Below are positions 1-64,000 of a DNA stretch of 64,000 nucleotides, one piece after another. Under the pieces are notes generated by a model. The model ran no database searches. It was not told where the DNA came from and worked only from the letters and a program-made list of their open reading frames with translations. The position numbers were made by a program, and so were the translations under genes. Numbering within the stretch: the stretch's first letter is position 1; every line of letters begins with the position of its first letter. This DNA is from Marinobacter algicola DG893 (lineage in GTDB: Bacteria > Pseudomonadota > Gammaproteobacteria > Pseudomonadales > Oleiphilaceae), in assembly GCF_000170835.1 (NCBI RefSeq), contig NZ_ABCP01000011.1, positions 1-64,000 on the forward strand. The letters run 5' to 3'.

Positions 1-889
1 GCTTCTCAAGGGCGTGGGCGTCCACACCACCGGTTAACACCTTACCGGAGGACGGAATCACCGTGTTGTAGGCACGGGCCAGACGGGTGATCGAGTCCAG
101 CAGGATGACCACGTCTTTCTTGTGCTCGACCAGGCGCTTCGCCTTCTCGATGACCATCTCGGCCACCTGCACGTGGCGGGCCGGGGGCTCATCGAACGTG
201 GAGGCAATGACTTCACCACGCACCGTGCGTTGCATCTCGGTCACTTCTTCCGGACGCTCATCAATCAGCAGCACCATCACATGGCACTCTGGATTGTTAC
301 GAGTGATGGACTGGGCAATGCTCTGCATAAGCAGCGTCTTACCGGCTTTGGGTGGAGACACAATCAGGCCACGCTGGCCCTTGCCGATGGGCGCTACCAG
401 GTCCAGCACCCGGGAAGAAAGATCCTCAGTGCTGCCGTTACCGGCTTCGAGCATCAGGCGCTCGTCGGGGAACAGCGGCGTGAGATTTTCGAACAGGATC
501 TTGTTCCGCGCGTTATCCGGCTTGTCGAAGTTAATCTCGTTAACTTTCAACAGGGCAAAGTAACGCTCGCCGTCTTTGGGCGGGCGGATCTTGCCGGCAA
601 CGGTGTCACCAGTCCGCAGGTTGAAGCGGCGAATCTGGCTTGGCGACACGTAGATGTCGTCAGGACCGGCAAGGTATGAGGCGTCGGCGGAACGGAGGAA
701 GCCGAAACCGTCCTGCAGAATTTCCAGTACGCCGTCACCGTAAATGTCTTCGCCGCTTTTCGCATGCTTCTTCAGGATCGTGAAGATGACATCCTGCTTG
801 CGCGAGCGAGCCAGGTTATCGAGGCCCATCTCTTGCGCAATATCGAGCAATTCGGGCATGGAGTTCTGCTTGAGTTCAGTAAGGTTCAT
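1..889 (-). CDS. rho: Transcription termination factor Rho (5' part, runs off the left edge)
   Basis: Hexameric RNA-dependent ATPase that terminates transcription at Rho-dependent sites. The reverse strand from ATG at 889 encodes 296 residues of an expected ~420; the C-terminus lies outside the window. Visible parts: N-terminal helical domain (MNLTELKQ start), RNA-binding cold-shock-like domain with DGFGFLR near residues 60-66, Walker A SPPKAGKT at about 178-185, and Walker [17 protein letters not shown] at about 260-275. No frameshift is seen in the visible part. In many gammaproteobacteria trxA lies directly upstream of rho; here a four-gene molybdopterin operon on the opposite strand separates them. 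Confidence 0.97.
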
Positions 890-1258
890 AGGTTGTTAGA
901 TAGTCAGGAATGGAAGTAAACGAATATTGGAATGAAAGGGATGCCCCTAAACGGATTGATCGGATATACGTTGAACTTGGTGCTGGCCAGATGGAGCAAC
1001 CGGTGTAGATGGAGTCCGGAAAGGTACTGAAGCCAGAGACAGGAAGAACAACCGTTCGCCGGGCAACAGCGATCATCAGCCACCTTGCGTACCAATGTCA
1101 AGTAATGTCACGCATTTTTGAACCGAATTCTCCTTAACGGGCTCTTTCGCAGCATCCGCGAATACTCCCGCCTGCCTATGATGAGCGCCTCCCCTTCCAT
1201 TCATCATTCCCAATAGAGATACTGTTAGACAGACCTATAAAAACGTTGGAGAGCATCC
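890..1258. promoter_or_regulatory. Divergent intergenic region, rho leader and moaB promoter
   Basis: About 370 bases between the divergent rho and moaB starts. It must hold the rho promoter and leader (reverse strand) and the moaB promoter (forward strand). A GGAG ribosome-binding sequence lies just before the moaB ATG. I see no convincing small ORF, RNA gene or strong hairpin. Short ORFs on the reverse strand have no recognisable product. Confidence 0.4.
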
Positions 1259-1831
1259 ATGAGTATCGACGCCACCGTCGAACTGAAACCCCTGAGTATC
1301 GCCCTGCTGACGGTCTCCGACAGCCGTGGTGAAGCGGAAGACTCATCAGGAAAGTTCCTGGAGAACAGCATCATTGAAGCGGGCCACCGACTGGTTGCCC
1401 GACGCATCCTGCCGGATGATGTCTATCTTATACGGGCGCTGATGTCCGGCTGGATTGCCGACCCGGAGATCAATGCGGTGATCATCACCGGCGGCACTGG
1501 CTTTCATGAGCGCGACAGCACGCCAGAAGCCGTCGCCCCGCTGTTGGACAAGGCCATCGATGGCTTCGGCGAAGAGTTCCGCAGGCTTTCCGCCAGCGAG
1601 ATTGGCTCTTCCACTATCCAGTCCCGCGCCTTTGGAGGGCTGGCCAATCACACGGTGATATTCTGCCTGCCCGGCTCCACAAGTGCCTGCCGCACAGGCT
1701 GGAACGGCATTCTGGTCAGCCAGTTGGACAGCCGTCATGGCCCCTGTAACTTCTCAGACCTGGCACTCGGCAAGCCGGACAAGCCTCTCAGCCGGATCGA
1801 CCAGGTTATTGGCGAGAACTCGGAGCGATAA
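1259..1831 (+). CDS. moaB: Molybdenum cofactor biosynthesis protein MoaB/MogA family
   Basis: 190-residue protein of the MoCF-binding fold that adenylylates or otherwise handles molybdopterin before metal insertion, in the cytoplasm. The family signatures are present: LLTVSDSRG near the N-terminus, IITGGTG in the middle, ERDSTPEA after it, and a CLPGS loop towards the C-terminus. A GGAG ribosome-binding site is 7-8 bases before the ATG. It is the first gene of a tight operon: moeA starts 3 bases after its stop, and moaD and moaE follow. moaA and moaC are not in this window. MoaB and MogA are hard to separate by eye; length and C-terminal sequence fit MoaB better. Confidence 0.9.
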
Positions 1832-1834
1832 TCC

Positions 1835-3049
1835 ATGGCAAGCTCCGACCTGACTCCCGTTGAAGAAGCCATTGACCATCTGGTTGCGCGGGCGCGCCCG
1901 ATCACGCGCTCGCAAACGGTGGCACTGACAAACAGTCTGGACCGGGTTCTGGCCCGCGACTACACAGTTCCGGCGGATGTACCACCAGCGGATAACAGTG
2001 CCGTCGACGGTTACGCCGTGCGTGCCGGGGACCTTGCCGGCGTGGGACCACTGCCGGTGTCTGGCCGCACTGCTGCCGGTGAAGCACGCCTTACCCTTGA
2101 GCCTGGAACGGCGGTGCGCCTTTTCACCGGTTCGGAAATCCCCTCCGGCGCGGACGCGGTCATCATGCAGGAACGGGTCAGCGTTTGCGGCGACGGCATC
2201 ACCGTCAACGGCCCCGTCAGCGAAGGCCAGAATATCCGTCGCCGTGGTCAGGACCTGGCTCAGGGCGATCTGGCACTGGCGGCGGGCACCAGGATCCGCC
2301 CCCAGGAAATGGGCCTGCTGGGCTCCATTGGTGCGGCAGACGTTGCCGTGTATGCAAAACTGAAAGTCGCCATTCTCACTACCGGCGATGAGTTGGTGGA
2401 CCCCGGACAACCTCTGGGCCCCGGACAGATCTATAATAGCAATCGCTACACTCTGCTGGGATTGCTGGCGAAAGCAGGTTGCGAGGTGGTGCTTTGTGAA
2501 TCCCTGAAAGACACCCGGGAAGCGACCCGCAGCACTCTTGAGCGGGCTGCAACCGACGCCGACCTGATCATCACCAGCGGCGGCGTGTCGGTGGGCGAGG
2601 AAGACCATGTTCGGGCGGTGCTGGAGGAATCAGGCGACCTGTCCCTGTGGCGACTTGCCAGTAAACCTGGCAAACCAATGGCTTTCGGTACGATTGGCGA
2701 TACGCCGGTGCTGGGCTTGCCCGGCAATCCGGTGGCCGTGCTGGTCAGCTTTATGGTGATGGGTATGCCGTTTGTTCGCGCCTGCCAGGGCCGAACTGGG
2801 GGCACTGGCGGTGGTGAATGGGTCCCGGCCGGATTCTCCACGGAGAAGCCCTCGATTCGTCGACAGTATGTCCGTGCCCGTAAGAACGTTGGCGATGACG
2901 GCCTCACGATCACGGCCTATCCCAACCAGAGCTCCGGCGTCCTGAGCTCTGCCTGCTGGGCTGAGGGTTTGGCTGTGGTGCCTGAGAACAAGACCATTAA
3001 CCTTGGCGACCCTGTTATTTATTACTCGTTTGCGGAGCTTCTGGAATGA
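1835..3049 (+). CDS. moeA: Molybdopterin molybdenumtransferase MoeA
   Basis: 404-residue enzyme that inserts molybdate into adenylylated molybdopterin to give active Mo cofactor. Typical features are the N-terminal DGYAVRAGD segment, GSEIPSGADAVIMQE in the middle, the MoCF-binding domain with LTTGDELVDPG and IITSGGVSVGEEDH, and the signature GLPGNPVAVLVSF near residue 290. Length is normal for the family. It begins 3 bases after moaB, and its stop overlaps the moaD start in an ATGA arrangement, consistent with translational coupling. Confidence 0.96.
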   Translation: MASSDLTPVEEAIDHLVARARPITRSQTVALTNSLDRVLARDYTVPADVPPADNSAVDGYAVRAGDLAGVGPLPVSGRTAAGEARLTLEPGTAVRLFTGSEIPSGADAVIMQERVSVCGDGITVNGPVSEGQNIRRRGQDLAQGDLALAAGTRIRPQEMGLLGSIGAADVAVYAKLKVAILTTGDELVDPGQPLGPGQIYNSNRYTLLGLLAKAGCEVVLCESLKDTREATRSTLERAATDADLIITSGGVSVGEEDHVRAVLEESGDLSLWRLASKPGKPMAFGTIGDTPVLGLPGNPVAVLVSFMVMGMPFVRACQGRTGGTGGGEWVPAGFSTEKPSIRRQYVRARKNVGDDGLTITAYPNQSSGVLSSACWAEGLAVVPENKTINLGDPVIYYSFAELLE

Positions 3050-3315
3050 CCATGGCTACGGATAATTCTATTACGGTGAAGTTCTTTGCCCGCCTGAGGG
3101 AGGAACTGGATACAACCACGCTGACGGTTGAGGCCCAACCCGGACTGACAGCCGGGCAACTGTTGCGCAGCCTCGCCACCAAAGGGGGCAGCTGGGCCCA
3201 GCTGGACGGCGAGCAACCGGTGATGATTGCGGTCAATCAGGTGATGACCAAGCCTGACAGAGCGCTACAGCCGGGCGATGAAGTGGCCTTTTTCCCACCA
3301 GTGACGGGAGGTTGA
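3046..3315 (+). CDS. moaD: Molybdopterin synthase sulfur carrier subunit MoaD
   Basis: 89-residue ubiquitin-like sulfur carrier, the small subunit of molybdopterin synthase. It ends in the diagnostic FFPPVTGG; the terminal Gly-Gly is thiocarboxylated by the adenylyltransferase partner and donates sulfur to precursor Z. The ATG overlaps the moeA stop codon (ATGA), and the next gene is its partner subunit moaE. Length and C-terminus are exactly as expected. Confidence 0.95.
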   Translation: MTMATDNSITVKFFARLREELDTTTLTVEAQPGLTAGQLLRSLATKGGSWAQLDGEQPVMIAVNQVMTKPDRALQPGDEVAFFPPVTGG

Positions 3316-3316
3316 T

Positions 3317-3763
3317 GTGATCCGCGTCCAGCAACAGGATTTTGATCCTGCTGAAGAGTACCGCGCCCTTCGGAACAGTGGTTCCGGCACCGGGGCCATC
3401 GCGACGTTTACCGGTCTGGTTCGGGACAGTGGCGACCTGAGCGGTGTAACGGGGCTTTTTCTGGAGCACTATCCGGGGATGACGGAGCAGGTTATCGAGG
3501 GGCTGGTTCTTGAAGCCTCACGGCGCTGGGATGTCCGGGACGCACGGATTATTCACCGGGTGGGATCGCTGGCATTGGCTGATCAGATTGTGTTTGTGGG
3601 AGTGTGTAGTGCCCATCGCGGGGATGCGTTTGCGGCCTGTGAGTTCATCATGGACGCGTTGAAGACGTCGGCGCCGTTCTGGAAGAAGGAGATTACGGGC
3701 GATACGGAGCACTGGGTTGAGCAGAAGGCTGCTGACCTGGATCGGACTCAGAGCTGGGACTAG
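3317..3763 (+). CDS. moaE: Molybdopterin synthase catalytic subunit MoaE
   Basis: 148-residue large subunit of molybdopterin synthase; with MoaD it converts precursor Z to molybdopterin. The N-terminal half contains GAIATFTGLVRD, followed by LEHYPGMTE. The C-terminal half has the conserved HRVGSLALAD and the SAHRGDAFAACEF block, then APFWKKE with the catalytic lysines. The start is GTG at 3317, one base after the moaD stop; the overlapping ATG at 3315 runs straight into a stop. It is the last gene of the operon; an inverted repeat follows about 30 bases later. Confidence 0.95.
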   Translation: MIRVQQQDFDPAEEYRALRNSGSGTGAIATFTGLVRDSGDLSGVTGLFLEHYPGMTEQVIEGLVLEASRRWDVRDARIIHRVGSLALADQIVFVGVCSAHRGDAFAACEFIMDALKTSAPFWKKEITGDTEHWVEQKAADLDRTQSWD

Positions 3764-3793
3764 CGCTCAACGCCGCATAGCAAGACGGCAAGC

Positions 3794-3895
3794 AATGAAG
3801 AACAGGCTTTCCGAAAAACGCTGTAAATACCTCCATGTACGCTTGGGCTCCGCCATCCATGGCTCCGCACATTTTCGGAAAGCCTGTTCTTCATT
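3794..3895. repeat. Long inverted repeat with perfect 24-bp arms
   Basis: Bases 3794-3817 (AATGAAGAACAGGC...CCGAAAA) and 3872-3895 are perfect reverse complements over 24 bases. The 54-base spacer contains the phrases CCTCCATGTACGCTTGG and CCATCCATGG. It lies between convergent moaE and trxA. It is too long and lacks the T-tract for a simple terminator. It resembles dispersed intergenic palindromic elements of marine gammaproteobacteria, but that family assignment is from memory and only one copy is visible here. Confidence 0.75.
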
Positions 3896-3925
3896 ACTCG
3901 CCTGATTGGCTGCTGGCCTGGCAAT

Positions 3926-3965
3926 AAAAAAACCGCCCGTGAACCTCGGCTCAGGGGCGGTTTTT
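3926..3965. terminator. Bidirectional intrinsic terminator between moaE and trxA
   Basis: AAAAACCGCCC (3928-3938) pairs with GGGCGGTTTTT (3955-3965). A-rich flank on the left and T-run on the right make it a terminator in both directions. It lies 15 bases beyond the trxA stop and beyond moaE. Confidence 0.88.
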
Positions 3966-3980
3966 GGCCGGTGACAGCAA

Positions 3981-4307
3981 TCAGAGATTGCTGTCGAGGA
4001 ACGCGGCCAGTTGTGACTTGGACAGTGCGCCCACTTTGGTCGCGTCCACGTTGCCGTTCTTGAACAGCATAAGGGTGGGGATGCCGCGAATGTTGAATTT
4101 GGGCGGGGTCTGCTCGTTTTCGTCGATGTTCAGTTTGCAGACTTTCAGCTTGCCTTCGTACTCTTCAGCCATTTCTTCCAGGACCGGCGCGATCATCTTG
4201 CATGGGCCGCACCATTCTGCCCAGTAATCCACCAGTACCGGTACGTCTGACTGCAGTACATCCTGCTCAAAAGAAGCATCTGTAACGTTTACAATATTTC
4301 CGCTCAT
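3981..4307 (-). CDS. trxA: Thioredoxin 1
   Basis: 108-residue cytoplasmic dithiol-disulfide oxidoreductase that reduces ribonucleotide reductase, PAPS reductase and many other partners. The active site WCGPCK is at residues 32-37, with the cis-proline RGIPTLMLF and the C-terminal helix intact. Length matches classical TrxA. It is transcribed leftward from the divergent region shared with ppx and ends at a strong hairpin. The usual trxA-rho adjacency is broken by the molybdopterin genes. Confidence 0.97.
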
Positions 4308-4680
4308 TTCAATTTCCCGATTCGTGCACCCACCAGCGACTCTGGCCGCCTGAGTGATGCTGTTGACTGTTCTGACCGTTGCCGCAAAAGGCTTGGGGCA
4401 ACCGAATTCCTAAATTATTGTAAGCCTTACTTTACGCGATTGGTCACGCGTATGTGAAGCGCTTCGTTCCACCCCGGCACTTCGGATTACCCTCATCCTG
4501 ACGGATACCGCCCCATTGCGTTACACCGCATATCGCTTATAGTAATCCCCAGGCATGGTGGTCAAACGCCCGCTTTCGCCCTGATAACAATGGTTTCATG
4601 AACGCTGCCGTGTTTCCGGCATGCATTCTTTCAAGCTCCCTTCCCTCTATTTAGGGCCTGGCAGAAGGAATTCAATACAC
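4308..4680. promoter_or_regulatory. Divergent trxA/ppx intergenic region
   Basis: About 370 bases holding promoters for leftward trxA and rightward ppx. An in-frame ATG at 4621 could extend ppx, but there is no ribosome-binding sequence in front of it. An AAGGAA sequence lies about 10 bases before the GTG at 4681. Nothing else is recognised. Confidence 0.4.
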
Positions 4681-6192
4681 GTGACGGCCAACTCTTCCGC
4701 CACCCCGCCAGAACTGCTCGCTGCAATCGATATGGGCTCCAACAGTTTTCACATGGTGGTCGCCCGCCTGGTTCACGGTGAAATCCGTACCCTGGAGAAG
4801 ATGGGGGAAAAGGTCCAACTCGGTGCCGGGCTGGACAGTCATAATCGCCTCACCGAAGACGCCCAGGAGCGCGCCCTGGCCTGCCTTAGCCGTTTTGCCC
4901 AGAGGCTTCAGGGCATGCCGCCGGAGGCGGTCCAGGTGGTAGGCACCAACGCGTTGCGGGTGGCGCGCAACGCCCATGAATTCATGACAAGGGCGGAAGA
5001 GGTGCTGGGGTACCCAGTGGAGATCATCGCCGGCCGAGAGGAGGCCCGTCTGATTTACCTCGGTGTGTCACACACCCTGTCGGATGACAGTGGTCGGCGC
5101 CTGGTGATTGATATCGGCGGCGGCAGTACCGAGTTTATCATTGGGGAGCGCTTCGAGCCCCAGGAACTGGAAAGTCTGCACATGGGCTGCGTGTCGTTCC
5201 GCAACCGATACTTTCCGGACGGCAAGATTACCCGCAAGCAAATGGACAAAGCCGTTACGCACGCCGAACAGGAACTGCTCAACATTCGTCAGCACTTCCG
5301 CAGTAAGGGCTGGCAAAGCGCAGTGGGGTCTTCCGGCTCAATCAAAGCGATTGCCAGCGTGTTGACCAGCCTCAGGATCACTGACGGCACGATCACCCTG
5401 GACGCCATGATGGAACTCAGGACCCGGCTGGTCGATATGGGCAAGGCCGAGAAACTGGGTGATCTGGGCGTCCGCGCCGATCGCCAAAGTATCTTCCCGG
5501 CGGGGTTTGCGATTTTGATGGGCGCATTCCAGTCACTGCAGATAACGGAAATGACGTTCGCCGACGGCGCCCTGAGGGAAGGCCTGCTGTACGACATCGC
5601 CGGCCGGATTCAGCACGAAGATGTAAGGGTGCGAACGATACAGGCCCTGCAGGAACGCTATCACGTAGACCAGGATCACGGCAGCGCTGTGGAGCATACG
5701 GCTATCGCAGCCTGGAAGCAGGTGGCCGACACCTGGGGGCTGAACACGGCGATTGATGAAGAGGTGCTGCGCTGGGCCTGCCGACTGCATGAAATCGGCC
5801 TGACCATCTCACACAGCCAGTACCACAAGCACGGCGCCTACCTGTTGCGGTATTCCGACCTTCCCGGCTTCAGCCAGCAATTCCAGCGTGATCTGGCAAC
5901 ACTGGTTCGCGGACACCGGCGCAAGTTCTCTTCCGCCATTTTTGACGGGCTGAACCCCGAAGACGTTCCCCGCCTGCGCTACCTCTGCGTACTGGTTCGA
6001 CTGGCAGTGCTGTTGCAGCATCCGCGGAATCATGAACAGCCACCCGAATTCCGCCTGCATCCGTCCAACAACGGTCTGTCCCTGGAATTCACTGCGGGAT
6101 GGCTGGATGAACGCCCGCTGACCCTCGCCGATCTTGAAAACGAGCGCGATTACCTAGCCAAACAGAACTTCACCCTGGAGGTGAAATTCTAG
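4681..6192 (+). CDS. ppx: Exopolyphosphatase Ppx
   Basis: Ppx/GppA family phosphatase of the actin-like ATPase fold that hydrolyses inorganic polyphosphate from its ends. From GTG 4681 it has about 503 residues. It starts with the phosphate-binding AAIDMGSNSFHMVVARL, then EIIAGREEARLIYLGV, VIDIGGGSTEF and GSSGSIKA. The C-terminal HD-type region carries RLHEIGLTISHSQYHKHGAYL. GTG 4681 is preferred over ATG 4621 because of AAGGAA upstream and because the family signature then begins near residue 15. It ends four bases inside the convergent ABC-F gene. The trxA-ppx divergent pair is common in this group. Confidence 0.93.
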   Translation: MTANSSATPPELLAAIDMGSNSFHMVVARLVHGEIRTLEKMGEKVQLGAGLDSHNRLTEDAQERALACLSRFAQRLQGMPPEAVQVVGTNALRVARNAHEFMTRAEEVLGYPVEIIAGREEARLIYLGVSHTLSDDSGRRLVIDIGGGSTEFIIGERFEPQELESLHMGCVSFRNRYFPDGKITRKQMDKAVTHAEQELLNIRQHFRSKGWQSAVGSSGSIKAIASVLTSLRITDGTITLDAMMELRTRLVDMGKAEKLGDLGVRADRQSIFPAGFAILMGAFQSLQITEMTFADGALREGLLYDIAGRIQHEDVRVRTIQALQERYHVDQDHGSAVEHTAIAAWKQVADTWGLNTAIDEEVLRWACRLHEIGLTISHSQYHKHGAYLLRYSDLPGFSQQFQRDLATLVRGHRRKFSSAIFDGLNPEDVPRLRYLCVLVRLAVLLQHPRNHEQPPEFRLHPSNNGLSLEFTAGWLDERPLTLADLENERDYLAKQNFTLEVKF

Positions 6193-8144
6193 GGCGTTAG
6201 TTCTGCTTCAAGGCTCTCGACCGTCTCGCTGATTTCAAGCCATTCGGCTTCTACCTCTGCCAGACGACTCTTTGCGGTAGCCTGTTGCCCCAAAAGCTCC
6301 TTGAGCTTCTGCTTGCCCTGATCGGCATAAAGCTCCGGCTCTGAAAGGCTCTGTTCCAGCGTCACCAGCGTGGACTGAAGCTGGTCCATCTCTTTCTCCA
6401 GTGCATCCTGTTGCTTACGGTAGGGGCTGAGTTTCTGGCGAATGGCGGCTTCCGCCCGCTTTCGCGCCTTGCGATCGTCAGCGTTCTTGCCAGCACCACT
6501 ACCCGCGGCCAACGCCTTATCGCCGGTGGTCTGGGCCCCGCCACCTTCCCGGCGTGGAGCTTCGGTTTCGTCCTTGCGACGGTCCGCCAGCCAGCGCTCG
6601 TAGTCTTCCAGGTCGCCTTCGTATTCTGTGACCCGGCCCTCATTCACCAACCAGAAATCATCGACCGTGTTACGCAGCAGGTGACGATCGTGTGAGACCA
6701 CCACAATTGCCCCTTCAAAGTTTTGTAGCGCCATGGTCAGGGCCTGACGCATTTCCAGGTCAAGGTGGTTGGTGGGCTCGTCCAGCAGCAACAGGTTGGG
6801 CTTTTGCCAGGCAATCACCGCCAACGCCACGCGGGCCTTTTCGCCACCGGAGAATGAGCGGATAGCGCTCAGGGCCTCGTCGCCGTGGAAGTCAAAGCCA
6901 CCCAAAAAATTACGGATACTTTGCTCGGAGGCTTTCGGTGCAAGCCGCTGCAGGTGCAGGAACGGGCTTGCATCCAGGTCCAGCGACTCCAACTGATGCT
7001 GGGCAAAATAACCGATCGCCACGTGCTCTCCCGTGGTCCGTTCACCCCGTAACAGGGTGCTTTGCCCCCTTAGCGCATCCATCAACGTGGATTTGCCCGC
7101 GCCATTGGGCCCCAAAAGGCCAATACGACTGCCCGGCAACAGCGACAGGTTAATGCCTTCGAGCACAACGGTATCGCCATAACCGGCCGCGCCATTACGA
7201 ATCGACATCAGCGGATTGGACACCTTGTCAGCCACCGGAAACTCGAAACTGAACGGGGAATCCACGTGGGCTGGAGCAATTTTCTCCATACGCTCCAGCG
7301 CTTTGACCCGACTTTGTGCCTGGCGGGCCTTGGTGGCTTTTGCTTTAAAACGATCGATGAATCGCTGAATCTCGGCGATTCTTGCCTGCTGGCGCTCATA
7401 CCCGGCCTGCTGCTGGGCAATACGTTCACTGCGCTGGGTCTCAAATGATGAGTAATTACCCGTATACAGATCCAGCCGCCGCTGATCAAAGTGAACCAGG
7501 TGGGTCGCCACACGATCCATAAAGTCCCGGTCGTGGGAAATAAACAACAGGGTGCCCTCGTACCGCCGCAGCCAGTTCTCAAGCCAAAGACAAGCGTCCA
7601 GGTCCAGGTGGTTGGTAGGCTCATCCAACAACAGCAGATCAGACGGGCGCATCAACGCCTGGGCCAGATTGAGGCGTATTCGCCAGCCGCCTGAAAACGA
7701 AGACACCGGCCGATCGGCGTCGGCATCCGAAAACCCCAAACCTCTCAGCAACGCCTCCGCGCGGCGCGGCGCAGACCAGGCTTCATGGATGTCGAGTTCG
7801 CCATGGATACGGGCAATACGGTGATCGTCACCCCGTTCTTCTGCGTCAGCTAACTCTGACTCCATGCGTCGCAAATCATAGTCGCCATCCAGCACAAAAT
7901 CCCGGGCTGAGCGGGACGAGGCAGCCACTTCCTGGGCCATGTGGGCGATTCGGCACCCACCGGGCAGAGACGCACTGCCCTGCTCCGGCGCCAGCTGACC
8001 CAGCAATAACTGGAACAAACTGGACTTGCCAGCACCATTGGCACCCACTATCGCGACCCGTTGGCCGGGTTGGATGGTCAGGTTGACGGCTTCTAGCAAC
8101 CAGACGCCACCTCGTTGTAAACTAAGATCGGTTATCGTAAGCAT
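6189..8144 (-). CDS. ABC-F family ATPase, YheS type
   Basis: Soluble duplicated ATPase of the ABC-F class, which acts on ribosomes rather than in membranes. 651 residues contain two nucleotide-binding domains. Walker A motifs are GANGAGKSS and GPNGAGKST, ABC signatures are SFSGGWRIRL and SFSGGEKARV, and both Walker B motifs read LLLLDEPTNHLDL. The linker between domains is helical, and there is a C-terminal charged coiled coil (roughly residues 530-650). Length and C-terminal extension fit YheS better than Uup or EttA. There is no transmembrane segment. Its stop overlaps the end of convergent ppx by four bases. Confidence 0.92.
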   Translation of the reverse strand: MLTITDLSLQRGGVWLLEAVNLTIQPGQRVAIVGANGAGKSSLFQLLLGQLAPEQGSASLPGGCRIAHMAQEVAASSRSARDFVLDGDYDLRRMESELADAEERGDDHRIARIHGELDIHEAWSAPRRAEALLRGLGFSDADADRPVSSFSGGWRIRLNLAQALMRPSDLLLLDEPTNHLDLDACLWLENWLRRYEGTLLFISHDRDFMDRVATHLVHFDQRRLDLYTGNYSSFETQRSERIAQQQAGYERQQARIAEIQRFIDRFKAKATKARQAQSRVKALERMEKIAPAHVDSPFSFEFPVADKVSNPLMSIRNGAAGYGDTVVLEGINLSLLPGSRIGLLGPNGAGKSTLMDALRGQSTLLRGERTTGEHVAIGYFAQHQLESLDLDASPFLHLQRLAPKASEQSIRNFLGGFDFHGDEALSAIRSFSGGEKARVALAVIAWQKPNLLLLDEPTNHLDLEMRQALTMALQNFEGAIVVVSHDRHLLRNTVDDFWLVNEGRVTEYEGDLEDYERWLADRRKDETEAPRREGGGAQTTGDKALAAGSGAGKNADDRKARKRAEAAIRQKLSPYRKQQDALEKEMDQLQSTLVTLEQSLSEPELYADQGKQKLKELLGQQATAKSRLAEVEAEWLEISETVESLEAELTP

Positions 8145-8192
8145 AACGTAATGGTATCAAGGAACGTTTGATAAGGAACCGGCCTGGCCCCT

Positions 8193-8723
8193 ATGGCGTG
8201 TAGCGGTAGCAAGATACCTGAGGATGCAGACCCGGAAAACCCATTGTGGCGGTTTGCCTGTCGTTTCTGGGAATCCTCTGCGGCACGGGAGGCGTGCCTT
8301 GGCCTGCAGGATCGTGGCTGGAGTGTTACCCGGCTTCTCTGCGCGGCGTGGCTGGCCACTTCAGGCAAGGTATTGCCTGGCACCGAAAGCGCACAGGTAA
8401 CCGCATGGCGGCGCGACGTCACGGAGCCGCTCCGATCAGTGAAGAAAGCCATTACGAAAAATAATCCCCGCACTGCTATGGTAAGAGAGTACATTGCCCG
8501 TAGCGAACTTGAAGCGGAGCGAGTAGAACTGGCTTTGGCCTATCAGGCCCTGATTTCAGACAAACATACAGGCAGCGGTGAGGTAGCAACGGCCAATCTG
8601 GCCCTTAGCAACTTGCTCGCCGCAGCACCAGAGAAGACAATGGATAACGAGACCGGCAGCTTGCTGGACATTTTGACCAGAGAACTGTCGACACTCGTTG
8701 AAGGAGATAACAAGCCATGTTGA
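8193..8723 (+). CDS. DUF2390 (TIGR02444) family protein
   Basis: 176-residue protein of unknown function, recognised by NPLWRFACRFW near the start and QDRGWSVTRLLCAAWLA in the first third, typical of the gammaproteobacterial DUF2390 family. The remainder is helical and hydrophilic, with no signal peptide or membrane segment. It is divergent from the ABC-F gene with a 48-base gap, an arrangement often seen for this pair. Its end overlaps the next gene by seven bases, so the two are probably co-translated. Confidence 0.8.
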   Translation: MACSGSKIPEDADPENPLWRFACRFWESSAAREACLGLQDRGWSVTRLLCAAWLATSGKVLPGTESAQVTAWRRDVTEPLRSVKKAITKNNPRTAMVREYIARSELEAERVELALAYQALISDKHTGSGEVATANLALSNLLAAAPEKTMDNETGSLLDILTRELSTLVEGDNKPC

Positions 8724-9103
8724 TGAAATGGCTAGTCCGGCTGGCGTTCCCCGCTCTCGGCGTCCTGGTGGCACTGATGTTTTTCGGACTGAATGACCCC
8801 GCGGAAACCACCAGCAAACCCGCAAAGGCCGAAACCAACGCGGAAATTCCCGCGTTTGAGGGCCTGGTTCCCTCACCGGTCCCGACGGAGGGGCCCGACA
8901 TCGTCTTCAAATGGAAGGATAGCGATGGCAGCTGGCACTACGCTGACAAGCCGCCTGCGCAAGGCCCCTGGAACGCATTGGCGATCGAGCGATCTGACAG
9001 CAAGAGCGTACGCCCGCCCGTGCCCGACTCGGAAACCGATTGGCAATCGCCCTACCGTGCGCCTTTTTCGCTCGGCCCCAGCACTGCCAATAACGGCAGT
9101 TGA
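8717..9103 (+). CDS. DUF4124-like single-pass membrane or exported protein
   Basis: 128 residues. One hydrophobic N-terminal segment (about residues 4-24) could be an uncleaved anchor. An acidic, proline-rich linker follows, then the motif VFKWKDSDGSWHYADKPP, which matches the core of DUF4124 domains (K-W-x-D-x-x-G-x-x-x-Y-x-D-x-P-P). The biochemical role of such domains is not known; they usually face the periplasm. It overlaps the upstream DUF2390 gene, suggesting an operon. Confidence 0.65.
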   Translation: MLMKWLVRLAFPALGVLVALMFFGLNDPAETTSKPAKAETNAEIPAFEGLVPSPVPTEGPDIVFKWKDSDGSWHYADKPPAQGPWNALAIERSDSKSVRPPVPDSETDWQSPYRAPFSLGPSTANNGS

Positions 9104-9208
9104 GATTACGCCCTTCCTTAACACATGTTCAGTGGCATCTGGCGACAGAACCCGTTACCTTCTGTGCGTTCCCGATCATTCAATGCATGCTTAACTAAGG
9201 ACGATGTA

Positions 9209-9919
9209 ATGAGAAAAACCCTGATCGCACTGACTGTGGCCGGTGTCATGGCAGGCTGTTCTTCTTCCCAGGAAGCGGTTCCGGAAGATCCGGCGCTGGA
9301 ATCCACAGATGAAAAAGTCAGCTACGGCATGGGCCTGGTTATGGGCCAGAGAATGAGCAACGACTTGCCGAACCTTAAAATGGAGCAATTCCTTCAAGGC
9401 ATTCAGCACGGCCACGCCGGCGATGAAGAACAGACGCGAATGAGCCGTGAGGAAATCCAGGAAGCCCTGATGGCTTACCAGACCCAGCTCCAGGAGCAGG
9501 AGTCAGCCCAGGCAGAAGAACTGGCGAAGAAAAATCAGGAAGCCGGGGAACAGTTCCTCGCGGAGAACGCCAAACGCGACGGTGTCAAAACCACGGAATC
9601 CGGGCTGCAATATGAAATCCTGGAAGAAGGCGATGGTGAAAAGCCAACGGCCGAAGACCGCGTACAGGTGCACTACACCGGCGAATTGATCTCAGGCGAA
9701 GTATTCGACAGCTCACGCGAGCGTGGCGAGCCGGTCACCTTCGGCCTGAACCAGGTCATACCTGGCTGGACAGAAGGGCTGCAACTGATGCCTGAAGGCA
9801 GCAGGGCGAAACTCTACATTCCTGCGGAACTGGCTTACGGGCCTGGAGGAAACCAACGGATCGGGCCCAACGAGACCCTGGTCTTTGACGTGGAACTTCT
9901 GGAAATAAACCCGGAATAA
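9209..9919 (+). CDS. FKBP-type peptidyl-prolyl isomerase, lipoprotein
   Basis: About 236 residues. The start at 9209 follows TAAGGA and gives a clear lipoprotein signal with lipobox VMAGC (Cys17). The mature protein has an N-terminal helical dimerisation region (FKBP_N, starting YGMGLVMGQRM) and a long acidic helix. A C-terminal FKBP_C domain carries VQVHYTGELISGEVFDSS, VIPGWTEGLQLM and YIPAELAYG. This is the Mip/FkpA layout: a periplasmic proline isomerase and chaperone that helps envelope protein folding. An upstream in-frame ATG at 9125 would bury the signal peptide and lacks a ribosome-binding site. Confidence 0.93.
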   Translation: MRKTLIALTVAGVMAGCSSSQEAVPEDPALESTDEKVSYGMGLVMGQRMSNDLPNLKMEQFLQGIQHGHAGDEEQTRMSREEIQEALMAYQTQLQEQESAQAEELAKKNQEAGEQFLAENAKRDGVKTTESGLQYEILEEGDGEKPTAEDRVQVHYTGELISGEVFDSSRERGEPVTFGLNQVIPGWTEGLQLMPEGSRAKLYIPAELAYGPGGNQRIGPNETLVFDVELLEINPE

Positions 9920-9941
9920 ACACGCCGCTTGGCAACGGCTA

Positions 9942-9973
9942 CTCCCCCTGCTTCCTGTTGGAATCGGGGGGAG
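9942..9973. terminator. Possible hairpin between convergent FKBP gene and rsd
   Basis: CTCCCCC (9942-9948) pairs with GGGGGAG (9967-9973). It lies between the two convergent stop codons. There is no good T-tract, so it may be only a weak terminator. Confidence 0.35.
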
Positions 9974-9989
9974 ATTTCCAACCTTCACC

Positions 9990-10472
9990 TCAAGCCGACG
10001 ACATCACCTTGTCAGCGTGGGCATTATGTAGATGCTCAATCAGGAAATCTTCCATTTCAAAACGGCTTTCCAGAGTTTCACCAAGTTCTGACAGCTGCTG
10101 GAACAAGTCGCGAACTTCGCTCTCCGTCAACGACTGACCGTTAAGACGATCATTGAAATTCAGTGCCGTTTCCGTGGTCTGCTCAATTTTCGGGTACAGT
10201 TTTGCCGCCAGCTCCAGTCCACCGTCGTTGAATTCACGAGCTTCCTGAACCAATTGCTCGTAAATCTCGAAGTGCCCTGCCGAAACGTAATCCACCAGCA
10301 CCTCACACAGCTTGATAAACTTCGTGCGCAGCGCATCCGTCTGGGAATAGTCTGTCGTACCGGACAGATCGCAATAGTGTACCAGCAGCTCTTGCCTTTC
10401 TTTCAGCCAGCGATCAATCAGTTCGCTGACGCCACCCCAACGCTCCCTGGCATTACGGCAATTATCCAACAT
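9990..10472 (-). CDS. rsd: Rsd/AlgQ family anti-sigma-70 regulator
   Basis: 160-residue helical protein beginning MLDNCRNARERWGGVSELIDRWL, characteristic of Rsd/AlgQ. In E. coli Rsd binds sigma-70 and shifts RNA polymerase towards alternative sigma factors; in Pseudomonas AlgQ affects alginate and siderophore genes. The conserved HYCDLSG and ARERWGG segments are intact and length is typical. It lies 89 bases downstream of dsbB on the same strand, with room for its own promoter. Confidence 0.9.
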   Translation of the reverse strand: MLDNCRNARERWGGVSELIDRWLKERQELLVHYCDLSGTTDYSQTDALRTKFIKLCEVLVDYVSAGHFEIYEQLVQEAREFNDGGLELAAKLYPKIEQTTETALNFNDRLNGQSLTESEVRDLFQQLSELGETLESRFEMEDFLIEHLHNAHADKVMSSA

Positions 10473-10561
10473 GACGCCTATCTCCGGTTACCGGGTTCTG
10501 GTTTGATTACTGTTATATCGAAACTCAAGTTACCCCATGCCAGCGGTCCGTCGCAACCGTT

Positions 10562-11086
10562 TCATCCCTGTATCCACTCCGGCTTTCTTGGGGGCCGGAA
10601 AAGCATCACCAGGCCGACAATCACCAGTAACGAGAAAAAGATGGCCGTCCAGCCAGGAATACTGAGCCCCAGGAAACGCCAAGTCACTTCGGCGCAATCG
10701 CCCGTGCCTTTCAGCGCCGTGGTCAACACCTCCATCCAGGGCAACACATCCAGCATGTAATCCACCGATGGCCCGCAGGCCGGCACCTGATCCGCCGGCA
10801 GGCTTTGAAGCCACAGTTGTCGACCCGCCATCGCCAGACCCGCACCCGCGCTGACGGACAACAACACCCCGTAAATCCTTGCACCAAACCCATGAGGGCC
10901 GTGGAGCGCTGCCAGGAGGCTGACAGTGCCAGCAGCCATAAAACCGAATCGCTGCAGCCAACAAAGAGGACAGGGCTCCAACCCCATAACATGCTCCATG
11001 TAAAAGGCCACACCAAGCAGCCCGGCGCATAGCAGGAATATCAGAAAGAAAACGGCTCTGGAGTTCAAAGGGGTACCTCGGGTCAA
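10562..11086 (-). CDS. dsbB: Disulfide bond formation protein DsbB
   Basis: 174-residue inner-membrane quinone reductase that reoxidises DsbA. Four hydrophobic segments are visible. The first periplasmic loop carries CPLC (Cys39/Cys42), and the second loop has the CGPS Cys and the GDCAEV Cys, giving both redox pairs. The downstream internal ATG would remove the first transmembrane helix, so the start at 11086 is kept. dsbA is not in this window. rsd follows on the same strand. Confidence 0.93.
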   Translation of the reverse strand: MTRGTPLNSRAVFFLIFLLCAGLLGVAFYMEHVMGLEPCPLCWLQRFGFMAAGTVSLLAALHGPHGFGARIYGVLLSVSAGAGLAMAGRQLWLQSLPADQVPACGPSVDYMLDVLPWMEVLTTALKGTGDCAEVTWRFLGLSIPGWTAIFFSLLVIVGLVMLFRPPRKPEWIQG

Positions 11087-11229
11087 CGTTCAGGTCAGTC
11101 TGTCTCCCGCCTTGGGCGGCAAAGCATCGGATGCTGCAACCGCGCATCGAGCCTGCTATTCTCCCAGCATCAGGTGGCGGCTGCGAGCGCCCAGCCACTT
11201 AACCTTAAACCAATACGAACTTCAAGCCT

Positions 11230-11682
11230 ATGACACTTAAGCCAAAGTACGTTTTGCTGGCCCTGTTTTTTGCCCTCCCCCTGGCCCCAACCGCCTTTGC
11301 CCAAGAGGACGAAGGGGGAGATGAGCCGCAGGAAGAACAGGAAAAGGAACCGGCCATCACGGACTACATCGAAATGGATCCGCCCTTTGTCACCCACGTG
11401 GGGGACCCAGGCACCAAACTGACCTACCTCAAGGCCGCGGTTACCATCCGGGCGTCGAAGGAAACCACTCGTCCGGCAGTAGAGGCACACATGCCCAGGC
11501 TCCGTCATGAGCTGGTGATGCTGTTCGGGGAGCAGACGGACACAGAACAGCTGTCCTCGACCGAGGGGCAGCAGTCACTGCGAGAAGAGGCCACAAAGAG
11601 AATAAATGCTGCACTTGAAGAGCAGCAGACCGGTGAGACTATTACCGGTGTGCTGTTTACGGAGTTCGTTGTTCAGAAGTAA
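11230..11682 (+). CDS. FliL-like exported protein
   Basis: 150 residues. The N-terminal 25 residues form a hydrophobic signal ending TAFA-Q, followed by a highly acidic stretch. The rest resembles the FliL periplasmic domain: FVTHVGDPGTKLTYLKAAVTIR, HMPRLRHELVMLFGEQ, and the C-terminal GVLFTEFVVQK, where FliL proteins typically have a TxFVxQ ending. FliL associates with the flagellar stator. Here it stands alone, away from flagellar genes, and the signal looks cleavable rather than a membrane anchor, so it is probably a FliL paralogue with an unassigned role. Confidence 0.75.
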   Translation: MTLKPKYVLLALFFALPLAPTAFAQEDEGGDEPQEEQEKEPAITDYIEMDPPFVTHVGDPGTKLTYLKAAVTIRASKETTRPAVEAHMPRLRHELVMLFGEQTDTEQLSSTEGQQSLREEATKRINAALEEQQTGETITGVLFTEFVVQK

Positions 11683-11711
11683 TACCACGGCCGGGTGAGC
11701 AGGCGCAGGTA

Positions 11712-11924
11712 TCAGGCGATGCGGGAGAACAGGTCGTCGGCCGGCCGCGCCTCGCTGGCAACCTGTTCAGCGTCTTCCCATCCGGCTTCCCAGGCGGCAA
11801 CAACAACTTCTCCGCGATAGGGACAGCGGCTGCGCTCCATGCCCATAGAGGCGGCCATATAACCCTGGCGATAGGCTTTGTTCAGGGACTCAACATCCCA
11901 TCCTAATTTGATGTCTCTGGCCAT
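11712..11924 (-). CDS. rmf: Ribosome modulation factor RMF
   Basis: 70-residue basic protein that dimerises 70S ribosomes into inactive 100S particles in stationary phase. Diagnostic sequence: AYRQGYMAASMGMERSRCPY, then AAWEAGWEDA. E. coli RMF has 55 residues; the extra C-terminal residues seen here occur in other marine gammaproteobacteria. The start is set at 11924 because GGGAGA lies about 7 bases upstream; the earlier start at 11954 has none. Confidence 0.9.
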   Translation of the reverse strand: MARDIKLGWDVESLNKAYRQGYMAASMGMERSRCPYRGEVVVAAWEAGWEDAEQVASEARPADDLFSRIA

Positions 11925-12085
11925 ACCGGTTCTCCCTTTACCTGTAGCCACCATCAGATGCTGTCACTCTGCTTACAGAAATTAACAGCGCGAACCGAAG
12001 GTGACAAACGTTAATTACGTTTATGTGCGACAGGTCCGGGGAGAGTGTGACGCCCGACCGGGAGACCGGGAGAGGCACTCCCGGT

Positions 12086-13639
12086 TCAGGATTGCAGGTA
12101 TTGCTCCAGGAATTCTCCAAATGGCTGGTTTTCGGCTTGCTCCATTTCATCCTGCTCGGAAAGCGAATCAACGGTCATCTTTTCAAACGCCGCCATCACA
12201 TCCGGCGACAGCCCTTCCCCTCGCAGCGTTTGCTGGTGCTGCCTGGACATTTCCAGCCCCCATTCCCGGTGCCCCATGCCGGAAGCCTCCATGGCTTCAA
12301 GTACCTTCGCTGAAGGTAACTCACGCGGATCGTCGAGTTTGGCACGCTGATCATCCAGCGCTCGCCGATAGGTGGAATCTCCGTTCAAGCTGTCCAGCTG
12401 TTCCGCAAGGGGGGCGAGACGATCCATCAGGGCAACGGCAGCATCACCGACCCGACCCCGTTCACCGGAGCGACAGATCGTCAGGTCCGGATTCCGGCCC
12501 CGAGCCACCACATCCTGGTAGTTGTCATCCAGGCGGTCGCATTCGTCATCGTCAATGCGGGGGCTGTCTGACAGCAGACAATCCAGCAGGAACAGGTCAA
12601 GAAAATCGATCTGGCTTTCGTTGACGCCCACCGGAGAGAACGGATCCAGGTCCAGACAGCGCACTTCAATGTATTCCACGCCTCGTGACTCCAGGGCCTG
12701 TATCGGCTTTTCGCCACGTTCGGTGGTGCGCTTTGGCCGCACGGCGCTGTAATACTCGTTCTCAATCTGCAGCACGCTGGTGTTGATCTGGATGAATTCG
12801 CCGTCGCGCCGGGTTCCCATTTCTTCGTAGGCTGGCCACGGCGTGTGAATCGCCCTGAACAGGGTGTCGGTGTAGGTCTTTAGTTCATTGAAGCAGATAT
12901 TCAGCGATGCCTGAGCGTTGTTGTGGTAGCCCAGGTCGCCCATGCGCAGCGATGTGGCCTCGCGGCCATACCAGGTATCATCGCCGAACCGGCTCAAGTC
13001 ATGACGTACACCCGCCACAAAGCTGGCATCCAACGCTGGAGATGCTCCGAACAGCAGCATCAGCATCCAGCTACGGCGACGGAAATTGCGGATCAGCCAG
13101 AAATACTGGTCCGACTTGAAGTCCTGCAGGCTTTGCTGGTTGCCCAGGGCATCCTGCCAAAGCCTCCAGAAACTGTCAGGCAGCGACAGGTTGTAGTGGG
13201 CGCCGGCAATGCTTTGCATCATGCGGCCGTACCGCACAGCCAGCCCCTGGCGATACACGTGCTTCAGGCGACCGATATTGGCGGTGCCATACTCGGCAAT
13301 GGGAATGCTCGCGTCGCCGTCCAGCTCACACGGCATACTGGCGGCCCAGAACACCTCATCCTCAAGATTGCATTGAACGAAGCGGTGAATGTCACGGAGC
13401 GAATCAAGCATACCTCGCGTGGTATCGAACACCGGAGTAATCAGCTCCAACAGAGCTTCAGAGTAATCCGTGGTTATACGCGGATGGGTCAGTGTGGAAC
13501 CCAGCGAGCGGGGGTGCGGAGTCTGTGCGATAAAGCCGTTGCGATCGACCCGCAGGCCTTCTTTCTCAACGCCTTTTCGGAATCCGGCCCATTGGTTGGC
13601 CGTGAACTGCTGAAAAAGCTGATGGCGGGATTCACCCAT
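12086..13639 (-). CDS. gshA: Glutamate-cysteine ligase
   Basis: 517-residue cytoplasmic enzyme that joins glutamate and cysteine with ATP to give gamma-glutamylcysteine, the first step of glutathione synthesis. It is the gammaproteobacterial GshA type: start region FRKGVEKEGLRV, then TDYSEALLELITPV, the AGAHYNLSLPD segment and EYIEVRCLDLDPF. Length is normal. It is transcribed leftward downstream of tex, separated by a GC-rich hairpin. gshB is not in the window. Confidence 0.96.
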   Translation of the reverse strand: MGESRHQLFQQFTANQWAGFRKGVEKEGLRVDRNGFIAQTPHPRSLGSTLTHPRITTDYSEALLELITPVFDTTRGMLDSLRDIHRFVQCNLEDEVFWAASMPCELDGDASIPIAEYGTANIGRLKHVYRQGLAVRYGRMMQSIAGAHYNLSLPDSFWRLWQDALGNQQSLQDFKSDQYFWLIRNFRRRSWMLMLLFGASPALDASFVAGVRHDLSRFGDDTWYGREATSLRMGDLGYHNNAQASLNICFNELKTYTDTLFRAIHTPWPAYEEMGTRRDGEFIQINTSVLQIENEYYSAVRPKRTTERGEKPIQALESRGVEYIEVRCLDLDPFSPVGVNESQIDFLDLFLLDCLLSDSPRIDDDECDRLDDNYQDVVARGRNPDLTICRSGERGRVGDAAVALMDRLAPLAEQLDSLNGDSTYRRALDDQRAKLDDPRELPSAKVLEAMEASGMGHREWGLEMSRQHQQTLRGEGLSPDVMAAFEKMTVDSLSEQDEMEQAENQPFGEFLEQYLQS

Positions 13640-13656
13640 GAATGACTCCTGCTTGA

Positions 13657-13683
13657 ATGGCCGCCGGGAACACCGGCGGCCAT
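13657..13683. terminator. GC-rich hairpin between tex and gshA
   Basis: ATGGCCGCCGG (13657-13667) pairs perfectly with CCGGCGGCCAT (13673-13683) around a 5-base loop. It sits between the tex stop and the gshA start on the reverse strand. There is no T-run, so it could attenuate read-through or stabilise mRNA ends. Confidence 0.5.
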
Positions 13684-13707
13684 TACGATAGTGTGTAGCG
13701 GCGCGGG

Positions 13708-16038
13708 TTAACGGCCGTCTTTGCGGGCCGACGCCAGAGCCTGTGCCAGCGCTCCGGCCATGGCACCCTTTTGCCCGCTGTCTGCGCCCTTGTGGCGGTC
13801 ATTTCTTGCGGAAGGCTTGCCACCTTTACTGCTGGAGCCGGCGCGGTTATCGGATTTCTCCCCGGGCTGGTCATCCATACGCATGGAAAGCGCAATCCGC
13901 TTTCTCGGGATATCCACGTCCATCACTTTCACCTTGACGATATCCCCTGCCTTGACCACTTCCCTCGGATCTTTCACGAAGGTGTTCGACAACGCAGAGA
14001 TGTGCACAAGGCCATCCTGATGCACGCCGATGTCCACGAACGCGCCGAAGTTGGTCACGTTGGTGACCGACCCTTCCAGCACCATGCCCGGCTTCAGGTC
14101 ATTGAGGGTTTCCACCCCTTCCTCAAAGCTGGCAAAGCGGAACTCCGGCCTGGGGTCACGCCCCGGCTTCTCCAATTCCGTAATAATATCCTTTATGGTC
14201 GGCAGACCAAACTGTTCGGTGACGTAGTCCTGCGGGTTCAACGAACGCAGGAAATCGGCGTCTCCGACAATACCTTCAATCTTACGGTTATTCTGGCGGG
14301 CAATGGCTTCAACCACGCCATAAGCTTCCGGGTGCACCGACGAGCGATCCAGCGGATTGTCGCCCCCTGCAATGCGAAGGAAACCGGCCGACTGCTCAAA
14401 GGTACGATCACCTAGGCGGGACACTTTAAGCAACTGCCTGCGATCACGGAACACACCATTCTGATTACGAAAATCGACGATGTTCTGGGCAATGCTCTGG
14501 TTCAGGCCAGACACCCGTGCCAGCAGGGGGATGGATGCGGTGTTGAGATCCACGCCAACACCGTTAACACAGTCCTCTACCACGGCGTCCAGGCTGCGGG
14601 CCAGCTGCACTTGAGACACATCGTGCTGATACTGCCCCACGCCGATGGACTTGGGTTCGATCTTCACCATTTCCGCCAATGGATCCTGAAGCCGGCGGGC
14701 GATGGAGACCGCTCCACGAATGGTCACATCCAGGTCCGGCAGTTCGCGGGAGGCGAATTCAGAGGCGGAATAGATCGAGGCGCCCGATTCACTGACCACA
14801 ATCCGCGCCAGCTTCAGCTCCGGGTAACGCTTGCTCAGGTCCGCGACCAGCTTTTCGGTTTCACGGGAGGCAGTACCGTTACCAATGGCCACCAGCTCAA
14901 TGCGGTACTGCCGACACCAGTTCGCCAATTGTTCGATCGACTGATCCCACTGGTTGCGGGGCGCGTGCGGGAAAATACCACCATGACCCACCACCTGGCC
15001 GGTGCCATCGATAATGGCTACCTTCACACCGGTGCGCAGGCCGGGGTCCAGCCCCAGTGTGGCGCGGGGGCCCGCCGGCGCCAGTAACAGCAGATCCTTG
15101 AGGTTGGCGGCAAACACATTGATGGCCTCGGTTTCTGCCGCTTCCCGCACCTGGGCCATAAGGTCGGTTTCAATCTGGGTGGACAGTTTTACCCGCCAGG
15201 TCCAGCGCACCGCCTCCGACAACCAGCGATCGGCCGCACGGCCGTTGTCACGGATACGCCAGCGCGCGGCAATACGTTGTTCCGCCGGATGGGGCTGGCG
15301 ACGGTCGTCTTCCGCATCGCCAACCACAATGGAATAGGTGAGCACGCCTTCATTGCGACCCCGGAGGATGGCAAGCGCACGATGGGATGGCACCTTTTTC
15401 AATGGCTCGACATGGTCGAAGTAGTCGCGGAACTTGGCACCTTCATTTTCCTTGCCGTCCACCACGGTGACCTTGAGCTGCCCCTGCTGCCAGATAAAGT
15501 CACGCAGCTCACCCAGGAGTTCCGCATCCTCGGCAAAGCGTTCCATCAGAATGTAGCGGGCTCCATCAAGCGCGGCCTTGGTGTCGGTAACACCGGCCTC
15601 ATCATTGATATAGCCTTCCGCTGTGCTCTCTGGCTCCAGCGTGGGGTCGTCATACAGGGCATCGGCCAGGGGCTCCAGACCGGCTTCACGGGCAATCTGC
15701 GCCTTGGTCCGGCGCTTGGGCTTATACGGCAGGTAGAGGTCTTCCAGGCGGTTCTTGGTGTCCGCCGAATCGATGCTGGCACGTAATTCATCGGTCAGCT
15801 TGCCCTGCTCCTCAATACTGTTGAGGATCGTAGAGCGACGGTCTTCCAGCTCCCGCAGATAACGCAGGCGATCTTCCAGGGACCGTAACTGGCTGTCATC
15901 CAGCGAACCGGTAACTTCCTTGCGGTAACGGGCAATAAAGGGAACGGTGGCGCCACCGTCCAGCATTTCAACGGTGGCATTCACCTGCTGTTCACGAACA
16001 CCCAGTTCGTCAGCAATGCGCCTGATGATACTGTTCAT
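13708..16038 (-). CDS. tex: Tex family transcription accessory RNA-binding protein
   Basis: 776-residue cytoplasmic nucleic-acid-binding protein related to eukaryotic Spt6. Order of parts: helical N-terminal domain with [12 protein letters not shown] (about 30-41), a YqgF/RNase-H-like domain around [17 protein letters not shown], helix-hairpin-helix segments including [11 protein letters not shown], and a C-terminal S1 domain starting [21 protein letters not shown] lysine- and serine-rich tail (last ~60 residues) is typical. Length matches the family. Its precise molecular role is still poorly defined even in model species. Confidence 0.95.
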
Positions 16039-16085
16039 GCAACCTCATCTGATGCTTACGAGTCAAAGCGCAAAGGTACAGCGGC

Positions 16086-17822
16086 TTATTGCTGCAGGCA
16101 AGCAGTGCGGCTACGGTTGTCCAGGAATTGCACAAGATCGTTCCAGGGCATTGGGCGGGCGTAGTAATAACCCTGGATTTCGTCACAGTGTTGCTGGCGC
16201 AGGAACTCCAGTTGTCCTTCCGTCTCCACCCCTTCCGCCACCACGCTGATCTGCAGGCTGTGAGCCAGGCTGATAATGGCACGAATAATATGCTCGGCGT
16301 CGGCTGACTGGCCCAGATCCTGAACAAAGGACTTGTCGATCTTCACGAGAGCAATAGGAAGGTGCTGCAGGTTGCTGAGGGAGGAAAAACCGGTTCCGAA
16401 GTCATCCAGGGCAAAACTGATGCCCAACTGGTTAAGCTCCCGCAAACATCGCTGGGCGTATTCCGGGTCATGCATCATGGCGCTCTCGGTAAGCTCCAGT
16501 TCCAACAGGCTGGTGTCGACATTGGCATTGAAGATGATGCGAAAGATGGTTTCGGTCATCTTGCGATCATGGAACTGCCGGAACGACAGGTTCACCGCAA
16601 ACACCAGCCCCGGGTGCCCCAGGTCTGCACACTCCTGCAGGCGCTTGCAGGCCTGCTCAATCACCCAGTAACCAATGGGAACGATCAACCCGCTGCGCTC
16701 AGCGACCGGGATGAATTCATCCGGGCCCACCAGCCCCCTTTCCGGGTGGTTCCATCGCAGCAGGCATTCCACGCCCCGAACTTCCTCGGACGCGAGGTCA
16801 ATACGCGGTTGATAATACACTTCCAGCTCATTGCCCCGCAGTGCGTTACGGAGATCCGCCTCCAGGCGGAGCTGGTATCCGGCCGTTATGTGCAACTGAC
16901 GATCGTAAAACCGGTAACTGGTACCGGGGTCGCGCTTGGCCTCAAACATGGCGCGATTGGCTCGTCGCAGGAGATTTTCCGGGCTGTGCCCCGCTTCCGG
17001 ATAGGTGGCCACGCCGAGGCTGGCGCTGACGACGACGTTCTGACCGTCAAGGCTGAATGGCTCACCCATCGCAGTCACGAGCTTGCGGATGATCTGAGTA
17101 ATATCCAGCGAGTCTTCCACTTTTTCAACAATGATCGCAAACTCGTCGCCGCCAATACGCATCAGCGAATCCACTCGTCGCAGATTCTGTCGCAGCCGCT
17201 CCGCCAGCTTCAGCATAATCTGATCACTCTTCTGGTAACCGAAGGATTCATTGAAGCTGCGGAAATCATCCAGATTAATATGCAACAGTGCCAGCCGCTG
17301 GCCGCCACGCTCAGCTCTCAGCAATGCCTGTTGCAGGCGATCAAAGAACAGATCACGGTTGATAAAACCACTGGCCACTTCCCGACCCAACTGGCCGTGA
17401 GCGGACTCCGAAAGCTGCTGCCGGTACCAAAGGCAGCGTACCGCGCGGCGCAGCCCCCACTCCTCCAATGACTGGCGGCTCAAATAGTCCGAAGCGCCGT
17501 TGGCGAGCAGATCAACAGCGCGCTCGGAAGCCAACTCGGCACTCAGTGCCAGTACCGGTTTCTCGCTGCTGGACACGGACAGATACTGCAGAAAAGCGTC
17601 CTCGGAACCACCATGAAACACGCAATCCCAGAGGATAACGTCAAAGTGGGTATTGCGAATCAGATCATCACAGTCGATAAGATCCGGGCACCAGGTCAGG
17701 TCCGGTTCCATTTCACGATCACGTGACAGGAGCGCGCCCAGCCAGAGAAAATCCGCATACTCCGGTGTCAGCACCAGCAACCGTACATGGCTGGGATTGG
17801 GTTGTTTTACTGCCAGGGTCAT
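16086..17822 (-). CDS. GGDEF-EAL cyclic-di-GMP protein with receiver-like N-terminus
   Basis: About 578 residues. Residues ~15-130 resemble a response-regulator receiver (VRLLVLTPEY, VILWDCVFHG, PVLALSAE, GASDYLSR). A GGDEF domain follows with intact IGGDEF near 224-229 and an RRVD inhibitory site five residues before it. The C-terminal phosphodiesterase-type domain has ECLLRWNHP in place of the usual EALLRW and an intact ALDDFGTGFSS with KIDKSFV. The Glu metal ligand is kept, so hydrolysis is possible; both activities or a switch are conceivable. No membrane segment is seen. ATG 17822 is used; the adjacent upstream codon is TTG. Confidence 0.9.
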   Translation of the reverse strand: MTLAVKQPNPSHVRLLVLTPEYADFLWLGALLSRDREMEPDLTWCPDLIDCDDLIRNTHFDVILWDCVFHGGSEDAFLQYLSVSSSEKPVLALSAELASERAVDLLANGASDYLSRQSLEEWGLRRAVRCLWYRQQLSESAHGQLGREVASGFINRDLFFDRLQQALLRAERGGQRLALLHINLDDFRSFNESFGYQKSDQIMLKLAERLRQNLRRVDSLMRIGGDEFAIIVEKVEDSLDITQIIRKLVTAMGEPFSLDGQNVVVSASLGVATYPEAGHSPENLLRRANRAMFEAKRDPGTSYRFYDRQLHITAGYQLRLEADLRNALRGNELEVYYQPRIDLASEEVRGVECLLRWNHPERGLVGPDEFIPVAERSGLIVPIGYWVIEQACKRLQECADLGHPGLVFAVNLSFRQFHDRKMTETIFRIIFNANVDTSLLELELTESAMMHDPEYAQRCLRELNQLGISFALDDFGTGFSSLSNLQHLPIALVKIDKSFVQDLGQSADAEHIIRAIISLAHSLQISVVAEGVETEGQLEFLRQQHCDEIQGYYYARPMPWNDLVQFLDNRSRTACLQQ

Positions 17823-17965
17823 CAAGAAGCGTCCCGTTCCTCGTGATCAAACATCTCCGTTCCCTCAAGAATAGCTGATAGATCGTCAAGGTACAGCATG
17901 TCTGCCTGGTGTAGAATGTATGCTTCCCAGGTTGTCTCGGAATTTCCCGGATTGGCGCAATTATT

Positions 17966-19984
17966 GTGAACAAGCTCAACCCCCGACAGAGTGAAGCCGT
18001 CCGCTACGCGGAGGGCCCCATGCTGGTACTGGCCGGTGCCGGCAGCGGTAAGACCAGCGTGATCACCCGCAAAGTGGCTTATCTGATCGAACACCTCGGC
18101 ATTCCGGGGCGTCATATCGCCGCTGTGACCTTCACCAACAAAGCCGCGCGTGAAATGAAAGAGCGCGTCGGACGCCTGGTGGACCGCAAACTGACTCGGG
18201 GTTTGATTGTTTCCACCTTCCACAACCTCGGGCTGAACATGATCCGCGAGGAGCATGAGCACCTGGGCTATCACCCCGGCTTTTCCATCTTCGATGCGGA
18301 GGACGCCAAGGCCCTGCTTCAGGACCTGATGATGCGTGAGGCCAGCGCAGATGCTGGCGATGAACTGTCTGACGTGCAGATGACCATCTCGTCCTGGAAG
18401 AACGCCATGCGCAGCCCCCAGGACGCCTGGAGCCGGGCCGCTGATGAGCGGGAGCAGCGTATTGCCATCATTTACCGCCACTACAACGAATACCTGAAAG
18501 CCTATAACGCGGTGGATTTCGATGACCTGATCCTGCTGCCGGTCCAGCTGTTCCGCGACAATCCCGAGGTATTGCAGAAATGGCGACGAAAAATCCGCTA
18601 CATGCTGGTGGACGAATACCAGGACACCAACCTCTGCCAGTACGAACTGGTCAAGCTGTTGGTGGCGGAACGGGCCGCTTTTACCGTCGTTGGTGATGAC
18701 GACCAGTCGATCTACGCCTGGCGAGGCGCGCGGCCTGAAAACCTTGCTCAGCTCAAAGAAGACTTTCCCAGCCTCAAGATCGTTAAACTGGAGCAGAACT
18801 ACCGCTCCACGGTTCGCATCCTGCGTTGCGCCAACACGGTCATCGCCAACAATCCCCACGTATTCGAGAAAGCCCTGTGGAGCGATCATACGGTCGGGGA
18901 TGAACTGCGCATCGTCCGCTGCCGCAGCGAAGACGCGGAAGCCGAACGGGTGGCTACGGAAATTCTCGACCAGAAACTCAAGAAGGGCCTGGCCTTCCGG
19001 GACTTCGCCGTTCTCTATCGGGGCAATCACCAGGCACGGCTGCTGGAAATGAAACTTCAGGCTTACCAGATTCCCTATCACATCTCCGGTGGCCAGTCGT
19101 TTTTCTCCAAGAACGAAATCAAGGACGCCATGTCCTACTTGCGTCTGCTGGTGAACCCGGATGACGACGCGGCGTTCCTGCGCGTCGTGAACGTGCCTCG
19201 CCGGGAGATCGGCCCTCGCACACTTGAACAGCTCAGCCACTACGCCCGCTCCCGCAACGTCAGCCTGTTTCGCGCCCTGGGCGATATGGGCGCCGAAACT
19301 CACGTCACCGAAAAGGGGCTGGACCGTCTGCGGCGCTTTGCACACTGGGTGGACAATACCTGCGAGCGCCTGCACCGCGAGGATCCGATTCCGGTGATCA
19401 AGCAGTTGTTCACTGATATCGAGTACGAGGAATGGCTGCACCTACATTCCGGCTCGCCAAAACAGGCGGAACGGCGGATGGAGAACATCTGGTACCTGGT
19501 GGAATCCATCCAGCGCATGCTGGACGACGGCAAGGGTACGGCCGACGAAATGGGCATTGAGGACGCCATCAGCCGGCTAATCCTGCGCGACATGATGGAG
19601 CAGCGTGAAGAAGAGGACGACAGCGACAAGGTCCAGCTACTGACCCTCCACGCCTCAAAAGGCCTGGAGTTCCCCCACGTTTTCATCATGGGCCTGGAAG
19701 AGGAAATACTGCCCCACCGTTCGAGCATCGAAGAAGGAAACGTCGAGGAGGAACGGCGACTGATGTACGTGGGCATCACCCGAGCCCGGGAAACCTTGAC
19801 CCTTACGTTTGCCGCCCAGCGAAAACAGTACGGCGAAAAGTTGGAAACGATTCCAAGCCGGTTTCTCGATGAGCTGCCGGAGGACGACCTGAGATGGGAA
19901 GGAACCGGCGACCTGGACGTGGAAGCCAACCAGCAAAAAGGCAAGGCCACCCTCAGCGCGTTACTTGGTGACTTGGGGAGCTGA
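17966..19984 (+). CDS. rep: ATP-dependent DNA helicase Rep
   Basis: 672-residue superfamily 1A 3'-5' helicase that helps replication forks pass proteins and restart. Motifs are visible in order: LNPRQSEAV (Q motif), AGAGSGKT (Walker A), TFTNKAAREMKERV (Ia), LVDEYQDTN (II), GDDDQSIYAWRGA (III), QNYRST (IV), LLTLHASKGLEFPHVFI (V) and EEERRLMYVGITRA (VI). Length fits Rep rather than UvrD. The start is GTG at 17966, which puts MNKLNPRQ at the N-terminus as in other Rep proteins. It is divergent from the GGDEF-EAL gene. Confidence 0.95.
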   Translation: MNKLNPRQSEAVRYAEGPMLVLAGAGSGKTSVITRKVAYLIEHLGIPGRHIAAVTFTNKAAREMKERVGRLVDRKLTRGLIVSTFHNLGLNMIREEHEHLGYHPGFSIFDAEDAKALLQDLMMREASADAGDELSDVQMTISSWKNAMRSPQDAWSRAADEREQRIAIIYRHYNEYLKAYNAVDFDDLILLPVQLFRDNPEVLQKWRRKIRYMLVDEYQDTNLCQYELVKLLVAERAAFTVVGDDDQSIYAWRGARPENLAQLKEDFPSLKIVKLEQNYRSTVRILRCANTVIANNPHVFEKALWSDHTVGDELRIVRCRSEDAEAERVATEILDQKLKKGLAFRDFAVLYRGNHQARLLEMKLQAYQIPYHISGGQSFFSKNEIKDAMSYLRLLVNPDDDAAFLRVVNVPRREIGPRTLEQLSHYARSRNVSLFRALGDMGAETHVTEKGLDRLRRFAHWVDNTCERLHREDPIPVIKQLFTDIEYEEWLHLHSGSPKQAERRMENIWYLVESIQRMLDDGKGTADEMGIEDAISRLILRDMMEQREEEDDSDKVQLLTLHASKGLEFPHVFIMGLEEEILPHRSSIEEGNVEEERRLMYVGITRARETLTLTFAAQRKQYGEKLETIPSRFLDELPEDDLRWEGTGDLDVEANQQKGKATLSALLGDLGS

Positions 19985-20089
19985 ATTTCACGTTTTTTCA
20001 CAATCCCTGCAACCTTATGACCTCCTGATCCGTATCTGCCCAGGGAGCTTCGCTTCCGGCAAACACAAAAACAAGATCAGGAGGGCATC

Positions 20090-22354
20090 ATGTCCCGTCG
20101 ATTCAATCGATTATCAAGCGTCACAGGTTCACTGATTCTGCTTATCGCAGGATCAGGCACCGCCAACGCGGGCCTTCTCGGCAGCCTGCTGGGCGACTCA
20201 TCCGATGGCTCAACGGCCCAGACTGAGGAACCGGCAGTCCCCGACAGTTACAACAGCAAGGGCACTTTCAGCGAGCCCTTTGCAGAACCCACCATTATTG
20301 TGGATGGCGAAGCCGTCGAAACGGACGAAAAATGCATCACCCGGGCCGACGGCATGGACGAGTGCAAACCGGCTGCCGGCACCATGGCGCTTCTCAAAGA
20401 CGGTCGCCTGCTCTACCTGAATGCCCTCGAGGGCACCGAGAACGTTGAGTTATCCATTGTTGCGGAATTTGGCGAAGTGTCTGTCAACGATCAGACCCGC
20501 GTTCTGTCGCTGGATGAAAACGACAATCCGTCCTGGATCAAACCCTCTCCACTGGACGCCGGCGCCAACCCGGATGGCAACGACAGTGAAACATTGCTGA
20601 ACGGCACCGAGTTGGATGGCTTGCTCGATACCGCCGACAATACCAGCGCCAACGACGGCGCCCTATTCTGCTCCGACGTCATCGGCCTGGCCAACGGTGA
20701 TGTGATGGCCGTTGGCGGCACCGACTACTATTCCGAGCCAGGCATTGATGGCCTGCCTCTTGGGGTGGCGGAACTGGAAGGTATCAAGAATTCGAGAATA
20801 TTCGACGAGGAGACCAACACCTGGCGCCAAAGTGGCGACATGACCTACGGTCGCTGGTATCCATCACTCGTAACCATGGGCAACGGCAACGTCTTCGTCG
20901 CCAGTGGTGTCACCAAGCTGCTCAAACCCGTCTATCCCGAAGATCCGCTGAACAGCGGACGTAACGTGGTACAGACCGAAACCTACAACCCTTGTGCCGG
21001 CACCTGGACGCAAAACCCGTCCACCGCGGACCGCTCACTGCCGCTGTATCCGCGCATGCACCTGCTGCCGAACGGCCATGTGTTCTACAACGCTGGCGGA
21101 CAGGCGTTCAACCCGTTTGGACAAGGCTACGATCAGGCCCTGTGGAACATTGTTGCCAGCTTCAACCCGGATACCCAGCGCTGGAACGACATCGGCTACG
21201 CCGGATTGCCGCTGAGACTGGATGAGGTCGGACTGGGCCAGCTCAGTAGCACCCTCAACATTACCAATGTGTCCCTCGAACAGGTTTCCACGTTACTCGG
21301 CGACGTTATCGAAGCACCCTCAGATCTACTGGAAAACGGGGCGGAGCTCGGCATCTCCCAGGACGACCTGAAAATGGCGATTGCCGGCGGCATGCGCGGC
21401 TCCACCTCATCCACCATGTTGCCGTTGACGCCGAATGCGAACGGCGAATACACCGACGTCGAGTTGCTGACCGCAGGCGGCGTTCCCAGCTACGCGCTGC
21501 TGACCAACCCGGGCGGCTACCTGCCGACCGACCAGAGCCGGATCGACACGATCACCACCAACGGTGATGAAATCGGCTATGAGTCACGCCTGACTGGCTC
21601 TTTGAACCAGCCGCGCTGGTATGGCACCAACGTGTTGATGCCCGATGGCAGTGTCATGGTATTCAGTGGCGGTAACCGGGACGGTGTGGTTGCGCCCGGC
21701 CTGGAAGGACCAATTCGCACTGCCGAACGGTTTGATCCGGAGACGGGCACCTGGACCGAAATGGCGTCCGGTCATCGCGCCCGCACCTACCACAATACGG
21801 CAGTATTGATGGAAGACGGCCGTGTCATGATTGCCGGGCACTCGCCAATCAACACCGCGTACCTGACGTTCGTTGATCTTCAGGACTTCGGCCTGGCGCC
21901 CTACGACGGTCGCGACCCCAGCTTTGAGATCTACACACCACCGTACGCAATGCGCAATGATCGCCCGCAGATCAAGAGCGCACCGAGCAATCTCACCATC
22001 GGTGACCGCTTTAACATCAAGGTGGATCAGGCAGATGACATCGACAAGGCGCTGCTGATCCGGCGCACTGTGATGACCCATGTTATCGACGGCGATCAGC
22101 GCGCCATTGAACTGGTCATGGAAAAGCAGCCGGGCAATAAACTGACGCTGGCCATGCCTGACAACCACAATGTGGTCCCGGCAGGTGAATACATGCTGTT
22201 CGTCAGCAAAAATACGCCTGAAGGCCGTGTACCCTCGGTATCCGCGCCAATCACGGTGGTGAATGAAAACCTCGAGTGCATGGCCCCCACCCAGGTGGCA
22301 AGCGATACTACCACCGACAGCGGCATTATCGAGTCAACACTTGAGATTCTGTAA
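20090..22354 (+). CDS. Secreted copper-radical oxidase (galactose/glyoxal oxidase family)
   Basis: 754 residues with a signal peptide (cleavage after GTANA) and a seven-bladed kelch propeller. A C-terminal DUF1929 immunoglobulin-like domain begins near PPYAMRNDRPQI. All copper-radical oxidase residues can be placed by motif: Cys194 in ALFCSDVI and Tyr257 in YGRWYPSL (thioether Cys-Tyr cofactor pair), Tyr567-His568 in RTYHNTAV, and His664 in VMTHVIDGDQR. This pattern matches galactose oxidase, glyoxal oxidase and GlxA, which oxidise primary alcohols or aldehydes to give H2O2. An insert of about 100 residues (380-480) interrupts the propeller. The ribosome-binding site AGGAGG is upstream. The substrate is unknown. 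A small exported protein follows 21 bases later. Confidence 0.85.
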   Translation: MSRRFNRLSSVTGSLILLIAGSGTANAGLLGSLLGDSSDGSTAQTEEPAVPDSYNSKGTFSEPFAEPTIIVDGEAVETDEKCITRADGMDECKPAAGTMALLKDGRLLYLNALEGTENVELSIVAEFGEVSVNDQTRVLSLDENDNPSWIKPSPLDAGANPDGNDSETLLNGTELDGLLDTADNTSANDGALFCSDVIGLANGDVMAVGGTDYYSEPGIDGLPLGVAELEGIKNSRIFDEETNTWRQSGDMTYGRWYPSLVTMGNGNVFVASGVTKLLKPVYPEDPLNSGRNVVQTETYNPCAGTWTQNPSTADRSLPLYPRMHLLPNGHVFYNAGGQAFNPFGQGYDQALWNIVASFNPDTQRWNDIGYAGLPLRLDEVGLGQLSSTLNITNVSLEQVSTLLGDVIEAPSDLLENGAELGISQDDLKMAIAGGMRGSTSSTMLPLTPNANGEYTDVELLTAGGVPSYALLTNPGGYLPTDQSRIDTITTNGDEIGYESRLTGSLNQPRWYGTNVLMPDGSVMVFSGGNRDGVVAPGLEGPIRTAERFDPETGTWTEMASGHRARTYHNTAVLMEDGRVMIAGHSPINTAYLTFVDLQDFGLAPYDGRDPSFEIYTPPYAMRNDRPQIKSAPSNLTIGDRFNIKVDQADDIDKALLIRRTVMTHVIDGDQRAIELVMEKQPGNKLTLAMPDNHNVVPAGEYMLFVSKNTPEGRVPSVSAPITVVNENLECMAPTQVASDTTTDSGIIESTLEIL

Positions 22355-22375
22355 ATCACCGGAGGCGACCACATC

Positions 22376-22903
22376 ATGACTATTGGACAAACCGGAAACC
22401 ATCTGGTGAGCCTGGTGATTGGCGGCCTGACGGCCCTGGTAGCCTCAGGGCTGGCCGGGGCCCACGGCGCACCGGAGGTAGAGGGTGTGCCGGACGGTAT
22501 CGTCAAGGCCCAGATCACCAAACACCCGGACATTCCGGGGCTCAGTGCAATGATTCTGGACGCTCCCCGGCCGGGAATCCTGCTTCGCTATAAGGGTGAG
22601 GAACCACTGACGGTACTTGGCGCCGACGGAGAGGCTTTCATACGCTTCACCCGAACGGAAGTCACCGTCAACACCAACAGCCCGAGCTGGAAGGCGCTGC
22701 CAAACCCGTCGGCCGAGGCAGAAGAAACATCGTGGGTGACGCTGTCCCAATCTGGCAGCTTTGGCTGGCTGGATGCCCGCCTCAACGCTTTGCACGATAC
22801 TGAGGACACCCGGGCTAACCATCCCTGGTCCATCCCGTTGACAACCGAGCGAGGCGACATCGGTCGTATTGAAGGAAACCTGACGTTTACGCCCATTCAC
22901 TGA
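22376..22903 (+). CDS. Small exported protein, probable partner of the copper-radical oxidase
   Basis: 175 residues with a signal-like hydrophobic stretch (about 10-30). The body includes RPGILLRYKGEEPLTVLG, an FIRFTRTEVTVNTNSPSW segment and SGSFGWLDARLNAL. The last parts loosely recall an extracytoplasmic domain of some actinobacterial membrane proteins in which a W-x-D/H-x-R segment is conserved; this comparison is from memory. It starts 21 bases after the oxidase with GGAGG upstream, so co-expression is likely. A role in maturation, anchoring or activity of the oxidase is inference only. A strong terminator follows. Confidence 0.6.
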   Translation: MTIGQTGNHLVSLVIGGLTALVASGLAGAHGAPEVEGVPDGIVKAQITKHPDIPGLSAMILDAPRPGILLRYKGEEPLTVLGADGEAFIRFTRTEVTVNTNSPSWKALPNPSAEAEETSWVTLSQSGSFGWLDARLNALHDTEDTRANHPWSIPLTTERGDIGRIEGNLTFTPIH

Positions 22904-22928
22904 TGCGCGGAATGTGTCCGCCAGCTAA

Positions 22929-22957
22929 AAAAAGCCCCCGTTGTCCGGGGGCTTTTT
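22929..22957. terminator. Bidirectional intrinsic terminator
   Basis: AAAAAGCCCCCG (22929-22940) pairs perfectly with CGGGGGCTTTTT (22946-22957). It lies between the rightward oxidase operon and leftward cytochrome c5, with A- and T-runs on either side. Confidence 0.92.
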
Positions 22958-22983
22958 CGTCGTCGGCATTCAAGCAACCGACG

Positions 22984-23400
22984 TTATTGGCTGGCCTCAA
23001 CGATGTGCTTGACGGCATTTTCAATTTCTTCATCAGAACACCCGGAACAACCACCCTTGGCCGGCATGGCATTGAAGCCATTGAGCGCGTGGCTGATCAG
23101 TGTATCCAGCCCTTTCTCAATACGGGGTGACCACGCAGCGGTATCGCCTTTCTTGGGGGCACCTGCCGCGCCAGTGCTGTGGCAGGCGGTACAGGCTGCA
23201 TCGTATACGTCACTTCCAGAACGAGGGCCCGAGCTTGCGCTTGCCGCTGGAGCAGCTGCCTGCCCACAGTCTTCACCCTGAACACACACCTCGCCAACCG
23301 GAGCAATGCGAGCACGAATTTCATCTTCAACATTGGCCATTACGGCACCTGCGGTCAGGCCGAAACCAAGCAATACGGCAGCCAGGACTCTCTTCATCAT
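22984..23400 (-). CDS. Cytochrome c5-type periplasmic c-type cytochrome
   Basis: About 138 residues from ATG 23400, which has GAGGTG 7 bases upstream. A signal peptide ends near AVMA-N. An alanine/serine-rich linker precedes one haem site CTACH (about 70-74), then WSPRIEKGLDTLISHALNGFNAMPAKGGCSGCSDEEI. The methionine in NAMPAKGG is the likely sixth ligand, and the CSGC pair forms the disulfide typical of cytochrome c5. Role: small diffusible electron carrier in the periplasm, possibly membrane-associated. Confidence 0.9.
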   Translation of the reverse strand: MMKRVLAAVLLGFGLTAGAVMANVEDEIRARIAPVGEVCVQGEDCGQAAAPAASASSGPRSGSDVYDAACTACHSTGAAGAPKKGDTAAWSPRIEKGLDTLISHALNGFNAMPAKGGCSGCSDEEIENAVKHIVEASQ

Positions 23401-23592
23401 CACAATGCACCTCACAATTGGGCGTTATAATCGTTTGTGCCCGCATTATAGCGACTGCGGCAGGTCAAAAAAACCAAACTGCAAAATGAACCCCCGATTT
23501 CAATCAATTTTCGTTGCCATTTCGTAAGTCAGAGGGCTCCGGAAGCAGTTTCCGGGTACCATGCAGCAAACAGATACCGAGGGTTAGAATGT

Positions 23593-23925
23593 ATGCCTGA
23601 TACCAATCAGCCACACCCGTGGCGAAAGCCATTGCTGATCACCGAGTTTACGGCGGTAGCCGTACTGCTGGCTTCCATGGGCTGGTTTTCCAGCCGTGCA
23701 GCAGAGGGCGCTGCACTGAGCCCTGTGTGGTTGTTGATCCCCGCCGCCGCAAGCCTGGCGGTATTCATCAGCTTTATCGGGCTGATGTACCTGCGCTGGG
23801 TGGTTGCAGCGGCTGCCGAACGCAAAACCCGGCATAAGATCGTATTTTCCCTGCTGGTGATGACGCTGCTCGGCGTATGGGCTTACGGCGTCGCCAACAC
23901 CTGGATCAGTGTTTCCAACGCATAA
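23593..23925 (+). CDS. Small hypothetical inner-membrane protein
   Basis: 110 residues with three probable transmembrane segments (about 14-32, 44-66, 84-104) and a basic cytoplasmic loop AAERKTRHK between the second and third. I do not recognise the family. The start at 23593 has a weak upstream ribosome-binding sequence. It ends 10 bases before the phospholipase gene and is probably co-transcribed with it. Confidence 0.55.
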   Translation: MPDTNQPHPWRKPLLITEFTAVAVLLASMGWFSSRAAEGAALSPVWLLIPAAASLAVFISFIGLMYLRWVVAAAAERKTRHKIVFSLLVMTLLGVWAYGVANTWISVSNA

Positions 23926-23935
23926 GGACTGGACC

Positions 23936-25105
23936 ATGCCTGTCGTTCGCTGCTATGAACTTTTGAGGTTTGCTGGCTTGCTGTTGTCTCTTAACGTGTT
24001 CCTTCCCGGCACGGTCAGCGCGCAGGACGAGCCTCCGGGAAACCGGAACTTTGAGGGGGTGAAGCCAGAGGACTGTGCCCTGATCAAGGAAGGCGTTCAG
24101 CGTCTCGCGTGCTACGACGCCATCAACGACCCGGCCAGCGCTCGCAATGGTGCCTCCGATGAGAGCCTGAATGCCATCGACAAATCGACGGAGGCGCTGC
24201 AATACGAAGAGGCAGCCCACGCGGAAAACGGGGATGCGACGCTGGGGCCCGCGGAAAACAGCCCGGCCGGAAAGGACGGGGAAGATACCGGCGTGATGTC
24301 GGCGATCCTGAACCGTTATGTCGCTGCAGAGAAGGCCATCTTCTCGTTTTCCGGCAGTTTTGTTGGCCATCGGCCGATGTATATCCTGCCGTTCAGCTAT
24401 ATGAAGAATGCCAATCGTGAACCCACGAACCCGAGACTCGGTGCAACCGACTACGATTATGGCATCGACAACCAGGAAGCCAAGTACCAGATCAGTTTCA
24501 AGGTGCCCTTGTTGACTGGCTGGCTTGATGAACGCACGACGCTCTGGTTCGGTTACACCCAGAAATCGTTCTGGCAGGTGTACAACACGGATGACTCAGC
24601 GCCATTCCGGGAAACCAATTATGAGCCGGAGATCTTTGTCCGTTATGAGACGAATTATGACGTGGGGCCTGGCAGGCTGAATGGTGTAACCCTGGGCTTT
24701 AATCATGAGTCCAATGGCCAGTCGGAGCCCCGTTCCCGCAGTTGGAACCGGATCGTGGGGTCGGCGGCGTACAGCTATGATCGCTGGCTGTTTATCCTTC
24801 AGCCGTGGTATCGACTGCCGGAGGATGACAGCGAGGACGACAATGAGGATATTGAGCGCTATCTGGGCTATGCGAACTATATGGCGATCTACAAGTGGAG
24901 TGAGGATCGGACGCTGTCGATGAAGCTGATGAACAACTTGCGGTCAGATAACAAGACGTCTGTGGAGTTGGGTTATAGCTTTCCGATGGGGGATACGATC
25001 AAGGGGTATGTCCATTATTACAATGGCTATGGTGAGAGTCTGATTGACTACAATGAGCGGATTCAGCGGATTGGCATCGGGATTATGTTGAACGACTGGC
25101 TTTGA
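23936..25105 (+). CDS. pldA: Outer-membrane phospholipase A1 (OMPLA)
   Basis: 389 residues. The start at 23936 is preceded by AAGGA at 8 bases and yields a signal peptide ending TVSAQ. An unusual ~90-residue N-terminal region rich in Glu/Asp/Ala follows, containing two cysteines (CALIKEG and LACYDA). The C-terminal two thirds form the 12-strand OMPLA barrel: GYTQKSFWQVYN, the catalytic NHESNGQS (His257, Ser259) and Asn271 in SRSWNRI. In E. coli OMPLA dimerises with calcium and degrades mislocalised phospholipids in the outer leaflet. All catalytic residues are present. Confidence 0.92.
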   Translation: MPVVRCYELLRFAGLLLSLNVFLPGTVSAQDEPPGNRNFEGVKPEDCALIKEGVQRLACYDAINDPASARNGASDESLNAIDKSTEALQYEEAAHAENGDATLGPAENSPAGKDGEDTGVMSAILNRYVAAEKAIFSFSGSFVGHRPMYILPFSYMKNANREPTNPRLGATDYDYGIDNQEAKYQISFKVPLLTGWLDERTTLWFGYTQKSFWQVYNTDDSAPFRETNYEPEIFVRYETNYDVGPGRLNGVTLGFNHESNGQSEPRSRSWNRIVGSAAYSYDRWLFILQPWYRLPEDDSEDDNEDIERYLGYANYMAIYKWSEDRTLSMKLMNNLRSDNKTSVELGYSFPMGDTIKGYVHYYNGYGESLIDYNERIQRIGIGIMLNDWL

Positions 25106-25256
25106 GTTATTTCTGGCTTTTGGTGAAACCGCTCCGGGGGGGAACCCATTTCCTAAACACTCTCCAGCACATCCATCTGGCGCTTGAGCTCCGCCATCCA
25201 GGGCTCGGCACAGTTTCTGACATCGGTATCGCCCCGACCGGCCCCAGAACAGTGAG

Positions 25257-26621
25257 TTAACCTTCCTCGTTGAGCCTTTGCATTTCCGCCAGCAGTTCTG
25301 CCGTTTTTTCCTTCATCAACGCGATATCACCACGGGATTCCACGTTCAGGCGAACCACCGGTTCAGTGTTGGACATGCGGAGGTTGAACCGCCAGTCGTC
25401 GAATTCGATGCTGGCGCCGTCGACGTGGCTGACACTTTTGGCGCCCGGGCTGTATTTGGCCTCGATGGCGGCAATGACCTTGGGGGGATCATCGATGGTG
25501 CGGTTGATTTCGCCGCTGGCCGGATAGGCCTCAATGCGTGCGTCTATCAGGGAGGACAGCGTCTGGCCGGACTGGCACAGACGCTCGGCGACGAGCAACC
25601 ATGGGATCATGCCGCTGTCGCAGTAGGCGAAGTCGCGGAAGTAGTGGTGGGCGCTCATTTCGCCGCCATAGACCGCATCTTCGTCGCGCATGCGTTGCTT
25701 GATGAAGGCGTGGCCGGTTTTGCTTTCGATGGCTTTGCCGCCAGCCGCGTTGACCAGGTCGATGGTGTTCCAGGTCAGTCTTGGGTCGTGGATGACTTTG
25801 CCACCGCCGGTTTTGCGAAGGAACTGGTCTGCCAACAGGCCAACAATGTAATAGCCCTCGATAAAGCGGCCGTTTTCGTCGAAGAAGAAGCAGCGATCGT
25901 AGTCGCCGTCCCAGGCAATGCCCATGGCTGCGCCGTACTCCAGAACTGCATCCGCGGTGGCGGCGCGGTTTTCTTCCAGAATGGGGTTGGGAACACCGTT
26001 CGGGAAATGACCATCGGCCTGGTGGTGCACTTTGATGAAATCGAACGGCAGGTGTTGCTCCAGTTCGTCGATCATCAACCCTGCCCCGCCGTTGCCGGCG
26101 TTGACCACGATGGTTTTGGGCTTGAGCGAACCTGCCGTTATGTAACCCAACAGGTGATCAACATAGGCGGTCACCACTTCCAGCGGCTCATACCGTCCCT
26201 GCTCCGGGGCATCGCCGAAAGGCTCAAGCACCCGGTCGCGGATGTCATTCAGGCCGTTGTCGGAACTGATAGGGCGCGAGTCCGGCCCCACCATCTTCAT
26301 GCCATTGTGATCCCGCGGATTGTGGCTGGCGGTGACCATGATGCCACCGTCCATTTTGTAATGGCTGGTGGCGAAGTAGACCAGCTCGGTACCACACAGG
26401 CCAATGTCGAAAACGTCGGCACCGGCGGCCATCAGGCCGGAGCAGAGGGCGTCGGCGATGTCTCGGCTGGACAATCGAATGTCGTAGCCGACGATGACTC
26501 GCTTGGCGCCGGTCACTTCCACATAGGCGCGACCGATGCGCTCGGCCAGTGTCGGATTAAGCTGGTCCGGCACCCGGCCGCGAAGGTCATAGGCTTTAAA
26601 ACAGGACAGATCCATTGTCAC
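25257..26621 (-). CDS. Phosphomannomutase/phosphoglucomutase
   Basis: 454-residue alpha-D-phosphohexomutase interconverting hexose 1- and 6-phosphates for surface polysaccharide synthesis. Family loops are intact: catalytic phosphoserine loop VTASHNPRDHNGMK, metal loop WDGDYDRCFFFDE, sugar-binding GGEMSAHHYF, and phosphate-binding RMSNTEPVVRLNVESR. Closest in style to CpsG/ManB-type phosphomannomutase; AlgC-type dual specificity is possible. It ends leftward near 25257. The 151 bases between it and pldA hold no convincing gene. Confidence 0.93.
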   Translation of the reverse strand: MTMDLSCFKAYDLRGRVPDQLNPTLAERIGRAYVEVTGAKRVIVGYDIRLSSRDIADALCSGLMAAGADVFDIGLCGTELVYFATSHYKMDGGIMVTASHNPRDHNGMKMVGPDSRPISSDNGLNDIRDRVLEPFGDAPEQGRYEPLEVVTAYVDHLLGYITAGSLKPKTIVVNAGNGGAGLMIDELEQHLPFDFIKVHHQADGHFPNGVPNPILEENRAATADAVLEYGAAMGIAWDGDYDRCFFFDENGRFIEGYYIVGLLADQFLRKTGGGKVIHDPRLTWNTIDLVNAAGGKAIESKTGHAFIKQRMRDEDAVYGGEMSAHHYFRDFAYCDSGMIPWLLVAERLCQSGQTLSSLIDARIEAYPASGEINRTIDDPPKVIAAIEAKYSPGAKSVSHVDGASIEFDDWRFNLRMSNTEPVVRLNVESRGDIALMKEKTAELLAEMQRLNEEG

Positions 26622-26627
26622 TGATGT

Positions 26628-27104
26628 TTACTCCGCGGCGGACGACTGAAGCTGGATGTAGTTCTGGATACCCATCTTGCCGATCATGTCGAGCTGGGTT
26701 TCGAGCCAGTCGATGTGCTCTTCTTCGCTGTCAAGAATGCCACGGAACAGTTCACGACTGGTGTAGTCCTTCACCTGCTCACAATGAACCACCGCGTCTT
26801 TCAGGTCCTGATGGGCGATCATTTCCAGCTTGAGGTCGCAGGACAGCATTTCCTCGACGTTTTCACCGATCAGCAGCTTGTTGAGATCCTGGAGATTGGG
26901 CAGCCCTTCCAGAAACAGGATGCGTTCGATCAGCAGATCCGCATGCTTCATTTCGTCGATGGACTCTTCGTATTCCTTGTCCGCCAGTTTGGTGATGCCC
27001 CAGTCTTTGTACATGCGGGAATGGAGGAAGTACTGGTTGATGGCGGTCAGCTCGTTGGCGAGCACTTTATTCAGGAACTGTATGACTTTCTTGTCGCCTT
27101 TCAT
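26628..27104 (-). CDS. bfr: Bacterioferritin
   Basis: 158-residue haem-containing ferritin that oxidises and stores iron in a 24-mer shell. Ferroxidase ligands are visible: Glu18 in [12 protein letters not shown], Glu51 and His54 in IDEMKHAD, and E-x-x-H in [11 protein letters not shown]. Met52, the haem ligand, is present between them. The length matches Bfr exactly. The bfd gene for its reductase partner lies upstream on the same strand, separated by about 120 bases. Confidence 0.96.
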
Positions 27105-27225
27105 GACGGATCTCCTTTCGTGAGTGTGCGATCCTTACAAGGATAGTCTTTCACACGGGGAGAAAAAATCACATTTAGGAATCAGGTGCAGGCAAGAACG
27201 GATTCCGCTCAATCAAACCTGTCCG

Positions 27226-27432
27226 TCAGGCGGGCTGGGCTAACATGTCAGCCATGGCCAGGTAGTCTGGGGTCCGGCTTTCGCGGAGAATTTCCCGTGC
27301 TGTGCAGGCACAGCGACCACATTGCGTGCCCACACCGAGCTCCTTGCCAAGCTGGCGCATAGAACTGACGCCATTGTCGGCGGCTTCACGGATTTCTCGG
27401 TCTGTCACACCATGGCAGAGGCATACGTACAT
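27226..27432 (-). CDS. bfd: Bacterioferritin-associated ferredoxin
   Basis: 68-residue [2Fe-2S] protein that delivers electrons to bacterioferritin so stored iron can be released. The Bfd cysteine pattern is complete: Cys4 and Cys6 in VCLCHGVT, Cys38 and Cys41 in QCGRC. A Fur-like box lies about 32 bases upstream, which fits iron-starvation induction as known in Pseudomonas and E. coli. Confidence 0.95.
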   Translation of the reverse strand: MYVCLCHGVTDREIREAADNGVSSMRQLGKELGVGTQCGRCACTAREILRESRTPDYLAMADMLAQPA

Positions 27433-27463
27433 AGGAGCATCTCACTAACGATAACAAAGCTAG

Positions 27464-27478
27464 TGATAATTATTGTCA
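27464..27478. promoter_or_regulatory. Fur box upstream of bfd
   Basis: TGATAATTATTGTCA matches the 7-1-7 Fur consensus TGATAATnATTATCA at 14 of 15 positions. It is placed 32-46 bases upstream of the bfd ATG, where bound Fur would block transcription. Confidence 0.75.
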
Positions 27479-27528
27479 TTTGCATGCAGCTTTGCAAGCC
27501 CAAAGAGCGATTTTTGTGCAAAATCTTT

Positions 27529-28821
27529 TTAACCGTCCGCTTCACGGGTCAGGTTCCGGGCTCCATCGGGTGTGACAACGACATTATCCTCAATGCGGAT
27601 ACCACCACAGCCTCGCAACTCATCAATCACCGAACGATTAAAATTCTTGCCGAGTGGACCATTCAATACCGGATCCAGTAAGGAAGGAATGATATAAACC
27701 CCCGGTTCGATGGTTACGACCATGCCTGCCTCCAGAGTCCTGGTCAGGCGCAGGAATGGGGCGTCCGATGGCGACGGGGCTTTCTTGCCAGCGACGTCAT
27801 GCACCTGAACTCCCAGGAAATGGCCAATACCGTGCGGGAAAAACGCCTGGGTAACGCCCCGCTCCACCAGGGTTTCGTCATCCACCCCCTGAACGACTCC
27901 GGCGGCGTTCAACAAAGCCGCAATGCCTTGGTGGGTCTTGCGATGAATCGCCACATAATCCACGCCAGGTGCAACCATTCCGCACAGCCGCTGCTGCAAC
28001 TGCTCCAGCCCCTGAATCAATGCGGCGAAACGTCTTTCCCCTGCCCCGGGCGTGGTGCGGGTAATGTCGGAACAGTAACCGCGAAAACGCACACCGGCGT
28101 CGATCAGAAGGCTGCGGGGGCGCACAGGCGCTTCGGTGTCATAGTATTGGTAATGCAGGGTGCCCGCGTGCTCATTCACGCCGATGATACTGTGGTATGG
28201 CGCCTGGGCTTCACGCTGTCCAGTCGCCTGCTGGTAGGCCAGGTTTATTGCAAACTCACTGCCTCCGTCCAGAAACGTTTTTCGAGCTGCCCGGTGGCCC
28301 TGCATGGCAATGTGGTTGGCACGGGCCAGGCAGGCTATTTCATAAGGGGTTTTATGCACCCGGGTTTCGTCCAGGGCGGAAAGAAGGTCCTCCGGATTAT
28401 GCTCACCATCAACCCCGGACAGCTGGGACGGGTCGCCCACAACGGCGAGCCGGCCATTGAAGTCCATGGCCGGTGCATCCCGACGATCACTGAAACGCAC
28501 GTCCATCGACTGCAGCCAGGGCTCGTCCGGCAACTCCGGGGTGGCATGCCAGAAGTCCACGGGCTGATAAAGGCTGAGTAGCGGCTTTTGCCCGGGCCGG
28601 ACAAGTAACCAACTGTGTTCCTGCCCGGTCAGCCCGGTCCAGTGCAGGAAGGGGCCATAACCCTGAAAATGCCATGCCTGATCATCACCGTAACGCACGG
28701 GTGCAGCACCGGAACTGATCAGCAGACCGTCATAGCCCTGCTCGGCGATAGCCTGTTCGTAACGCTGCTGAAGCGTGCGGATATGATCCGTCTGCAGTGA
28801 CAGTAACTCGGTGTCAGACAT
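27529..28821 (-). CDS. pepQ: Xaa-Pro dipeptidase (prolidase) PepQ
   Basis: 430-residue M24-family metallopeptidase that cleaves dipeptides with C-terminal proline; marine homologues also hydrolyse organophosphate esters. The pita-bread metal ligands are visible: LLIDAGVRFRGYCSDITRT (two Asp), HGIGHFLGVQVHD (His), VTIEPGVYI (Glu) and GGIRIEDNVVV (Glu). The N-terminal domain has YGDDQAWHFQGYGPFLHW, typical of PepQ. Its start overlaps the end of the upstream LysR gene by eight bases. A dipeptide-type ABC transporter next door suggests shared use of peptides. Confidence 0.94.
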   Translation of the reverse strand: MSDTELLSLQTDHIRTLQQRYEQAIAEQGYDGLLISSGAAPVRYGDDQAWHFQGYGPFLHWTGLTGQEHSWLLVRPGQKPLLSLYQPVDFWHATPELPDEPWLQSMDVRFSDRRDAPAMDFNGRLAVVGDPSQLSGVDGEHNPEDLLSALDETRVHKTPYEIACLARANHIAMQGHRAARKTFLDGGSEFAINLAYQQATGQREAQAPYHSIIGVNEHAGTLHYQYYDTEAPVRPRSLLIDAGVRFRGYCSDITRTTPGAGERRFAALIQGLEQLQQRLCGMVAPGVDYVAIHRKTHQGIAALLNAAGVVQGVDDETLVERGVTQAFFPHGIGHFLGVQVHDVAGKKAPSPSDAPFLRLTRTLEAGMVVTIEPGVYIIPSLLDPVLNGPLGKNFNRSVIDELRGCGGIRIEDNVVVTPDGARNLTREADG

Positions 28822-29728
28822 GCTTGTTTTCCAGTTTTTTCCAGAGGGTTAACAGATTGTCGGAACGGGGTTCACGCAGGCGGATCAAGCGGATCTCCAA
28901 TGGTACGTCGCACCGTTTATCCCCGGCCCGGGTGAGACTGCCAAAACGCTCGCTCTTTTCCGTCATTCGTTGCGGCAGCCACCCCATGCCGAAGCCCTGT
29001 TTTACCAGCGCCTTGATACCGGCCGATTGGGTATTTTCATTCAGTGGCAACAGGTTGGCTGGCAGCTTGCGCCGGTTCAGGTGCCCCTCAATGGCAGATT
29101 GCAGGAATCCCCGGGAGTGATAGGCGATCAGCGGGACCGGCTGCTCTGGCGTGCCCGGCAGCGCAAATCGTGGTTGTCCGTTTTCGTCGGCCACGCTCAC
29201 CGGCACCAGAAACTCCCTCGCCAGGGTCACCCACTCGTAGCGGTCCTCGCTCAGATGATCTTTCCAGGGCAGATCCTCGTGCCAGTAACACAGCACCAGG
29301 TCACATTCGCCATTATCCAGTGCATCCAGAAACTGCTCTCCCACCCAGTTGGTGGCTTTCAGGTTCAATTGTAGCCGCTCGGCCAACCCCTCCTGCTGCG
29401 CCCATCCCTGATAAAAATGGGAAAACAGCCCCTGGGTTGACCCCACACTGATCCGGGCAGACGCCTCGGACTCCATGTCACTGATCCGGTCTTTGGTTTC
29501 ACGAACGTCTCGCGTTACGCGCTCGCACAGCTCCACAAACGCCTCCCCTGCCGGAGTCAAAGACAGCGGCAGGGTCTGGCGGTTGATCAGTGTCGCTCCC
29601 ATGGCTTCCTCAAGAAGCTTGATGCGGCGGCTGAACGTCGGCTGGCTCACGTGCTGCAGTTCAGCAGCACGTGAGAAATGACGCGTTCGGGCCAGCGCCA
29701 TGAAGTCTTCAAGCCAGCGTATTTCCAT
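28814..29728 (-). CDS. LysR-family regulator, HypT/YjiE-like
   Basis: 304 residues: N-terminal winged helix (MEIRWLEDFMALARTRHFSRAAEL...SQPTFSRRI) and a C-terminal periplasmic-binding-like effector domain. The WL-x-DF start, SQPxFSRRI helix and the LNRQ/INRQ-TPLxL pattern resemble E. coli HypT (YjiE), a regulator responding to hypochlorite by methionine oxidation. The similarity is by eye and the effector here is unknown. It overlaps pepQ and lies between prolidase and the dipeptide ABC operon, so it may control either. Confidence 0.8.
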   Translation of the reverse strand: MEIRWLEDFMALARTRHFSRAAELQHVSQPTFSRRIKLLEEAMGATLINRQTLPLSLTPAGEAFVELCERVTRDVRETKDRISDMESEASARISVGSTQGLFSHFYQGWAQQEGLAERLQLNLKATNWVGEQFLDALDNGECDLVLCYWHEDLPWKDHLSEDRYEWVTLAREFLVPVSVADENGQPRFALPGTPEQPVPLIAYHSRGFLQSAIEGHLNRRKLPANLLPLNENTQSAGIKALVKQGFGMGWLPQRMTEKSERFGSLTRAGDKRCDVPLEIRLIRLREPRSDNLLTLWKKLENKHV

Positions 29729-29785
29729 GGTGTTACCAGCGTCGGGAATGGTTGTCAGGCATCATAGCCCATCGTGGGGAACTGG

Positions 29786-30805
29786 CTATAACCGCCCTTC
29801 CTCCACCGCGTGACACGCAACCTGGGCGCCGCCATCCGTCGCGATCAACTGAGGTATTTCCTGCCGGCATCGGTCGTCGGCATAGGGGCAGCGACCATGG
29901 AAGACGCAACCTGACGGCAACTGCACCGGTGTCGGAACCTCGCCCTGTAACCGGATATGGTTGGGCCGGTCGTCCTCCAGCTTTGGAATGGCCGACAGCA
30001 ACGCCTGAGTGTATGGATGCCTCGGGGTACTGAACAACGTTCTGGTATCTGCCAACTCGCATACCCGGCCAAGGTACATGACCGCGACCCGGGTACCAAA
30101 ATGCTCCACCACGGCCAGATCATGAGTAATGAAGAGATAGGTCAGGTTGCGGCTTTCCTGAGCTTCCATCAGCAGGTTGAGCACCTGGGCCTGAATGGAG
30201 ACGTCCAGCGCCGAAATCGGTTCGTCCGCAACGATAAACTCGGGGTCGACCGCCAGCGCCCGGGCAATGGCAATGCGCTGGCGCTGACCGCCGGAAAATT
30301 CATGACCAAAACGGCTGCCCCAGTCCGGGTCGATCCCCACCGACTCCATGACATCCTGCACCTTGTCCCGAATCTGAGGCTCCGAGGCGTCCGGCTGATG
30401 AAAGCGGATGGGCTCTTCCAGGGTTTGCTGGATGGTCATCCTCGGGTTCAACGAGGCGTAGGGGTTCTGGAAGATCATCTGCATCTTGCGGCGGTACGGC
30501 AGCACCTCCTTACCGTCAAGATGATCGATACGCTGGCCATCGTAGTGGATCTCGCCGGCGCTGGGAGACAACAACCCCATGACGGTGCGAGCCACGGTCG
30601 ATTTACCACAGCCGGATTCACCCACAACGCACAGCGCCTCGCCTTTCTGAACCTGCAGATCAACGCCGTTGATCGCATGCACGGCTTCCTGTTTGCGGTG
30701 GAAACGACCGCCTTTGAACGAGATCTGTTCCAGCAGGCCGCCGGAAAGATCAAACCTCTTCTCCAGGCCGCGAATATCGACCAGCGTGGATGATTGGGAG
30801 GTCAC
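29786..30805 (-). CDS. Dipeptide/oligopeptide ABC transporter ATPase (DppF type)
   Basis: About 339 residues. Walker A GESGCGKST, signature FSGGQRQRIAIARAL, Walker B FIVADEPISALDVS, and a C-terminal oligopeptide-transporter extension with cysteines in CVFHGRCPYADDRC that may bind an iron-sulfur cluster as in related ATPases. GTG 30805 is chosen: AGGAGG lies 7 bases upstream and the codon overlaps the stop of the preceding ATPase gene (GTGA). ATG 30826 is the alternative. Last gene of a dppABCDF-like operon. Confidence 0.9.
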   Translation of the reverse strand: MTSQSSTLVDIRGLEKRFDLSGGLLEQISFKGGRFHRKQEAVHAINGVDLQVQKGEALCVVGESGCGKSTVARTVMGLLSPSAGEIHYDGQRIDHLDGKEVLPYRRKMQMIFQNPYASLNPRMTIQQTLEEPIRFHQPDASEPQIRDKVQDVMESVGIDPDWGSRFGHEFSGGQRQRIAIARALAVDPEFIVADEPISALDVSIQAQVLNLLMEAQESRNLTYLFITHDLAVVEHFGTRVAVMYLGRVCELADTRTLFSTPRHPYTQALLSAIPKLEDDRPNHIRLQGEVPTPVQLPSGCVFHGRCPYADDRCRQEIPQLIATDGGAQVACHAVEEGRL

Positions 30806-31800
30806 GATTCCACCTCCTGCATGCATTTCTCCTGCTCAATAAGGTTGCTGACTTCGTAACAGGCCACATCCACGTTACCCGAGCGAACATACTCCGGCAT
30901 CCGGCGCTTGCACTGATCGGTGGCGAAGCCACAGCGTGGGTGGAAGGGGCAGCCTGTGGGCACATTCTTCAGGGACGGCATCGAACCAGGGATCTGGAAC
31001 AGCCGCTCGCCGGGCTCGCCCATCTGGGGCAGCGCGTTAATCAGTCCCTGGGTATAGGGATGCTGAGCATCGTTGATGATTTCGCGAGTGGGCCCCTGCT
31101 CAATGATCCGACCGGAATACATCACCAGCATGCGTTGGGTGACCTGGGAAACCACGCCCAGATCGTGGGTGATCAGCATCAGCGCCACGTTGTCCTGCTC
31201 ACACAACTCCAACAGCAACGCCATGATCTCCGCCTGAATTGTCACATCCAGGGCCGTCGTCGGTTCATCCGCGATGATGATCTCCGGGTCCAGCAGCAAT
31301 GCGATGGCGATGATCACCCGTTGGCGCATGCCGCCAGACAGTTCATGGGGGTATTGATCCAGGCGTTTTTCCGGCGACGGAATCTGCACCTTGCGAAGTT
31401 TGTTCAGGGCGATATCCCGGGCCGCCCTGGTGCTGATCCGGCGGTGTGCCTTGAGCGCTTCCACCATCTGGGTACCAATGGTCAGCACCGGGTTCAGGGT
31501 CATCATCGGGTCCTGGAAAATCATGGCGATGCGGTTGCCGCGAATCTTGCGTAGCTCCCGTTCGCTCATGGCCGCCAGGTCCTTACCTTCGAACAGGATC
31601 TGGCCGGCGGCGATGTAGCCGGGCCGGGCGATCAGATTGAGAATGGAGAAGGCCGCCACGGATTTACCCGCGCCGGACTCCCCCACCAGCCCCAGACGCT
31701 CGCCCTTGTCCAAACTGAAACTGATGCCTCGCAAGGCGGTGAGGTCACCCCCCCGCACGGCGAAACGGACATCCAGATCTTTTACTTCCAGCAATGACAT
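30802..31800 (-). CDS. Dipeptide/oligopeptide ABC transporter ATPase (DppD type)
   Basis: About 332 residues. Walker [10 protein letters not shown], signature [15 protein letters not shown], Walker [16 protein letters not shown]-loop LITHDLGVV, and a C-terminal [17 protein letters not shown] cysteine cluster. It pairs with the next ATPase to energise peptide uptake. ATG 31800 has AAGGGG 7 bases upstream. It follows dppC by four bases and overlaps the downstream gene. Confidence 0.92.
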
Positions 31801-31804
31801 CACA

Positions 31805-32737
31805 TTACCCCTTGTACAGCCGTGGGTTCATGACATCCCGCAGCCAGTCACCCAACAGGTTGATGACCAGTACGAGCACCACCAGCACCAGGCCGGGGAT
31901 CAGGCTGATCCACCAGGAGCCACTCTGGATGTAGTCAAAACCGGATTTGATCAGCGAACCCAGAGACGGCTGGGTTTCCGGCATACCGAGGCCCAGGAAC
32001 GATAACGCCGCCTCGGAAATGATCGCGTTGGCAATCTGTACGGTAGCAATGACGAAAATCGGTGACAGGGTGTTGGGCAGGATGTGGCGGAACATGATCC
32101 GACGGGTGCGAAACCCCATCACCTTTGCCGCATCCACGTATTCCTTTTTCTTCTCTGCCAGTACCGAGGCCCTCACCGTGCGGGCAATCTGAGGCCACTC
32201 TGCTACACCAATGATGAAGATCAGCATGTAGATAGCGACTTCGCCGAACATCAGATTGCCAAAGCTGGCCTTGAACACGGCCCCGACGATGATCGCAACC
32301 ATCAGGGTGGAAAACGACAGCTGAACATCGGCAATCCGCATCAGAATGGAGTCGACCCGGCCACCCAGATAGCCCGCCAGCAGACCAAACAGGATGCCCA
32401 GCGCCGCCTGCAGGACAACTGCACCAAACCCGATCAGCAGCGACACTCGGGTGCCGTAAAGAATGGTAGAGAGCAGATCCCTGCCCTGGGCGTCGGTGCC
32501 CAACGGGAAGGCCGGATCGGAGCCATCCAGGCCGACCGGCGGCAGCTCGGAGTTCATGATATTGATCTGGGCCAGGTCGTAGGGGTCTGCCGGTGCCAGC
32601 AAGGGCGCAAAGATGGCAGACAACACCATGGACAACAGAACGATAAAGCTGGCAATGGCCACTTTGTCGCGTTTGAAGCTGTACCAGAGGAAGGACTCGC
32701 GAAAGCGATCCCAGCGTGAAAGAGTCGCCGTCGTCAT
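31805..32737 (-). CDS. Dipeptide/oligopeptide ABC permease (DppC type)
   Basis: 310-residue inner-membrane permease with about six transmembrane helices and the N-terminal OppC-type extension. The sequence DAQGRDLLSTILYGTRVSL and the EAA loop EAALSFLGLGMPETQPSLG are typical. Its ATG overlaps the dppB stop (ATGA), so the two permease subunits are translationally coupled and should form the heterodimeric channel. Confidence 0.93.
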   Translation of the reverse strand: MTTATLSRWDRFRESFLWYSFKRDKVAIASFIVLLSMVLSAIFAPLLAPADPYDLAQINIMNSELPPVGLDGSDPAFPLGTDAQGRDLLSTILYGTRVSLLIGFGAVVLQAALGILFGLLAGYLGGRVDSILMRIADVQLSFSTLMVAIIVGAVFKASFGNLMFGEVAIYMLIFIIGVAEWPQIARTVRASVLAEKKKEYVDAAKVMGFRTRRIMFRHILPNTLSPIFVIATVQIANAIISEAALSFLGLGMPETQPSLGSLIKSGFDYIQSGSWWISLIPGLVLVVLVLVINLLGDWLRDVMNPRLYKG

Positions 32738-33783
32738 GCTTTCTTACCTGTCAGTTTTACGGTGGGATTCACCAGACCGTAGATCAGATCCACCACGGTA
32801 TTGGTAATCACGAAGATCAGGCCTACCACCATCAGGTACGCCACGATCAGGGGAATATCGCTGCGGGTGATGGCCTCCAGGAACATCAGCCCGACACCGG
32901 GCCACTGGAACACGGTTTCCGTAAGAATGGTGTAGGCCACCATGATGCCGATCTGCACACCGCCCACGGTAATCACCGGCAGCATGGTGTTCTTGAGCGC
33001 GTGCAGGAAATAGACCCGGGACGAGCTCAGCCCCTTGGCCCGAGCGTACCGGATGTAGTCACTCTGCAGCACTTCCATCATTTCCGCACGGATCAGGCGG
33101 ATGAACAGCGGCAGCATGATGGACGCCAGCGACACCGACGGCAGAATCAGGTGCAGGAGGCCACCCTGGGAGAAAAAACCGGACTCCCAGGTGCCGAACA
33201 GCGGCGTCAGGTCATCGCCCCGGCCGTAGGACGGCAAACCGCCTTCGGTGGATAGTGCGGCGTTCAGCCACTGCCCCCAGCCAGCATCCTGCGGGAACCA
33301 GTCAACGGTGACACCGATAGAGAAAATCTGAATCAGTACGATGGCAGTCAGGAACACCGGAATGGATATCCCGACGGTACTGACCCCCATGAAGAATTTG
33401 GACAACCAGGCCTGAGGCCGTATCGCGGCGAACACCCCGATGGGCACCGAGAAAATAATGATAATCAGGCTGGCGCCAATCACCAGCTCCAGGGTGGCTG
33501 GAAGGTGCTCGAGGATTACGTCCATGGTGGGTTTTCCGTAAAAATAGGAAATCCCCAGATCGCCCTGCAGGGCGTTACCGGCGAATCGAACGTATTGCAC
33601 AACCAATGGGTCATTCAGTCCCATTTCTTCACGGATCGCTTCCCGCTCATCCTGCGAGACGGACATGCCCACCATTTGTTGAAGCGGGTCGCCCAGGCCA
33701 TCCTGAATGGCGAAAGCAATCACACTGATCACGAACATGACCAGCACGGCCTGGGAAATCCGCTGAACCAAAAACGCTAACAT
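32734..33783 (-). CDS. Dipeptide/oligopeptide ABC permease (DppB type)
   Basis: About 349 residues from ATG 33783. Six transmembrane segments are visible. The EAA loop is YIRYARAKGLSSSRVYFLHALKNTMLPVI. A periplasmic loop insert of roughly 60 residues (DWFPQDAGWG...GTWESGFFSQGG) is longer than in E. coli DppB. It is separated from dppA by a hairpin likely to lower its expression relative to the binding protein. An upstream TTG is not preferred. Confidence 0.92.
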   Translation of the reverse strand: MLAFLVQRISQAVLVMFVISVIAFAIQDGLGDPLQQMVGMSVSQDEREAIREEMGLNDPLVVQYVRFAGNALQGDLGISYFYGKPTMDVILEHLPATLELVIGASLIIIIFSVPIGVFAAIRPQAWLSKFFMGVSTVGISIPVFLTAIVLIQIFSIGVTVDWFPQDAGWGQWLNAALSTEGGLPSYGRGDDLTPLFGTWESGFFSQGGLLHLILPSVSLASIMLPLFIRLIRAEMMEVLQSDYIRYARAKGLSSSRVYFLHALKNTMLPVITVGGVQIGIMVAYTILTETVFQWPGVGLMFLEAITRSDIPLIVAYLMVVGLIFVITNTVVDLIYGLVNPTVKLTGKKA

Positions 33784-33813
33784 GAAAAATTCCGGGTCAA
33801 GCTGCAAACAAAA

Positions 33814-33843
33814 GGCCGGCTCCAGGCTAATCCGAAGCCGGCC
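33814..33843 (-). terminator. Attenuating hairpin between dppA and dppB
   Basis: GGCCGGCT (33814-33821) pairs with AGCCGGCC (33836-33843). Read on the reverse strand the stem is followed by TTTTGTTT, so it resembles a leaky intrinsic terminator between the binding-protein gene and the permease genes. Confidence 0.6.
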
Positions 33844-33858
33844 CGCCCATAAAGGCTA

Positions 33859-35421
33859 TTACTCCACGACCAGGTCACCCAGGTACGGGAAGTTCATCAC
33901 ATTGAGGATCGGCTCGATCTTCACATTCTTCTTGCTGGCCCAGGCCAGGTCCTGCCAGTGCAGGGGAACGAACGCAGCGTCGTCATACAGGCGCTGTTCC
34001 ACCTCTTTCAGCATGGCGGTGCGCTTGTCCAGATCCGTCTCGACGTTGGCCTTGTTGACCAGCTCGTCGATCTCCGGGTTGCAGTAGTTACCGGCGTTGT
34101 ACTGGCCGGAACCGCTGTCCGCATCCGGACAGAAGGTCAGGAACTCATAGAAGTTGGCAGAGTCCTCGGTGTCTGCGTGCCAGCCGATCATCATCATGTC
34201 GGCGGCGCGAGCGTCGTACTCCGGCCAATACTGGGCTTTCGGCAGCGTCTTCAGGTCCACCTTGATATTGATGCGCGCCAGCATGGCGGCCACCGCCTGT
34301 GCGATCTTGTCGTCATTCACGTAACGGTTATTGGGCGCCATCATGGAGATGGTGAAACCGTCTTCGTACCCGGCTTCCTTCATCAATTGCTGGGCTTTTT
34401 CGACATCAAACCGGGTTTTCAGGGAGTCGTTGTGGCCCTGGTAACCTTCCGGCGACATCTGAGCGGCCGGGGTGGCGAAGCCCTTCATGATCTTGGCAGC
34501 GATGCCTTCCTGATTGATGGCATAGGCTATGGCCTCGCGCACTTTCGGGTTCTTGAACGCTTCCACCCGGTTCTGGTTCATGTGGAACAGGATGATGCGG
34601 GTACCGCTCATAGTGACCAGGTCAGAGTTTTTGTCACGACGGATTCGCTCCAAATCCGTGGGCGGCACCGGCGCAATGAAATCCACACCACCAGACAGCA
34701 GCGCAGAGACACGGGTGTTATTTTCCTTGATCGGAGTCAGCACGATCTTGCCGACGTTCCCCGGGGATTCGGTATCCCAGTAATCGTCAAAGCGCTCAAA
34801 CTCGACACGCACGCCCTGCTGACGACCGGTAATGACGTAAGGTCCAGTGCCGGACAGATTCTCGGAAGCAAAAGAGTTGCCGTGCTTGGTGATGGCGCTC
34901 TTGTCTTTTCCGCTTTCGGTCTTACCAGTGTAGAACTCGCTGTCCAGCGGGAAGATGTAAGTAGCGGTGTTCAGCAGCAGCGGGTATGGCTCGGTGGTCA
35001 CCAGCTCAAAGGTGTAGTCGTCAATGACCTTGAGTTCGCTGAAGGGTTTGAAGATGGCTTTGTAATCCTGGCTCTGCTTCAGACGGTCAAAGGTGAACTT
35101 GACGTCTTTGGCGGTCAGCTCGTTGCCAGAGTGAAAGTTCACACCTTCACGCAGCTCGAAGCGCATGGTGTTCTCATCAATACGCTCCCAGCTTTTTGCC
35201 AGGCGCGGCTCGAAGCCGAGGTCCTTGGTCCAGCGGATCAGGGGATCAAAGGTCATGTGGCTTAACTGCAACATGCCGCCAGAGAGCTGTTCGTGAATAT
35301 CCAGGCTTACAGGGTCGGCGTCGTACGCCATTTTCAGTTCCTTGTTCGCCTCGGCAGACATCGCCATCGGGGCTGTCGCCAGGGCCATGGAACCAACAAA
35401 AGCAGTCAGTAGTGTTTTCAT
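33859..35421 (-). CDS. Periplasmic dipeptide/oligopeptide-binding protein (DppA type)
   Basis: About 520 residues of solute-binding family 5. The start at 35421 gives a clean signal peptide (MKTLLTAF...APMAMSA). Conserved parts: DADPVSLDIHEQLSGGML, LAKSWERIDENTMRFELREGVNFHSG, and the C-terminal FVPLHWQDLAW. It captures peptides or related substrates in the periplasm for DppBCDF. Nothing in the sequence fixes the ligand; neighbouring prolidase hints at dipeptides. It is first in the operon, with its promoter in the ~150 bases before lrgB. Confidence 0.92.
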   Translation of the reverse strand: MKTLLTAFVGSMALATAPMAMSAEANKELKMAYDADPVSLDIHEQLSGGMLQLSHMTFDPLIRWTKDLGFEPRLAKSWERIDENTMRFELREGVNFHSGNELTAKDVKFTFDRLKQSQDYKAIFKPFSELKVIDDYTFELVTTEPYPLLLNTATYIFPLDSEFYTGKTESGKDKSAITKHGNSFASENLSGTGPYVITGRQQGVRVEFERFDDYWDTESPGNVGKIVLTPIKENNTRVSALLSGGVDFIAPVPPTDLERIRRDKNSDLVTMSGTRIILFHMNQNRVEAFKNPKVREAIAYAINQEGIAAKIMKGFATPAAQMSPEGYQGHNDSLKTRFDVEKAQQLMKEAGYEDGFTISMMAPNNRYVNDDKIAQAVAAMLARINIKVDLKTLPKAQYWPEYDARAADMMMIGWHADTEDSANFYEFLTFCPDADSGSGQYNAGNYCNPEIDELVNKANVETDLDKRTAMLKEVEQRLYDDAAFVPLHWQDLAWASKKNVKIEPILNVMNFPYLGDLVVE

Positions 35422-35575
35422 CGCGTTTTCCGTCGCTGTTTTAAGAGTTTTTGCGGCACATCGGCGCAACTTCACGCCAGATGTCTGCGCTAAAAGCTAG
35501 TCGTGGAAAACCCGAACAGCAATCGAAATTGCGACTTGGCGTTATTCGTGAAGTGAATGACCCTGTTTGGGGCGC

Positions 35576-36301
35576 TCACCAAAGACGGAACGCCAGCGGA
35601 AGAATCAGCGCGGTGAACACCCCCGTGAGCCCCATTCCCAGCGAGGCAAACGCACCAGCTGTGCGACTGATCTCGAACGCTCGTGCCGTTCCCACCGCAT
35701 GGCCGTTCAGCCCGAGCGCAAAACCCAGAATGCGGTCATCGGTGATCGACAACACTCTGGAAAGCAGGTCGACAAAGAGCGTTGCGACAACACCGGTCAC
35801 CAGCAGTCCGCCCATCATCAGGGGCACCGAACCGCCCAGCTGTTCGGTAATACCGATGGCAATGGGCGCAGTCACCGACTTCGGCGCCAGGGACGCCAGC
35901 ACCAGAGGTGTCGCCCCCAGAGCCCAGGCGATCACGACCGCATACACGGCCGCCAGGGTGGCCGCTACAGGCAGGGTGCACAGAATCGGACGCCACAACG
36001 CCCGCACGTGGTGCATCTGCTGGTACAGCGGTATACCCAGCGCGACGGTGGCAGGCCCGAGCAGCAGCATCAGCCACTGGGCACCCTGCTGATACCGGGT
36101 GTAATCCAGTGACAGTAGCGCGATGGTGGCCGACAGAAGGAAGGCCGAAAGCACCACCGGAGGCAACCAAAGCGGGCTACCCATCCGCCGGAAAAGCCAG
36201 TTGCCGGCAAAAAACGCACTCAGGGTTAACCCTATCGCCAGTATCGGGCTCGCAGACAGGGAGCTGGGGAGTGCGTAAAAACGCTCCAGAAGTTCAATCA
36301 T
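35576..36301 (-). CDS. lrgB: LrgB/CidB family membrane protein
   Basis: 241-residue inner-membrane protein with about seven hydrophobic segments. Diagnostic stretches are LGPATVALGIPLYQ, the APKSVTAPIAIGITEQLGG block and LGLNGHAVGTARAFE. LrgAB/CidAB pairs affect autolysis in Gram-positives and pyruvate or small-molecule transport in others; the role in gammaproteobacteria is not settled. It overlaps lrgA by eight bases. Confidence 0.9.
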   Translation of the reverse strand: MIELLERFYALPSSLSASPILAIGLTLSAFFAGNWLFRRMGSPLWLPPVVLSAFLLSATIALLSLDYTRYQQGAQWLMLLLGPATVALGIPLYQQMHHVRALWRPILCTLPVAATLAAVYAVVIAWALGATPLVLASLAPKSVTAPIAIGITEQLGGSVPLMMGGLLVTGVVATLFVDLLSRVLSITDDRILGFALGLNGHAVGTARAFEISRTAGAFASLGMGLTGVFTALILPLAFRLW

Positions 36302-36659
36302 CCGACTTCCTCCGCTGTCCGGCCCGGACCAGAGACGCCATCAGCAGCAGTGTGGTCAGCACGCTCAAAAAGGTGCCAACCAGGAGCGCCCCCGCCACTG
36401 CCAGCCACTGCCCGCTGAACTGATCAGCAGAGAAGAACACACCCACCACGCCCGGCATGATCAGCAACACCAGCACGGAAATCAGCCCCTGGCTCGCCGC
36501 AGCCAGGTCATCACTGACGCTACCCTTCAGCATCAGCGTGAACGTCATCAGAATCATGCCCAGCACACCGCCACTGACCGGAATCAGGAAAACCAGTCGC
36601 AAGGCTTCGCCAAGCATGAAACACAAAACCAGAGTCAGGAAACCCCGCAACATCGACAT
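36294..36659 (-). CDS. lrgA: LrgA/CidA family holin-like membrane protein
   Basis: 121 residues with four predicted transmembrane helices. The conserved IPVSGGVLGMILM (usual IPGSxxGMxLL) and LLIMPGVVGVF motifs identify the family. The proline-glycine pattern of the first motif is altered (IPVSGG). Another ATG lies two codons downstream of 36659 and is equally plausible. It is translated just ahead of lrgB. Confidence 0.88.
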   Translation of the reverse strand: MSMLRGFLTLVLCFMLGEALRLVFLIPVSGGVLGMILMTFTLMLKGSVSDDLAAASQGLISVLVLLIMPGVVGVFFSADQFSGQWLAVAGALLVGTFLSVLTTLLLMASLVRAGQRRKSDD

Positions 36660-36734
36660 ATTGTCATGCTCATCAAGTAACGAATTGCTCTACACTAGCC
36701 CATACCCAAAGTTTGACACCAGTTCGGATACTTC

Positions 36735-37277
36735 ATGGCGCTCAAGGCAACCATCTTCAAAGCAACACTGAACATCGCGGATATGGACCGGCACTATTAC
36801 GGTGACCACCACCTCACCATCGCCCGCCACCCGTCTGAAACCGACGAGCGCATGATGATACGCCTGCTGGCTTTCATCCTGAACGCCAGCGAGAGCCTGG
36901 AATTCACCAAAGGGATCAGCACGGACGACGAGCCGGATCTGTGGCAAAAAAGCCTGAGCGACGAGATCGAGCTGTGGATCGAGCTCGGCCTGCCGGACGA
37001 GAGCCGCCTGCGCAAGGCCTGCAACCGGGCCGATAAAGTGATTCTGTACACCTACGGTGGCCGCGCCGTGCCGCTGTGGTGGGAAAAACACCAGGGCAAG
37101 CTGACTCGCTTCGACAACCTCACCATCATCGACCTGCCGACGGACGACACCGAGTCTCTGGCAACCCTGGCTGAACGCGGCATGAACCTGCAATGCACCG
37201 TTCAGGACGGCACCGTCAATATTGGCAATGACGACACGCTCGTCAGTGTGACCCCTGAACCGCTCTACCCTGAGTAA
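36735..37277 (+). CDS. yaeQ: YaeQ family protein
   Basis: 180-residue protein with the PD-(D/E)XK nuclease-like YaeQ fold. Recognised by MALKATIFKATLNIADMDRHYY at the start, DEPDLWQKSLSDEIELWIELGLPDE in the middle and YTYGGRAVPLWW. YaeQ was first described as compensating for loss of RfaH in E. coli, an interpretation later questioned. No biochemical role is established. Confidence 0.93.
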   Translation: MALKATIFKATLNIADMDRHYYGDHHLTIARHPSETDERMMIRLLAFILNASESLEFTKGISTDDEPDLWQKSLSDEIELWIELGLPDESRLRKACNRADKVILYTYGGRAVPLWWEKHQGKLTRFDNLTIIDLPTDDTESLATLAERGMNLQCTVQDGTVNIGNDDTLVSVTPEPLYPE

Positions 37278-37309
37278 AAATCCCCTGCCGGGGTCTACCA
37301 GAACGATCC

Positions 37310-37329
37310 AGTTTACGTTAAGGTAAACT
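37310..37329. promoter_or_regulatory. 20-bp palindromic operator upstream of the bkd operon (LiuR-like)
   Basis: AGTTTACGTTAAGGTAAACT is a palindrome with a single mismatched base pair (positions 8 and 13). It lies 120 bases upstream of the E1-alpha start. It resembles the TTTACGT-xx-ACGTAAA type of site reported for LiuR, a MerR-family regulator of branched-chain amino acid breakdown in proteobacteria; that motif is recalled from memory. Confidence 0.6.
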
Positions 37330-37448
37330 TAAGCCGATATTGATCCGGGTCGCATCAGGTTCCGTCAGTTTGGCTATACTCAAAGCAAACATCGACACCC
37401 TCACAAGGGGTGTTTTGTTCCTCAGGCCACTACCCCAGGAAGAGGATT

Positions 37449-38633
37449 ATGACAACAACAAAATCCAAAGTTGTTTATAACCCGGTTTTTACCGACGGTG
37501 CGGAATTCCGAATTCCCACCTTCAAGTTACTCAAGCAGGATGGCTCGCTCTACAAAGGCGCCAAGGCTCCTGAACTCGACAAAGACAAAGCCCTGCGCAT
37601 CTACCGGGCGATGGTCACCACCCGGATTCTCGACGAACGTATGCTCGCGGCCCAACGGCAGGGGCGCCTGAGCTTTTACATGCAGTGCACCGGAGAGGAA
37701 GCCGCGGTGATCGGCAGTACCGCCGCACTGGATGACGCCGACATGATCATGGCTCAGTACCGTGAACAGGGCGCACTGACCTATCGCGGCTTTTCCATCG
37801 ATGAATTTATGAACCAGCTGTTCGGCAACGAACTGGACTACGGCAAAGGCCGCCAGATGCCGGTTCATTACGGTTCTCGCAAGCTGAACTACATGACCAT
37901 TTCCTCGCCCCTGGCCACGCAGATCCCTCAGGCCACGGGCTACGCCTACGGTCAGAAGCTGGCGGGCGAAGGCCACTGTACCATCACCTATTTTGGTGAA
38001 GGCGCCGCCTCCGAAGGGGATTTCCATGCTGCTTTGAACATGGCCGCCGTCCATCGCGTTCCGGTTATTTTCCTGTGTCGGAACAACGGCTACGCCATTT
38101 CCACCCCCGCCGCCGAGCAGTTTGCCGCAGACGGCGTGGCACCCAGGGCCTATGGCTATAAGATGGACGTGATCCGTGTCGATGGTAACGACATCCTGGC
38201 CGTGCATGAGGCCACCAAAGAGGCCCGCAAGCTGGCGGTGGAACACAACCGGCCAGTATTGATTGAAACCATGACTTACCGCTTGGCAGCGCATTCCTCC
38301 TCTGACGACCCCTCCGGCTACCGCAGCAAAGACGAGGAAGCGGTATGGCGCGAGAAAGACCCGATCCTGCGTATGCGCCTCTGGCTCGAACGTAAGAAAT
38401 GGTGGAGCGAGGACGATGAGAAACAGCTGCAGGAAAACATGCGCCGGGAAGTGCTCGAAACCATGAAACGTGCACAAAAACGGCCGCCACCCGCACTCGA
38501 TACCCTGGTGAGCGACGTCTACGACGAAGTACCGCCGGGGCTGGCCGAGCAGTTCGACAAACTCAAGGCGCACATCCGCCGGCATCCGGACGAATATCCG
38601 AAAACCGCAGAACAAGCCAAGGGAGGTGCGTGA
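37449..38633 (+). CDS. bkdA1: Branched-chain 2-oxoacid dehydrogenase E1 alpha subunit
   Basis: About 394 residues. Start 37449 has AGAGGA upstream. Thiamine-diphosphate-dependent decarboxylase subunit: [30 protein letters not shown], the ThDP motif [19 protein letters not shown]...NNGYAIS, and the phosphorylation-loop-like [11 protein letters not shown]. The last resembles the phosphorylated loop of mitochondrial BCKDH E1-alpha (HSTSDDSSAYR), which is of interest because a kinase-like gene is in this operon. It converts 2-oxoacids from Leu, Ile and Val to acyl groups on E2. Confidence 0.93.
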
Positions 38634-38634
38634 G

Positions 38635-39612
38635 ATGACCCAGATGAATATGCTCCAGGCCATCAACAACGCACTCGACACTGCTATGGCCGCTAACGAG
38701 CGGGTGCTGTGTTTCGGTGAAGACGTGGGCATTTTTGGTGGTGTATTCCGCGCCACCAGCAACCTGCAACAGAAATACGGCAAGGCCCGCTGTTTCAACA
38801 CGCCGCTGGTCGAGCAGGGTATCGTCGGTTTTGCCAACGGCCTGGCCGCACAGGGTTCCGTGCCCGTAGCCGAGATTCAGTTTGCCGATTACATTTTCCC
38901 GGCCTTCGACCAGATCGTGAACGAGTCGGCCAAGTTCCGCTATCGCTCGGGCAGCCTGTTCGACGTGGGCGGGCTAACGATTCGTGCGCCCTACGGCGGC
39001 GGCATCGCCGGCGGTCTTTATCACTCACAGTCACCGGAAGCCTACTTTGCCCACACACCGGGCCTGAAAATCGTGGTGCCCCGCAACCCGCATCAGGCCA
39101 AAGGCCTGCTACTGGGCGCCATCCACGATCCCAACCCGACCCTGTTCTTCGAGCCCAAGCGCCTCTACCGCGCGTCGGTCGGGGAAGTGCCTGATGAAGA
39201 TTACCGGCTGCCGCTGGGCGAAGCCGAAGTGATCAAGGAAGGCACCGACATCACCGTGCTGGGCTGGGGTGCGCAGATGGAAGTGATTGAGCACGCCGTC
39301 GAAAGGGCGGAGAAAGAGGGCATTTCCTGTGAGGTGATTGACCTGAGAACCATCCTGCCCTGGGATGTGGAAACCGTGGCCAAATCGGTGCTCAAGACCG
39401 GGCGCCTGGTGGTCACCCACGAAGCGCCTTTGACCGGTGGTTTTGCCGGTGAAATCGCGGCGACTATACAGGAGCGTTGCTTCCTGTACCTGGAATCCCC
39501 GATCGCTCGCGTGACCGGGATGGACACCCCCTTCCCGCTGGTGCTGGAAAAAGAGCACCTGCCCAATCACCTGAAGGTCTACGAGGCCATCAGGTCGAGC
39601 GTGGATTTCTAG
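38635..39612 (+). CDS. bkdA2: Branched-chain 2-oxoacid dehydrogenase E1 beta subunit
   Basis: 325 residues from ATG 38635 with GGGAGG about 8 bases upstream; it starts one base after the E1-alpha stop. Conserved blocks are [54 protein letters not shown] and [21 protein letters not shown]. With E1-alpha it forms the heterotetrameric decarboxylase. The sequence is closer to BCKDH E1-beta than to pyruvate dehydrogenase ([16 protein letters not shown]). Confidence 0.93.
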
Positions 39613-39638
39613 GTTGATATCAGGACAGGAGAGCAATC

Positions 39639-41237
39639 ATGAGTGATTTTATACTGCCCGATATCGGCGAAGGTATCGTGGAGTGCGAACTGGTTAAATG
39701 GCTGGTCAGCGAGGGTGACATCATCGAAGAAGACCAGCCAGTGGCCGAGGTCATGACCGACAAGGCGTTGGTGGAAATCCCTGCGCCCTATAAAGGCAAG
39801 GTAACGCGCCTCTATCACAAGGAAGGGGACATCGCGAAAGTGCACGCCCCACTGTTTGAGCTGGTGGAGGAAGGCGGCGACAGCCAGGAAGATTCAACGC
39901 CTGAGCCCAAAGCCCCGGAAACCGCCAATGAAACGCCGGCAACCCAGGCACAAGCCACCTCCGGCGAAGCCGGTGGCGATGACCCAACGGAGGACTTTAT
40001 CCTTCCGGACATCGGCGAAGGCATCGTCGAATGCGAAGTGGTGGAATGGCGTGTGGCCGAGGGCGACGAGATCGAAGAAGACCAGCCGGTAGTGGACGTC
40101 ATGACCGACAAGGCCATGGTGGAGATCACCGCCCCCAAGGCCGGCCGTGTCACAAAGCTCTACCATAAGCAGCAGGAAATGGCGCGGGTGCATTCACCGC
40201 TGTTTGAGTTCGTTCCCCGTGAGCGTGACGAGCCGGCTCAGGCCAGGAAACCATCGCAACCCGCACCTGAACCAGCGCCGACCACCACGCAACCCGCCTC
40301 GCCCCGTAACCAATCGCGGACGCCGGCCAGCCCGGCTGTACGCCGGATTGTTCGCGAGCACGATCTGGACCTGGCGGACATCACCGGTTCCGGCAAGGAT
40401 GGCCGGGTACTGAAAGCCGACGTACTGGCTCATCTCGACAAACCCGCCACAACCTCACCGGCACAGGACAGCACCGGCGAGTCGCAACCGGCAAGCTCAG
40501 GCGGTGAGCGTCGGCGGCCATCCCGGGAACAGGAAGTGCGCGTTGAGCCAATCCGCGGCATGAAAGCCGCCATGGCACGCAGCATGGTGACGTCGGCAAC
40601 CACTATTCCGCACTTCATCTACAGTGAGGACATTGATGTCACCGACCTGCTCCGCCTGCGGGAACAGTTGAAACCAGAGGCCGAAGCCAGCGGGTCAAGG
40701 CTCACGCTGATGCCCTTCTTTATGAAGGCCATGGCCCTGGCAGTGCAGGAATACCCGGTGCTCAACAGCCGCCTCAACGATGATGTCACCGAGATCCACT
40801 ACCAGCCACAGTGCAATATCGGCATGGCCGTGGACGGCAAGGCCGGGCTGATGGTTCCCAACATCAAGGGCGTGGAAGACCTGACCCTGCTGGGCATTGC
40901 CGACGAAGTCGCACGCCTGACCGAGGCAGCTCGCTCGGGTCGTGTCAGCCAGGAAGATCTCAAGGGCGGCACCATCACCATTTCCAACATTGGCGCTTTG
41001 GGTGGCACCTACGCCGCACCCATCATCAACCCGCCGGAAGTGGCGATTGTGGCCCTTGGCCGCACCCAGAAACTGCCGCGCTTTGACGGCAATGGCCAGG
41101 TGGTCGAGCGGGCCATCATGACCGTGAGCTGGGCAGGCGACCACCGCATCATCGATGGCGGCACCATTGCACGCTTCTGCAATCGCTGGAAAGGCTACCT
41201 GGAATCGCCGCAGTCGATGCTGCTGCATCTGGGCTGA
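39639..41237 (+). CDS. bkdB: Branched-chain 2-oxoacid dehydrogenase E2 (lipoamide acyltransferase), two lipoyl domains
   Basis: 532 residues. Two lipoyl domains, residues ~1-78 and ~118-193, share nearly the same sequence; the lipoylated lysines are Lys42 and Lys158 in MTDKAxVEI. A peripheral-subunit-binding domain follows (SPAVRRIVREHDLDLADITGSG). The C-terminal acyltransferase domain has IRGMKAAMARSM and the catalytic SWAGDHRIIDGG. Proline/alanine linkers separate the domains. Many Bkd E2 proteins have only one lipoyl domain, so the tandem copy is a lineage feature. No E3 gene is adjacent; a general lipoamide dehydrogenase elsewhere is implied. Confidence 0.93.
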   Translation: MSDFILPDIGEGIVECELVKWLVSEGDIIEEDQPVAEVMTDKALVEIPAPYKGKVTRLYHKEGDIAKVHAPLFELVEEGGDSQEDSTPEPKAPETANETPATQAQATSGEAGGDDPTEDFILPDIGEGIVECEVVEWRVAEGDEIEEDQPVVDVMTDKAMVEITAPKAGRVTKLYHKQQEMARVHSPLFEFVPRERDEPAQARKPSQPAPEPAPTTTQPASPRNQSRTPASPAVRRIVREHDLDLADITGSGKDGRVLKADVLAHLDKPATTSPAQDSTGESQPASSGGERRRPSREQEVRVEPIRGMKAAMARSMVTSATTIPHFIYSEDIDVTDLLRLREQLKPEAEASGSRLTLMPFFMKAMALAVQEYPVLNSRLNDDVTEIHYQPQCNIGMAVDGKAGLMVPNIKGVEDLTLLGIADEVARLTEAARSGRVSQEDLKGGTITISNIGALGGTYAAPIINPPEVAIVALGRTQKLPRFDGNGQVVERAIMTVSWAGDHRIIDGGTIARFCNRWKGYLESPQSMLLHLG

Positions 41238-41246
41238 CGGAGCATC

Positions 41247-43085
41247 ATGGCGCAGAAGACGCAACTGCAGCAGTTCTACATCCCTGAAGAGCAGTCGATC
41301 TATCTGCTCAGCCATGACGATGCCAAGAAGCTCAAGGACTGGGTGGCGCTCTGCGCCGCCCAGCTCCGCCAACTGGGTTACCAGGACATCGAACTGATCG
41401 GTAAAGGCGCCTACGGCTTTGTATTTGCGGGCCGCCTGCCACACCAGGACAGCACCAGCCCCGAACATGTCTTCAAATTCACCCGCATCAACCTTCCCCA
41501 ACACCTGCAGGACCGCCTGGAGGATGAAGCCTACATCCTCGAGCAGGTCCGGCATCCCAGGGTGCCTCGCCTGGTTGCCTATCAACGGGCCCACAACCAA
41601 CCCATCCTGGTAATGGAGCGTGCAGCGGGCCTTAACCTGGAAGAGGTGTCCCTGCGTGAGGGCCGGCTGAAGCCCCGACTGGTCATGCGGATTGCCGACC
41701 AGATTGCGGATATCCTGCGCAACCTGAGACGCGAGAACGGCCCCTCGGGGCGCCCCATCGTGCACGGGGACATCAAACCGTCGAATCTGGTGTTCGATGC
41801 CAGCACCGAGAACATCGCCCTGATCGACTGGGGCTCGTCGGTGTTCGCCCAGCTTGATGCCAACCAGCAGTTCCTCACCACCAACGTGATGGAACTGATG
41901 TCTGACAACCTGCAACAGACCAACGCCCGGTTGGGAGATGTCTACTTCATCGGTGAAGAACAGCTGAACGGTGGGCTGTCTTCCCCCCGCTTTGATGAAC
42001 AGGGCGCTGCGGGCACACTGTATGCGCTGGCATCCGGTCAATCGTGCCGGTTCGGTCATCAGGCCATTCCCGCTGCGTCCCTCGGGCTGCCCATGGAGTT
42101 CGCCCGCATGCTCGACGGCATGCTATCCCCGGACCCACAAATGCGCAGAAAAGCTGGTGACCACTACCTGAACGAAATGCCGCGAATGGCACGCACGGTG
42201 ATGATCGATCTCAAGGAACCACCGCTGGCCCCCATGGTCCCGGTGTGGACCCGGCCCTCAGACCACGAAATCGACACCGTCGTCTACAGCTCCCGGAAGT
42301 CTTTCCTGCGCCAGGAAGGCGCGCCGGAAACCCTCAATGATGTGAACGATGTGCAGCTGGACCGCTACTATAAAAATTTCATGCAAGGCATGGGCGAAAC
42401 CGAGAAAGCCTTCCTGGCCGCCGTCAGCCGGCTGGGGCGATACCCTGTCGAAGGTGGGCTTGCCGTGCGCTGGGAAACTGATGGCGTGTATATCGACACC
42501 TCCCTGAACCTCCACGACCCCAGCCTGAAAACCGCCTTCATCCGCGCCGTCAACAACATGGTCTACCTGGCCCAGGCCATCTACCGACAGGGGATTTTCA
42601 AGAGCTGCCTGTTCAACGCCCGTAACACCCTGCACATCGACCGTGCCGAACCCGACCAGCCTTTCGAGCCCGAACCCGGCATGCAATTGAAATACGAAGT
42701 CAGCGCCGCGCCGGAAGTGGAAGACGAATCCCGGGTGCACTCCTACTTTGAAGACGGCCCCGATCCCGAGGAATTCCTGGTGCTGCCGCAAACCATCATC
42801 ACCGCGCTGGAATCCCTCAACGACATCCACCACACCGGCATGATCATCTTCGAAGCCCTGCCCCGCCACCTCAAGATCCACAGCCATTACCGCCTGCTGG
42901 ACCCGGACCGGGAGAGTGAATTCAGCCACCTGCTGGGCGAGATACTGTCCGCTGTTAATCAGATCACTGGCCTGGGTGTCTCGGGCTTTATGAAAATGCC
43001 CTACAAGGACACCCGTTTCTTCCCTCATATCGAACGGCTGCCGGAGCGTTACTACCCCAAAAATCCAAGGGCGAAGACCGGTTAA
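41247..43085 (+). CDS. Protein kinase-like protein encoded with the BCKDH operon
   Basis: 612 residues. Residues ~48-300 form a Ser/Thr-type kinase domain: glycine loop GKGAYGFVF (52-60), probable ATP lysine Lys77 in VFKF, a candidate helix-C Glu94, catalytic loop HGDIKPSN (173-180, HGD in place of HRD) and IDWGS (DWG in place of DFG). The key lysine, Asp and Asn are kept, so it may be active. The C-terminal ~310 residues are not recognised. There is no membrane segment. It begins nine bases after the E2 stop, so it is probably co-transcribed. A role in controlling the complex is inference; mitochondrial BCKDH kinase belongs to a different (GHKL) family. Confidence 0.8.
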   Translation: MAQKTQLQQFYIPEEQSIYLLSHDDAKKLKDWVALCAAQLRQLGYQDIELIGKGAYGFVFAGRLPHQDSTSPEHVFKFTRINLPQHLQDRLEDEAYILEQVRHPRVPRLVAYQRAHNQPILVMERAAGLNLEEVSLREGRLKPRLVMRIADQIADILRNLRRENGPSGRPIVHGDIKPSNLVFDASTENIALIDWGSSVFAQLDANQQFLTTNVMELMSDNLQQTNARLGDVYFIGEEQLNGGLSSPRFDEQGAAGTLYALASGQSCRFGHQAIPAASLGLPMEFARMLDGMLSPDPQMRRKAGDHYLNEMPRMARTVMIDLKEPPLAPMVPVWTRPSDHEIDTVVYSSRKSFLRQEGAPETLNDVNDVQLDRYYKNFMQGMGETEKAFLAAVSRLGRYPVEGGLAVRWETDGVYIDTSLNLHDPSLKTAFIRAVNNMVYLAQAIYRQGIFKSCLFNARNTLHIDRAEPDQPFEPEPGMQLKYEVSAAPEVEDESRVHSYFEDGPDPEEFLVLPQTIITALESLNDIHHTGMIIFEALPRHLKIHSHYRLLDPDRESEFSHLLGEILSAVNQITGLGVSGFMKMPYKDTRFFPHIERLPERYYPKNPRAKTG

Positions 43086-43191
43086 TCGAAAGCTTGCCGC
43101 TGCATATATCAATACCAACAGGACTGGACAGAGCACCCCATCACACGTAAGATTGCGCACTCGAAATTGACGCACCTTGCATCGATTTCTT

Positions 43192-43268
43192 CCGCCCGTA
43201 GCTCAGCTGGATAGAGCGTTGCCCTCCGGAGGCAAAGGTCTCAGGTTCGAATCCTGACGGGCGGGCCA
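43192..43268 (+). tRNA. tRNA-Arg (anticodon CCG)
   Basis: 77-nt cloverleaf. The acceptor stem CCGCCCG pairs with CGGGCGG, T8 is followed by AGCTCAGC, and the anticodon stem-loop TTGCC-CTCCGGA-GGCAA has anticodon CCG reading CGG. The T-arm is TCAGG-TTCGAAT-CCTGA, the discriminator G, and CCA is encoded (43266-43268). It closely resembles E. coli tRNA-Arg(CCG). tRNA genes are common integration sites, and the sequence to its right is disrupted. Confidence 0.97.
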
Positions 43269-43269
43269 T

Positions 43270-43292
43270 TAACATGGTAAATCAACATGTTA
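43270..43292. repeat. Short inverted repeat just after the tRNA
   Basis: TAACATG (43270-43276) and CATGTTA (43286-43292) flank a 9-base loop, one base beyond the CCA end. It may act as a weak terminator for the tRNA; there is no T-run. Confidence 0.35.
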
Positions 43293-43592
43293 CACTCTCG
43301 ACCTCCCTGGTCACTTTCAACTCCGCAAACAAGAAGCACTCAAGCTCCAAACTAGGCAATGACCTTTGCCCAGATTCTGAAATTACGCTGTTTGGCACAC
43401 GAAATTGAGCCTGTGTCCAAATTGTGGCCCCGGTGTGTCCATGCCTTTATGAGAATTGTCCTGTGTCCATGGTGTGTCCACGGAATTAGAGGCATTTCTT
43501 TCAGCAGAAAAATCTGACCCTTGCACTGAAACCGCAAACTCCTCATTTGGACACAAAAAACGCCAAAAGCGCTTAGCCCTTGAGCGCTCCGA
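43293..43592. other. Non-coding scar with TGTGTCCA repeats
   Basis: No convincing gene is seen in these 300 bases. TGTGTCCA occurs four times between 43412 and 43480, twice preceded by GG and followed by varied sequence, and its reverse complement TGGACACA occurs once near 43550. Base composition is more AT-rich than the flanking operons. It may be debris of an integrated element beside the tRNA. Confidence 0.35.
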
Positions 43593-43838
43593 ATGCACGT
43601 GAGGATAACCAAGAACTTCCGTTTGAGACCGAGGGGTAGAACCCGTCACCTCGCTGCCCCCTCCCAACGTGACCCTGGAATAAGTGATCGACGCCACCGG
43701 CTTGGTATTCGGTTCTGCCGATTCTTTGGAGACCACGCCGGAACCCGATGTCAGAGAACTGGACGTCCTGCGTAATTCGATGGCACGTAACCATGCGCAC
43801 CACTCTTTAATTCAATTGGGCCAACAGTGAGAGAACCC
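43593..43838 (+). pseudogene. Possible 3' remnant of pcaJ (3-oxoacid CoA-transferase beta subunit)
   Basis: The forward strand reads HVRITKNFRLRPRG and, in another frame, LPPPNVTLE-stop-VIDATGLVF. Together these recall the C-terminal end of PcaJ/CatJ proteins (RVTKxGFxLEExAPGVTLEEVxxATG). It is broken by a frameshift and a stop codon. Its place directly before a pcaF pseudogene matches the usual pcaIJF order, which is the main support. The match is short and uncertain. Confidence 0.35.
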
Positions 43839-44651
43839 ATGACTGACGTCTATCTCTGCCATCCCCGTCGCTCGGCCATTGGCCGTTTCGGCGGCACCCT
43901 CGCCAGCATTCGCCCGGACGATTTCGCCGCTCACATTTTCAATGCGGTACTGAAGCAGGTGCCGGAACTCGACCCGGCTGCCATTGATGAAGTGATGATG
44001 GGCTGCGCCAACTAGGCCGGTGAAGACAACCGGAACATCGCACGAATGCCTTCCCTGTTGGCCGGTCTGCCCACCTCCGTGCGCGGCACTATCTCAACCA
44101 ATTGTGCGGGGCTGGCATGGATCCGTTCGGCACGGCCTCCCGCGCCATTCGCGCCGGCGAGATGAATCTAGTTTTGGCAGGCGGCGTGCAGTCCATGTCC
44201 CACGAGCCCTACGTGATGGGTAAGGCCGACTCGACTTACTCACGGGGACAGCCGGTTGAAGGCAACACTATTGGCTGGCGCTTTGTAAACCCGCTGATGA
44301 AGAAACAGTACGATATCGATTCCATGCCGGAAACGGCGGAGAAAGTGGCCGAGCAGTACCAAGTATCGCGGGAGCGATCAGGATTTATTTGCCTCCCGCT
44401 CACAGGAAAAGACCGCCCGAGTTCAGATAAAAGGCATCTTTATCGGGGAAAGCATGCCCATCTACATTCCGCGCCGAAAGCAGGACTCGCTAATATTTGA
44501 CACCGACTAGCACCCTCGCGGGATTCCCTTGAAGAAGCCCGCCTCCCTGCCAACTCCGTACAGATACGGCGGCAGTGTGACCGCGGGCAGCGCTTCCGGT
44601 GTGAACGATGGCACCGGCCAGGGCATTGCAACAATCATCGAACGGGTCTGA
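43839..44651 (+). pseudogene. pcaF: Decayed pcaF (3-oxoadipyl-CoA thiolase)
   Basis: Remnant of the thiolase that splits 3-oxoadipyl-CoA into succinyl-CoA and acetyl-CoA. The intact start is MTDVYLCHPRRSAIGRFGG. Damage: CAG to TAG at 44013 (after MMGCAN); a frameshift near 44100 around the active-site CGAGMDP; a frameshift near 44378 after EQYQVSRE; a second stop at 44507 in FDTD-stop-HPRG; a further shift near 44525. There is also an internal deletion of roughly 125 codons joining GSASGVNDG directly to GQGIATIIERV at the C-terminus. It cannot make a working enzyme. Confidence 0.9.
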
Positions 44652-44653
44652 AG

Positions 44654-45826
44654 TTACTTTCCGGGTACTCTGACCCAACCTTCCATCAGCACGCGCGCGC
44701 TTCTGCTCATAATCGCCTTTTCCACTACCCACTCCCCGTTTGACTCTCTGGCTTCGGCACCCACTCTCAGAGTGCCGGAAGGGTGGCCAAAACGCACCGA
44801 CGTTTGGTTTCCACCCCCAGCAGCAGTATTTACTATAGTTCCCGGAATAGCGTGAGCAGCGCCGATGGCAACCGCAACAGTGCCAGGCATTGCATGGTGG
44901 AGCTTGCCCATTGAAAGGCCCCGCACCAAGAGGTCCACATCGTCGATGGTAATCCGTTTTCCGCTGGCTGCAACATAGTCCGAGGGCCCGGCGACAAATG
45001 CAATCTTAGGGGTATGCTGTCGGTTCTCCGCCTCCGCAAGCGTTTCCACCAGCCCCATCTGCAGCGCACCGTGACCACGGATAGATTCAAACATCGCCAG
45101 AGCTTGTGGATCATTGTTAATAGCGTCCTGAAGCTCTGTGCCGGTATAGCCGACCGCGTCAGCCTCGACAAAAATAGTCGGAATACCAGCAGTGATCATG
45201 GTCACCCGAAACTTGCCGAGCCCTGGAACGTCCAGCTCGTCGACTGGGTTTCCCGTCGGAAAAATGGCACCCTCATCACCGGCGGGATCCAGAAACTCCA
45301 GTGCAATCTTCGCCGCAGGAAACGCGACACCGTCCAGTTCGAAATCCCCGGTTTCCTGAACCTGGCCATCGGTCATCGGTACTCGGGCGATGATCGTTTT
45401 ACCGATATTAGCCTGCCAGATGCGGACGGCTGCTACGCTGTTCTGCTCGAGAGTGTCAGCAGCGACAAGCCCGGCGCTGATGGCAAACGCACCTACCGCG
45501 GTAGTCAGGTTGCCGCAGTTACCGCTCCAGTCCACAAAGGCGCGATCAATACCGACTTGTCCAAATAAATAATCGACATCGTGGTCTGGCCGCTCGCTCC
45601 TGGAGACAATGACGGTTTTACTGGTGCTGGAGGTGCCATTTCCCAGACCATCAATTTGCTTCTGGTAAGGGTCGGGGCTTCCTATCACCCTCATCAACAA
45701 GGAATCACGAATGGGGCCTGGAGTCTGGGCGCCCTCAGGAAGGTCTTCAAGACGAAAAAACACGCCTTTGCTGGTGCCGCCACGCATATAAGTAGCAGGA
45801 ATCCGAATCTGGGGTACGTTGGACAT
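44654..45826 (-). CDS. PrpF/4-oxalomesaconate-tautomerase family isomerase
   Basis: 390-residue protein of the diaminopimelate-epimerase-like fold. The N-terminal YMRGGTSKGVFF is the PrpF signature; GNGTSSTSKTVIV, DWSGNCGNLTTAVG and TAAGGGNQTSVRFGH follow. PrpF itself moves the double bond of 2-methylaconitate in propionate breakdown; relatives isomerise 4-oxalomesaconate in gallate or protocatechuate pathways. There is no acnD, prpC or prpB here, so a role in an aromatic- or tricarboxylate-acid pathway is at least as likely. It is divergent from the stress-protein/permease operon, with palindromes between them. Confidence 0.85.
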   Translation of the reverse strand: MSNVPQIRIPATYMRGGTSKGVFFRLEDLPEGAQTPGPIRDSLLMRVIGSPDPYQKQIDGLGNGTSSTSKTVIVSRSERPDHDVDYLFGQVGIDRAFVDWSGNCGNLTTAVGAFAISAGLVAADTLEQNSVAAVRIWQANIGKTIIARVPMTDGQVQETGDFELDGVAFPAAKIALEFLDPAGDEGAIFPTGNPVDELDVPGLGKFRVTMITAGIPTIFVEADAVGYTGTELQDAINNDPQALAMFESIRGHGALQMGLVETLAEAENRQHTPKIAFVAGPSDYVAASGKRITIDDVDLLVRGLSMGKLHHAMPGTVAVAIGAAHAIPGTIVNTAAGGGNQTSVRFGHPSGTLRVGAEARESNGEWVVEKAIMSRSARVLMEGWVRVPGK

Positions 45827-45922
45827 AGGAAATCTCGCTATTCAGTGCTCGAAAACGGTTTGAAGACTTCAAAATACAACCAAAGCCGTAGTTGTCAACA
45901 AACCTCAACCCTCGGTTGACTC

Positions 45923-45959
45923 ATTCCTTATAAAGGAATACCGTTTCACTATAAGGGAT
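45923..45959. promoter_or_regulatory. Palindromes in the prpF/usp divergent promoter
   Basis: ATTCCTT-ATA-AAGGAAT (45923-45939) is a palindrome with perfect 7-base arms. Immediately after it, ACCGTTTCACTATAAGG (45940-45956) resembles the conserved operator at 48429 and 51244 with a one-base insertion. Both lie between the divergent starts. Confidence 0.5.
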
Positions 45960-46022
45960 GAAGTAGCAGCAACCAACATCTTTCAACGGGGTGTTTTTAT
46001 CTCTACCTGCGAGGATCATGGC

Positions 46023-46502
46023 ATGATTCCAGATATCAAAACCATTCTCTACGCTTCGGACCTGCAGGGGGCAACCTGGCCCTCAATGCGGCTCGCCTTC
46101 TCAATTGCCCAGCAATACAATGCGACACTGATCTACGCCCACGTCGTGAACAACGTAAAAGAGCTCAGGGATACCATCAAAGACTTTGAGATCAACAGTC
46201 GCATCGATATCCAGGAGATTCTCAAGCAGACACTGGAAAAGGCTGAGTCACGGATGAAAAGCAACGTGGAAAAGTTCGTGGCAGAGGAGTTTTCTGAATC
46301 AGGCTCTCCGGTTGAAGTCGATATCCGGGTTTTGGAGGGCTATCCGTCGCAGACACTTCTTTCTGTGGCGGAGAAGGAGCACGTTGACCTGATCGTAATG
46401 AGCAGCCGGAGTCATGGCACCTTTGGCCAGGTCCTGGGCTCTACGACGAACAAAGTGATGCACAACGGCAAGTTCCCGGTTCTGGTGATTCCCTATCACT
46501 GA
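46023..46502 (+). CDS. Universal stress protein family (UspA-like)
   Basis: 159-residue single-domain Usp protein. It begins IKTILYASDLQGATWPSMRLAF; the C-terminal nucleotide-binding block is VDLIVMSSRSHGTFGQVLGSTTNKVM, close to the G-2x-G-9x-G(S/T) ATP-binding pattern. It is first in an operon with a two-part permease. Usp proteins are often found with TRAP or other organic-acid transporters in marine bacteria, where they may sense nucleotides to tune uptake. Confidence 0.88.
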   Translation: MIPDIKTILYASDLQGATWPSMRLAFSIAQQYNATLIYAHVVNNVKELRDTIKDFEINSRIDIQEILKQTLEKAESRMKSNVEKFVAEEFSESGSPVEVDIRVLEGYPSQTLLSVAEKEHVDLIVMSSRSHGTFGQVLGSTTNKVMHNGKFPVLVIPYH

Positions 46503-46562
46503 ACGACAGGCCCGGCGCATCCAAACGCCACTTGATCTCTTGAAGGTAAGTCTGACTATCTG

Positions 46563-47099
46563 ATGTCCGTTATCGCTTATATCAAGCGGGAATTGCTCGA
46601 TCGCAGCACTCTCTTCTTTACCGCACTGGCATTGTGTTCTGGCCTTGCTCTGTGGTGGCTCAGAGGGGAAGAAGCGTTTCGTGTCGCAGCCTACAGCAGC
46701 GGCATGTTGGTGCTGATGATTGCACCAATCATTCTGATTGCGATGGTCATAAGCTGTTACGTGCGGAAACTGCTGCCCACGAAGCATGTTGAGCGCTGGC
46801 TTGGCTCGGAAAGCGGCCTCCGCGGGCTGGCCGTTGCCATGCTGGGCGGCATGGTGACACCGGGCGGCCCCTTTGCTGCGTTTCCGCTGGTTGTCGGTTT
46901 TTATCGCGCCGGCGCTTCGTTCGAAATCTGCGTAGCGTACCTGACCTCCTGGACCGTGTTGGGGCTGAACCGTGTGCTTATCTGGGAACTGCCTTTTCTG
47001 GGTTTTGATTTCGTGCTGCTACGCCTGCTGATCTCCCTGCCATTGCCGATCATTGCCTGGATGCTCGCTAAACTCTTAACAAGACAACGCAATGCTTAG
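46563..47099 (+). CDS. Permease half A (UPF0718/ArsP-like)
   Basis: 178-residue membrane protein with about four to five helices. The central motif GGMVTPGGPFAAFPLVVGFYRAG resembles the (T/L)PGGP-xx-A-FP motif of the predicted permease family that includes ArsP. Its stop overlaps the start of the next gene, which carries the same motif, so the two likely assemble as a pair. The substrate is unknown; position beside a Usp protein and PrpF suggests an organic acid rather than arsenic. Confidence 0.65.
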   Translation: MSVIAYIKRELLDRSTLFFTALALCSGLALWWLRGEEAFRVAAYSSGMLVLMIAPIILIAMVISCYVRKLLPTKHVERWLGSESGLRGLAVAMLGGMVTPGGPFAAFPLVVGFYRAGASFEICVAYLTSWTVLGLNRVLIWELPFLGFDFVLLRLLISLPLPIIAWMLAKLLTRQRNA

Positions 47100-47586
47100 T
47101 GCCTATATAACCCTGATCATCGTCCTGGTTGGTTTGGCGCTGGTTGCCCAGCGCAAACCAGAGGTATCACACAAAGAAGTGATGTCCCAGGCCGTCGACA
47201 ACACCTTACCTTTGCTGTTCCGCATACCGGCGGCCATTCTCGCTGGCAGCTTTCTCGCTGAGCTGATCCCACGAGAGCACATCATTGCATTGTTGGGGGA
47301 GGCGTCGGGCCTGGCAGGTATCCTTCTGGCTTCTGTTCTCGGTGGTTTTCTTCCGGGGGGCCCCATGATCGCCTTCCCGCTCCTTCTGGCGATGTTCAAA
47401 GCCGGAATGGGTACTCCCCAGTTGATCGCCCTGCTTACCGGATGGTTACTGCTCGCATTCCACCGCATAGTTGCGTACGAGCTACCCATGCTTGGCACCG
47501 AGTTTGTCAGACATCGACTGCTGGTCTGCCTTCCGTTACCCGTGATCGCCGGCGTTGCGGCGCAAAGCGTTGGAAAATGGTTATAG
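47092..47586 (+). CDS. Permease half B (UPF0718/ArsP-like)
   Basis: 164-residue membrane protein with about four to five helices and the motif LGGFLPGGPMIAFPLLLAMFKAG, parallel to that in half A. It begins eight bases before the end of half A. The two proteins share the order hydrophobic segment, LPGGP or TPGGP motif, and a W/L-x-L-x-FHR or LNR-xxxxELP segment, suggesting an ancient duplication or a split two-domain permease. It is convergent with the SDR gene. Confidence 0.65.
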   Translation: MLSAYITLIIVLVGLALVAQRKPEVSHKEVMSQAVDNTLPLLFRIPAAILAGSFLAELIPREHIIALLGEASGLAGILLASVLGGFLPGGPMIAFPLLLAMFKAGMGTPQLIALLTGWLLLAFHRIVAYELPMLGTEFVRHRLLVCLPLPVIAGVAAQSVGKWL

Positions 47587-47600
47587 ACCTTCCGAGACCA

Positions 47601-48359
47601 TTACGATTGCTTGCTGCCCGGCATCATCGCTGAGACGCCTCCGTCGACAAACAGATCAGTTCCGGCAATAAAATCGGAGTCGTCAGAGGCCAGAAACAGG
47701 ATCGCCTTTGCAAGGTCCGCAGGCACACCGGGACGACCACGCAAGTTGGAAACCGGGCGAGTCGGGTCAAAGTCATCTTTGCCAACCGGCGAACCGATCT
47801 TGTTAGGCACAACGCTGTTTACCCGGATATTGTGTGGCGCGAGCTGAATCGCCATCGAGCGGGTCAGGTTGATCACCCCCCCTTTTGCAGCCGTATACGC
47901 AATGGCCCGGTCCCGGCCGTAGTAACCCGATGTCGAGCTGACGTTGATGATCCTACCGTCTGCCGCATGTTGAACCATCGCCTGGGCCGCGTATTTACCA
48001 AACAGGAAAGGCGCCGTCAGCGTGATCGCAAGGGTGCGGTTCCACTCTTCGGCGGTAATATCAAAAATATGCTTGTTGTCGGACATGGCAACGTTGTTCA
48101 CCAGGATATCCAGACCGCCCAACTGGTCGACGACCGCTGCGACGGTTGCTCGGATCTGGTCTTCGCTCGCCACGTCACAGATAAACGGTTTCGCCTGACC
48201 GCCGGAAGCAACGATATCGGCGGCTACTTTCTCCGCCCTTGATCGATCAAGATCCACCACCGCAATGGTGGCGCCTTCGGCGGACAGCACACGCGATACC
48301 TCTTCACCGATGTTGCGACCCGCGCCTGTGACTATGGCCACCTTACCTGACAGCTTCAT
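47601..48359 (-). CDS. Short-chain dehydrogenase/reductase (SDR) 1
   Basis: 252-residue classical SDR. Cofactor motif TGAGRNIG (11-18), acidic VVDLDR suggesting NAD(H), NNVAMS where NNAG is usual, catalytic Ser in NVSSTSGYYG, YTAAK for Tyr-x-x-x-Lys, and a C-terminal FVDGGVS. The substrate is unknown. It is transcribed leftward from a promoter carrying the conserved operator, divergent from the EamA transporter. Confidence 0.9.
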   Translation of the reverse strand: MKLSGKVAIVTGAGRNIGEEVSRVLSAEGATIAVVDLDRSRAEKVAADIVASGGQAKPFICDVASEDQIRATVAAVVDQLGGLDILVNNVAMSDNKHIFDITAEEWNRTLAITLTAPFLFGKYAAQAMVQHAADGRIINVSSTSGYYGRDRAIAYTAAKGGVINLTRSMAIQLAPHNIRVNSVVPNKIGSPVGKDDFDPTRPVSNLRGRPGVPADLAKAILFLASDDSDFIAGTDLFVDGGVSAMMPGSKQS

Positions 48360-48428
48360 GCCCTAACCTCCGGTTCAAATATTGGGAAAGCGATGGGATT
48401 GCCAAACTAAAAATCCAATGATTTACGA

Positions 48429-48453
48429 TACACCGTTCCACATAAGAGAACAA
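48429..48453. promoter_or_regulatory. Conserved 25-bp operator, copy 1 (SDR1/EamA divergent promoter)
   Basis: TACACCGTTCC-A-CATAA-G-AGAACAA at 48429-48453, an imperfect palindrome with GTTC and GAAC half-sites (48435-48451). It matches the site at 51244-51268 in 23 of 25 bases. It sits 70 bases from the SDR1 start and 83 from the EamA start. Confidence 0.7.
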
Positions 48454-48535
48454 TCTAGGCATAATAGCGATTCACACATCCCGCCTGAACGCCCTATCCA
48501 GAGTTAGGTTGGGCACCTGAATAAGTGAGATTTCC

Positions 48536-49495
48536 GTGATTGGAGCTTTATTTGCGTTTCTAAGTGCCTGTCTGCAGGGCGTGAACAGCGCCTGTCTCCG
48601 ACGTGGCGTACTGACCGGTAGCGCGTCTCAAGCCATGGCCATCACGGTGCCGATGGGCGTACCGCTGGCACTTCTGGCCGCCTGGCTCACAGGCCAGCTC
48701 TACCAGATGGATGAACTCTCCCGACAGGGCGCTCTGTTTCTGGCGGGCTCCGGCATTCTTCAATACGCCTGGGCCCGCTACTGGAACTACCGGGCGGTCG
48801 CTGCTTTGGGTTCTGTAGGTGCCGGCCCCGTTCAGCAGCTTCAGATGTGGATTGCCGTGGTGCTTGCGGTGGTGCTGCTTGATGAGACCCTCACCGTGCC
48901 CAAACTGCTTGGCATGTGCCTGGTGTTCATTTCCCCACTGATCATCGCAGTCAGCATAAAACGGCGAAACGCCCGACATGCGCAAATGGATCAAGCCGAT
49001 TCGGATGAAGATCGGCGAGCAAGCGCCGCCCTGTTCAGGCCCAAAATTCTGATTGGATACGGCTGTGCGATTATTGCTGCGATTTCCTATGGTTCGAGCC
49101 CCATCCTGATTCGATCCGGCCTTGAAGGAACCAACCTTGGCATTCTGGGAGGCCTGATCGCCTACTCCGCCGCCACCATGACATTTATACTCTTCTCATG
49201 CCTGGCACCCGGACAAATCCGGCACATCCGCCAGACCGACCGCAAATCCGTGCCCTGGTACGCCATGGCCGGTGTGCTGGTTTACTGCGGGCAGGCGCTG
49301 TATTTCATGGCCTTCAGCCTTGCGCCGGTCACTGTCGTGGCCCCCATTCACCAGTTTTCCCTGGTGGCTCGGGTCTGCGCCGGTTATTTCATCAATCGCG
49401 ATCACGAGGTGCTGACACCCACCGTTATTATGGCGGTTCTGCTGTCTTTCGCGGGCACCGTCATTCTTGCGGTCGATTGGCAATCGACGGGCTAG
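48536..49495 (+). CDS. EamA/DMT-family transporter
   Basis: 319-residue inner-membrane protein with ten predicted helices in two EamA repeats of five, divided by a charged loop (KRRNARHAQMDQADSDEDRR near residue 145). The family often exports metabolites or imports amino acids and organic acids; the direction here is unknown. GTG 48536 is the start; no nearby ATG fits the first helix. It is divergent from SDR1 under a conserved operator, so it belongs to the accessory regulon. Confidence 0.85.
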   Translation: MIGALFAFLSACLQGVNSACLRRGVLTGSASQAMAITVPMGVPLALLAAWLTGQLYQMDELSRQGALFLAGSGILQYAWARYWNYRAVAALGSVGAGPVQQLQMWIAVVLAVVLLDETLTVPKLLGMCLVFISPLIIAVSIKRRNARHAQMDQADSDEDRRASAALFRPKILIGYGCAIIAAISYGSSPILIRSGLEGTNLGILGGLIAYSAATMTFILFSCLAPGQIRHIRQTDRKSVPWYAMAGVLVYCGQALYFMAFSLAPVTVVAPIHQFSLVARVCAGYFINRDHEVLTPTVIMAVLLSFAGTVILAVDWQSTG

Positions 49496-49503
49496 GGAAC
49501 TGG

Positions 49504-50271
49504 CTAATGCATACAGGATCCACCATCCACCACCAGCGTCTGGCCGGTAATAAAATCGCTGTCCGATGACGAAAAGAACACCACAGCACCGAGCATATCC
49601 CCTGGCATTTGCAGGCGCGGGATTGCCCTCGTCGAGGCCGCAGAAGCGCGCCTCTGCCGGATTGCATCGTCCGGATTTTCTTCACTCATGGTGCTGCCCG
49701 GCGCAATGCAGTTAACGCAGACGCCTTCTTTTCCCAGTTCATTGGCGAGCGTCTTGGTAAACCCGAGAATGGCGGCTTTTGAGGCGACATAATGAATGCG
49801 GTTGTCAGCCCCCTTGAGGGCCGTACCCGAGCTGATATTAATGATTTTGCCGTACTGCTGATCGCGCATATAGGGTGCCACAGCGCAGGAAGACAACCAG
49901 GCACCTTTGACATTCACCGCCATCATGCGATCCCACTCTTCAGGATCAATCTCATCAAACGGCGCCCGAGACATGGGAACCGAAATAAAGATCGCGGCAT
50001 TGTTAACCAGAATGTCGATGCGACCGAATTTTTCAGCCGCAAGCCTCGCCATCTCTTTAACGCTGTCCGGTTTTGTCACATCGGTGTGCACCGCCAGCGC
50101 CTCAAACCCTTCCTTTTCGAGTTCCTCTGCAGCGGATGTCGCCGCTTTGACATCGATCTCTGCAATCACAACACTTGCGCCTTCTTCGGCCAGACGTCTC
50201 GCATAGGCCCTGCCAATGCCGTGACCTCCGCCCGTCACAATGGCCACTCGGCCCTTCAATCTTGAACTCAT
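49504..50271 (-). CDS. Short-chain dehydrogenase/reductase (SDR) 2
   Basis: 255-residue classical SDR with TGGGHGIG (13-20), VIAEID (acidic, NAD-type), NNAAIF, NISSGTALKG and Tyr-Lys in YVASKAA, and a C-terminal TLVVDGG. It follows the TauD-type gene by 45 bases on the same strand and is likely co-transcribed with it. The substrate is unknown; an alcohol or hydroxyacid produced by the dioxygenase is a reasonable guess. Confidence 0.9.
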   Translation of the reverse strand: MSSRLKGRVAIVTGGGHGIGRAYARRLAEEGASVVIAEIDVKAATSAAEELEKEGFEALAVHTDVTKPDSVKEMARLAAEKFGRIDILVNNAAIFISVPMSRAPFDEIDPEEWDRMMAVNVKGAWLSSCAVAPYMRDQQYGKIINISSGTALKGADNRIHYVASKAAILGFTKTLANELGKEGVCVNCIAPGSTMSEENPDDAIRQRRASAASTRAIPRLQMPGDMLGAVVFFSSSDSDFITGQTLVVDGGSCMH

Positions 50272-50316
50272 GATCTGCTCCTTCGTTCATTCCTGGTAGA
50301 CAAACACTGATAAGGC

Positions 50317-51144
50317 TCAGGCTATGGGCGCGACGGTATCCCCTACCGTGACTCGCTTGAGCAGCCTGCGCTCGTTTTCATTGAAATCGTTTCGGGCATG
50401 AAGCACACAGCGGTTGTCCCAGATCAGCGTGTCGCCCAGGCGCCAGCTGTGTTCATAGATAAACTCGGGGCGCTCACAGTGATCGAAGAGTTCGGCAAGC
50501 AGCGCTTCGCTCTCCGCCTCGGGCAGTTCCAGTATCCGGTCCGTCATCAGGCGGCAGACGTAGAGCGCTTTTTTGCCGGTCTCGGGGATAGTCCGGACCA
50601 CCGGATGAACCGCTGAGGGTGAGTCTTTCGTTAGCTGTTTGTTGGCAGCGTTGGTTTGGCCGTATTGGTAGGTATTGAGTGCCGTGAGTCCCTCAAGTTT
50701 TCGCTTGGTTTCCTCGGGCAGCGCCTCGTAGGCCTGACACATGCTCGAAAAACGGGTTTCGCCGCCTTTGGAGGGTAATTCGATGGAATGCAGCACCCCA
50801 GCTTTGTTGGGTACTTTCTGGTGAATGCGGTCAAAATGCCAGAACAGCTCACCGTCCGGCAACGCGCCAAGTGCGGCTTCGCCCTCGCGAATGTTGGAGA
50901 TCACCATGATTTCTGGCCGCGTGGCCAACGGGCTCATTTTGCGGGCGTTTTCGATCGAACCGAACGACTGCGCAAACTCAACCAGTTCGTCTTCCGTGAC
51001 GCTGTGATCCCGGATGACCAACACGTGGTGCTTCAACCAGAGCTCGTTGAGCTCCTGCGCGTGCGCGTCATCAATATGCGTCAAATCCACGCCCCTGACC
51101 TCGGCTCCGAGTGCCGGTGAAAGAGGCAATGTCTGATAGGTCAT
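50317..51144 (-). CDS. TauD/TfdA-family 2-oxoglutarate-dependent dioxygenase
   Basis: 275-residue non-haem Fe(II) dioxygenase. The iron triad is visible: His103 and Asp105 in FWHFDRIH, distal His249 in VLHARNDF, with Arg260/Arg264 (ENERRLLKR) for 2-oxoglutarate. The N-terminus ALGAEVRGVDLTHID is typical. Members hydroxylate taurine, 2,4-D, carnitine-like and many other small acids; the substrate here is unknown. The promoter has the second copy of the conserved operator about 100 bases upstream of the start. SDR2 follows. Confidence 0.9.
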   Translation of the reverse strand: MTYQTLPLSPALGAEVRGVDLTHIDDAHAQELNELWLKHHVLVIRDHSVTEDELVEFAQSFGSIENARKMSPLATRPEIMVISNIREGEAALGALPDGELFWHFDRIHQKVPNKAGVLHSIELPSKGGETRFSSMCQAYEALPEETKRKLEGLTALNTYQYGQTNAANKQLTKDSPSAVHPVVRTIPETGKKALYVCRLMTDRILELPEAESEALLAELFDHCERPEFIYEHSWRLGDTLIWDNRCVLHARNDFNENERRLLKRVTVGDTVAPIA

Positions 51145-51243
51145 TATTGTTCTCCAGTGTCAGAATCATCACTGCACCTGTGAACAAACCGGCGCACTTT
51201 TCGCCCAGTTTCCGTGCAGCTTTTCTTTGAAGAACTTTTAAGG

Positions 51244-51268
51244 TACACCGTTCCGCATAACAGAACAA
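51244..51268. promoter_or_regulatory. Conserved 25-bp operator, copy 2 (TauD promoter)
   Basis: TACACCGTTCC-G-CATAA-C-AGAACAA at 51244-51268, with GTTC/GAAC half-sites at 51250-51266. It differs from copy 1 at only two positions. It lies about 100 bases upstream of the TauD-type start and just beyond the end of the LysR gene. Confidence 0.7.
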
Positions 51269-51317
51269 GATGCGGCGGCCAAGCCGTCAAAAAAGCAGGT
51301 CGGAACGGGCGACGCCC

Positions 51318-52217
51318 TCAATAACCCGGCAAAAAGGTACTTGCCACTCGATCAGCAACGGCAACCAGCGCTTGTGCCGCCGGGCTCTCAGGTTTGTTTC
51401 TCAACCGAATCCGATGCAGGGGCCGTTTAAAGCGGTCTGGAAAATTGAGCACGTTTACCTTACCGACACTCAGGTGTTCCCGAGCCGCGACCGACGACAC
51501 CATCGCAAGCCCCAGCCCGGCCGCAACGCTTTGCACCAGCGCGCCATTGCCGCCGACTTCAATCGTTCGGTCGACCTTTACGCCAGCCTGCTTAAGCAGG
51601 GCGAGCGTGACCGATCTCGTGCCGGAACCCTGCTCCCGCAAAACCCATCGCTCGGCATCCAGATCAGAAGCTTTCAGCGATTTGCGATTGAGCAATGGGT
51701 GGTCCGAGTGCGCCAGAATGACCAACTCATCCTCATGCCAGAACACCTCCTCAACCCGAGAGTCTTCTACAGAACCCTCGATAAAGGCGATATCCAGCTC
51801 GTAGGCCAGTAACCGTCGCTGAATCAGTTCCGTGTTTTCGCTGATAATCCGAACATCGATTGCCGGAAACTGCCGTAAGAACTCGGCAATCACGGGGGGG
51901 AGAAAGTAGGTCCCGATGGTTCGGCTGGCTCCGATGGTCAGGCTTCCGCGCTCCAACCCCTGCCGCCCCCGAAGATCGGCCATTGCAGACTGCTCCAGCG
52001 CAAAGATTGCGCGCGCGTGCTGGTACAGTTCAGCGCCCGCCTCGGTAAGCCTGACCTGCCCACCCCGACGCTCCAGCAAAGCCATCCCGAGTTGCTCTTC
52101 AAGTTCCCGAACCGCACGAGATACCGCGGGCTGACTGATGTGAATGGCCTCTGCGGCCCGGGAAAAACTGCGTTGCTCGGCAACACTGGCAAACGTGCGC
52201 AATAGGTGCAGGTTCAT
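51318..52217 (-). CDS. LysR-family transcriptional regulator
   Basis: 299 residues: winged helix MNLHLLRTFASVAEQRSFSRAAEAIHISQPAVSRAVRELE, then an effector-binding domain (SLTIGASRTIGTYFLPPVI, WVLREQGSGTRSV) resembling the CbbR/CysB-like branch. It is divergent from the three cyclodeaminase-type genes, so it probably regulates them from the 163-base region between. The ligand is unknown. Confidence 0.92.
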   Translation of the reverse strand: MNLHLLRTFASVAEQRSFSRAAEAIHISQPAVSRAVRELEEQLGMALLERRGGQVRLTEAGAELYQHARAIFALEQSAMADLRGRQGLERGSLTIGASRTIGTYFLPPVIAEFLRQFPAIDVRIISENTELIQRRLLAYELDIAFIEGSVEDSRVEEVFWHEDELVILAHSDHPLLNRKSLKASDLDAERWVLREQGSGTRSVTLALLKQAGVKVDRTIEVGGNGALVQSVAAGLGLAMVSSVAAREHLSVGKVNVLNFPDRFKRPLHRIRLRNKPESPAAQALVAVADRVASTFLPGY

Positions 52218-52380
52218 GGCGCTCTCACAGAAAGGCTCGTTAGTATGTGTTTATGTTATGGCTATATCAGAATTATATATTCGAATTATAGCAGCAGGTG
52301 ACTTAGGTTATTTAGAACGGCCCGGAGTGTGACTGGGAGCAACACACTGGCCCCTATGAAATTCCGCAACCAGGTGATTC
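52218..52380. promoter_or_regulatory. LysR / cyclodeaminase divergent promoter
   Basis: A/T-rich region with direct repeat GAATTATA at 52269 and 52282 (13-base spacing) and the palindrome-like ATATATTCGAATTATA, plausible LysR binding sequence. The conserved 25-bp operator of neighbouring promoters is absent here. AGGTGA precedes the first cyclodeaminase-type ATG. Confidence 0.45.
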
Positions 52381-53517
52381 ATGCTGCTGATCAACAATGA
52401 CGACGTGTTCAAGTTACTGACCATGCAGGACTGCATTCGTGTTCAGGAGGAAGCTTTCCGGAAAATACCGACCGGGGGCGCCATCCATCGCCCCCGCATA
52501 GACATGTACATGCCCACGGATCAGGACGACAGCTATTACCGCTGGGGCTCCATGGAAGGTGCCAACGACGGCTATTTCGCCATCCGCATGAAGTCGGACG
52601 TCATCACCTGGCCAAGAACACCAGACGACAACTGGACGGAAGAAAAATACTGTCGGGAGCCTGGCACCTACTGCGGGCTGATCTTCCTGCTGAGTACCCG
52701 TAACGCCGAGCCGCTGGCCTTTATCAACGATGGCGCCCTGCAACATATGCGGGTTGGTGGCGGCGCTGGCATCGGCGCAAAATACCTGGCCCGGGAAGAT
52801 GCGCACGTGGTGGGCATGCTGGGCTCGGGCGGCATGGCCAGAACCTATCTCGAAGCGTTTGCCGCAGTGCGGGATATCCAGCAGTGCAAGGTTTACAGCC
52901 CCAATCCGGACAACCGTGAGGCGTACGCGGACAAAATGTCCCGCAAACTTGGCATTGAGGTGATCGCAGTCGACTCGGCAAAGGAAGCGGTAACAGGGGT
53001 CGACATTCTGTCCAGTTGTACCACAAGCATGAAACCGGTCTACGACGCCGACTGGATAGAGCCGGGCATGCACGTGACCAATCTGAGCCGACGGGAAATC
53101 AGCGATAAGGCCATGGACAAGTTCGATGTGGTTGTTCGCCAGGGCACCGCAGGTCTGCAAATGCGGCAGACCGAACGCTTTCAGGCAGAGCGTGGGTTCA
53201 GCCCGGCCGCGTTTATCGGTGGCACCCCGGAACAGATGAAACTCATCCCCGAAAAAAACCCCGAGCCGGGTTTTGGTGGCGACAGCCCGGAATTCAAAGA
53301 TCGCGGCAAAGGTGGCGACAAACCAGACTTTGCTGATCTGGTATCTGGCAAAGCCAGCGGCCGAACCCGTGCCGACCAGGTCACTTTCTATCGCAACGTG
53401 GGCAACCAGGGGCTTCAGTTTTCGTCGGTTGGCGGCTGGGTCTACGCCCAGGCCCTCGCGAGGGGCATGGGGCGTGAACTGCCAACCGACTGGTTACTCC
53501 AAGACATCCGGGACTGA
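52381..53517 (+). CDS. Ornithine cyclodeaminase/mu-crystallin family protein 1
   Basis: 378 residues. The family binds NAD(P) and acts on amino acids or imines (ornithine cyclodeaminase, ketimine reductase, alanine dehydrogenase). Rossmann motif GMLGSGGMA (146-153). Substrate-side residues are placed by analogy with ornithine cyclodeaminase: Arg39 in HRPRID, Lys71 in AIRMKSD, Arg124 in QHMRVGGG. The usual RTAA after that arginine is RVGG here, so substrate may differ. There is an insert of ~30 residues near 285-320 (PEKNPEPGFGG...). AGGTGA is 4 bases before the start. First of three tandem paralogues. Confidence 0.88.
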   Translation: MLLINNDDVFKLLTMQDCIRVQEEAFRKIPTGGAIHRPRIDMYMPTDQDDSYYRWGSMEGANDGYFAIRMKSDVITWPRTPDDNWTEEKYCREPGTYCGLIFLLSTRNAEPLAFINDGALQHMRVGGGAGIGAKYLAREDAHVVGMLGSGGMARTYLEAFAAVRDIQQCKVYSPNPDNREAYADKMSRKLGIEVIAVDSAKEAVTGVDILSSCTTSMKPVYDADWIEPGMHVTNLSRREISDKAMDKFDVVVRQGTAGLQMRQTERFQAERGFSPAAFIGGTPEQMKLIPEKNPEPGFGGDSPEFKDRGKGGDKPDFADLVSGKASGRTRADQVTFYRNVGNQGLQFSSVGGWVYAQALARGMGRELPTDWLLQDIRD

Positions 53518-53537
53518 TTCCCGACACGAGGTAAGGT

Positions 53538-54644
53538 ATGACACTGATCATCAACAACGACGAGGTGGCTCAGGTTCTCACGGTAGACACCACGATTAAC
53601 GCCCTGGAAGAGTCCTACCGGAATCTGGTCCTGGGTGAAGCCACCTGTCGGCCGAGAATAGACATTCGGATTCCCACCAGTGATCCCCAAAAAAATTACC
53701 AGTTCGGTTCCATGGAGGGTGGGTCGACCAAGGGCTATTTCGCGACCCGAATGAAGTCCGACATTGTTTACGAAACGACCTACAACGGGGCGACAACCTC
53801 GGAAAAATACTGTGTTCGCCCGGGCCTGTTCTGCGGACTGATATTCCTGACATCCATCGAAAACGGCGAACCGCTGGCGTTCATCAACGATGGTGTTCTG
53901 CAACACATGCGCGTCGCGGGCGACGGCGGCATCGGCGTCAAATACATGGCCAGGAAAGACGCGGAAGTTGTCGGCATGCTCGGTTCAGGCGGCATGGCCA
54001 AGTCCCACATGGACGCCTTCATGAACGTCCGCAACATTAAAAAGCTTCAGGTATACAGCCCAACCCGCGAAAACCGGGAAGCATTCGGTCGCGAGATGGC
54101 CGAAAGGCACAACATTGAAGTCCAGGTGTGTGACAAGCCCGAGCAGGTTTACAAGGGCGCGCATATCGTGGCGTCGCTGACCGACTCCGCCGTATCCGTA
54201 CTGGACGGCAAACTGATCGAGCCGGGCGCCCATGTCATTGTCGTGGGAAGCGAAGGTCGGCCGGACCCAGCCACCATGGAAAAGGTGGATGTGTATTTGC
54301 GCTTCGGCGACACACCCGCCCCCACCGGTCATCCAGAGTTCGAGACAGACGCGGAATACATCGCCTGGGAAGCCCGCCCAGATCTGCCCAAATTTGGCAA
54401 CGGCCGTTGGGGCACCCGTGGCCGGGGGGTCTGGTTGCCGGACAGGCGCATCACCCTGGCGGACATCCTGAATGGTAAAACGCCGGGCCGGGTTTCGGAT
54501 CAGCAGATTACCTGGTCAGAACGCGGCAACCTTCAGGGCGCCCAGTTCTATGCGGTCGCTGGCAAAGTGTACGAACTCGCGAAGGCTGCTGGTCTGGGAT
54601 ACGAGATCCCCACCAGCCTGTTCCTCCAGGACATACGAAACTGA
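53538..54644 (+). CDS. Ornithine cyclodeaminase/mu-crystallin family protein 2
   Basis: 368 residues, clearly paralogous to protein 1 (INDGVLQHMRVAGDGGIG and GMLGSGGMAKSHMDAF). It keeps RPRIDIRIP, the ATRMKSD lysine and the Rossmann glycine pattern. C-terminal ending GYEIPTSLFLQDIRN parallels GRELPTDWLLQDIRD in protein 1. It starts 20 bases after protein 1. Whether these are enzymes with different substrates or a hetero-oligomer cannot be told from sequence. Confidence 0.88.
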   Translation: MTLIINNDEVAQVLTVDTTINALEESYRNLVLGEATCRPRIDIRIPTSDPQKNYQFGSMEGGSTKGYFATRMKSDIVYETTYNGATTSEKYCVRPGLFCGLIFLTSIENGEPLAFINDGVLQHMRVAGDGGIGVKYMARKDAEVVGMLGSGGMAKSHMDAFMNVRNIKKLQVYSPTRENREAFGREMAERHNIEVQVCDKPEQVYKGAHIVASLTDSAVSVLDGKLIEPGAHVIVVGSEGRPDPATMEKVDVYLRFGDTPAPTGHPEFETDAEYIAWEARPDLPKFGNGRWGTRGRGVWLPDRRITLADILNGKTPGRVSDQQITWSERGNLQGAQFYAVAGKVYELAKAAGLGYEIPTSLFLQDIRN

Positions 54645-54686
54645 CGCCAGGACCGCCTTCGCAACCCGAATCAAGGACAACCGCCG

Positions 54687-55763
54687 ATGACTCTGTTGTT
54701 GAACAACGACGAAGCCGAACGCCTGCTGAAGATGCCGGAGGTGATTGACGAGCTGGCCCTCGCGTACAGCGATCTGGCCCGCGATCAAGCCATAAACCGC
54801 AATCGTTCGGATACCGCGATCCCGCGGCCGAAACTCGGCGCCAGCTATGTGTTTAAATCCATGGAAGGAGGCTACCCGCGGAGGGGCGTCTACGCCCTGC
54901 GAATCAGCTCTGACATCATTCAGTGGCCCAATAGGGCCGATGGTCAGCACCGCAAGGAAAAGCTGCCAGCGCTACCAGGTAATCGTTGGTTGGGCCTTGT
55001 ACTGCTGTTCAGCATCGACAATTGCGAACTGCTTGCGGTGCTGCCCGATGGCATTATCCAGCGCTTTCGAGTGGGCGCCACCAATGGACTGGGGATCAAA
55101 ATGATGGCGCGCCAGAATGCTCGCCGAATCGGCCTTATCGGCGCCGGTTACCAGGCCGGAACCCAGGCTCTGGCAGCTTGTGCGGTTCGAACCATCGAGG
55201 AAATCCGCGTCTACAGTCCTACCGCAGCCAAACGCCAGGCCTTTGCCGACGAATGGTCCGACAAGCTGGGCATACCGGTGATTCCCGTTGCCCATGCAAA
55301 AGAAGCGGTGGCGAACGCCGACATCGTGTTGTGTGCGACCAATTCAATGCAGCCGGTAATCCAGGCCGACTGGCTGGAGCCCGGCATGCATCTTTCCAGC
55401 CTGAAACGGTTTGAGTTGCCGGCGGAATGCTATCGGCGCGCCGACCGGGTCGCCGTCCACACCCGCCTGTGGGAGCCCGACATGTTGATGATGGGCGAGG
55501 AAAACATTCCCGATGACGAACTCTGGGCCAAGCGCAAAGCCGGCGATGGCATCGATTGGCTCAATCAGCCCGAGATCGGGCAACTGACCTCAGGCCAGAT
55601 ATCGGGACGGGACAACGATCAGCAAATCACCTGTTTCATGAACAACGTTGGCCTCGGGCTCCAGTTTGCCGCTGCAGGCGCACTGCTGTTCGAAAAAGCC
55701 CGTCAAACCGGCGCTGGCCGGGAGCTCCCACTGGAATGGTTCACCCAGAGCGTCGTTTCGTGA
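54687..55763 (+). CDS. Ornithine cyclodeaminase/mu-crystallin family protein 3
   Basis: 358 residues, the most divergent of the three. The Rossmann motif is GLIGAGYQA; the segment IIQRFRVGATNGLGIKMMA replaces QHMRVGGGAGIGAKYLA. The ALRISSDI segment lacks the lysine seen in RMKSD of proteins 1 and 2 (Ser in its place), which may alter or abolish the usual chemistry. It ends at a strong hairpin shared with the convergent hydrolase gene. Length is normal. Confidence 0.86.
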   Translation: MTLLLNNDEAERLLKMPEVIDELALAYSDLARDQAINRNRSDTAIPRPKLGASYVFKSMEGGYPRRGVYALRISSDIIQWPNRADGQHRKEKLPALPGNRWLGLVLLFSIDNCELLAVLPDGIIQRFRVGATNGLGIKMMARQNARRIGLIGAGYQAGTQALAACAVRTIEEIRVYSPTAAKRQAFADEWSDKLGIPVIPVAHAKEAVANADIVLCATNSMQPVIQADWLEPGMHLSSLKRFELPAECYRRADRVAVHTRLWEPDMLMMGEENIPDDELWAKRKAGDGIDWLNQPEIGQLTSGQISGRDNDQQITCFMNNVGLGLQFAAAGALLFEKARQTGAGRELPLEWFTQSVVS

Positions 55764-55792
55764 AAAAACGCCGGTGAGCTCACCGGGTTTTA
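55763..55792. terminator. Bidirectional terminator between OCD-like 3 and hydrolase 1
   Basis: CCGGTGAG (55771-55778) and CTCACCGG (55779-55786) form a perfect 16-base palindrome, flanked by an A-run (55763-55768) and GTTTTA (55787-55792). It overlaps the stop of the convergent hydrolase gene. Confidence 0.7.
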
Positions 55793-56478
55793 TCCCGGAG
55801 CTGATTCAAAACATCGTCAAGCGCCATCACGTCCGCATACTTGTGATGCAGATCGAACAGGCTGGCCTGGTGGGAAATAGGGTTGCGGTCAAACACGGCT
55901 TCTTCAACCAGCACCGTGTGAAAGCCATAGGAAAAACTGTCGGTCGCCGTGGCACGAACGCAGCCGCTGGTGCTTTCACCAACCATGATCAGCGTCTCGA
56001 TACGAAGACGCTGCAGATAGGTCGCCAGTGGTGTGCCATAGAAACAGCTGGCGCGTTCCTTGGCGATCACCAACTCACCATTTTCGGGCGTCAGCTCCGG
56101 GTGAATGTCGTAGGCGTTTTCAGAGGCCTGGCCCGATCGCCGAAAGGTCGCGCTGGCCTTACGCTGGTGGTCAGCATTGCGAAGATCTTTGGTCGAGAAG
56201 AGCACCGGCAGACCCTGTAAACGCATTTCATGCAGGATCTGCCGGGTTGGCCCCAGGGCCCGCCAGGCGAATTCACCGCAGGAACTCGGGTAATCTCGAT
56301 AAAGCTCACTCACCGGGCGCTCACCACCCTCATAACAGAGGTTGTAAAGATCGACCAGGAGCAGGCCGCAGCGGCCTTTGATACCCTTTTGCCGTCGGTA
56401 GGGTGCGTACAGGTCGTAAATTTCCTGTGGGTACAGGTCCTGCCAACAGTGGTTCTCAAAGTCATGATGCTCGGCCAT
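55780..56478 (-). CDS. Isochorismatase-family cysteine hydrolase 1
   Basis: 232 residues with the Asp-Lys-Cys triad: Asp43 in LLLVDLYNL, Lys140 in VIAKERASCF and Cys173 in GESTSGCVRATATDS. The C-x-R-A-T context resembles N-carbamoylsarcosine amidase and maleamate amidohydrolase more than isochorismatase itself, so amide or carbamoyl hydrolysis is the likely chemistry. It has no signal peptide. It is divergent from the first Bug-type binding protein and paralogous to hydrolase 2 (both share ASCF-x-x-TPL). Confidence 0.87.
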   Translation of the reverse strand: MAEHHDFENHCWQDLYPQEIYDLYAPYRRQKGIKGRCGLLLVDLYNLCYEGGERPVSELYRDYPSSCGEFAWRALGPTRQILHEMRLQGLPVLFSTKDLRNADHQRKASATFRRSGQASENAYDIHPELTPENGELVIAKERASCFYGTPLATYLQRLRIETLIMVGESTSGCVRATATDSFSYGFHTVLVEEAVFDRNPISHQASLFDLHHKYADVMALDDVLNQLRDKTR

Positions 56479-56530
56479 TCGGCGCCTCTCTTGTTGGTGT
56501 TGCCTTTTACTTCAGCTATCCTATATTAAA

Positions 56531-56557
56531 GAACGCCGTTCCATTTTTGCAAAACAA
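56531..56557. promoter_or_regulatory. Operator-like sequence in the hydrolase 1/Bug 1 divergent promoter
   Basis: GAACGCCGTTCCATTTTTGC followed by AAAACAA (56531-56557). It keeps the CCGTTCC block and an AA-AACAA right part of the 25-bp operator with one extra base between. It also contains the small palindrome GAACGCCGTTC. Confidence 0.4.
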
Positions 56558-56573
56558 TAAGAAGGTCACTGAT

Positions 56574-57602
56574 ATGAAAATAACTCCCTCGAACCTTGCC
56601 AGCATCGCGATCGGGTGCCTGCTTTCAATGGGCGTCATGGCCCAGGACAGCAGCGCAGAATCCTTTTATGAGGGTCGGACGGTTGAGCTAATGGTCGGTT
56701 TCTCCCCCGGTGGCGGTTACGACACCTATGCCCGCACACTTGCCCGACACCTGCCCAAACATTTTCCCGGCAACCCGAATGTGGTTGTCCGGAATGTTCC
56801 CGGGGCCGGCTCATTGGTTCTGATGAACCAGATCGCCAATTCCCTGCCCAAAGACGGCTCGGTGTTTGCGCTGGTCAATTCGGGAATTCCGTTCGAGCCC
56901 CTGTTCGGCAACAAACAGGCGAAGTTCGACACTCAGGAGGTCAACTGGGTTGGCAGTCTTGCAGACGATACGGTGCTGGGAATTGCCAATGCCGACAGCG
57001 GCATAGAACACTTGCTGGATCTGCGTGAGAAGAGCATGACCATGGGTGGCTCAGGCGCAGGCTCCAGCACCAATTTCATGCCCAGAGTTCTGGCAGAGCT
57101 GTTCGATCTCAATCTGACGGTTATCGCAGGTTACCCGGGCTCTACCGACATCGTACTCGCCATGGAGCGGGGTGAAGTCGACGGCATAGGGGGCCAGTTC
57201 ATGAGCACGATTATGACCCGCACCCCGGAGTGGCTGGCCGAAGACCGCAAAGTAAACCACATCTATCAATTATCCATGAAGAAACACGAGCTATTGCCCG
57301 ACGTGGATCTTGTCCGTGACATGGCCGAAACAGAAGACCAGCGTCAAGCAGTAGATCTGCTGGCTGCCAGCCTGATGTTCGCGCGCCCATTTGTGGCGCC
57401 TCCCGGCATAGATCCCGAGCGCCTGGACATTCTGCGCACGGCGATGGAACAGACGGCAAAAGACCCGGAATTTCTGGCTGACGCCGAGCGCCAGAGCTTG
57501 CCGGTCAATTTTGGTTCCGGGGAAGAGATGCACGCATTCTTTGCAAAAATCGAACAGACGCCCCCTCACGTTGTTGAGATCGTCGTGTCAGCGAAGAATT
57601 GA
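56574..57602 (+). CDS. Bug/TctC-family periplasmic solute-binding protein 1
   Basis: 342 residues from ATG 56574, with a signal peptide ending near SMGVMAQ. Typical Bug features are MVGFSPGGGYDTYARTLARHLPKHFPGNP and VVRNVPGAGSLVLMNQIAN in the N-terminal lobe and MERGEVDGIGGQF in the second. Bug proteins bind carboxylates or amides, often through two water molecules, and usually serve tripartite tricarboxylate (TctAB) transporters; none is in this window. It is divergent from hydrolase 1. Confidence 0.92.
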   Translation: MKITPSNLASIAIGCLLSMGVMAQDSSAESFYEGRTVELMVGFSPGGGYDTYARTLARHLPKHFPGNPNVVVRNVPGAGSLVLMNQIANSLPKDGSVFALVNSGIPFEPLFGNKQAKFDTQEVNWVGSLADDTVLGIANADSGIEHLLDLREKSMTMGGSGAGSSTNFMPRVLAELFDLNLTVIAGYPGSTDIVLAMERGEVDGIGGQFMSTIMTRTPEWLAEDRKVNHIYQLSMKKHELLPDVDLVRDMAETEDQRQAVDLLAASLMFARPFVAPPGIDPERLDILRTAMEQTAKDPEFLADAERQSLPVNFGSGEEMHAFFAKIEQTPPHVVEIVVSAKN

Positions 57603-57627
57603 TCAAATATTCGGCAAGGACATGACC

Positions 57628-58614
57628 ATGGCAGTACCGCTTAATCTGAGTCTCGCCATTGAACGTTACGATCGACACTTCCCGTTCTTCGACAACACCC
57701 TGCAACTGCCGGAGGGCCTGAACCTAACGGTTTACCAGACCGGTCAGTCTGCCCCACTGCGCGACGGCAAGGGTCGCCATGAACGCATGCTGCACGGCGG
57801 TGATTACGACGTGGCCGAGTTTTCTTTATCTACCTTTCTTATGGCCCGCGCCCGTGGCATGCCCATCGTCGGCATTCCCGTGTTTCCGCGACGCCTGTTC
57901 AGCTTCAGTCAGATGTGGGTGCATCCAGATTCGGACTTACACCAGCCTCGGGACCTGATTGGCAAGAAGGTCGCTATTTCTTCCTTTCAGACCACGCTGT
58001 CGCTGCTTGCCAAAGGGGATCTGAAATTTCAGTACGACACGCCCTGGGAACACATTCACTGGCTGCTTACCACACAGGAAAAAGTCCCGTTCGATTTCAA
58101 GCCCGGCGTCCGGGTGGACTATATCGGCGGTAGTCGGGAAGACGTGGCACAGAAACTGGCGAATCATGAAATCGACGCCTTTTTCCTGCCCCACCCGCCG
58201 CACTCGGTCGTTTCCGGTAAACTACCGGCGCGGCGCCTAATAAGCGACTGCCGGGCCGCAGAGATCGATTATTTCCGCCGTGTCGGTGACTTTCCGATCA
58301 TGCACGTGATTGCCCTCCGGCAGGAGCTGGCTCAACAGGAACCGTGGCTGGGCCGCGCACTTTACGATCTGTTCAATCAGGCCAATTCACTGGCCGAGGA
58401 ATATTACGAAGACCCCGGTTGGTCCCGACTGGCCTGGGGACGTCATTACTACGAGCAGGAAAAGGCCCTGTTCGGCAGCGATCCATGGGAGAACGGTTTT
58501 CGACGAAACCGGGCAAATCTCGAGCGCTTCATCCAATACTCCCAGGATCAGGGAATGATCGATTCGATCTACCCTCCGGAAGAACTCTTTGTGGACGACA
58601 CACTGAACACCTGA
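57628..58614 (+). CDS. Pht5-like (4,5-dihydroxyphthalate decarboxylase-like) substrate-binding-fold protein
   Basis: About 328 residues. ATG 57628 has AAGGA at 7 bases; the ATG at 57622 is too close. No signal peptide. The start LSLAIERYDRHFPFFDNTLQLPEGLNLTVY, then YDVAEFSLSTFLMARARGMPIVGIPVFPRRLFSFSQMWV, matches proteins annotated 4,5-dihydroxyphthalate decarboxylase, which have a periplasmic-binding fold but lie in the cytoplasm. Decarboxylase activity for the whole family is not secure. It follows Bug 1 by 25 bases. Confidence 0.78.
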   Translation: MAVPLNLSLAIERYDRHFPFFDNTLQLPEGLNLTVYQTGQSAPLRDGKGRHERMLHGGDYDVAEFSLSTFLMARARGMPIVGIPVFPRRLFSFSQMWVHPDSDLHQPRDLIGKKVAISSFQTTLSLLAKGDLKFQYDTPWEHIHWLLTTQEKVPFDFKPGVRVDYIGGSREDVAQKLANHEIDAFFLPHPPHSVVSGKLPARRLISDCRAAEIDYFRRVGDFPIMHVIALRQELAQQEPWLGRALYDLFNQANSLAEEYYEDPGWSRLAWGRHYYEQEKALFGSDPWENGFRRNRANLERFIQYSQDQGMIDSIYPPEELFVDDTLNT

Positions 58615-58688
58615 CCGCTTTGGTGTCAGCGACGGTAAAACTGTTTCAACAATCGTAACCGATAAGTTTTAGAAACCAGGGACTCATC

Positions 58689-59666
58689 ATGAAGTTAAAC
58701 CAGACACGCCCCATTGGCCTCGGTTGCATGAACCTGTCTCACGCCTATGGCAAGCCTTCTTCGCCTGAGCAGGCAAGTAAACTCCTGAATCTGGCCCTTG
58801 ATCTTGGCTACAATCATTTTGATACTGCAGCGTTTTATGGCCTGGGCACCAATGAACAATTGATTGGCGATGCGGTTGCCCATCGGCGCAACGAATATTT
58901 TCTGGCCAGCAAGTGTGTGTTGGTGCCGGACGAAAATGGCAAACGCTCACTGGATGGCCGTCCGGAACGCATCCGCCAAACCTGCGAACAAGCTCTCCGG
59001 CGCTTAAAAACAGACTTTATCGACCTGTATTACTTGCACCGGTACGATAAAAAAGTTCCGCTGGAAGACAGCGTTGGCGCAATGGCTGAGCTGGTCGCTG
59101 CCGGAAAGATTGGCGCTATCGGGTTGTCGGAAGTTTCGGCGGATACGCTTCGACGGGCTAACGCCGTGCACCCCATAAGTGCGGTACAGACAGAATACTC
59201 GTTGTGGACGCGCAATGCGGACATAGCGGTTATGGATACTTGCGCAGAACTGGGCGCCAGTGTTGTTGCCTTCAGTCCCCTCGGGCGGGGGTATTTAACC
59301 GGCACCCTGACGGATGTCACTCGCCTGGCCGACAGCGATATTCGCCGCAAAATGCCACGTTTCTCTGAAGACAATTACGCCAAGAACCTCTTATTGCTTG
59401 AGCCATTGAAACAGGTTGCCAATAACCACAATGTCTCAATGGCTGAAGTCGCTCTGGCTTGGGTCCTACAACGGGCCGAGCATATTGTGGCCATTCCCGG
59501 CACCTCGTCCGAGACCCACCTCAAAACCAACTTTGAGGCTCAATCAATCCGGCTTTCAAAGGCGGAATGGCAGCTTTTGAACGACGCCATTAACGATCAA
59601 AAGGTCCATGGCGCACGCTACAGCGAAGCGGCCCAGGCGGATGTCGATACCGAACAATTCGCCTGA
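58689..59666 (+). CDS. Aldo-keto reductase
   Basis: 325-residue NADPH-dependent carbonyl reductase of the (beta/alpha)8 type. The catalytic tetrad is Asp45 and Tyr50 in FDTAAFYG, Lys75 in LASKC and His117 in YYLHRYD. A C-terminal cofactor segment IPGTSSETHLKTNF is present. It fits the AKR12/13-like bacterial group. The substrate is unknown; a ketone or aldehyde intermediate of the local pathway is likely. It ends at a GC-rich hairpin shared with convergent Bug 2. Confidence 0.9.
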   Translation: MKLNQTRPIGLGCMNLSHAYGKPSSPEQASKLLNLALDLGYNHFDTAAFYGLGTNEQLIGDAVAHRRNEYFLASKCVLVPDENGKRSLDGRPERIRQTCEQALRRLKTDFIDLYYLHRYDKKVPLEDSVGAMAELVAAGKIGAIGLSEVSADTLRRANAVHPISAVQTEYSLWTRNADIAVMDTCAELGASVVAFSPLGRGYLTGTLTDVTRLADSDIRRKMPRFSEDNYAKNLLLLEPLKQVANNHNVSMAEVALAWVLQRAEHIVAIPGTSSETHLKTNFEAQSIRLSKAEWQLLNDAINDQKVHGARYSEAAQADVDTEQFA

Positions 59667-59669
59667 ACT

Positions 59670-59701
59670 CCGGGAAAGGCCCGGGTTTGGGCCTTTCCCG
59701 G
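59670..59701. terminator. Hairpin between aldo-keto reductase and Bug 2
   Basis: CCGGGAAAGGCCC (59670-59682) pairs perfectly with GGGCCTTTCCCGG (59689-59701), loop GGGTTT-like. It lies between convergent stops; T-runs are weak. Confidence 0.65.
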
Positions 59702-59709
59702 GCAGGGAT

Positions 59710-60732
59710 TTACATAGCGCTTTTCACCACCTCAATGACTTCTTCCGGGTACTCATAGGTTTCAACAACAATGGCCTGAGCCTCTTCACCGGTCACAAAA
59801 TCAATGCTCAGACTCTGATTCGCCGCATCCTCAAGAAACTCGGGATCCATGGCTGTTGCGGCCAGCGCTTTGCGCATGATGGCCACCCGCTCTTGGGGCA
59901 CTCCCGGAGACATGACGTAGGGGCGAGCAATCAACTGCCGGGCCAGGAACAGCCTCAAGACCTTTGTTTGCTTGTCCGTTTCCGCAAAGTCCATGACTAA
60001 AGGCACATCCGGCAGATCCGGGTGTTTTTCCAGCGCCATCTGAAAAAGCACATTCACCTCACGATTTTCAATCCAGCCGGGCCTCTGGGTTCTGGCGCTG
60101 CTCAGCAACCAGCTGCAACGCCCCTCTACTTCACCACGCTCCATCGCCAGCAGGATGTCGTTGCCGCCCGGGTACCCGGTAATAATGTTGAATTTGAAAT
60201 CGAAAAGCTCAGCCATCACCCTCGGGTAGATGTTGGTGCTGGCACCGGCGCCGGAAGCACCCACCGTCAGCGCCTTGGTCTTGAGATCCTGCCAGGTCTG
60301 CACGTCTGCGTCCTTGTTGGAAACGCAGAGGCTGGTGCCTTTGGACAGACTGCCCAGCCAGACGATATCAGCGGCTTTGTACTGTGCCTGATCATTGCCA
60401 AACAACGGCTCAAAGGCCATCCCCTGATTGACCGTTGCAAAGACGGTCCCGTCGTTGGGAAGTGTATTCGCCACCTGATTCATCAGCACAAGGCTGCCGG
60501 CCCCGGTGACGTTTCTGGGCACCACATCCGGATTACCCGGGATGTGCTTGCCGATATGTCGGGCAAGGGTTCGGGCGTAGGTGTCATAGCCCCCACCCGG
60601 AGAATGTCCGATTAGCAGATCAATGGTTTTACCGGCGTAGAAATCATCGGAGTTACTGGTTTGTCCGACAGCGGCGGCCGACCAGCAAGAGATGGCCATG
60701 ACAAGCGCCAGGAAATGTATCGTTGCTCGCAT
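59710..60732 (-). CDS. Bug/TctC-family periplasmic solute-binding protein 2
   Basis: 340 residues from ATG 60732, chosen because AAGGA is 8 bases upstream and the signal peptide (MRATIHFLALVMAISCWSAA) follows at once. LIGHSPGGGYDTYARTLARHIGKHIPGNP and VTGAGSLVLMNQVAN parallel Bug 1. Ligand-pocket residues differ (MAFEPLFGNDQ; GRCSWLLSS), suggesting a different ligand. Last gene of a leftward operon with Bug 3 and hydrolase 2. Confidence 0.92.
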   Translation of the reverse strand: MRATIHFLALVMAISCWSAAAVGQTSNSDDFYAGKTIDLLIGHSPGGGYDTYARTLARHIGKHIPGNPDVVPRNVTGAGSLVLMNQVANTLPNDGTVFATVNQGMAFEPLFGNDQAQYKAADIVWLGSLSKGTSLCVSNKDADVQTWQDLKTKALTVGASGAGASTNIYPRVMAELFDFKFNIITGYPGGNDILLAMERGEVEGRCSWLLSSARTQRPGWIENREVNVLFQMALEKHPDLPDVPLVMDFAETDKQTKVLRLFLARQLIARPYVMSPGVPQERVAIMRKALAATAMDPEFLEDAANQSLSIDFVTGEEAQAIVVETYEYPEEVIEVVKSAM

Positions 60733-60788
60733 GTTGTTATCCTTATTCATAGCATCAGTATTTTGTTGACAGCCTCTGATCATTCAAA

Positions 60789-61493
60789 CTAATCGGAAAC
60801 GCGTGACACACAGAGCGCTTCAAGCTCTGTCAGGGAAACAACAGACGCGTACTTGGCGCTAATGTCGAATAAATTGGCGCAATGGGCAAAGTGAGAGCGA
60901 TCAAAGCAGCAATCGTCAACCAGATAGGTTGTGTATCCGTGGGAGCACGCATCTACCACCGAAGCCCGCACGCAGCCGGATGTCGAGACGCCACAGACGA
61001 CCACTGTGTCGACTTTCCGCATCTGGAAATAGGAGTTCAACGGCGTCGCAAAAAAACAACTGGCTTTGGCTTTCTCCAGTACCCATTCACTCTCGAGAGG
61101 GTCGATTCCGGGCGGGAATTTCTGACCTTCGGGCGGCGATGGCCTGGACCTCACACGCTTGGTCGCGCCCCCCGCAAATACCTGATCAAGGCTGTCATTG
61201 CGGGTAAACACAACGGGCCAGTTTCGGTCGCGGAACAGCTGCAGCAACTGGGCGATCCGCGGCAACGCTTCCCAGGCCACCTCACCGCACGCGGTGGGAA
61301 ACTCTCGGATCGCGTCTGCCACAGGCTGGGGTCGGGAGCCGGTAAACGACAGTGTTACATCGATGACTATCAATGCCGGACGTTCACCAAACGGCTGTCG
61401 TTCTCCGAATCCAGATTGCAGGTAGAGCGCCCGTTCAGTTTCGGGCACTACCCTCATCCAATCTTTCTCCGACCACCCATCCTGTTCAGCCAA
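60789..61493 (-). CDS. Isochorismatase-family cysteine hydrolase 2
   Basis: 234 residues. Catalytic triad Asp45 (LIVIDVTLSF), Lys141 (VLEKAKASCF) and Cys174 (GVSTSGCVRASVVDA). It is paralogous to hydrolase 1, with a different loop (AGGATKRVRSRPSPPEGQ) near the active site. Likely an amidase or carbamoyl hydrolase. It lies between two Bug genes on the same strand, 57 and 31 bases apart. Confidence 0.88.
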   Translation of the reverse strand: MAEQDGWSEKDWMRVVPETERALYLQSGFGERQPFGERPALIVIDVTLSFTGSRPQPVADAIREFPTACGEVAWEALPRIAQLLQLFRDRNWPVVFTRNDSLDQVFAGGATKRVRSRPSPPEGQKFPPGIDPLESEWVLEKAKASCFFATPLNSYFQMRKVDTVVVCGVSTSGCVRASVVDACSHGYTTYLVDDCCFDRSHFAHCANLFDISAKYASVVSLTELEALCVSRVSD

Positions 61494-61523
61494 ACTGTAT
61501 CTCCTTCAAAAGAGTAAGCCGGG

Positions 61524-62564
61524 TTATTGCATCGCCTCATTCAGAAGCTGCACTATATGCTCGGGGTAACCGTAGACTTCTCCGAAAAACGTCTGCATTT
61601 CCTGGCCATCTACGAAGTCTATACTCAACCCCTGGTTGTTGGCATCAGCAAGAAACTCGGGATCCGCAGCCGTCTGTTCAAGCGCATTGCGCAGAGTCGC
61701 CAGACGCTCAGGAGCCATGCCCGGAGGCGCCACATATGGACGACCCATGATCAGTCGTGCGCCAAGAAGGTCAACGACCCGCCTCTGGTCGTCAGTTGTC
61801 GCCATTTCGCTAACCAGCGGAACATCTGGCAGATCCGGGTGGCGCTTGCGCCCTAGCTGGAAAACGATATTCACATCTCCGTCTGGCTCTAGCCAGTCCG
61901 GATTCTTGGCCTTGATCGTACTCAGGAATGCGCTCCCCATGCCATCGACTTCACCCCGCTCCATGGCCAGGCCAACGTCATTGCTGCCAGGATAGCCGCT
62001 GATGACGGTCATTTTCAGATCAAACAGTTCTGCCAGAACACGGGGAATCGTATTGGTGTTGGATCCGGCGCCGGTGGCCCCCACCGTCGCTTGCTTCGTT
62101 TTCAGATCCTGCCACTTAGTGATACCCGACTCTTTACGAAATAAGCCAACCGATGTAACCACACTCAGGTTTCCGAGCCAGCTCACCTCGTTGACATCGA
62201 ACTTGGCCTGCTCATTACCAAACAGTGGCTCGAAGGGCATTCCGGAGTTGACGGCACCGAGGACGGTGCCGTCATTCGGCAATGTGTTCGCAATTTGATT
62301 CATCAGAACCAGAGAGCCGGCCCCCGGGACATTCTTGACCACCACATTCGGGTTACCCGGAATGTGTTTACCCAGATGGCGCGCCAATGTGCGGCCATAA
62401 GCGTCGTAACCTCCGCCCGCAGAGTAACCAATCATGAGTTGAACAGTGCGGCCATTGTAGAACTCCGCTTCACTCTGTTCACTGGCTACAACCGGTCCAG
62501 AAGATAATGCGGTGTATGCGATGACAGTCAATGCCAGCAGGAACGATAAGCTCAACATTCTCAT
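61524..62564 (-). CDS. Bug/TctC-family periplasmic solute-binding protein 3
   Basis: 346 residues from ATG 62564 (AAGGTAA about 9 bases upstream), with signal peptide MRMLSLSFLLALTVIAYTALSSG. Bug signatures are MIGYSAGGGYDAYGRTLARHLGKHIPGNP and NVPGAGSLVLMNQIAN. It is closest to Bug 1 in FEPLFGNxQAKFD and MERGEVDGMGSAF. First gene of the Bug 3 - hydrolase 2 - Bug 2 operon, with the cupin gene 121 bases upstream. Confidence 0.92.
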   Translation of the reverse strand: MRMLSLSFLLALTVIAYTALSSGPVVASEQSEAEFYNGRTVQLMIGYSAGGGYDAYGRTLARHLGKHIPGNPNVVVKNVPGAGSLVLMNQIANTLPNDGTVLGAVNSGMPFEPLFGNEQAKFDVNEVSWLGNLSVVTSVGLFRKESGITKWQDLKTKQATVGATGAGSNTNTIPRVLAELFDLKMTVISGYPGSNDVGLAMERGEVDGMGSAFLSTIKAKNPDWLEPDGDVNIVFQLGRKRHPDLPDVPLVSEMATTDDQRRVVDLLGARLIMGRPYVAPPGMAPERLATLRNALEQTAADPEFLADANNQGLSIDFVDGQEMQTFFGEVYGYPEHIVQLLNEAMQ

Positions 62565-62652
62565 CTCAATGATTACCTTTTCGTTGTTTTGTTTAGAAAT
62601 AATCACCCCTAGTAAACAGGGATCTGAGGAGCTTGGATAATGAAGAATTGGC

Positions 62653-62670
62653 GTTTTCAAATAACAGAAA
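62653..62670. promoter_or_regulatory. Weak operator-like sequence upstream of Bug 3
   Basis: GTTTTCAAATAACAGAAA (62653-62670) shares ATAACAGAA with operator copy 2 and a GTT at the corresponding left end with one extra base. The left half-site is poor. Confidence 0.25.
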
Positions 62671-62685
62671 GGAATTTATGTCTAT

Positions 62686-63246
62686 TCAGGTTCGCTCTGG
62701 TGAAGAAACAGGATCTTCTGAGATTTGCTCGGGCTTGAACCGACGGCGCGGCACCTGGCTTAAATCTGTACTCAAAAATCTCAATACAAGAGCAGGTTCT
62801 GGCGTCGGAACCCGGGTTGAATGAATATCGCCGGGCAGGTACGCAACGGTATCACCACCCTTGAGCCGATCGATACGATCTACCCGCAAGGTGTTGCTGG
62901 TAGCATCGTATGCGTAAACCGGAATTTCCGCTTCACCTTCATAGACGCCATATACGACCCAATAGGGCCCATGATCATGAGGCGTATTGGTGCGATAGCC
63001 GGCGTGATAGTGGTTCATTTGAATGAACCCGTGGTCCGGGTGTGTATAGAGAGGGAAGCCCGATGATTTTTCGGCTTTCAGGTTGCGCACCCATGCGGTG
63101 TCAGGCGTTGTGGAGCGCAGCCATTCACTCATCAGCTCACTCACGCGATGCGCTGTGTCCGTGTCTTTGGCGCTTTGCGGTTGCCACAGGTCATTGATAG
63201 CAGAGATGTACTGCCGGAAAGCAATGTCGTTTGCTGGCTTGTTCAC
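62686..63246 (-). CDS. Cupin-fold protein
   Basis: About 186 residues from GTG 63246, which has a perfect AGGAGG 8 bases upstream; the ATG at 63276 has none. A cupin metal site is suggested by PHDHGPYWVVYGVYEGEAEIPVYAY and a later His in GDIHSTRVP. The overall pattern recalls cysteine-dioxygenase-like cupins, but the family is not certain. It has no signal peptide. It follows a PcaB-like lyase by about 50 bases and is probably in the same operon; it could be a dioxygenase, an isomerase or a lyase. Confidence 0.72.
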   Translation of the reverse strand: MNKPANDIAFRQYISAINDLWQPQSAKDTDTAHRVSELMSEWLRSTTPDTAWVRNLKAEKSSGFPLYTHPDHGFIQMNHYHAGYRTNTPHDHGPYWVVYGVYEGEAEIPVYAYDATSNTLRVDRIDRLKGGDTVAYLPGDIHSTRVPTPEPALVLRFLSTDLSQVPRRRFKPEQISEDPVSSPERT

Positions 63247-63298
63247 GTTCTTGACCTCCTGGAATCCCAACCCCATTGCTTCTACTCGAACGTTGAGC

Positions 63299-64000
63299 CT
63301 ACCCCATCTTTATCAGACGCTCTGCGCTCTCCAGCACTTCATCGGTCCACGCCTTGGTCGCGCCGCCGTCAAGCAATCCATGCCGGATGCTCTGAATCTC
63401 GAGCTGGTGCCCGGTCAAAGCTTTCAGCACTTCAAATAAGTGCTGCCCTGTCCCGGCGACCTTTTCGCAGGCCTCGGCAACATAACGTGACGCGTCTTCT
63501 CGGGACATGTGTGCCGCCAATGCAAAGGTCGCTGCCTCGGCATAGATCAGGCCATGACTCTTGGCAATGTTGGTCTCAACGTTCTCGGCGGATATTTCCA
63601 GAGACTCAAGCCCTTCAAGGCAATGGCGCAGACTGACGGCTGTACCCATCAACATTTGCGGTAGCAGCAACCACTCCTGCGTCCATGCATAGCCACTGCG
63701 CTCGTGCTCATGCAACATGCATTGCTGCATCTGCCCTGCCAGACCGGCATTCTGGCGGGCCATGGTCACCATGATTTCAGCGTTCACCGGATTACACTTC
63801 TGCGGCATGGTGGACGAGCCACCCCCGTTGCTGAACCGCAACTCACCGACTTCTGTCTGCGCCATGCGCAGCCAGTCTTCCGCCATCTTTCCAAGGATGC
63901 CCGTCGTCATCGCCAGCCAACCGGAAAACTCCACCAGGCTATCCCGCTGGGCATGCCAGCTGGGGGCGTTCTGAAGACTCAGGCGATCAGCCAGGTTTTT
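63299..64000 (-). CDS. PcaB/adenylosuccinate lyase-superfamily enzyme (C-terminal part, runs off the right edge)
   Basis: About 233 residues of the C-terminal half. It begins in the window with LADRLSLQNAPSWHAQRDSLVEFSGWLA, typical of 3-carboxy-cis,cis-muconate cycloisomerase. The superfamily signature GSSTMPQKCNPVNAE carries the catalytic serine loop. The C-terminal helical domain has the AHMSREDASRYV segment. Members either lactonise carboxymuconate or split C-N bonds in argininosuccinate-like molecules; the N-terminal half needed to decide is outside. With pcaF debris nearby a PcaB role is possible, but the gene context is not a pca operon. Confidence 0.82.
   Translation of the reverse strand, partial: KNLADRLSLQNAPSWHAQRDSLVEFSGWLAMTTGILGKMAEDWLRMAQTEVGELRFSNGGGSSTMPQKCNPVNAEIMVTMARQNAGLAGQMQQCMLHEHERSGYAWTQEWLLLPQMLMGTAVSLRHCLEGLESLEISAENVETNIAKSHGLIYAEAATFALAAHMSREDASRYVAEACEKVAGTGQHLFEVLKALTGHQLEIQSIRHGLLDGGATKAWTDEVLESAERLIKMG

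Follow-up and report, generated by a model that had tools for sequence, protein, structure and literature searches.

To the right of a tRNA-Arg gene in Marinobacter algicola DG893 lies a catabolic region spanning no less than 54 kb, which we predict, with our confidence evenly divided, to be a regulon that imports aromatic, probably nitrogen-bearing, carboxylates and degrades them through protocatechuate. Its core families recur together across other proteobacteria and Chloroflexi and are no random assortment, and literature searches found no paper on this gene combination, which agrees with the view of an earlier note, made from the sequence, that no described pathway has it. That the substrate carries nitrogen is probable, family membership (OCD and N-carbamoyl-type hydrolases) being what points to it. 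What was a list of gene families becomes a testable unit: co-occurrence has been measured for its core, an operator and a regulator can be put forward as candidates, and the substrates to consider make a short list.

By ‘window’ we mean the whole 64,000-nucleotide stretch of DNA that was analysed; the contig was read to 98 kb. The window holds the left part of the region and cuts the locus, which runs on for at least 34 kb beyond the window end. On the left, the blastn matches to all eight congener flanks (roughly 18–20 kb each) stop between 43058 and 43440, near tRNA-Arg, which is approximately the last feature in common and forms the left edge of the variable region. The region is accessory, as the earlier note had proposed, and absent at this site from eight sampled congeners; two of the eight (G007 and G024) carry OCD1 and HydA at other places in their genomes. 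Within the window, the features are:

43192–43268, forward: tRNA-Arg(CCG) (ARAGORN)
44102–44500, forward: remnant of a pcaF-like 3-oxoadipyl-CoA thiolase (TIGR02430, 136 bits over 93 residues, cut-off 597)
44654–45826, reverse: PrpF, 2-methylaconitate isomerase family, a passenger (TIGR02334 equivalog, 686.6 bits, cut-off 440.55)
46563–47099 and 47092–47586, forward: pair of split ArsP_1-like half permeases (Pfam; the second below cut-off)
47601–48359, reverse: SDR1 (Pfam)
48435–48451, no strand: operator-like palindrome GTTCCACATAAGAGAAC, between SDR1 and EamA
48536–49495, forward: EamA-type transporter (Pfam)
49504–50271, reverse: SDR2 (Pfam)
50317–51144, reverse: TauD-family dioxygenase (PF02668, 240.8 bits)
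51250–51266, no strand: operator-like palindrome GTTCCGCATAACAGAAC, 106 bp before TauD
51318–52217, reverse: LysR-family regulator (Pfam)
52381–53517, forward: OCD1, ornithine cyclodeaminase/mu-crystallin family (PF02423, 125 bits)
53538–54644, forward: OCD2 (PF02423, 119 bits)
54687–55763, forward: OCD3 (PF02423, 120 bits)
55780–56478, reverse: HydA, isochorismatase-fold hydrolase with D43/K140/C173 (Pfam; PDB 26st and 1nba)
about 56574–57602, forward: Bug1, Bug/TctC family (PF03401)
about 57622–58614, forward: Pht5-like protein, Pht5L (PDB 9jp7, E 9.3e-40)
58689–59666, forward: aldo-keto reductase, a passenger (PF00248)
59710–60744, reverse: Bug2 (PF03401, 25.3 bits, just below the cut-off of 27)
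60789–61493, reverse: HydB, isochorismatase-fold hydrolase with D45/K141/C174 (Pfam)
61524–62567, reverse: Bug3 (PF03401)
62686–63276, reverse: small cupin, without a Pfam match (fold from the model)
63299–64000, reverse: PcaB, truncated by the end of the window (full gene at L004:3299-4744 on the same contig)

Open reading frames, Pfam and NCBIfam confirm in place every family that the earlier note had listed. PrpF, Usp, the ArsP_1-like half permease pair, the EamA transporter and the LysR regulator went unnamed there. Another pair of split half permeases lies at L004:10859-11997. Beyond the window follow genes for PcaG, PcaH, PcaDC, the rest of PcaB, a Rieske oxygenase, a bicupin, EutA, Bug and TctA. 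The closest chemistry that can be identified, cleavage of the protocatechuate ring together with an isophthalate-dioxygenase-like Rieske enzyme, is mostly outside the window.

In the route that we propose, Bug1–4 would capture the acid on the outer side of the membrane, and TctA or the split half permeases may act as the carrier. HydA and HydB would hydrolyse an amide or N-carbamoyl group, and OCD1–3 may interconvert imine and amino acid. The isophthalate-dioxygenase-like Rieske enzyme with its reductase might dihydroxylate the ring, an SDR could re-aromatise it and Pht5L could remove a carboxylate, while the neighbouring PcaGH–PcaB–PcaDC set would cleave protocatechuate and lead the product on to 3-oxoadipate. 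Bug1–4 are close paralogues, Bug2 being 51–55% identical to Bug1 and Bug3. No TctA or TctB was recognised in 44–64 kb; a TctA open reading frame at L027:18924-19997, identified by reading it, adjoins Bug5.

A search for OCD1 relatives gave 233 related stretches in genome contigs, from which 80 loci were kept. For comparison we drew 149 control genomes by phylum. On the OCD1 side, Pht5L was counted with 40 of the loci, which lie in 38 genomes, and bicupin and HydA with a single locus from each of these genomes. All 38 OCD1 genomes have Pht5L, 30 of them with a score of at least 280 bits; among the 149 controls 6 have it, and the best score is 162 bits. Bicupin is present in 37 of 38 OCD1 genomes and in 0 of 149 controls. 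For HydA the counts are 29 of 38, with 28 scoring at least 190 bits, and 6 of 149, where the best score is 96 bits. Lifestyle may inflate this contrast, because the cases are mostly environmental MAGs and the controls mostly complete genomes. The families also cluster. Within 10 kb of OCD1, the 80 loci hold Bug in 33 cases, Pht5L in 30, bicupin in 12, and EutA and TctA in 10 each; when 38 loci are compared with chance placement, Pht5L lies near OCD1 11 times (2.0 expected), bicupin 6 times (1.8) and HydA 3 times (0.57). In L083 a single row of genes comprises OCD1, both half permeases, Bug, a TPP enzyme and TctA, together with an OCD3-like stretch. This gene-neighbourhood comparison, which the earlier note had called for, shows core families that co-occur and cluster in other genomes and does not bear out a random assortment.

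The same loci narrow the unit. PrpF, aldo-keto reductase, pcaB, pcaG, pcaH, IclR and FdR are each near OCD1 in none of the 80, PcaDC in 1 and Rieske in 2, while TauD, EamA and the half permeases have one or two such loci each; the earlier suggestion that some 19 kb form a single route did not survive this comparison. Because Pca and Rieske genes do not recur near OCD1, their link to the core is one of position and a shared site, not of conserved company.

That site is a palindrome of the type GTTCC-N7-GGAAC, a likely control site. In this genome it stands 74–112 bp before SDR, EamA, TauD, Rieske, cupin, EutA and dehydrogenase genes, which are spread over three loci. In the window, TACACCGTTCC(A/G)CATAA occurs at 48429 and 51244, where 0.09 matches are expected at up to 3 mismatches; of the shared operator-like sites that the earlier note had reported, this pair stands, the only one so confirmed. 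A genome scan at up to 1 mismatch found 7 sites, 6 of them in the three loci of this gene set, and none for the reversed control pattern. The palindrome also precedes OCD1 and a cupin pair in Alphaproteobacteria: the 300 bp upstream in OCD1 loci contain 6 matches against 0.76 expected, and the site stands 78 bp before the cupin pair at C97, a locus with a LigK equivalog, and 70 bp before a 72%-identical pair in L067. Elsewhere in the loci, over 1.2 Mb, the site matrix has 39 further matches, and no site within 1 mismatch precedes OCD1, HydA, Bug1 or Pht5L in the window. An IclR-family gene adjoins the Rieske gene, and its protein may be what reads the palindrome as operator; the 80 OCD1 loci, site-bearing ones included, hold no relative of it.

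These results bear on a simpler history, which we think unlikely though worth taking seriously, whereby unrelated catabolic operons piled up beside a tRNA gene and the OCD–Pht5L–Bug core is the sole real unit. The seven families missing from all 80 loci, the pcaF remnant at the left edge and the lack of the region at this place in all eight congener flanks would follow from it. One palindrome, however, precedes SDR1/EamA, TauD and the Rieske gene as well as genes in two further loci, and since the same site stands before separated pieces, the pieces look co-regulated, as in the regulon that we prefer.

The ring-cleavage genes meet curated models for protocatechuate cleavage, by the measure of sequence: PcaG scores 233 bits (cut-off 126), PcaH 337 (296) and PcaDC 430 (390), and full-length PcaB passes TIGR02426 (359.6 bits, cut-off 355.75) while scoring 361 against 371 and 350 against 595 under two other PcaB models (NF004631 and NF006554). 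As in the protocatechuate branch of the beta-ketoadipate pathway (pcaGHBDC), PcaG, PcaH, PcaB and a fused PcaDC are each represented, whereas PcaF is present in the contig part read only as a 132-residue remnant (139 bits against 605). Comamonas testosteroni iphA2CBA1 offers another parallel, with the same Rieske family, a reductase gene nearby, protocatechuate as the meeting point and, since IphC is a Bug protein, a counterpart to the region's Bug proteins; here we recognised no IphB-type dehydrogenase among the open reading frames read and see added OCD, hydrolase, Pht5-like, bicupin and EutA genes. What the region has in common with the pht (phthalate 4,5-dioxygenase) pathway is that it contains both a Pht5 homologue and a Rieske gene of the phthalate-dioxygenase type, but Pht5L is distant from 9jp7, and Pht5L and Rieske genes are here about 15 kb apart and seldom together elsewhere.

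Might this be an isophthalate or phthalate pathway alone, with the OCD and hydrolase genes serving something else? We consider that improbable. The Rieske oxygenase has as its best PDB matches 9ina and 9ioy (487 bits; 9ina 486.7), deposited as isophthalate dioxygenase, an identity given for 9ina in PMC12445078. Pht5L is a distant homologue of 4,5-dihydroxyphthalate decarboxylase (9jp7, 140 bits) that matched no NCBIfam equivalog of that name, and protocatechuate genes are present. Yet reading the region's open reading frames brought to light no recognisable dihydrodiol dehydrogenase from either pathway as known, the up to 24 Pht5L relatives per genome fit poorly with one xenobiotic, and it is Pht5L (30 of 80 loci), not a Rieske relative (2 of 80), that accompanies OCD1.

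The nitrogen side of the predicted route depends on the tandem OCD1–OCD2–OCD3 (52381–55763, forward) and the two hydrolases. The OCD proteins share their Pfam family and dinucleotide motif with ornithine cyclodeaminase, pyrroline-2-carboxylate reductase and BhcD, and OCD1 differs from that family in carrying extra segments, because its 335 residues are spread over 286 profile positions. In the alignment, the RxKSD stretch has Lys in OCD1 and OCD2 and Ser in OCD3. All three fall under every NCBIfam cut-off (best 129, 107 and 146, respectively, against 417), scores far too low for ornithine cyclodeaminase, alanine dehydrogenase, BhcD, EutC or SbnB equivalogs. HydA matches N-carbamoylsarcosine amidohydrolase (26st and 1nba); its Lys and Cys align to both, it aligns to HydB, and the Asp-Lys-Cys set of isochorismatase-fold cysteine amidohydrolases, which we take to be the triad residues, is kept in HydA and HydB. 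RutB and biuret hydrolase were rejected as equivalogs for the pair (at most 51 bits against 378).

Both hydrolases also match 3ot4, presumably a maleamate amidase, and a nicotinate-like route for N-heteroaromatic carboxylates, from a molybdenum hydroxylase through Pht5L as decarboxylase to a maleamate-type amidase, would account for this. In 7 of the 80 loci OCD1 has a molybdopterin hydroxylase family nearby; the family also adjoins Pht5L and Bug genes on a plasmid of Roseomonas, and in L074 the palindrome precedes one of its genes. In the stretches read here, on the other hand, we saw no molybdenum hydroxylase or ring-opening pyridine dioxygenase, and a Chloroflexi neighbour considered as NicX had no Pfam or PDB match. 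We regard this route, too, as rather doubtful.

The small cupin has a thiol-dioxygenase (cysteine-dioxygenase) fold (model pLDDT 92; Foldseek match to 4tlf, TM about 0.7), with H100, H102 and H152 invariant in its alignment and predicted to be metal ligands. That part of the suite handles sulfur-bearing acids, with this cupin as thiol dioxygenase and TauD as sulfonate dioxygenase, is very unlikely: the fold, the histidines, a profile match to mercaptosuccinate dioxygenase (8vni) and cysteine-dioxygenase-like neighbours (c10) in 6 of 80 OCD1 loci are set against a TauD far below the taurine-dioxygenase cut-off (183.7 bits against 313) and no sulfite or sulfur genes noticed among the open reading frames read.

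A wider reading is offered tentatively, as something we would sooner doubt than expect. OCD, Pht5-like, HydA, bicupin, EutA and Bug genes may make up an undescribed palindrome-controlled catabolic system of Gamma- and Alphaproteobacteria and SAR202-kind Chloroflexi that opens a major class of nitrogen-bearing aromatic acids in natural waters, with the bicupin and the EutA-type ATPase as possible halves of a new ring-opening enzyme. The EutA domain (ethanolamine ammonia-lyase reactivase family) is full length (PF06277, 395 and 392 bits). SAR202 bacteria are regarded as probable oxidisers of recalcitrant dissolved organic matter, and in the accessible part of PMC6946804 their paralogue expansions are likewise multiplied families thought to act on such matter, those named being enolases, FMN oxygenases and Rieske enzymes, in place of the bicupin and Pht5L multiplied here; a term search of that text returned no cupin, isochorismatase, cyclodeaminase or NMT1. 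If the substrate could be named for one such locus in a Marinobacter that can be cultured, it would offer a way into chemistry that is at present guesswork in uncultured bacteria.

In a small sample of the genus, Pht5L is present in 2 of 3 OCD1 holders (G007 has OCD1 without it) and in 0 of 34 others. The three Chloroflexi genomes searched (2.1–2.8 Mb, one labelled SAR202) contain 17 to 32 bicupins: the SAR202-labelled genome (L101) has 17 along with 9 Pht5L relatives, and another (L092) has 32 along with 13.

Every gene family that the earlier note had named in this region is present, as Pfam, NCBIfam or structure models show, and the core of that finding is real, and firmer than was visible from sequence alone, given the co-occurrence and clustering of its genes in other genomes. 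Scanning one genome per species (84,980 species), we obtained 233 stretches encoding relatives of OCD1, the first of three OCD/mu-crystallin proteins (OCD1-3; 52381-55763, + strand), and kept the best 80; by label most are from alphaproteobacterial MAGs, and there are some from Gammaproteobacteria and from Chloroflexi (L101 and L104 carry the label SAR202). At 61 of these best 80 of 233 loci there is at least one of Pht5L (a Pht5-like protein), bicupin, Bug (TctC-family binding protein), EutA and HydA (an isochorismatase-fold hydrolase). Within 10 kb of OCD1 in the same best 80 of 233 lie Bug (33/80), Pht5L (30/80), bicupin (12/80), EutA, TctA and SDR (10/80 each), small cupin (4/80), HydA (3/80), Rieske (2/80) and PcaDC (1/80) genes, and pcaB, pcaG, pcaH, PrpF, IclR and aldo-keto reductase genes were found within that distance at none (0/80); neighbour and ORF-based counts can miss genes, because ORFs could be called only roughly in MAGs rich in G+C. 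Bicupins occur in seven of the ten EutA-bearing loci.

The association extends to whole genomes. Pht5L was found in 38 of 38 OCD1 genomes against 6 of 149 phylum-drawn genomes (the source genome not counted among these 149), bicupin in 37/38 against 0/149 and HydA in 29/38 against 6/149 (Fisher tests, P < 1e-19 each), a comparison that carries a bias of MAGs versus complete genomes, as the controls, taken from the window's own phylum, are mainly complete and not lifestyle-matched, and the cases are mostly MAGs, with three records labelled Chloroflexi/Dehalococcoidia and one labelled Deltaproteobacteria. The 40 loci searched for Pht5L were hand-picked from the 80, mainly the longer ones. Pht5L lies near OCD1 in 11 of 38 loci where random placement predicts 2.0 (0 of 200,000 simulations reached 11), its match counts per genome being complete and its positions covering only the matches listed; the corresponding values are 6/38 against 1.8 for bicupin (P 0.007) and 3/38 against 0.57 for HydA (P 0.019). 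Among 37 genomes of the genus, OCD1 reaches at least 459 bits in the source genome, G007 and G024, and Pht5L occurs only in the source genome and G024 (chance 0.0045); in G007, which lacks Pht5L, 17 kb of DNA contain OCD1 together with a TPP enzyme and two HydA-like stretches. The OCD1 of a culturable strain, BSs20148, shows 90% identity. Relatives are numerous in the 2.1-2.8 Mb genomes of L092, L101 and L103 (Chloroflexi, SAR202 and Dehalococcoidia labels), with 17 to 32 for bicupin and 9 to 15 for Pht5L. A literature search, mainly of open-licence papers, found no paper on this family combination.

The Marinobacter genome has 4.4 Mb; its contig with the window is 100,321 bases long, and we read ORFs on this contig up to 98,000. 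The limits proposed earlier (44654-64000) do not hold, as the gene set runs on past 64,000. There follow pca genes (PcaB, PcaG, PcaH and a fused PcaDC), a hydrolase under the YghX cut-off, a TPP enzyme, a 3-hydroxyisobutyrate-dehydrogenase-like gene, a second half-permease pair, a class II aldolase, a Rieske oxygenase, an IclR regulator and a reductase, then genes read as a putative cobalt-type ABC transporter, three bicupins, EutA-family genes, two additional Bug proteins, a second TauD and a TctA-like ORF. For the PrpF-family gene, a 4-oxalomesaconate tautomerase assignment was rejected (269 against a cut-off of 440), whereas the PrpF model passed.

ArsP_1-like short-permease pairs, two copies on opposite strands, A halves 42% identical (L004, a stretch of the same contig)
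46563-47586 of the window: short-permease pair
L004:10859-11997: short-permease pair

A half-permease pair also lies between OCD1 and a Bug gene in L083, and such pairs may be a split carrier serving Bug proteins without TctAB. The putative transporter genes, of CbiM/CbiQ/CbiO type, occupy 393-3181 of L027, a further stretch of the contig, and with EutA-like genes nearby, import of cobalt may point to an enzyme that uses cobalamin. EutA-family ATPase genes adjoin bicupin genes at L027:4464-12006 and L005:1540-4614, and no eutBC was recognised on reading the stretches around them (L027, L005). One EutA copy is apparently carried by two ORFs, for the N-terminal and C-terminal parts (L027:5729-7237), and may be a broken gene.

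Two further loci of the source genome, on contigs C53 and C97, hold the same toolkit. C53 encodes a Bug protein, a bicupin, EutA, TctA, TctC, a Pht5-like gene, EamA genes and a TPP enzyme; C97 encodes a cupin pair, LigK (at equivalog level), an Amidohydro_2 protein, a Pht5-like gene, a LysR, an isochorismatase-fold hydrolase, a Bug protein, a TauD and a putative alcohol dehydrogenase. Where compared, Bug1-4 and the Bug proteins of C53 and C97 are 47-62% identical. The three loci share a palindrome: GTTCCRCATAANAGAAC stands at 48435 (between SDR1 and EamA) and at 51250 (before TauD), and a search of the whole genome that tolerated a single mismatch to GTTCCRYATANNRGAAC gave seven sites, against 0 for the reversed control pattern.

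Palindromic sites by contig of the source genome (C94 carries the window locus and the Rieske gene)
C94:75143: 112 bp upstream of the Rieske gene
C97:2702: 78 bp upstream of the cupin pair
C97:8807: 74 bp upstream of the putative alcohol dehydrogenase gene preceding LigK
C53:2917: 77 bp upstream of EutA
C50:3885-3901: one mismatch, with a permease gene on one side and, on the other, an acyl-CoA dehydrogenase gene read as a putative glutaryl-CoA dehydrogenase

Inside the window, no palindrome within one mismatch precedes OCD1 or Bug1. With a symmetrised matrix built from six of the seven sites and an 11-bit cut of our choice, six matches (L067, L071, L074, L076 and twice L095, which is labelled Acidobacteria) fall in the 300 bp upstream of OCD1 across the 80 loci, against 0.76 expected from the rest of those loci; the matches of L071 and L095 are not independent because their neighbourhoods look alike. 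The remainder of the loci holds 39 matches, most of which were not looked at. Among the matches examined, the site precedes a molybdenum-hydroxylase-family gene in L074, an EamA gene 53% identical to one of C53 in L076, and a cupin pair 72% identical to that of C97 in L067. Matches thus stand before Marinobacter genes and before their homologues in other loci, so that pieces lying apart in Marinobacter are joined through the site, which is kept across classes. We regard the palindrome as a candidate operator and the IclR protein as its candidate reader; none of the 80 OCD1 loci contains a relative of the IclR gene (L004:15650-16531).

The earlier note had read the region as a route for a nitrogen-containing or polycarboxylated organic acid; we consider it wrong to see one single route here. 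With evenly balanced confidence, we predict a regulon whose genes act on aromatic carboxylates, probably bearing nitrogen, and supply the cleavage of protocatechuate. Far firmer than any claim about substrate is the association of OCD1, Pht5L, bicupin and HydA with one another. Pht5L is related to 4,5-dihydroxyphthalate decarboxylase, and the solved structure nearest the Rieske enzyme is isophthalate dioxygenase (PMC12445078); known pathways lead from isophthalate through a dihydrodiol to protocatechuate, according to a review (PMC13040137). The alignment of HydA with N-carbamoylsarcosine amidohydrolase runs through the Lys and Cys, and HydB, the second isochorismatase-fold hydrolase, aligns to HydA, with Asp at the expected place in both. 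In M. denitrificans, putative HyuA/HyuB-like genes lie beside OCD1, and a hydantoin would suit HydA; such genes are absent from the window. OCD1-3 keep the dinucleotide motif, with Ser replacing Lys in the RxKSD stretch of OCD3, and none reaches an NCBIfam equivalog cut-off; tyramine-oxidase-subunit-B-like and ectoine EutC-like readings fell far below cut-off and were rejected. The small cupin has no Pfam match and a predicted fold like thiol dioxygenases. The bicupin fold is equally like gentisate/salicylate dioxygenases and oxalate decarboxylase and does not tell these apart; NCBIfam similarity to 5-aminosalicylate dioxygenase is weak, and histidines 260, 262, 319 and 321 of the second cupin are invariant. 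A 2,5-dihydroxypyridine dioxygenase (NicX) reading of a Chloroflexi neighbour (c22) was dropped, there being no Pfam or PDB match.

In eight congeners the match to the left flank ends between 43058 and 43440, close to or at a tRNA-Arg, immediately right of which is a pcaF remnant. The rest of the contig has no match in the 18-20 kb taken from each congener (blastn, E 1e-5), nor do 47 query proteins in the same flanks (tblastn, E 1e-20), an absence that concerns this position only, as two of the eight, G007 and G024, have OCD1 and HydA relatives at other places in their genomes. No second tRNA copy was found elsewhere on the contig (exact words of 14 or more), and in one congener a further partial match to the tRNA lies 10.7 kb on. 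Plasmid origin was rejected: among 72,556 plasmids the matches are Pht5L relatives only (194 records, <60% identity), and 52381-58614 has no DNA match. On the Rhizobium rhizogenes K84 plasmid pAtK84c (L151), a Pht5L relative (38%) bears the annotation taurine-transport periplasmic component; it adjoins a gene annotated as ribulose-5-phosphate 4-epimerase, with an IclR gene near. Misnaming as transport proteins may be frequent among Pht5L-type genes.
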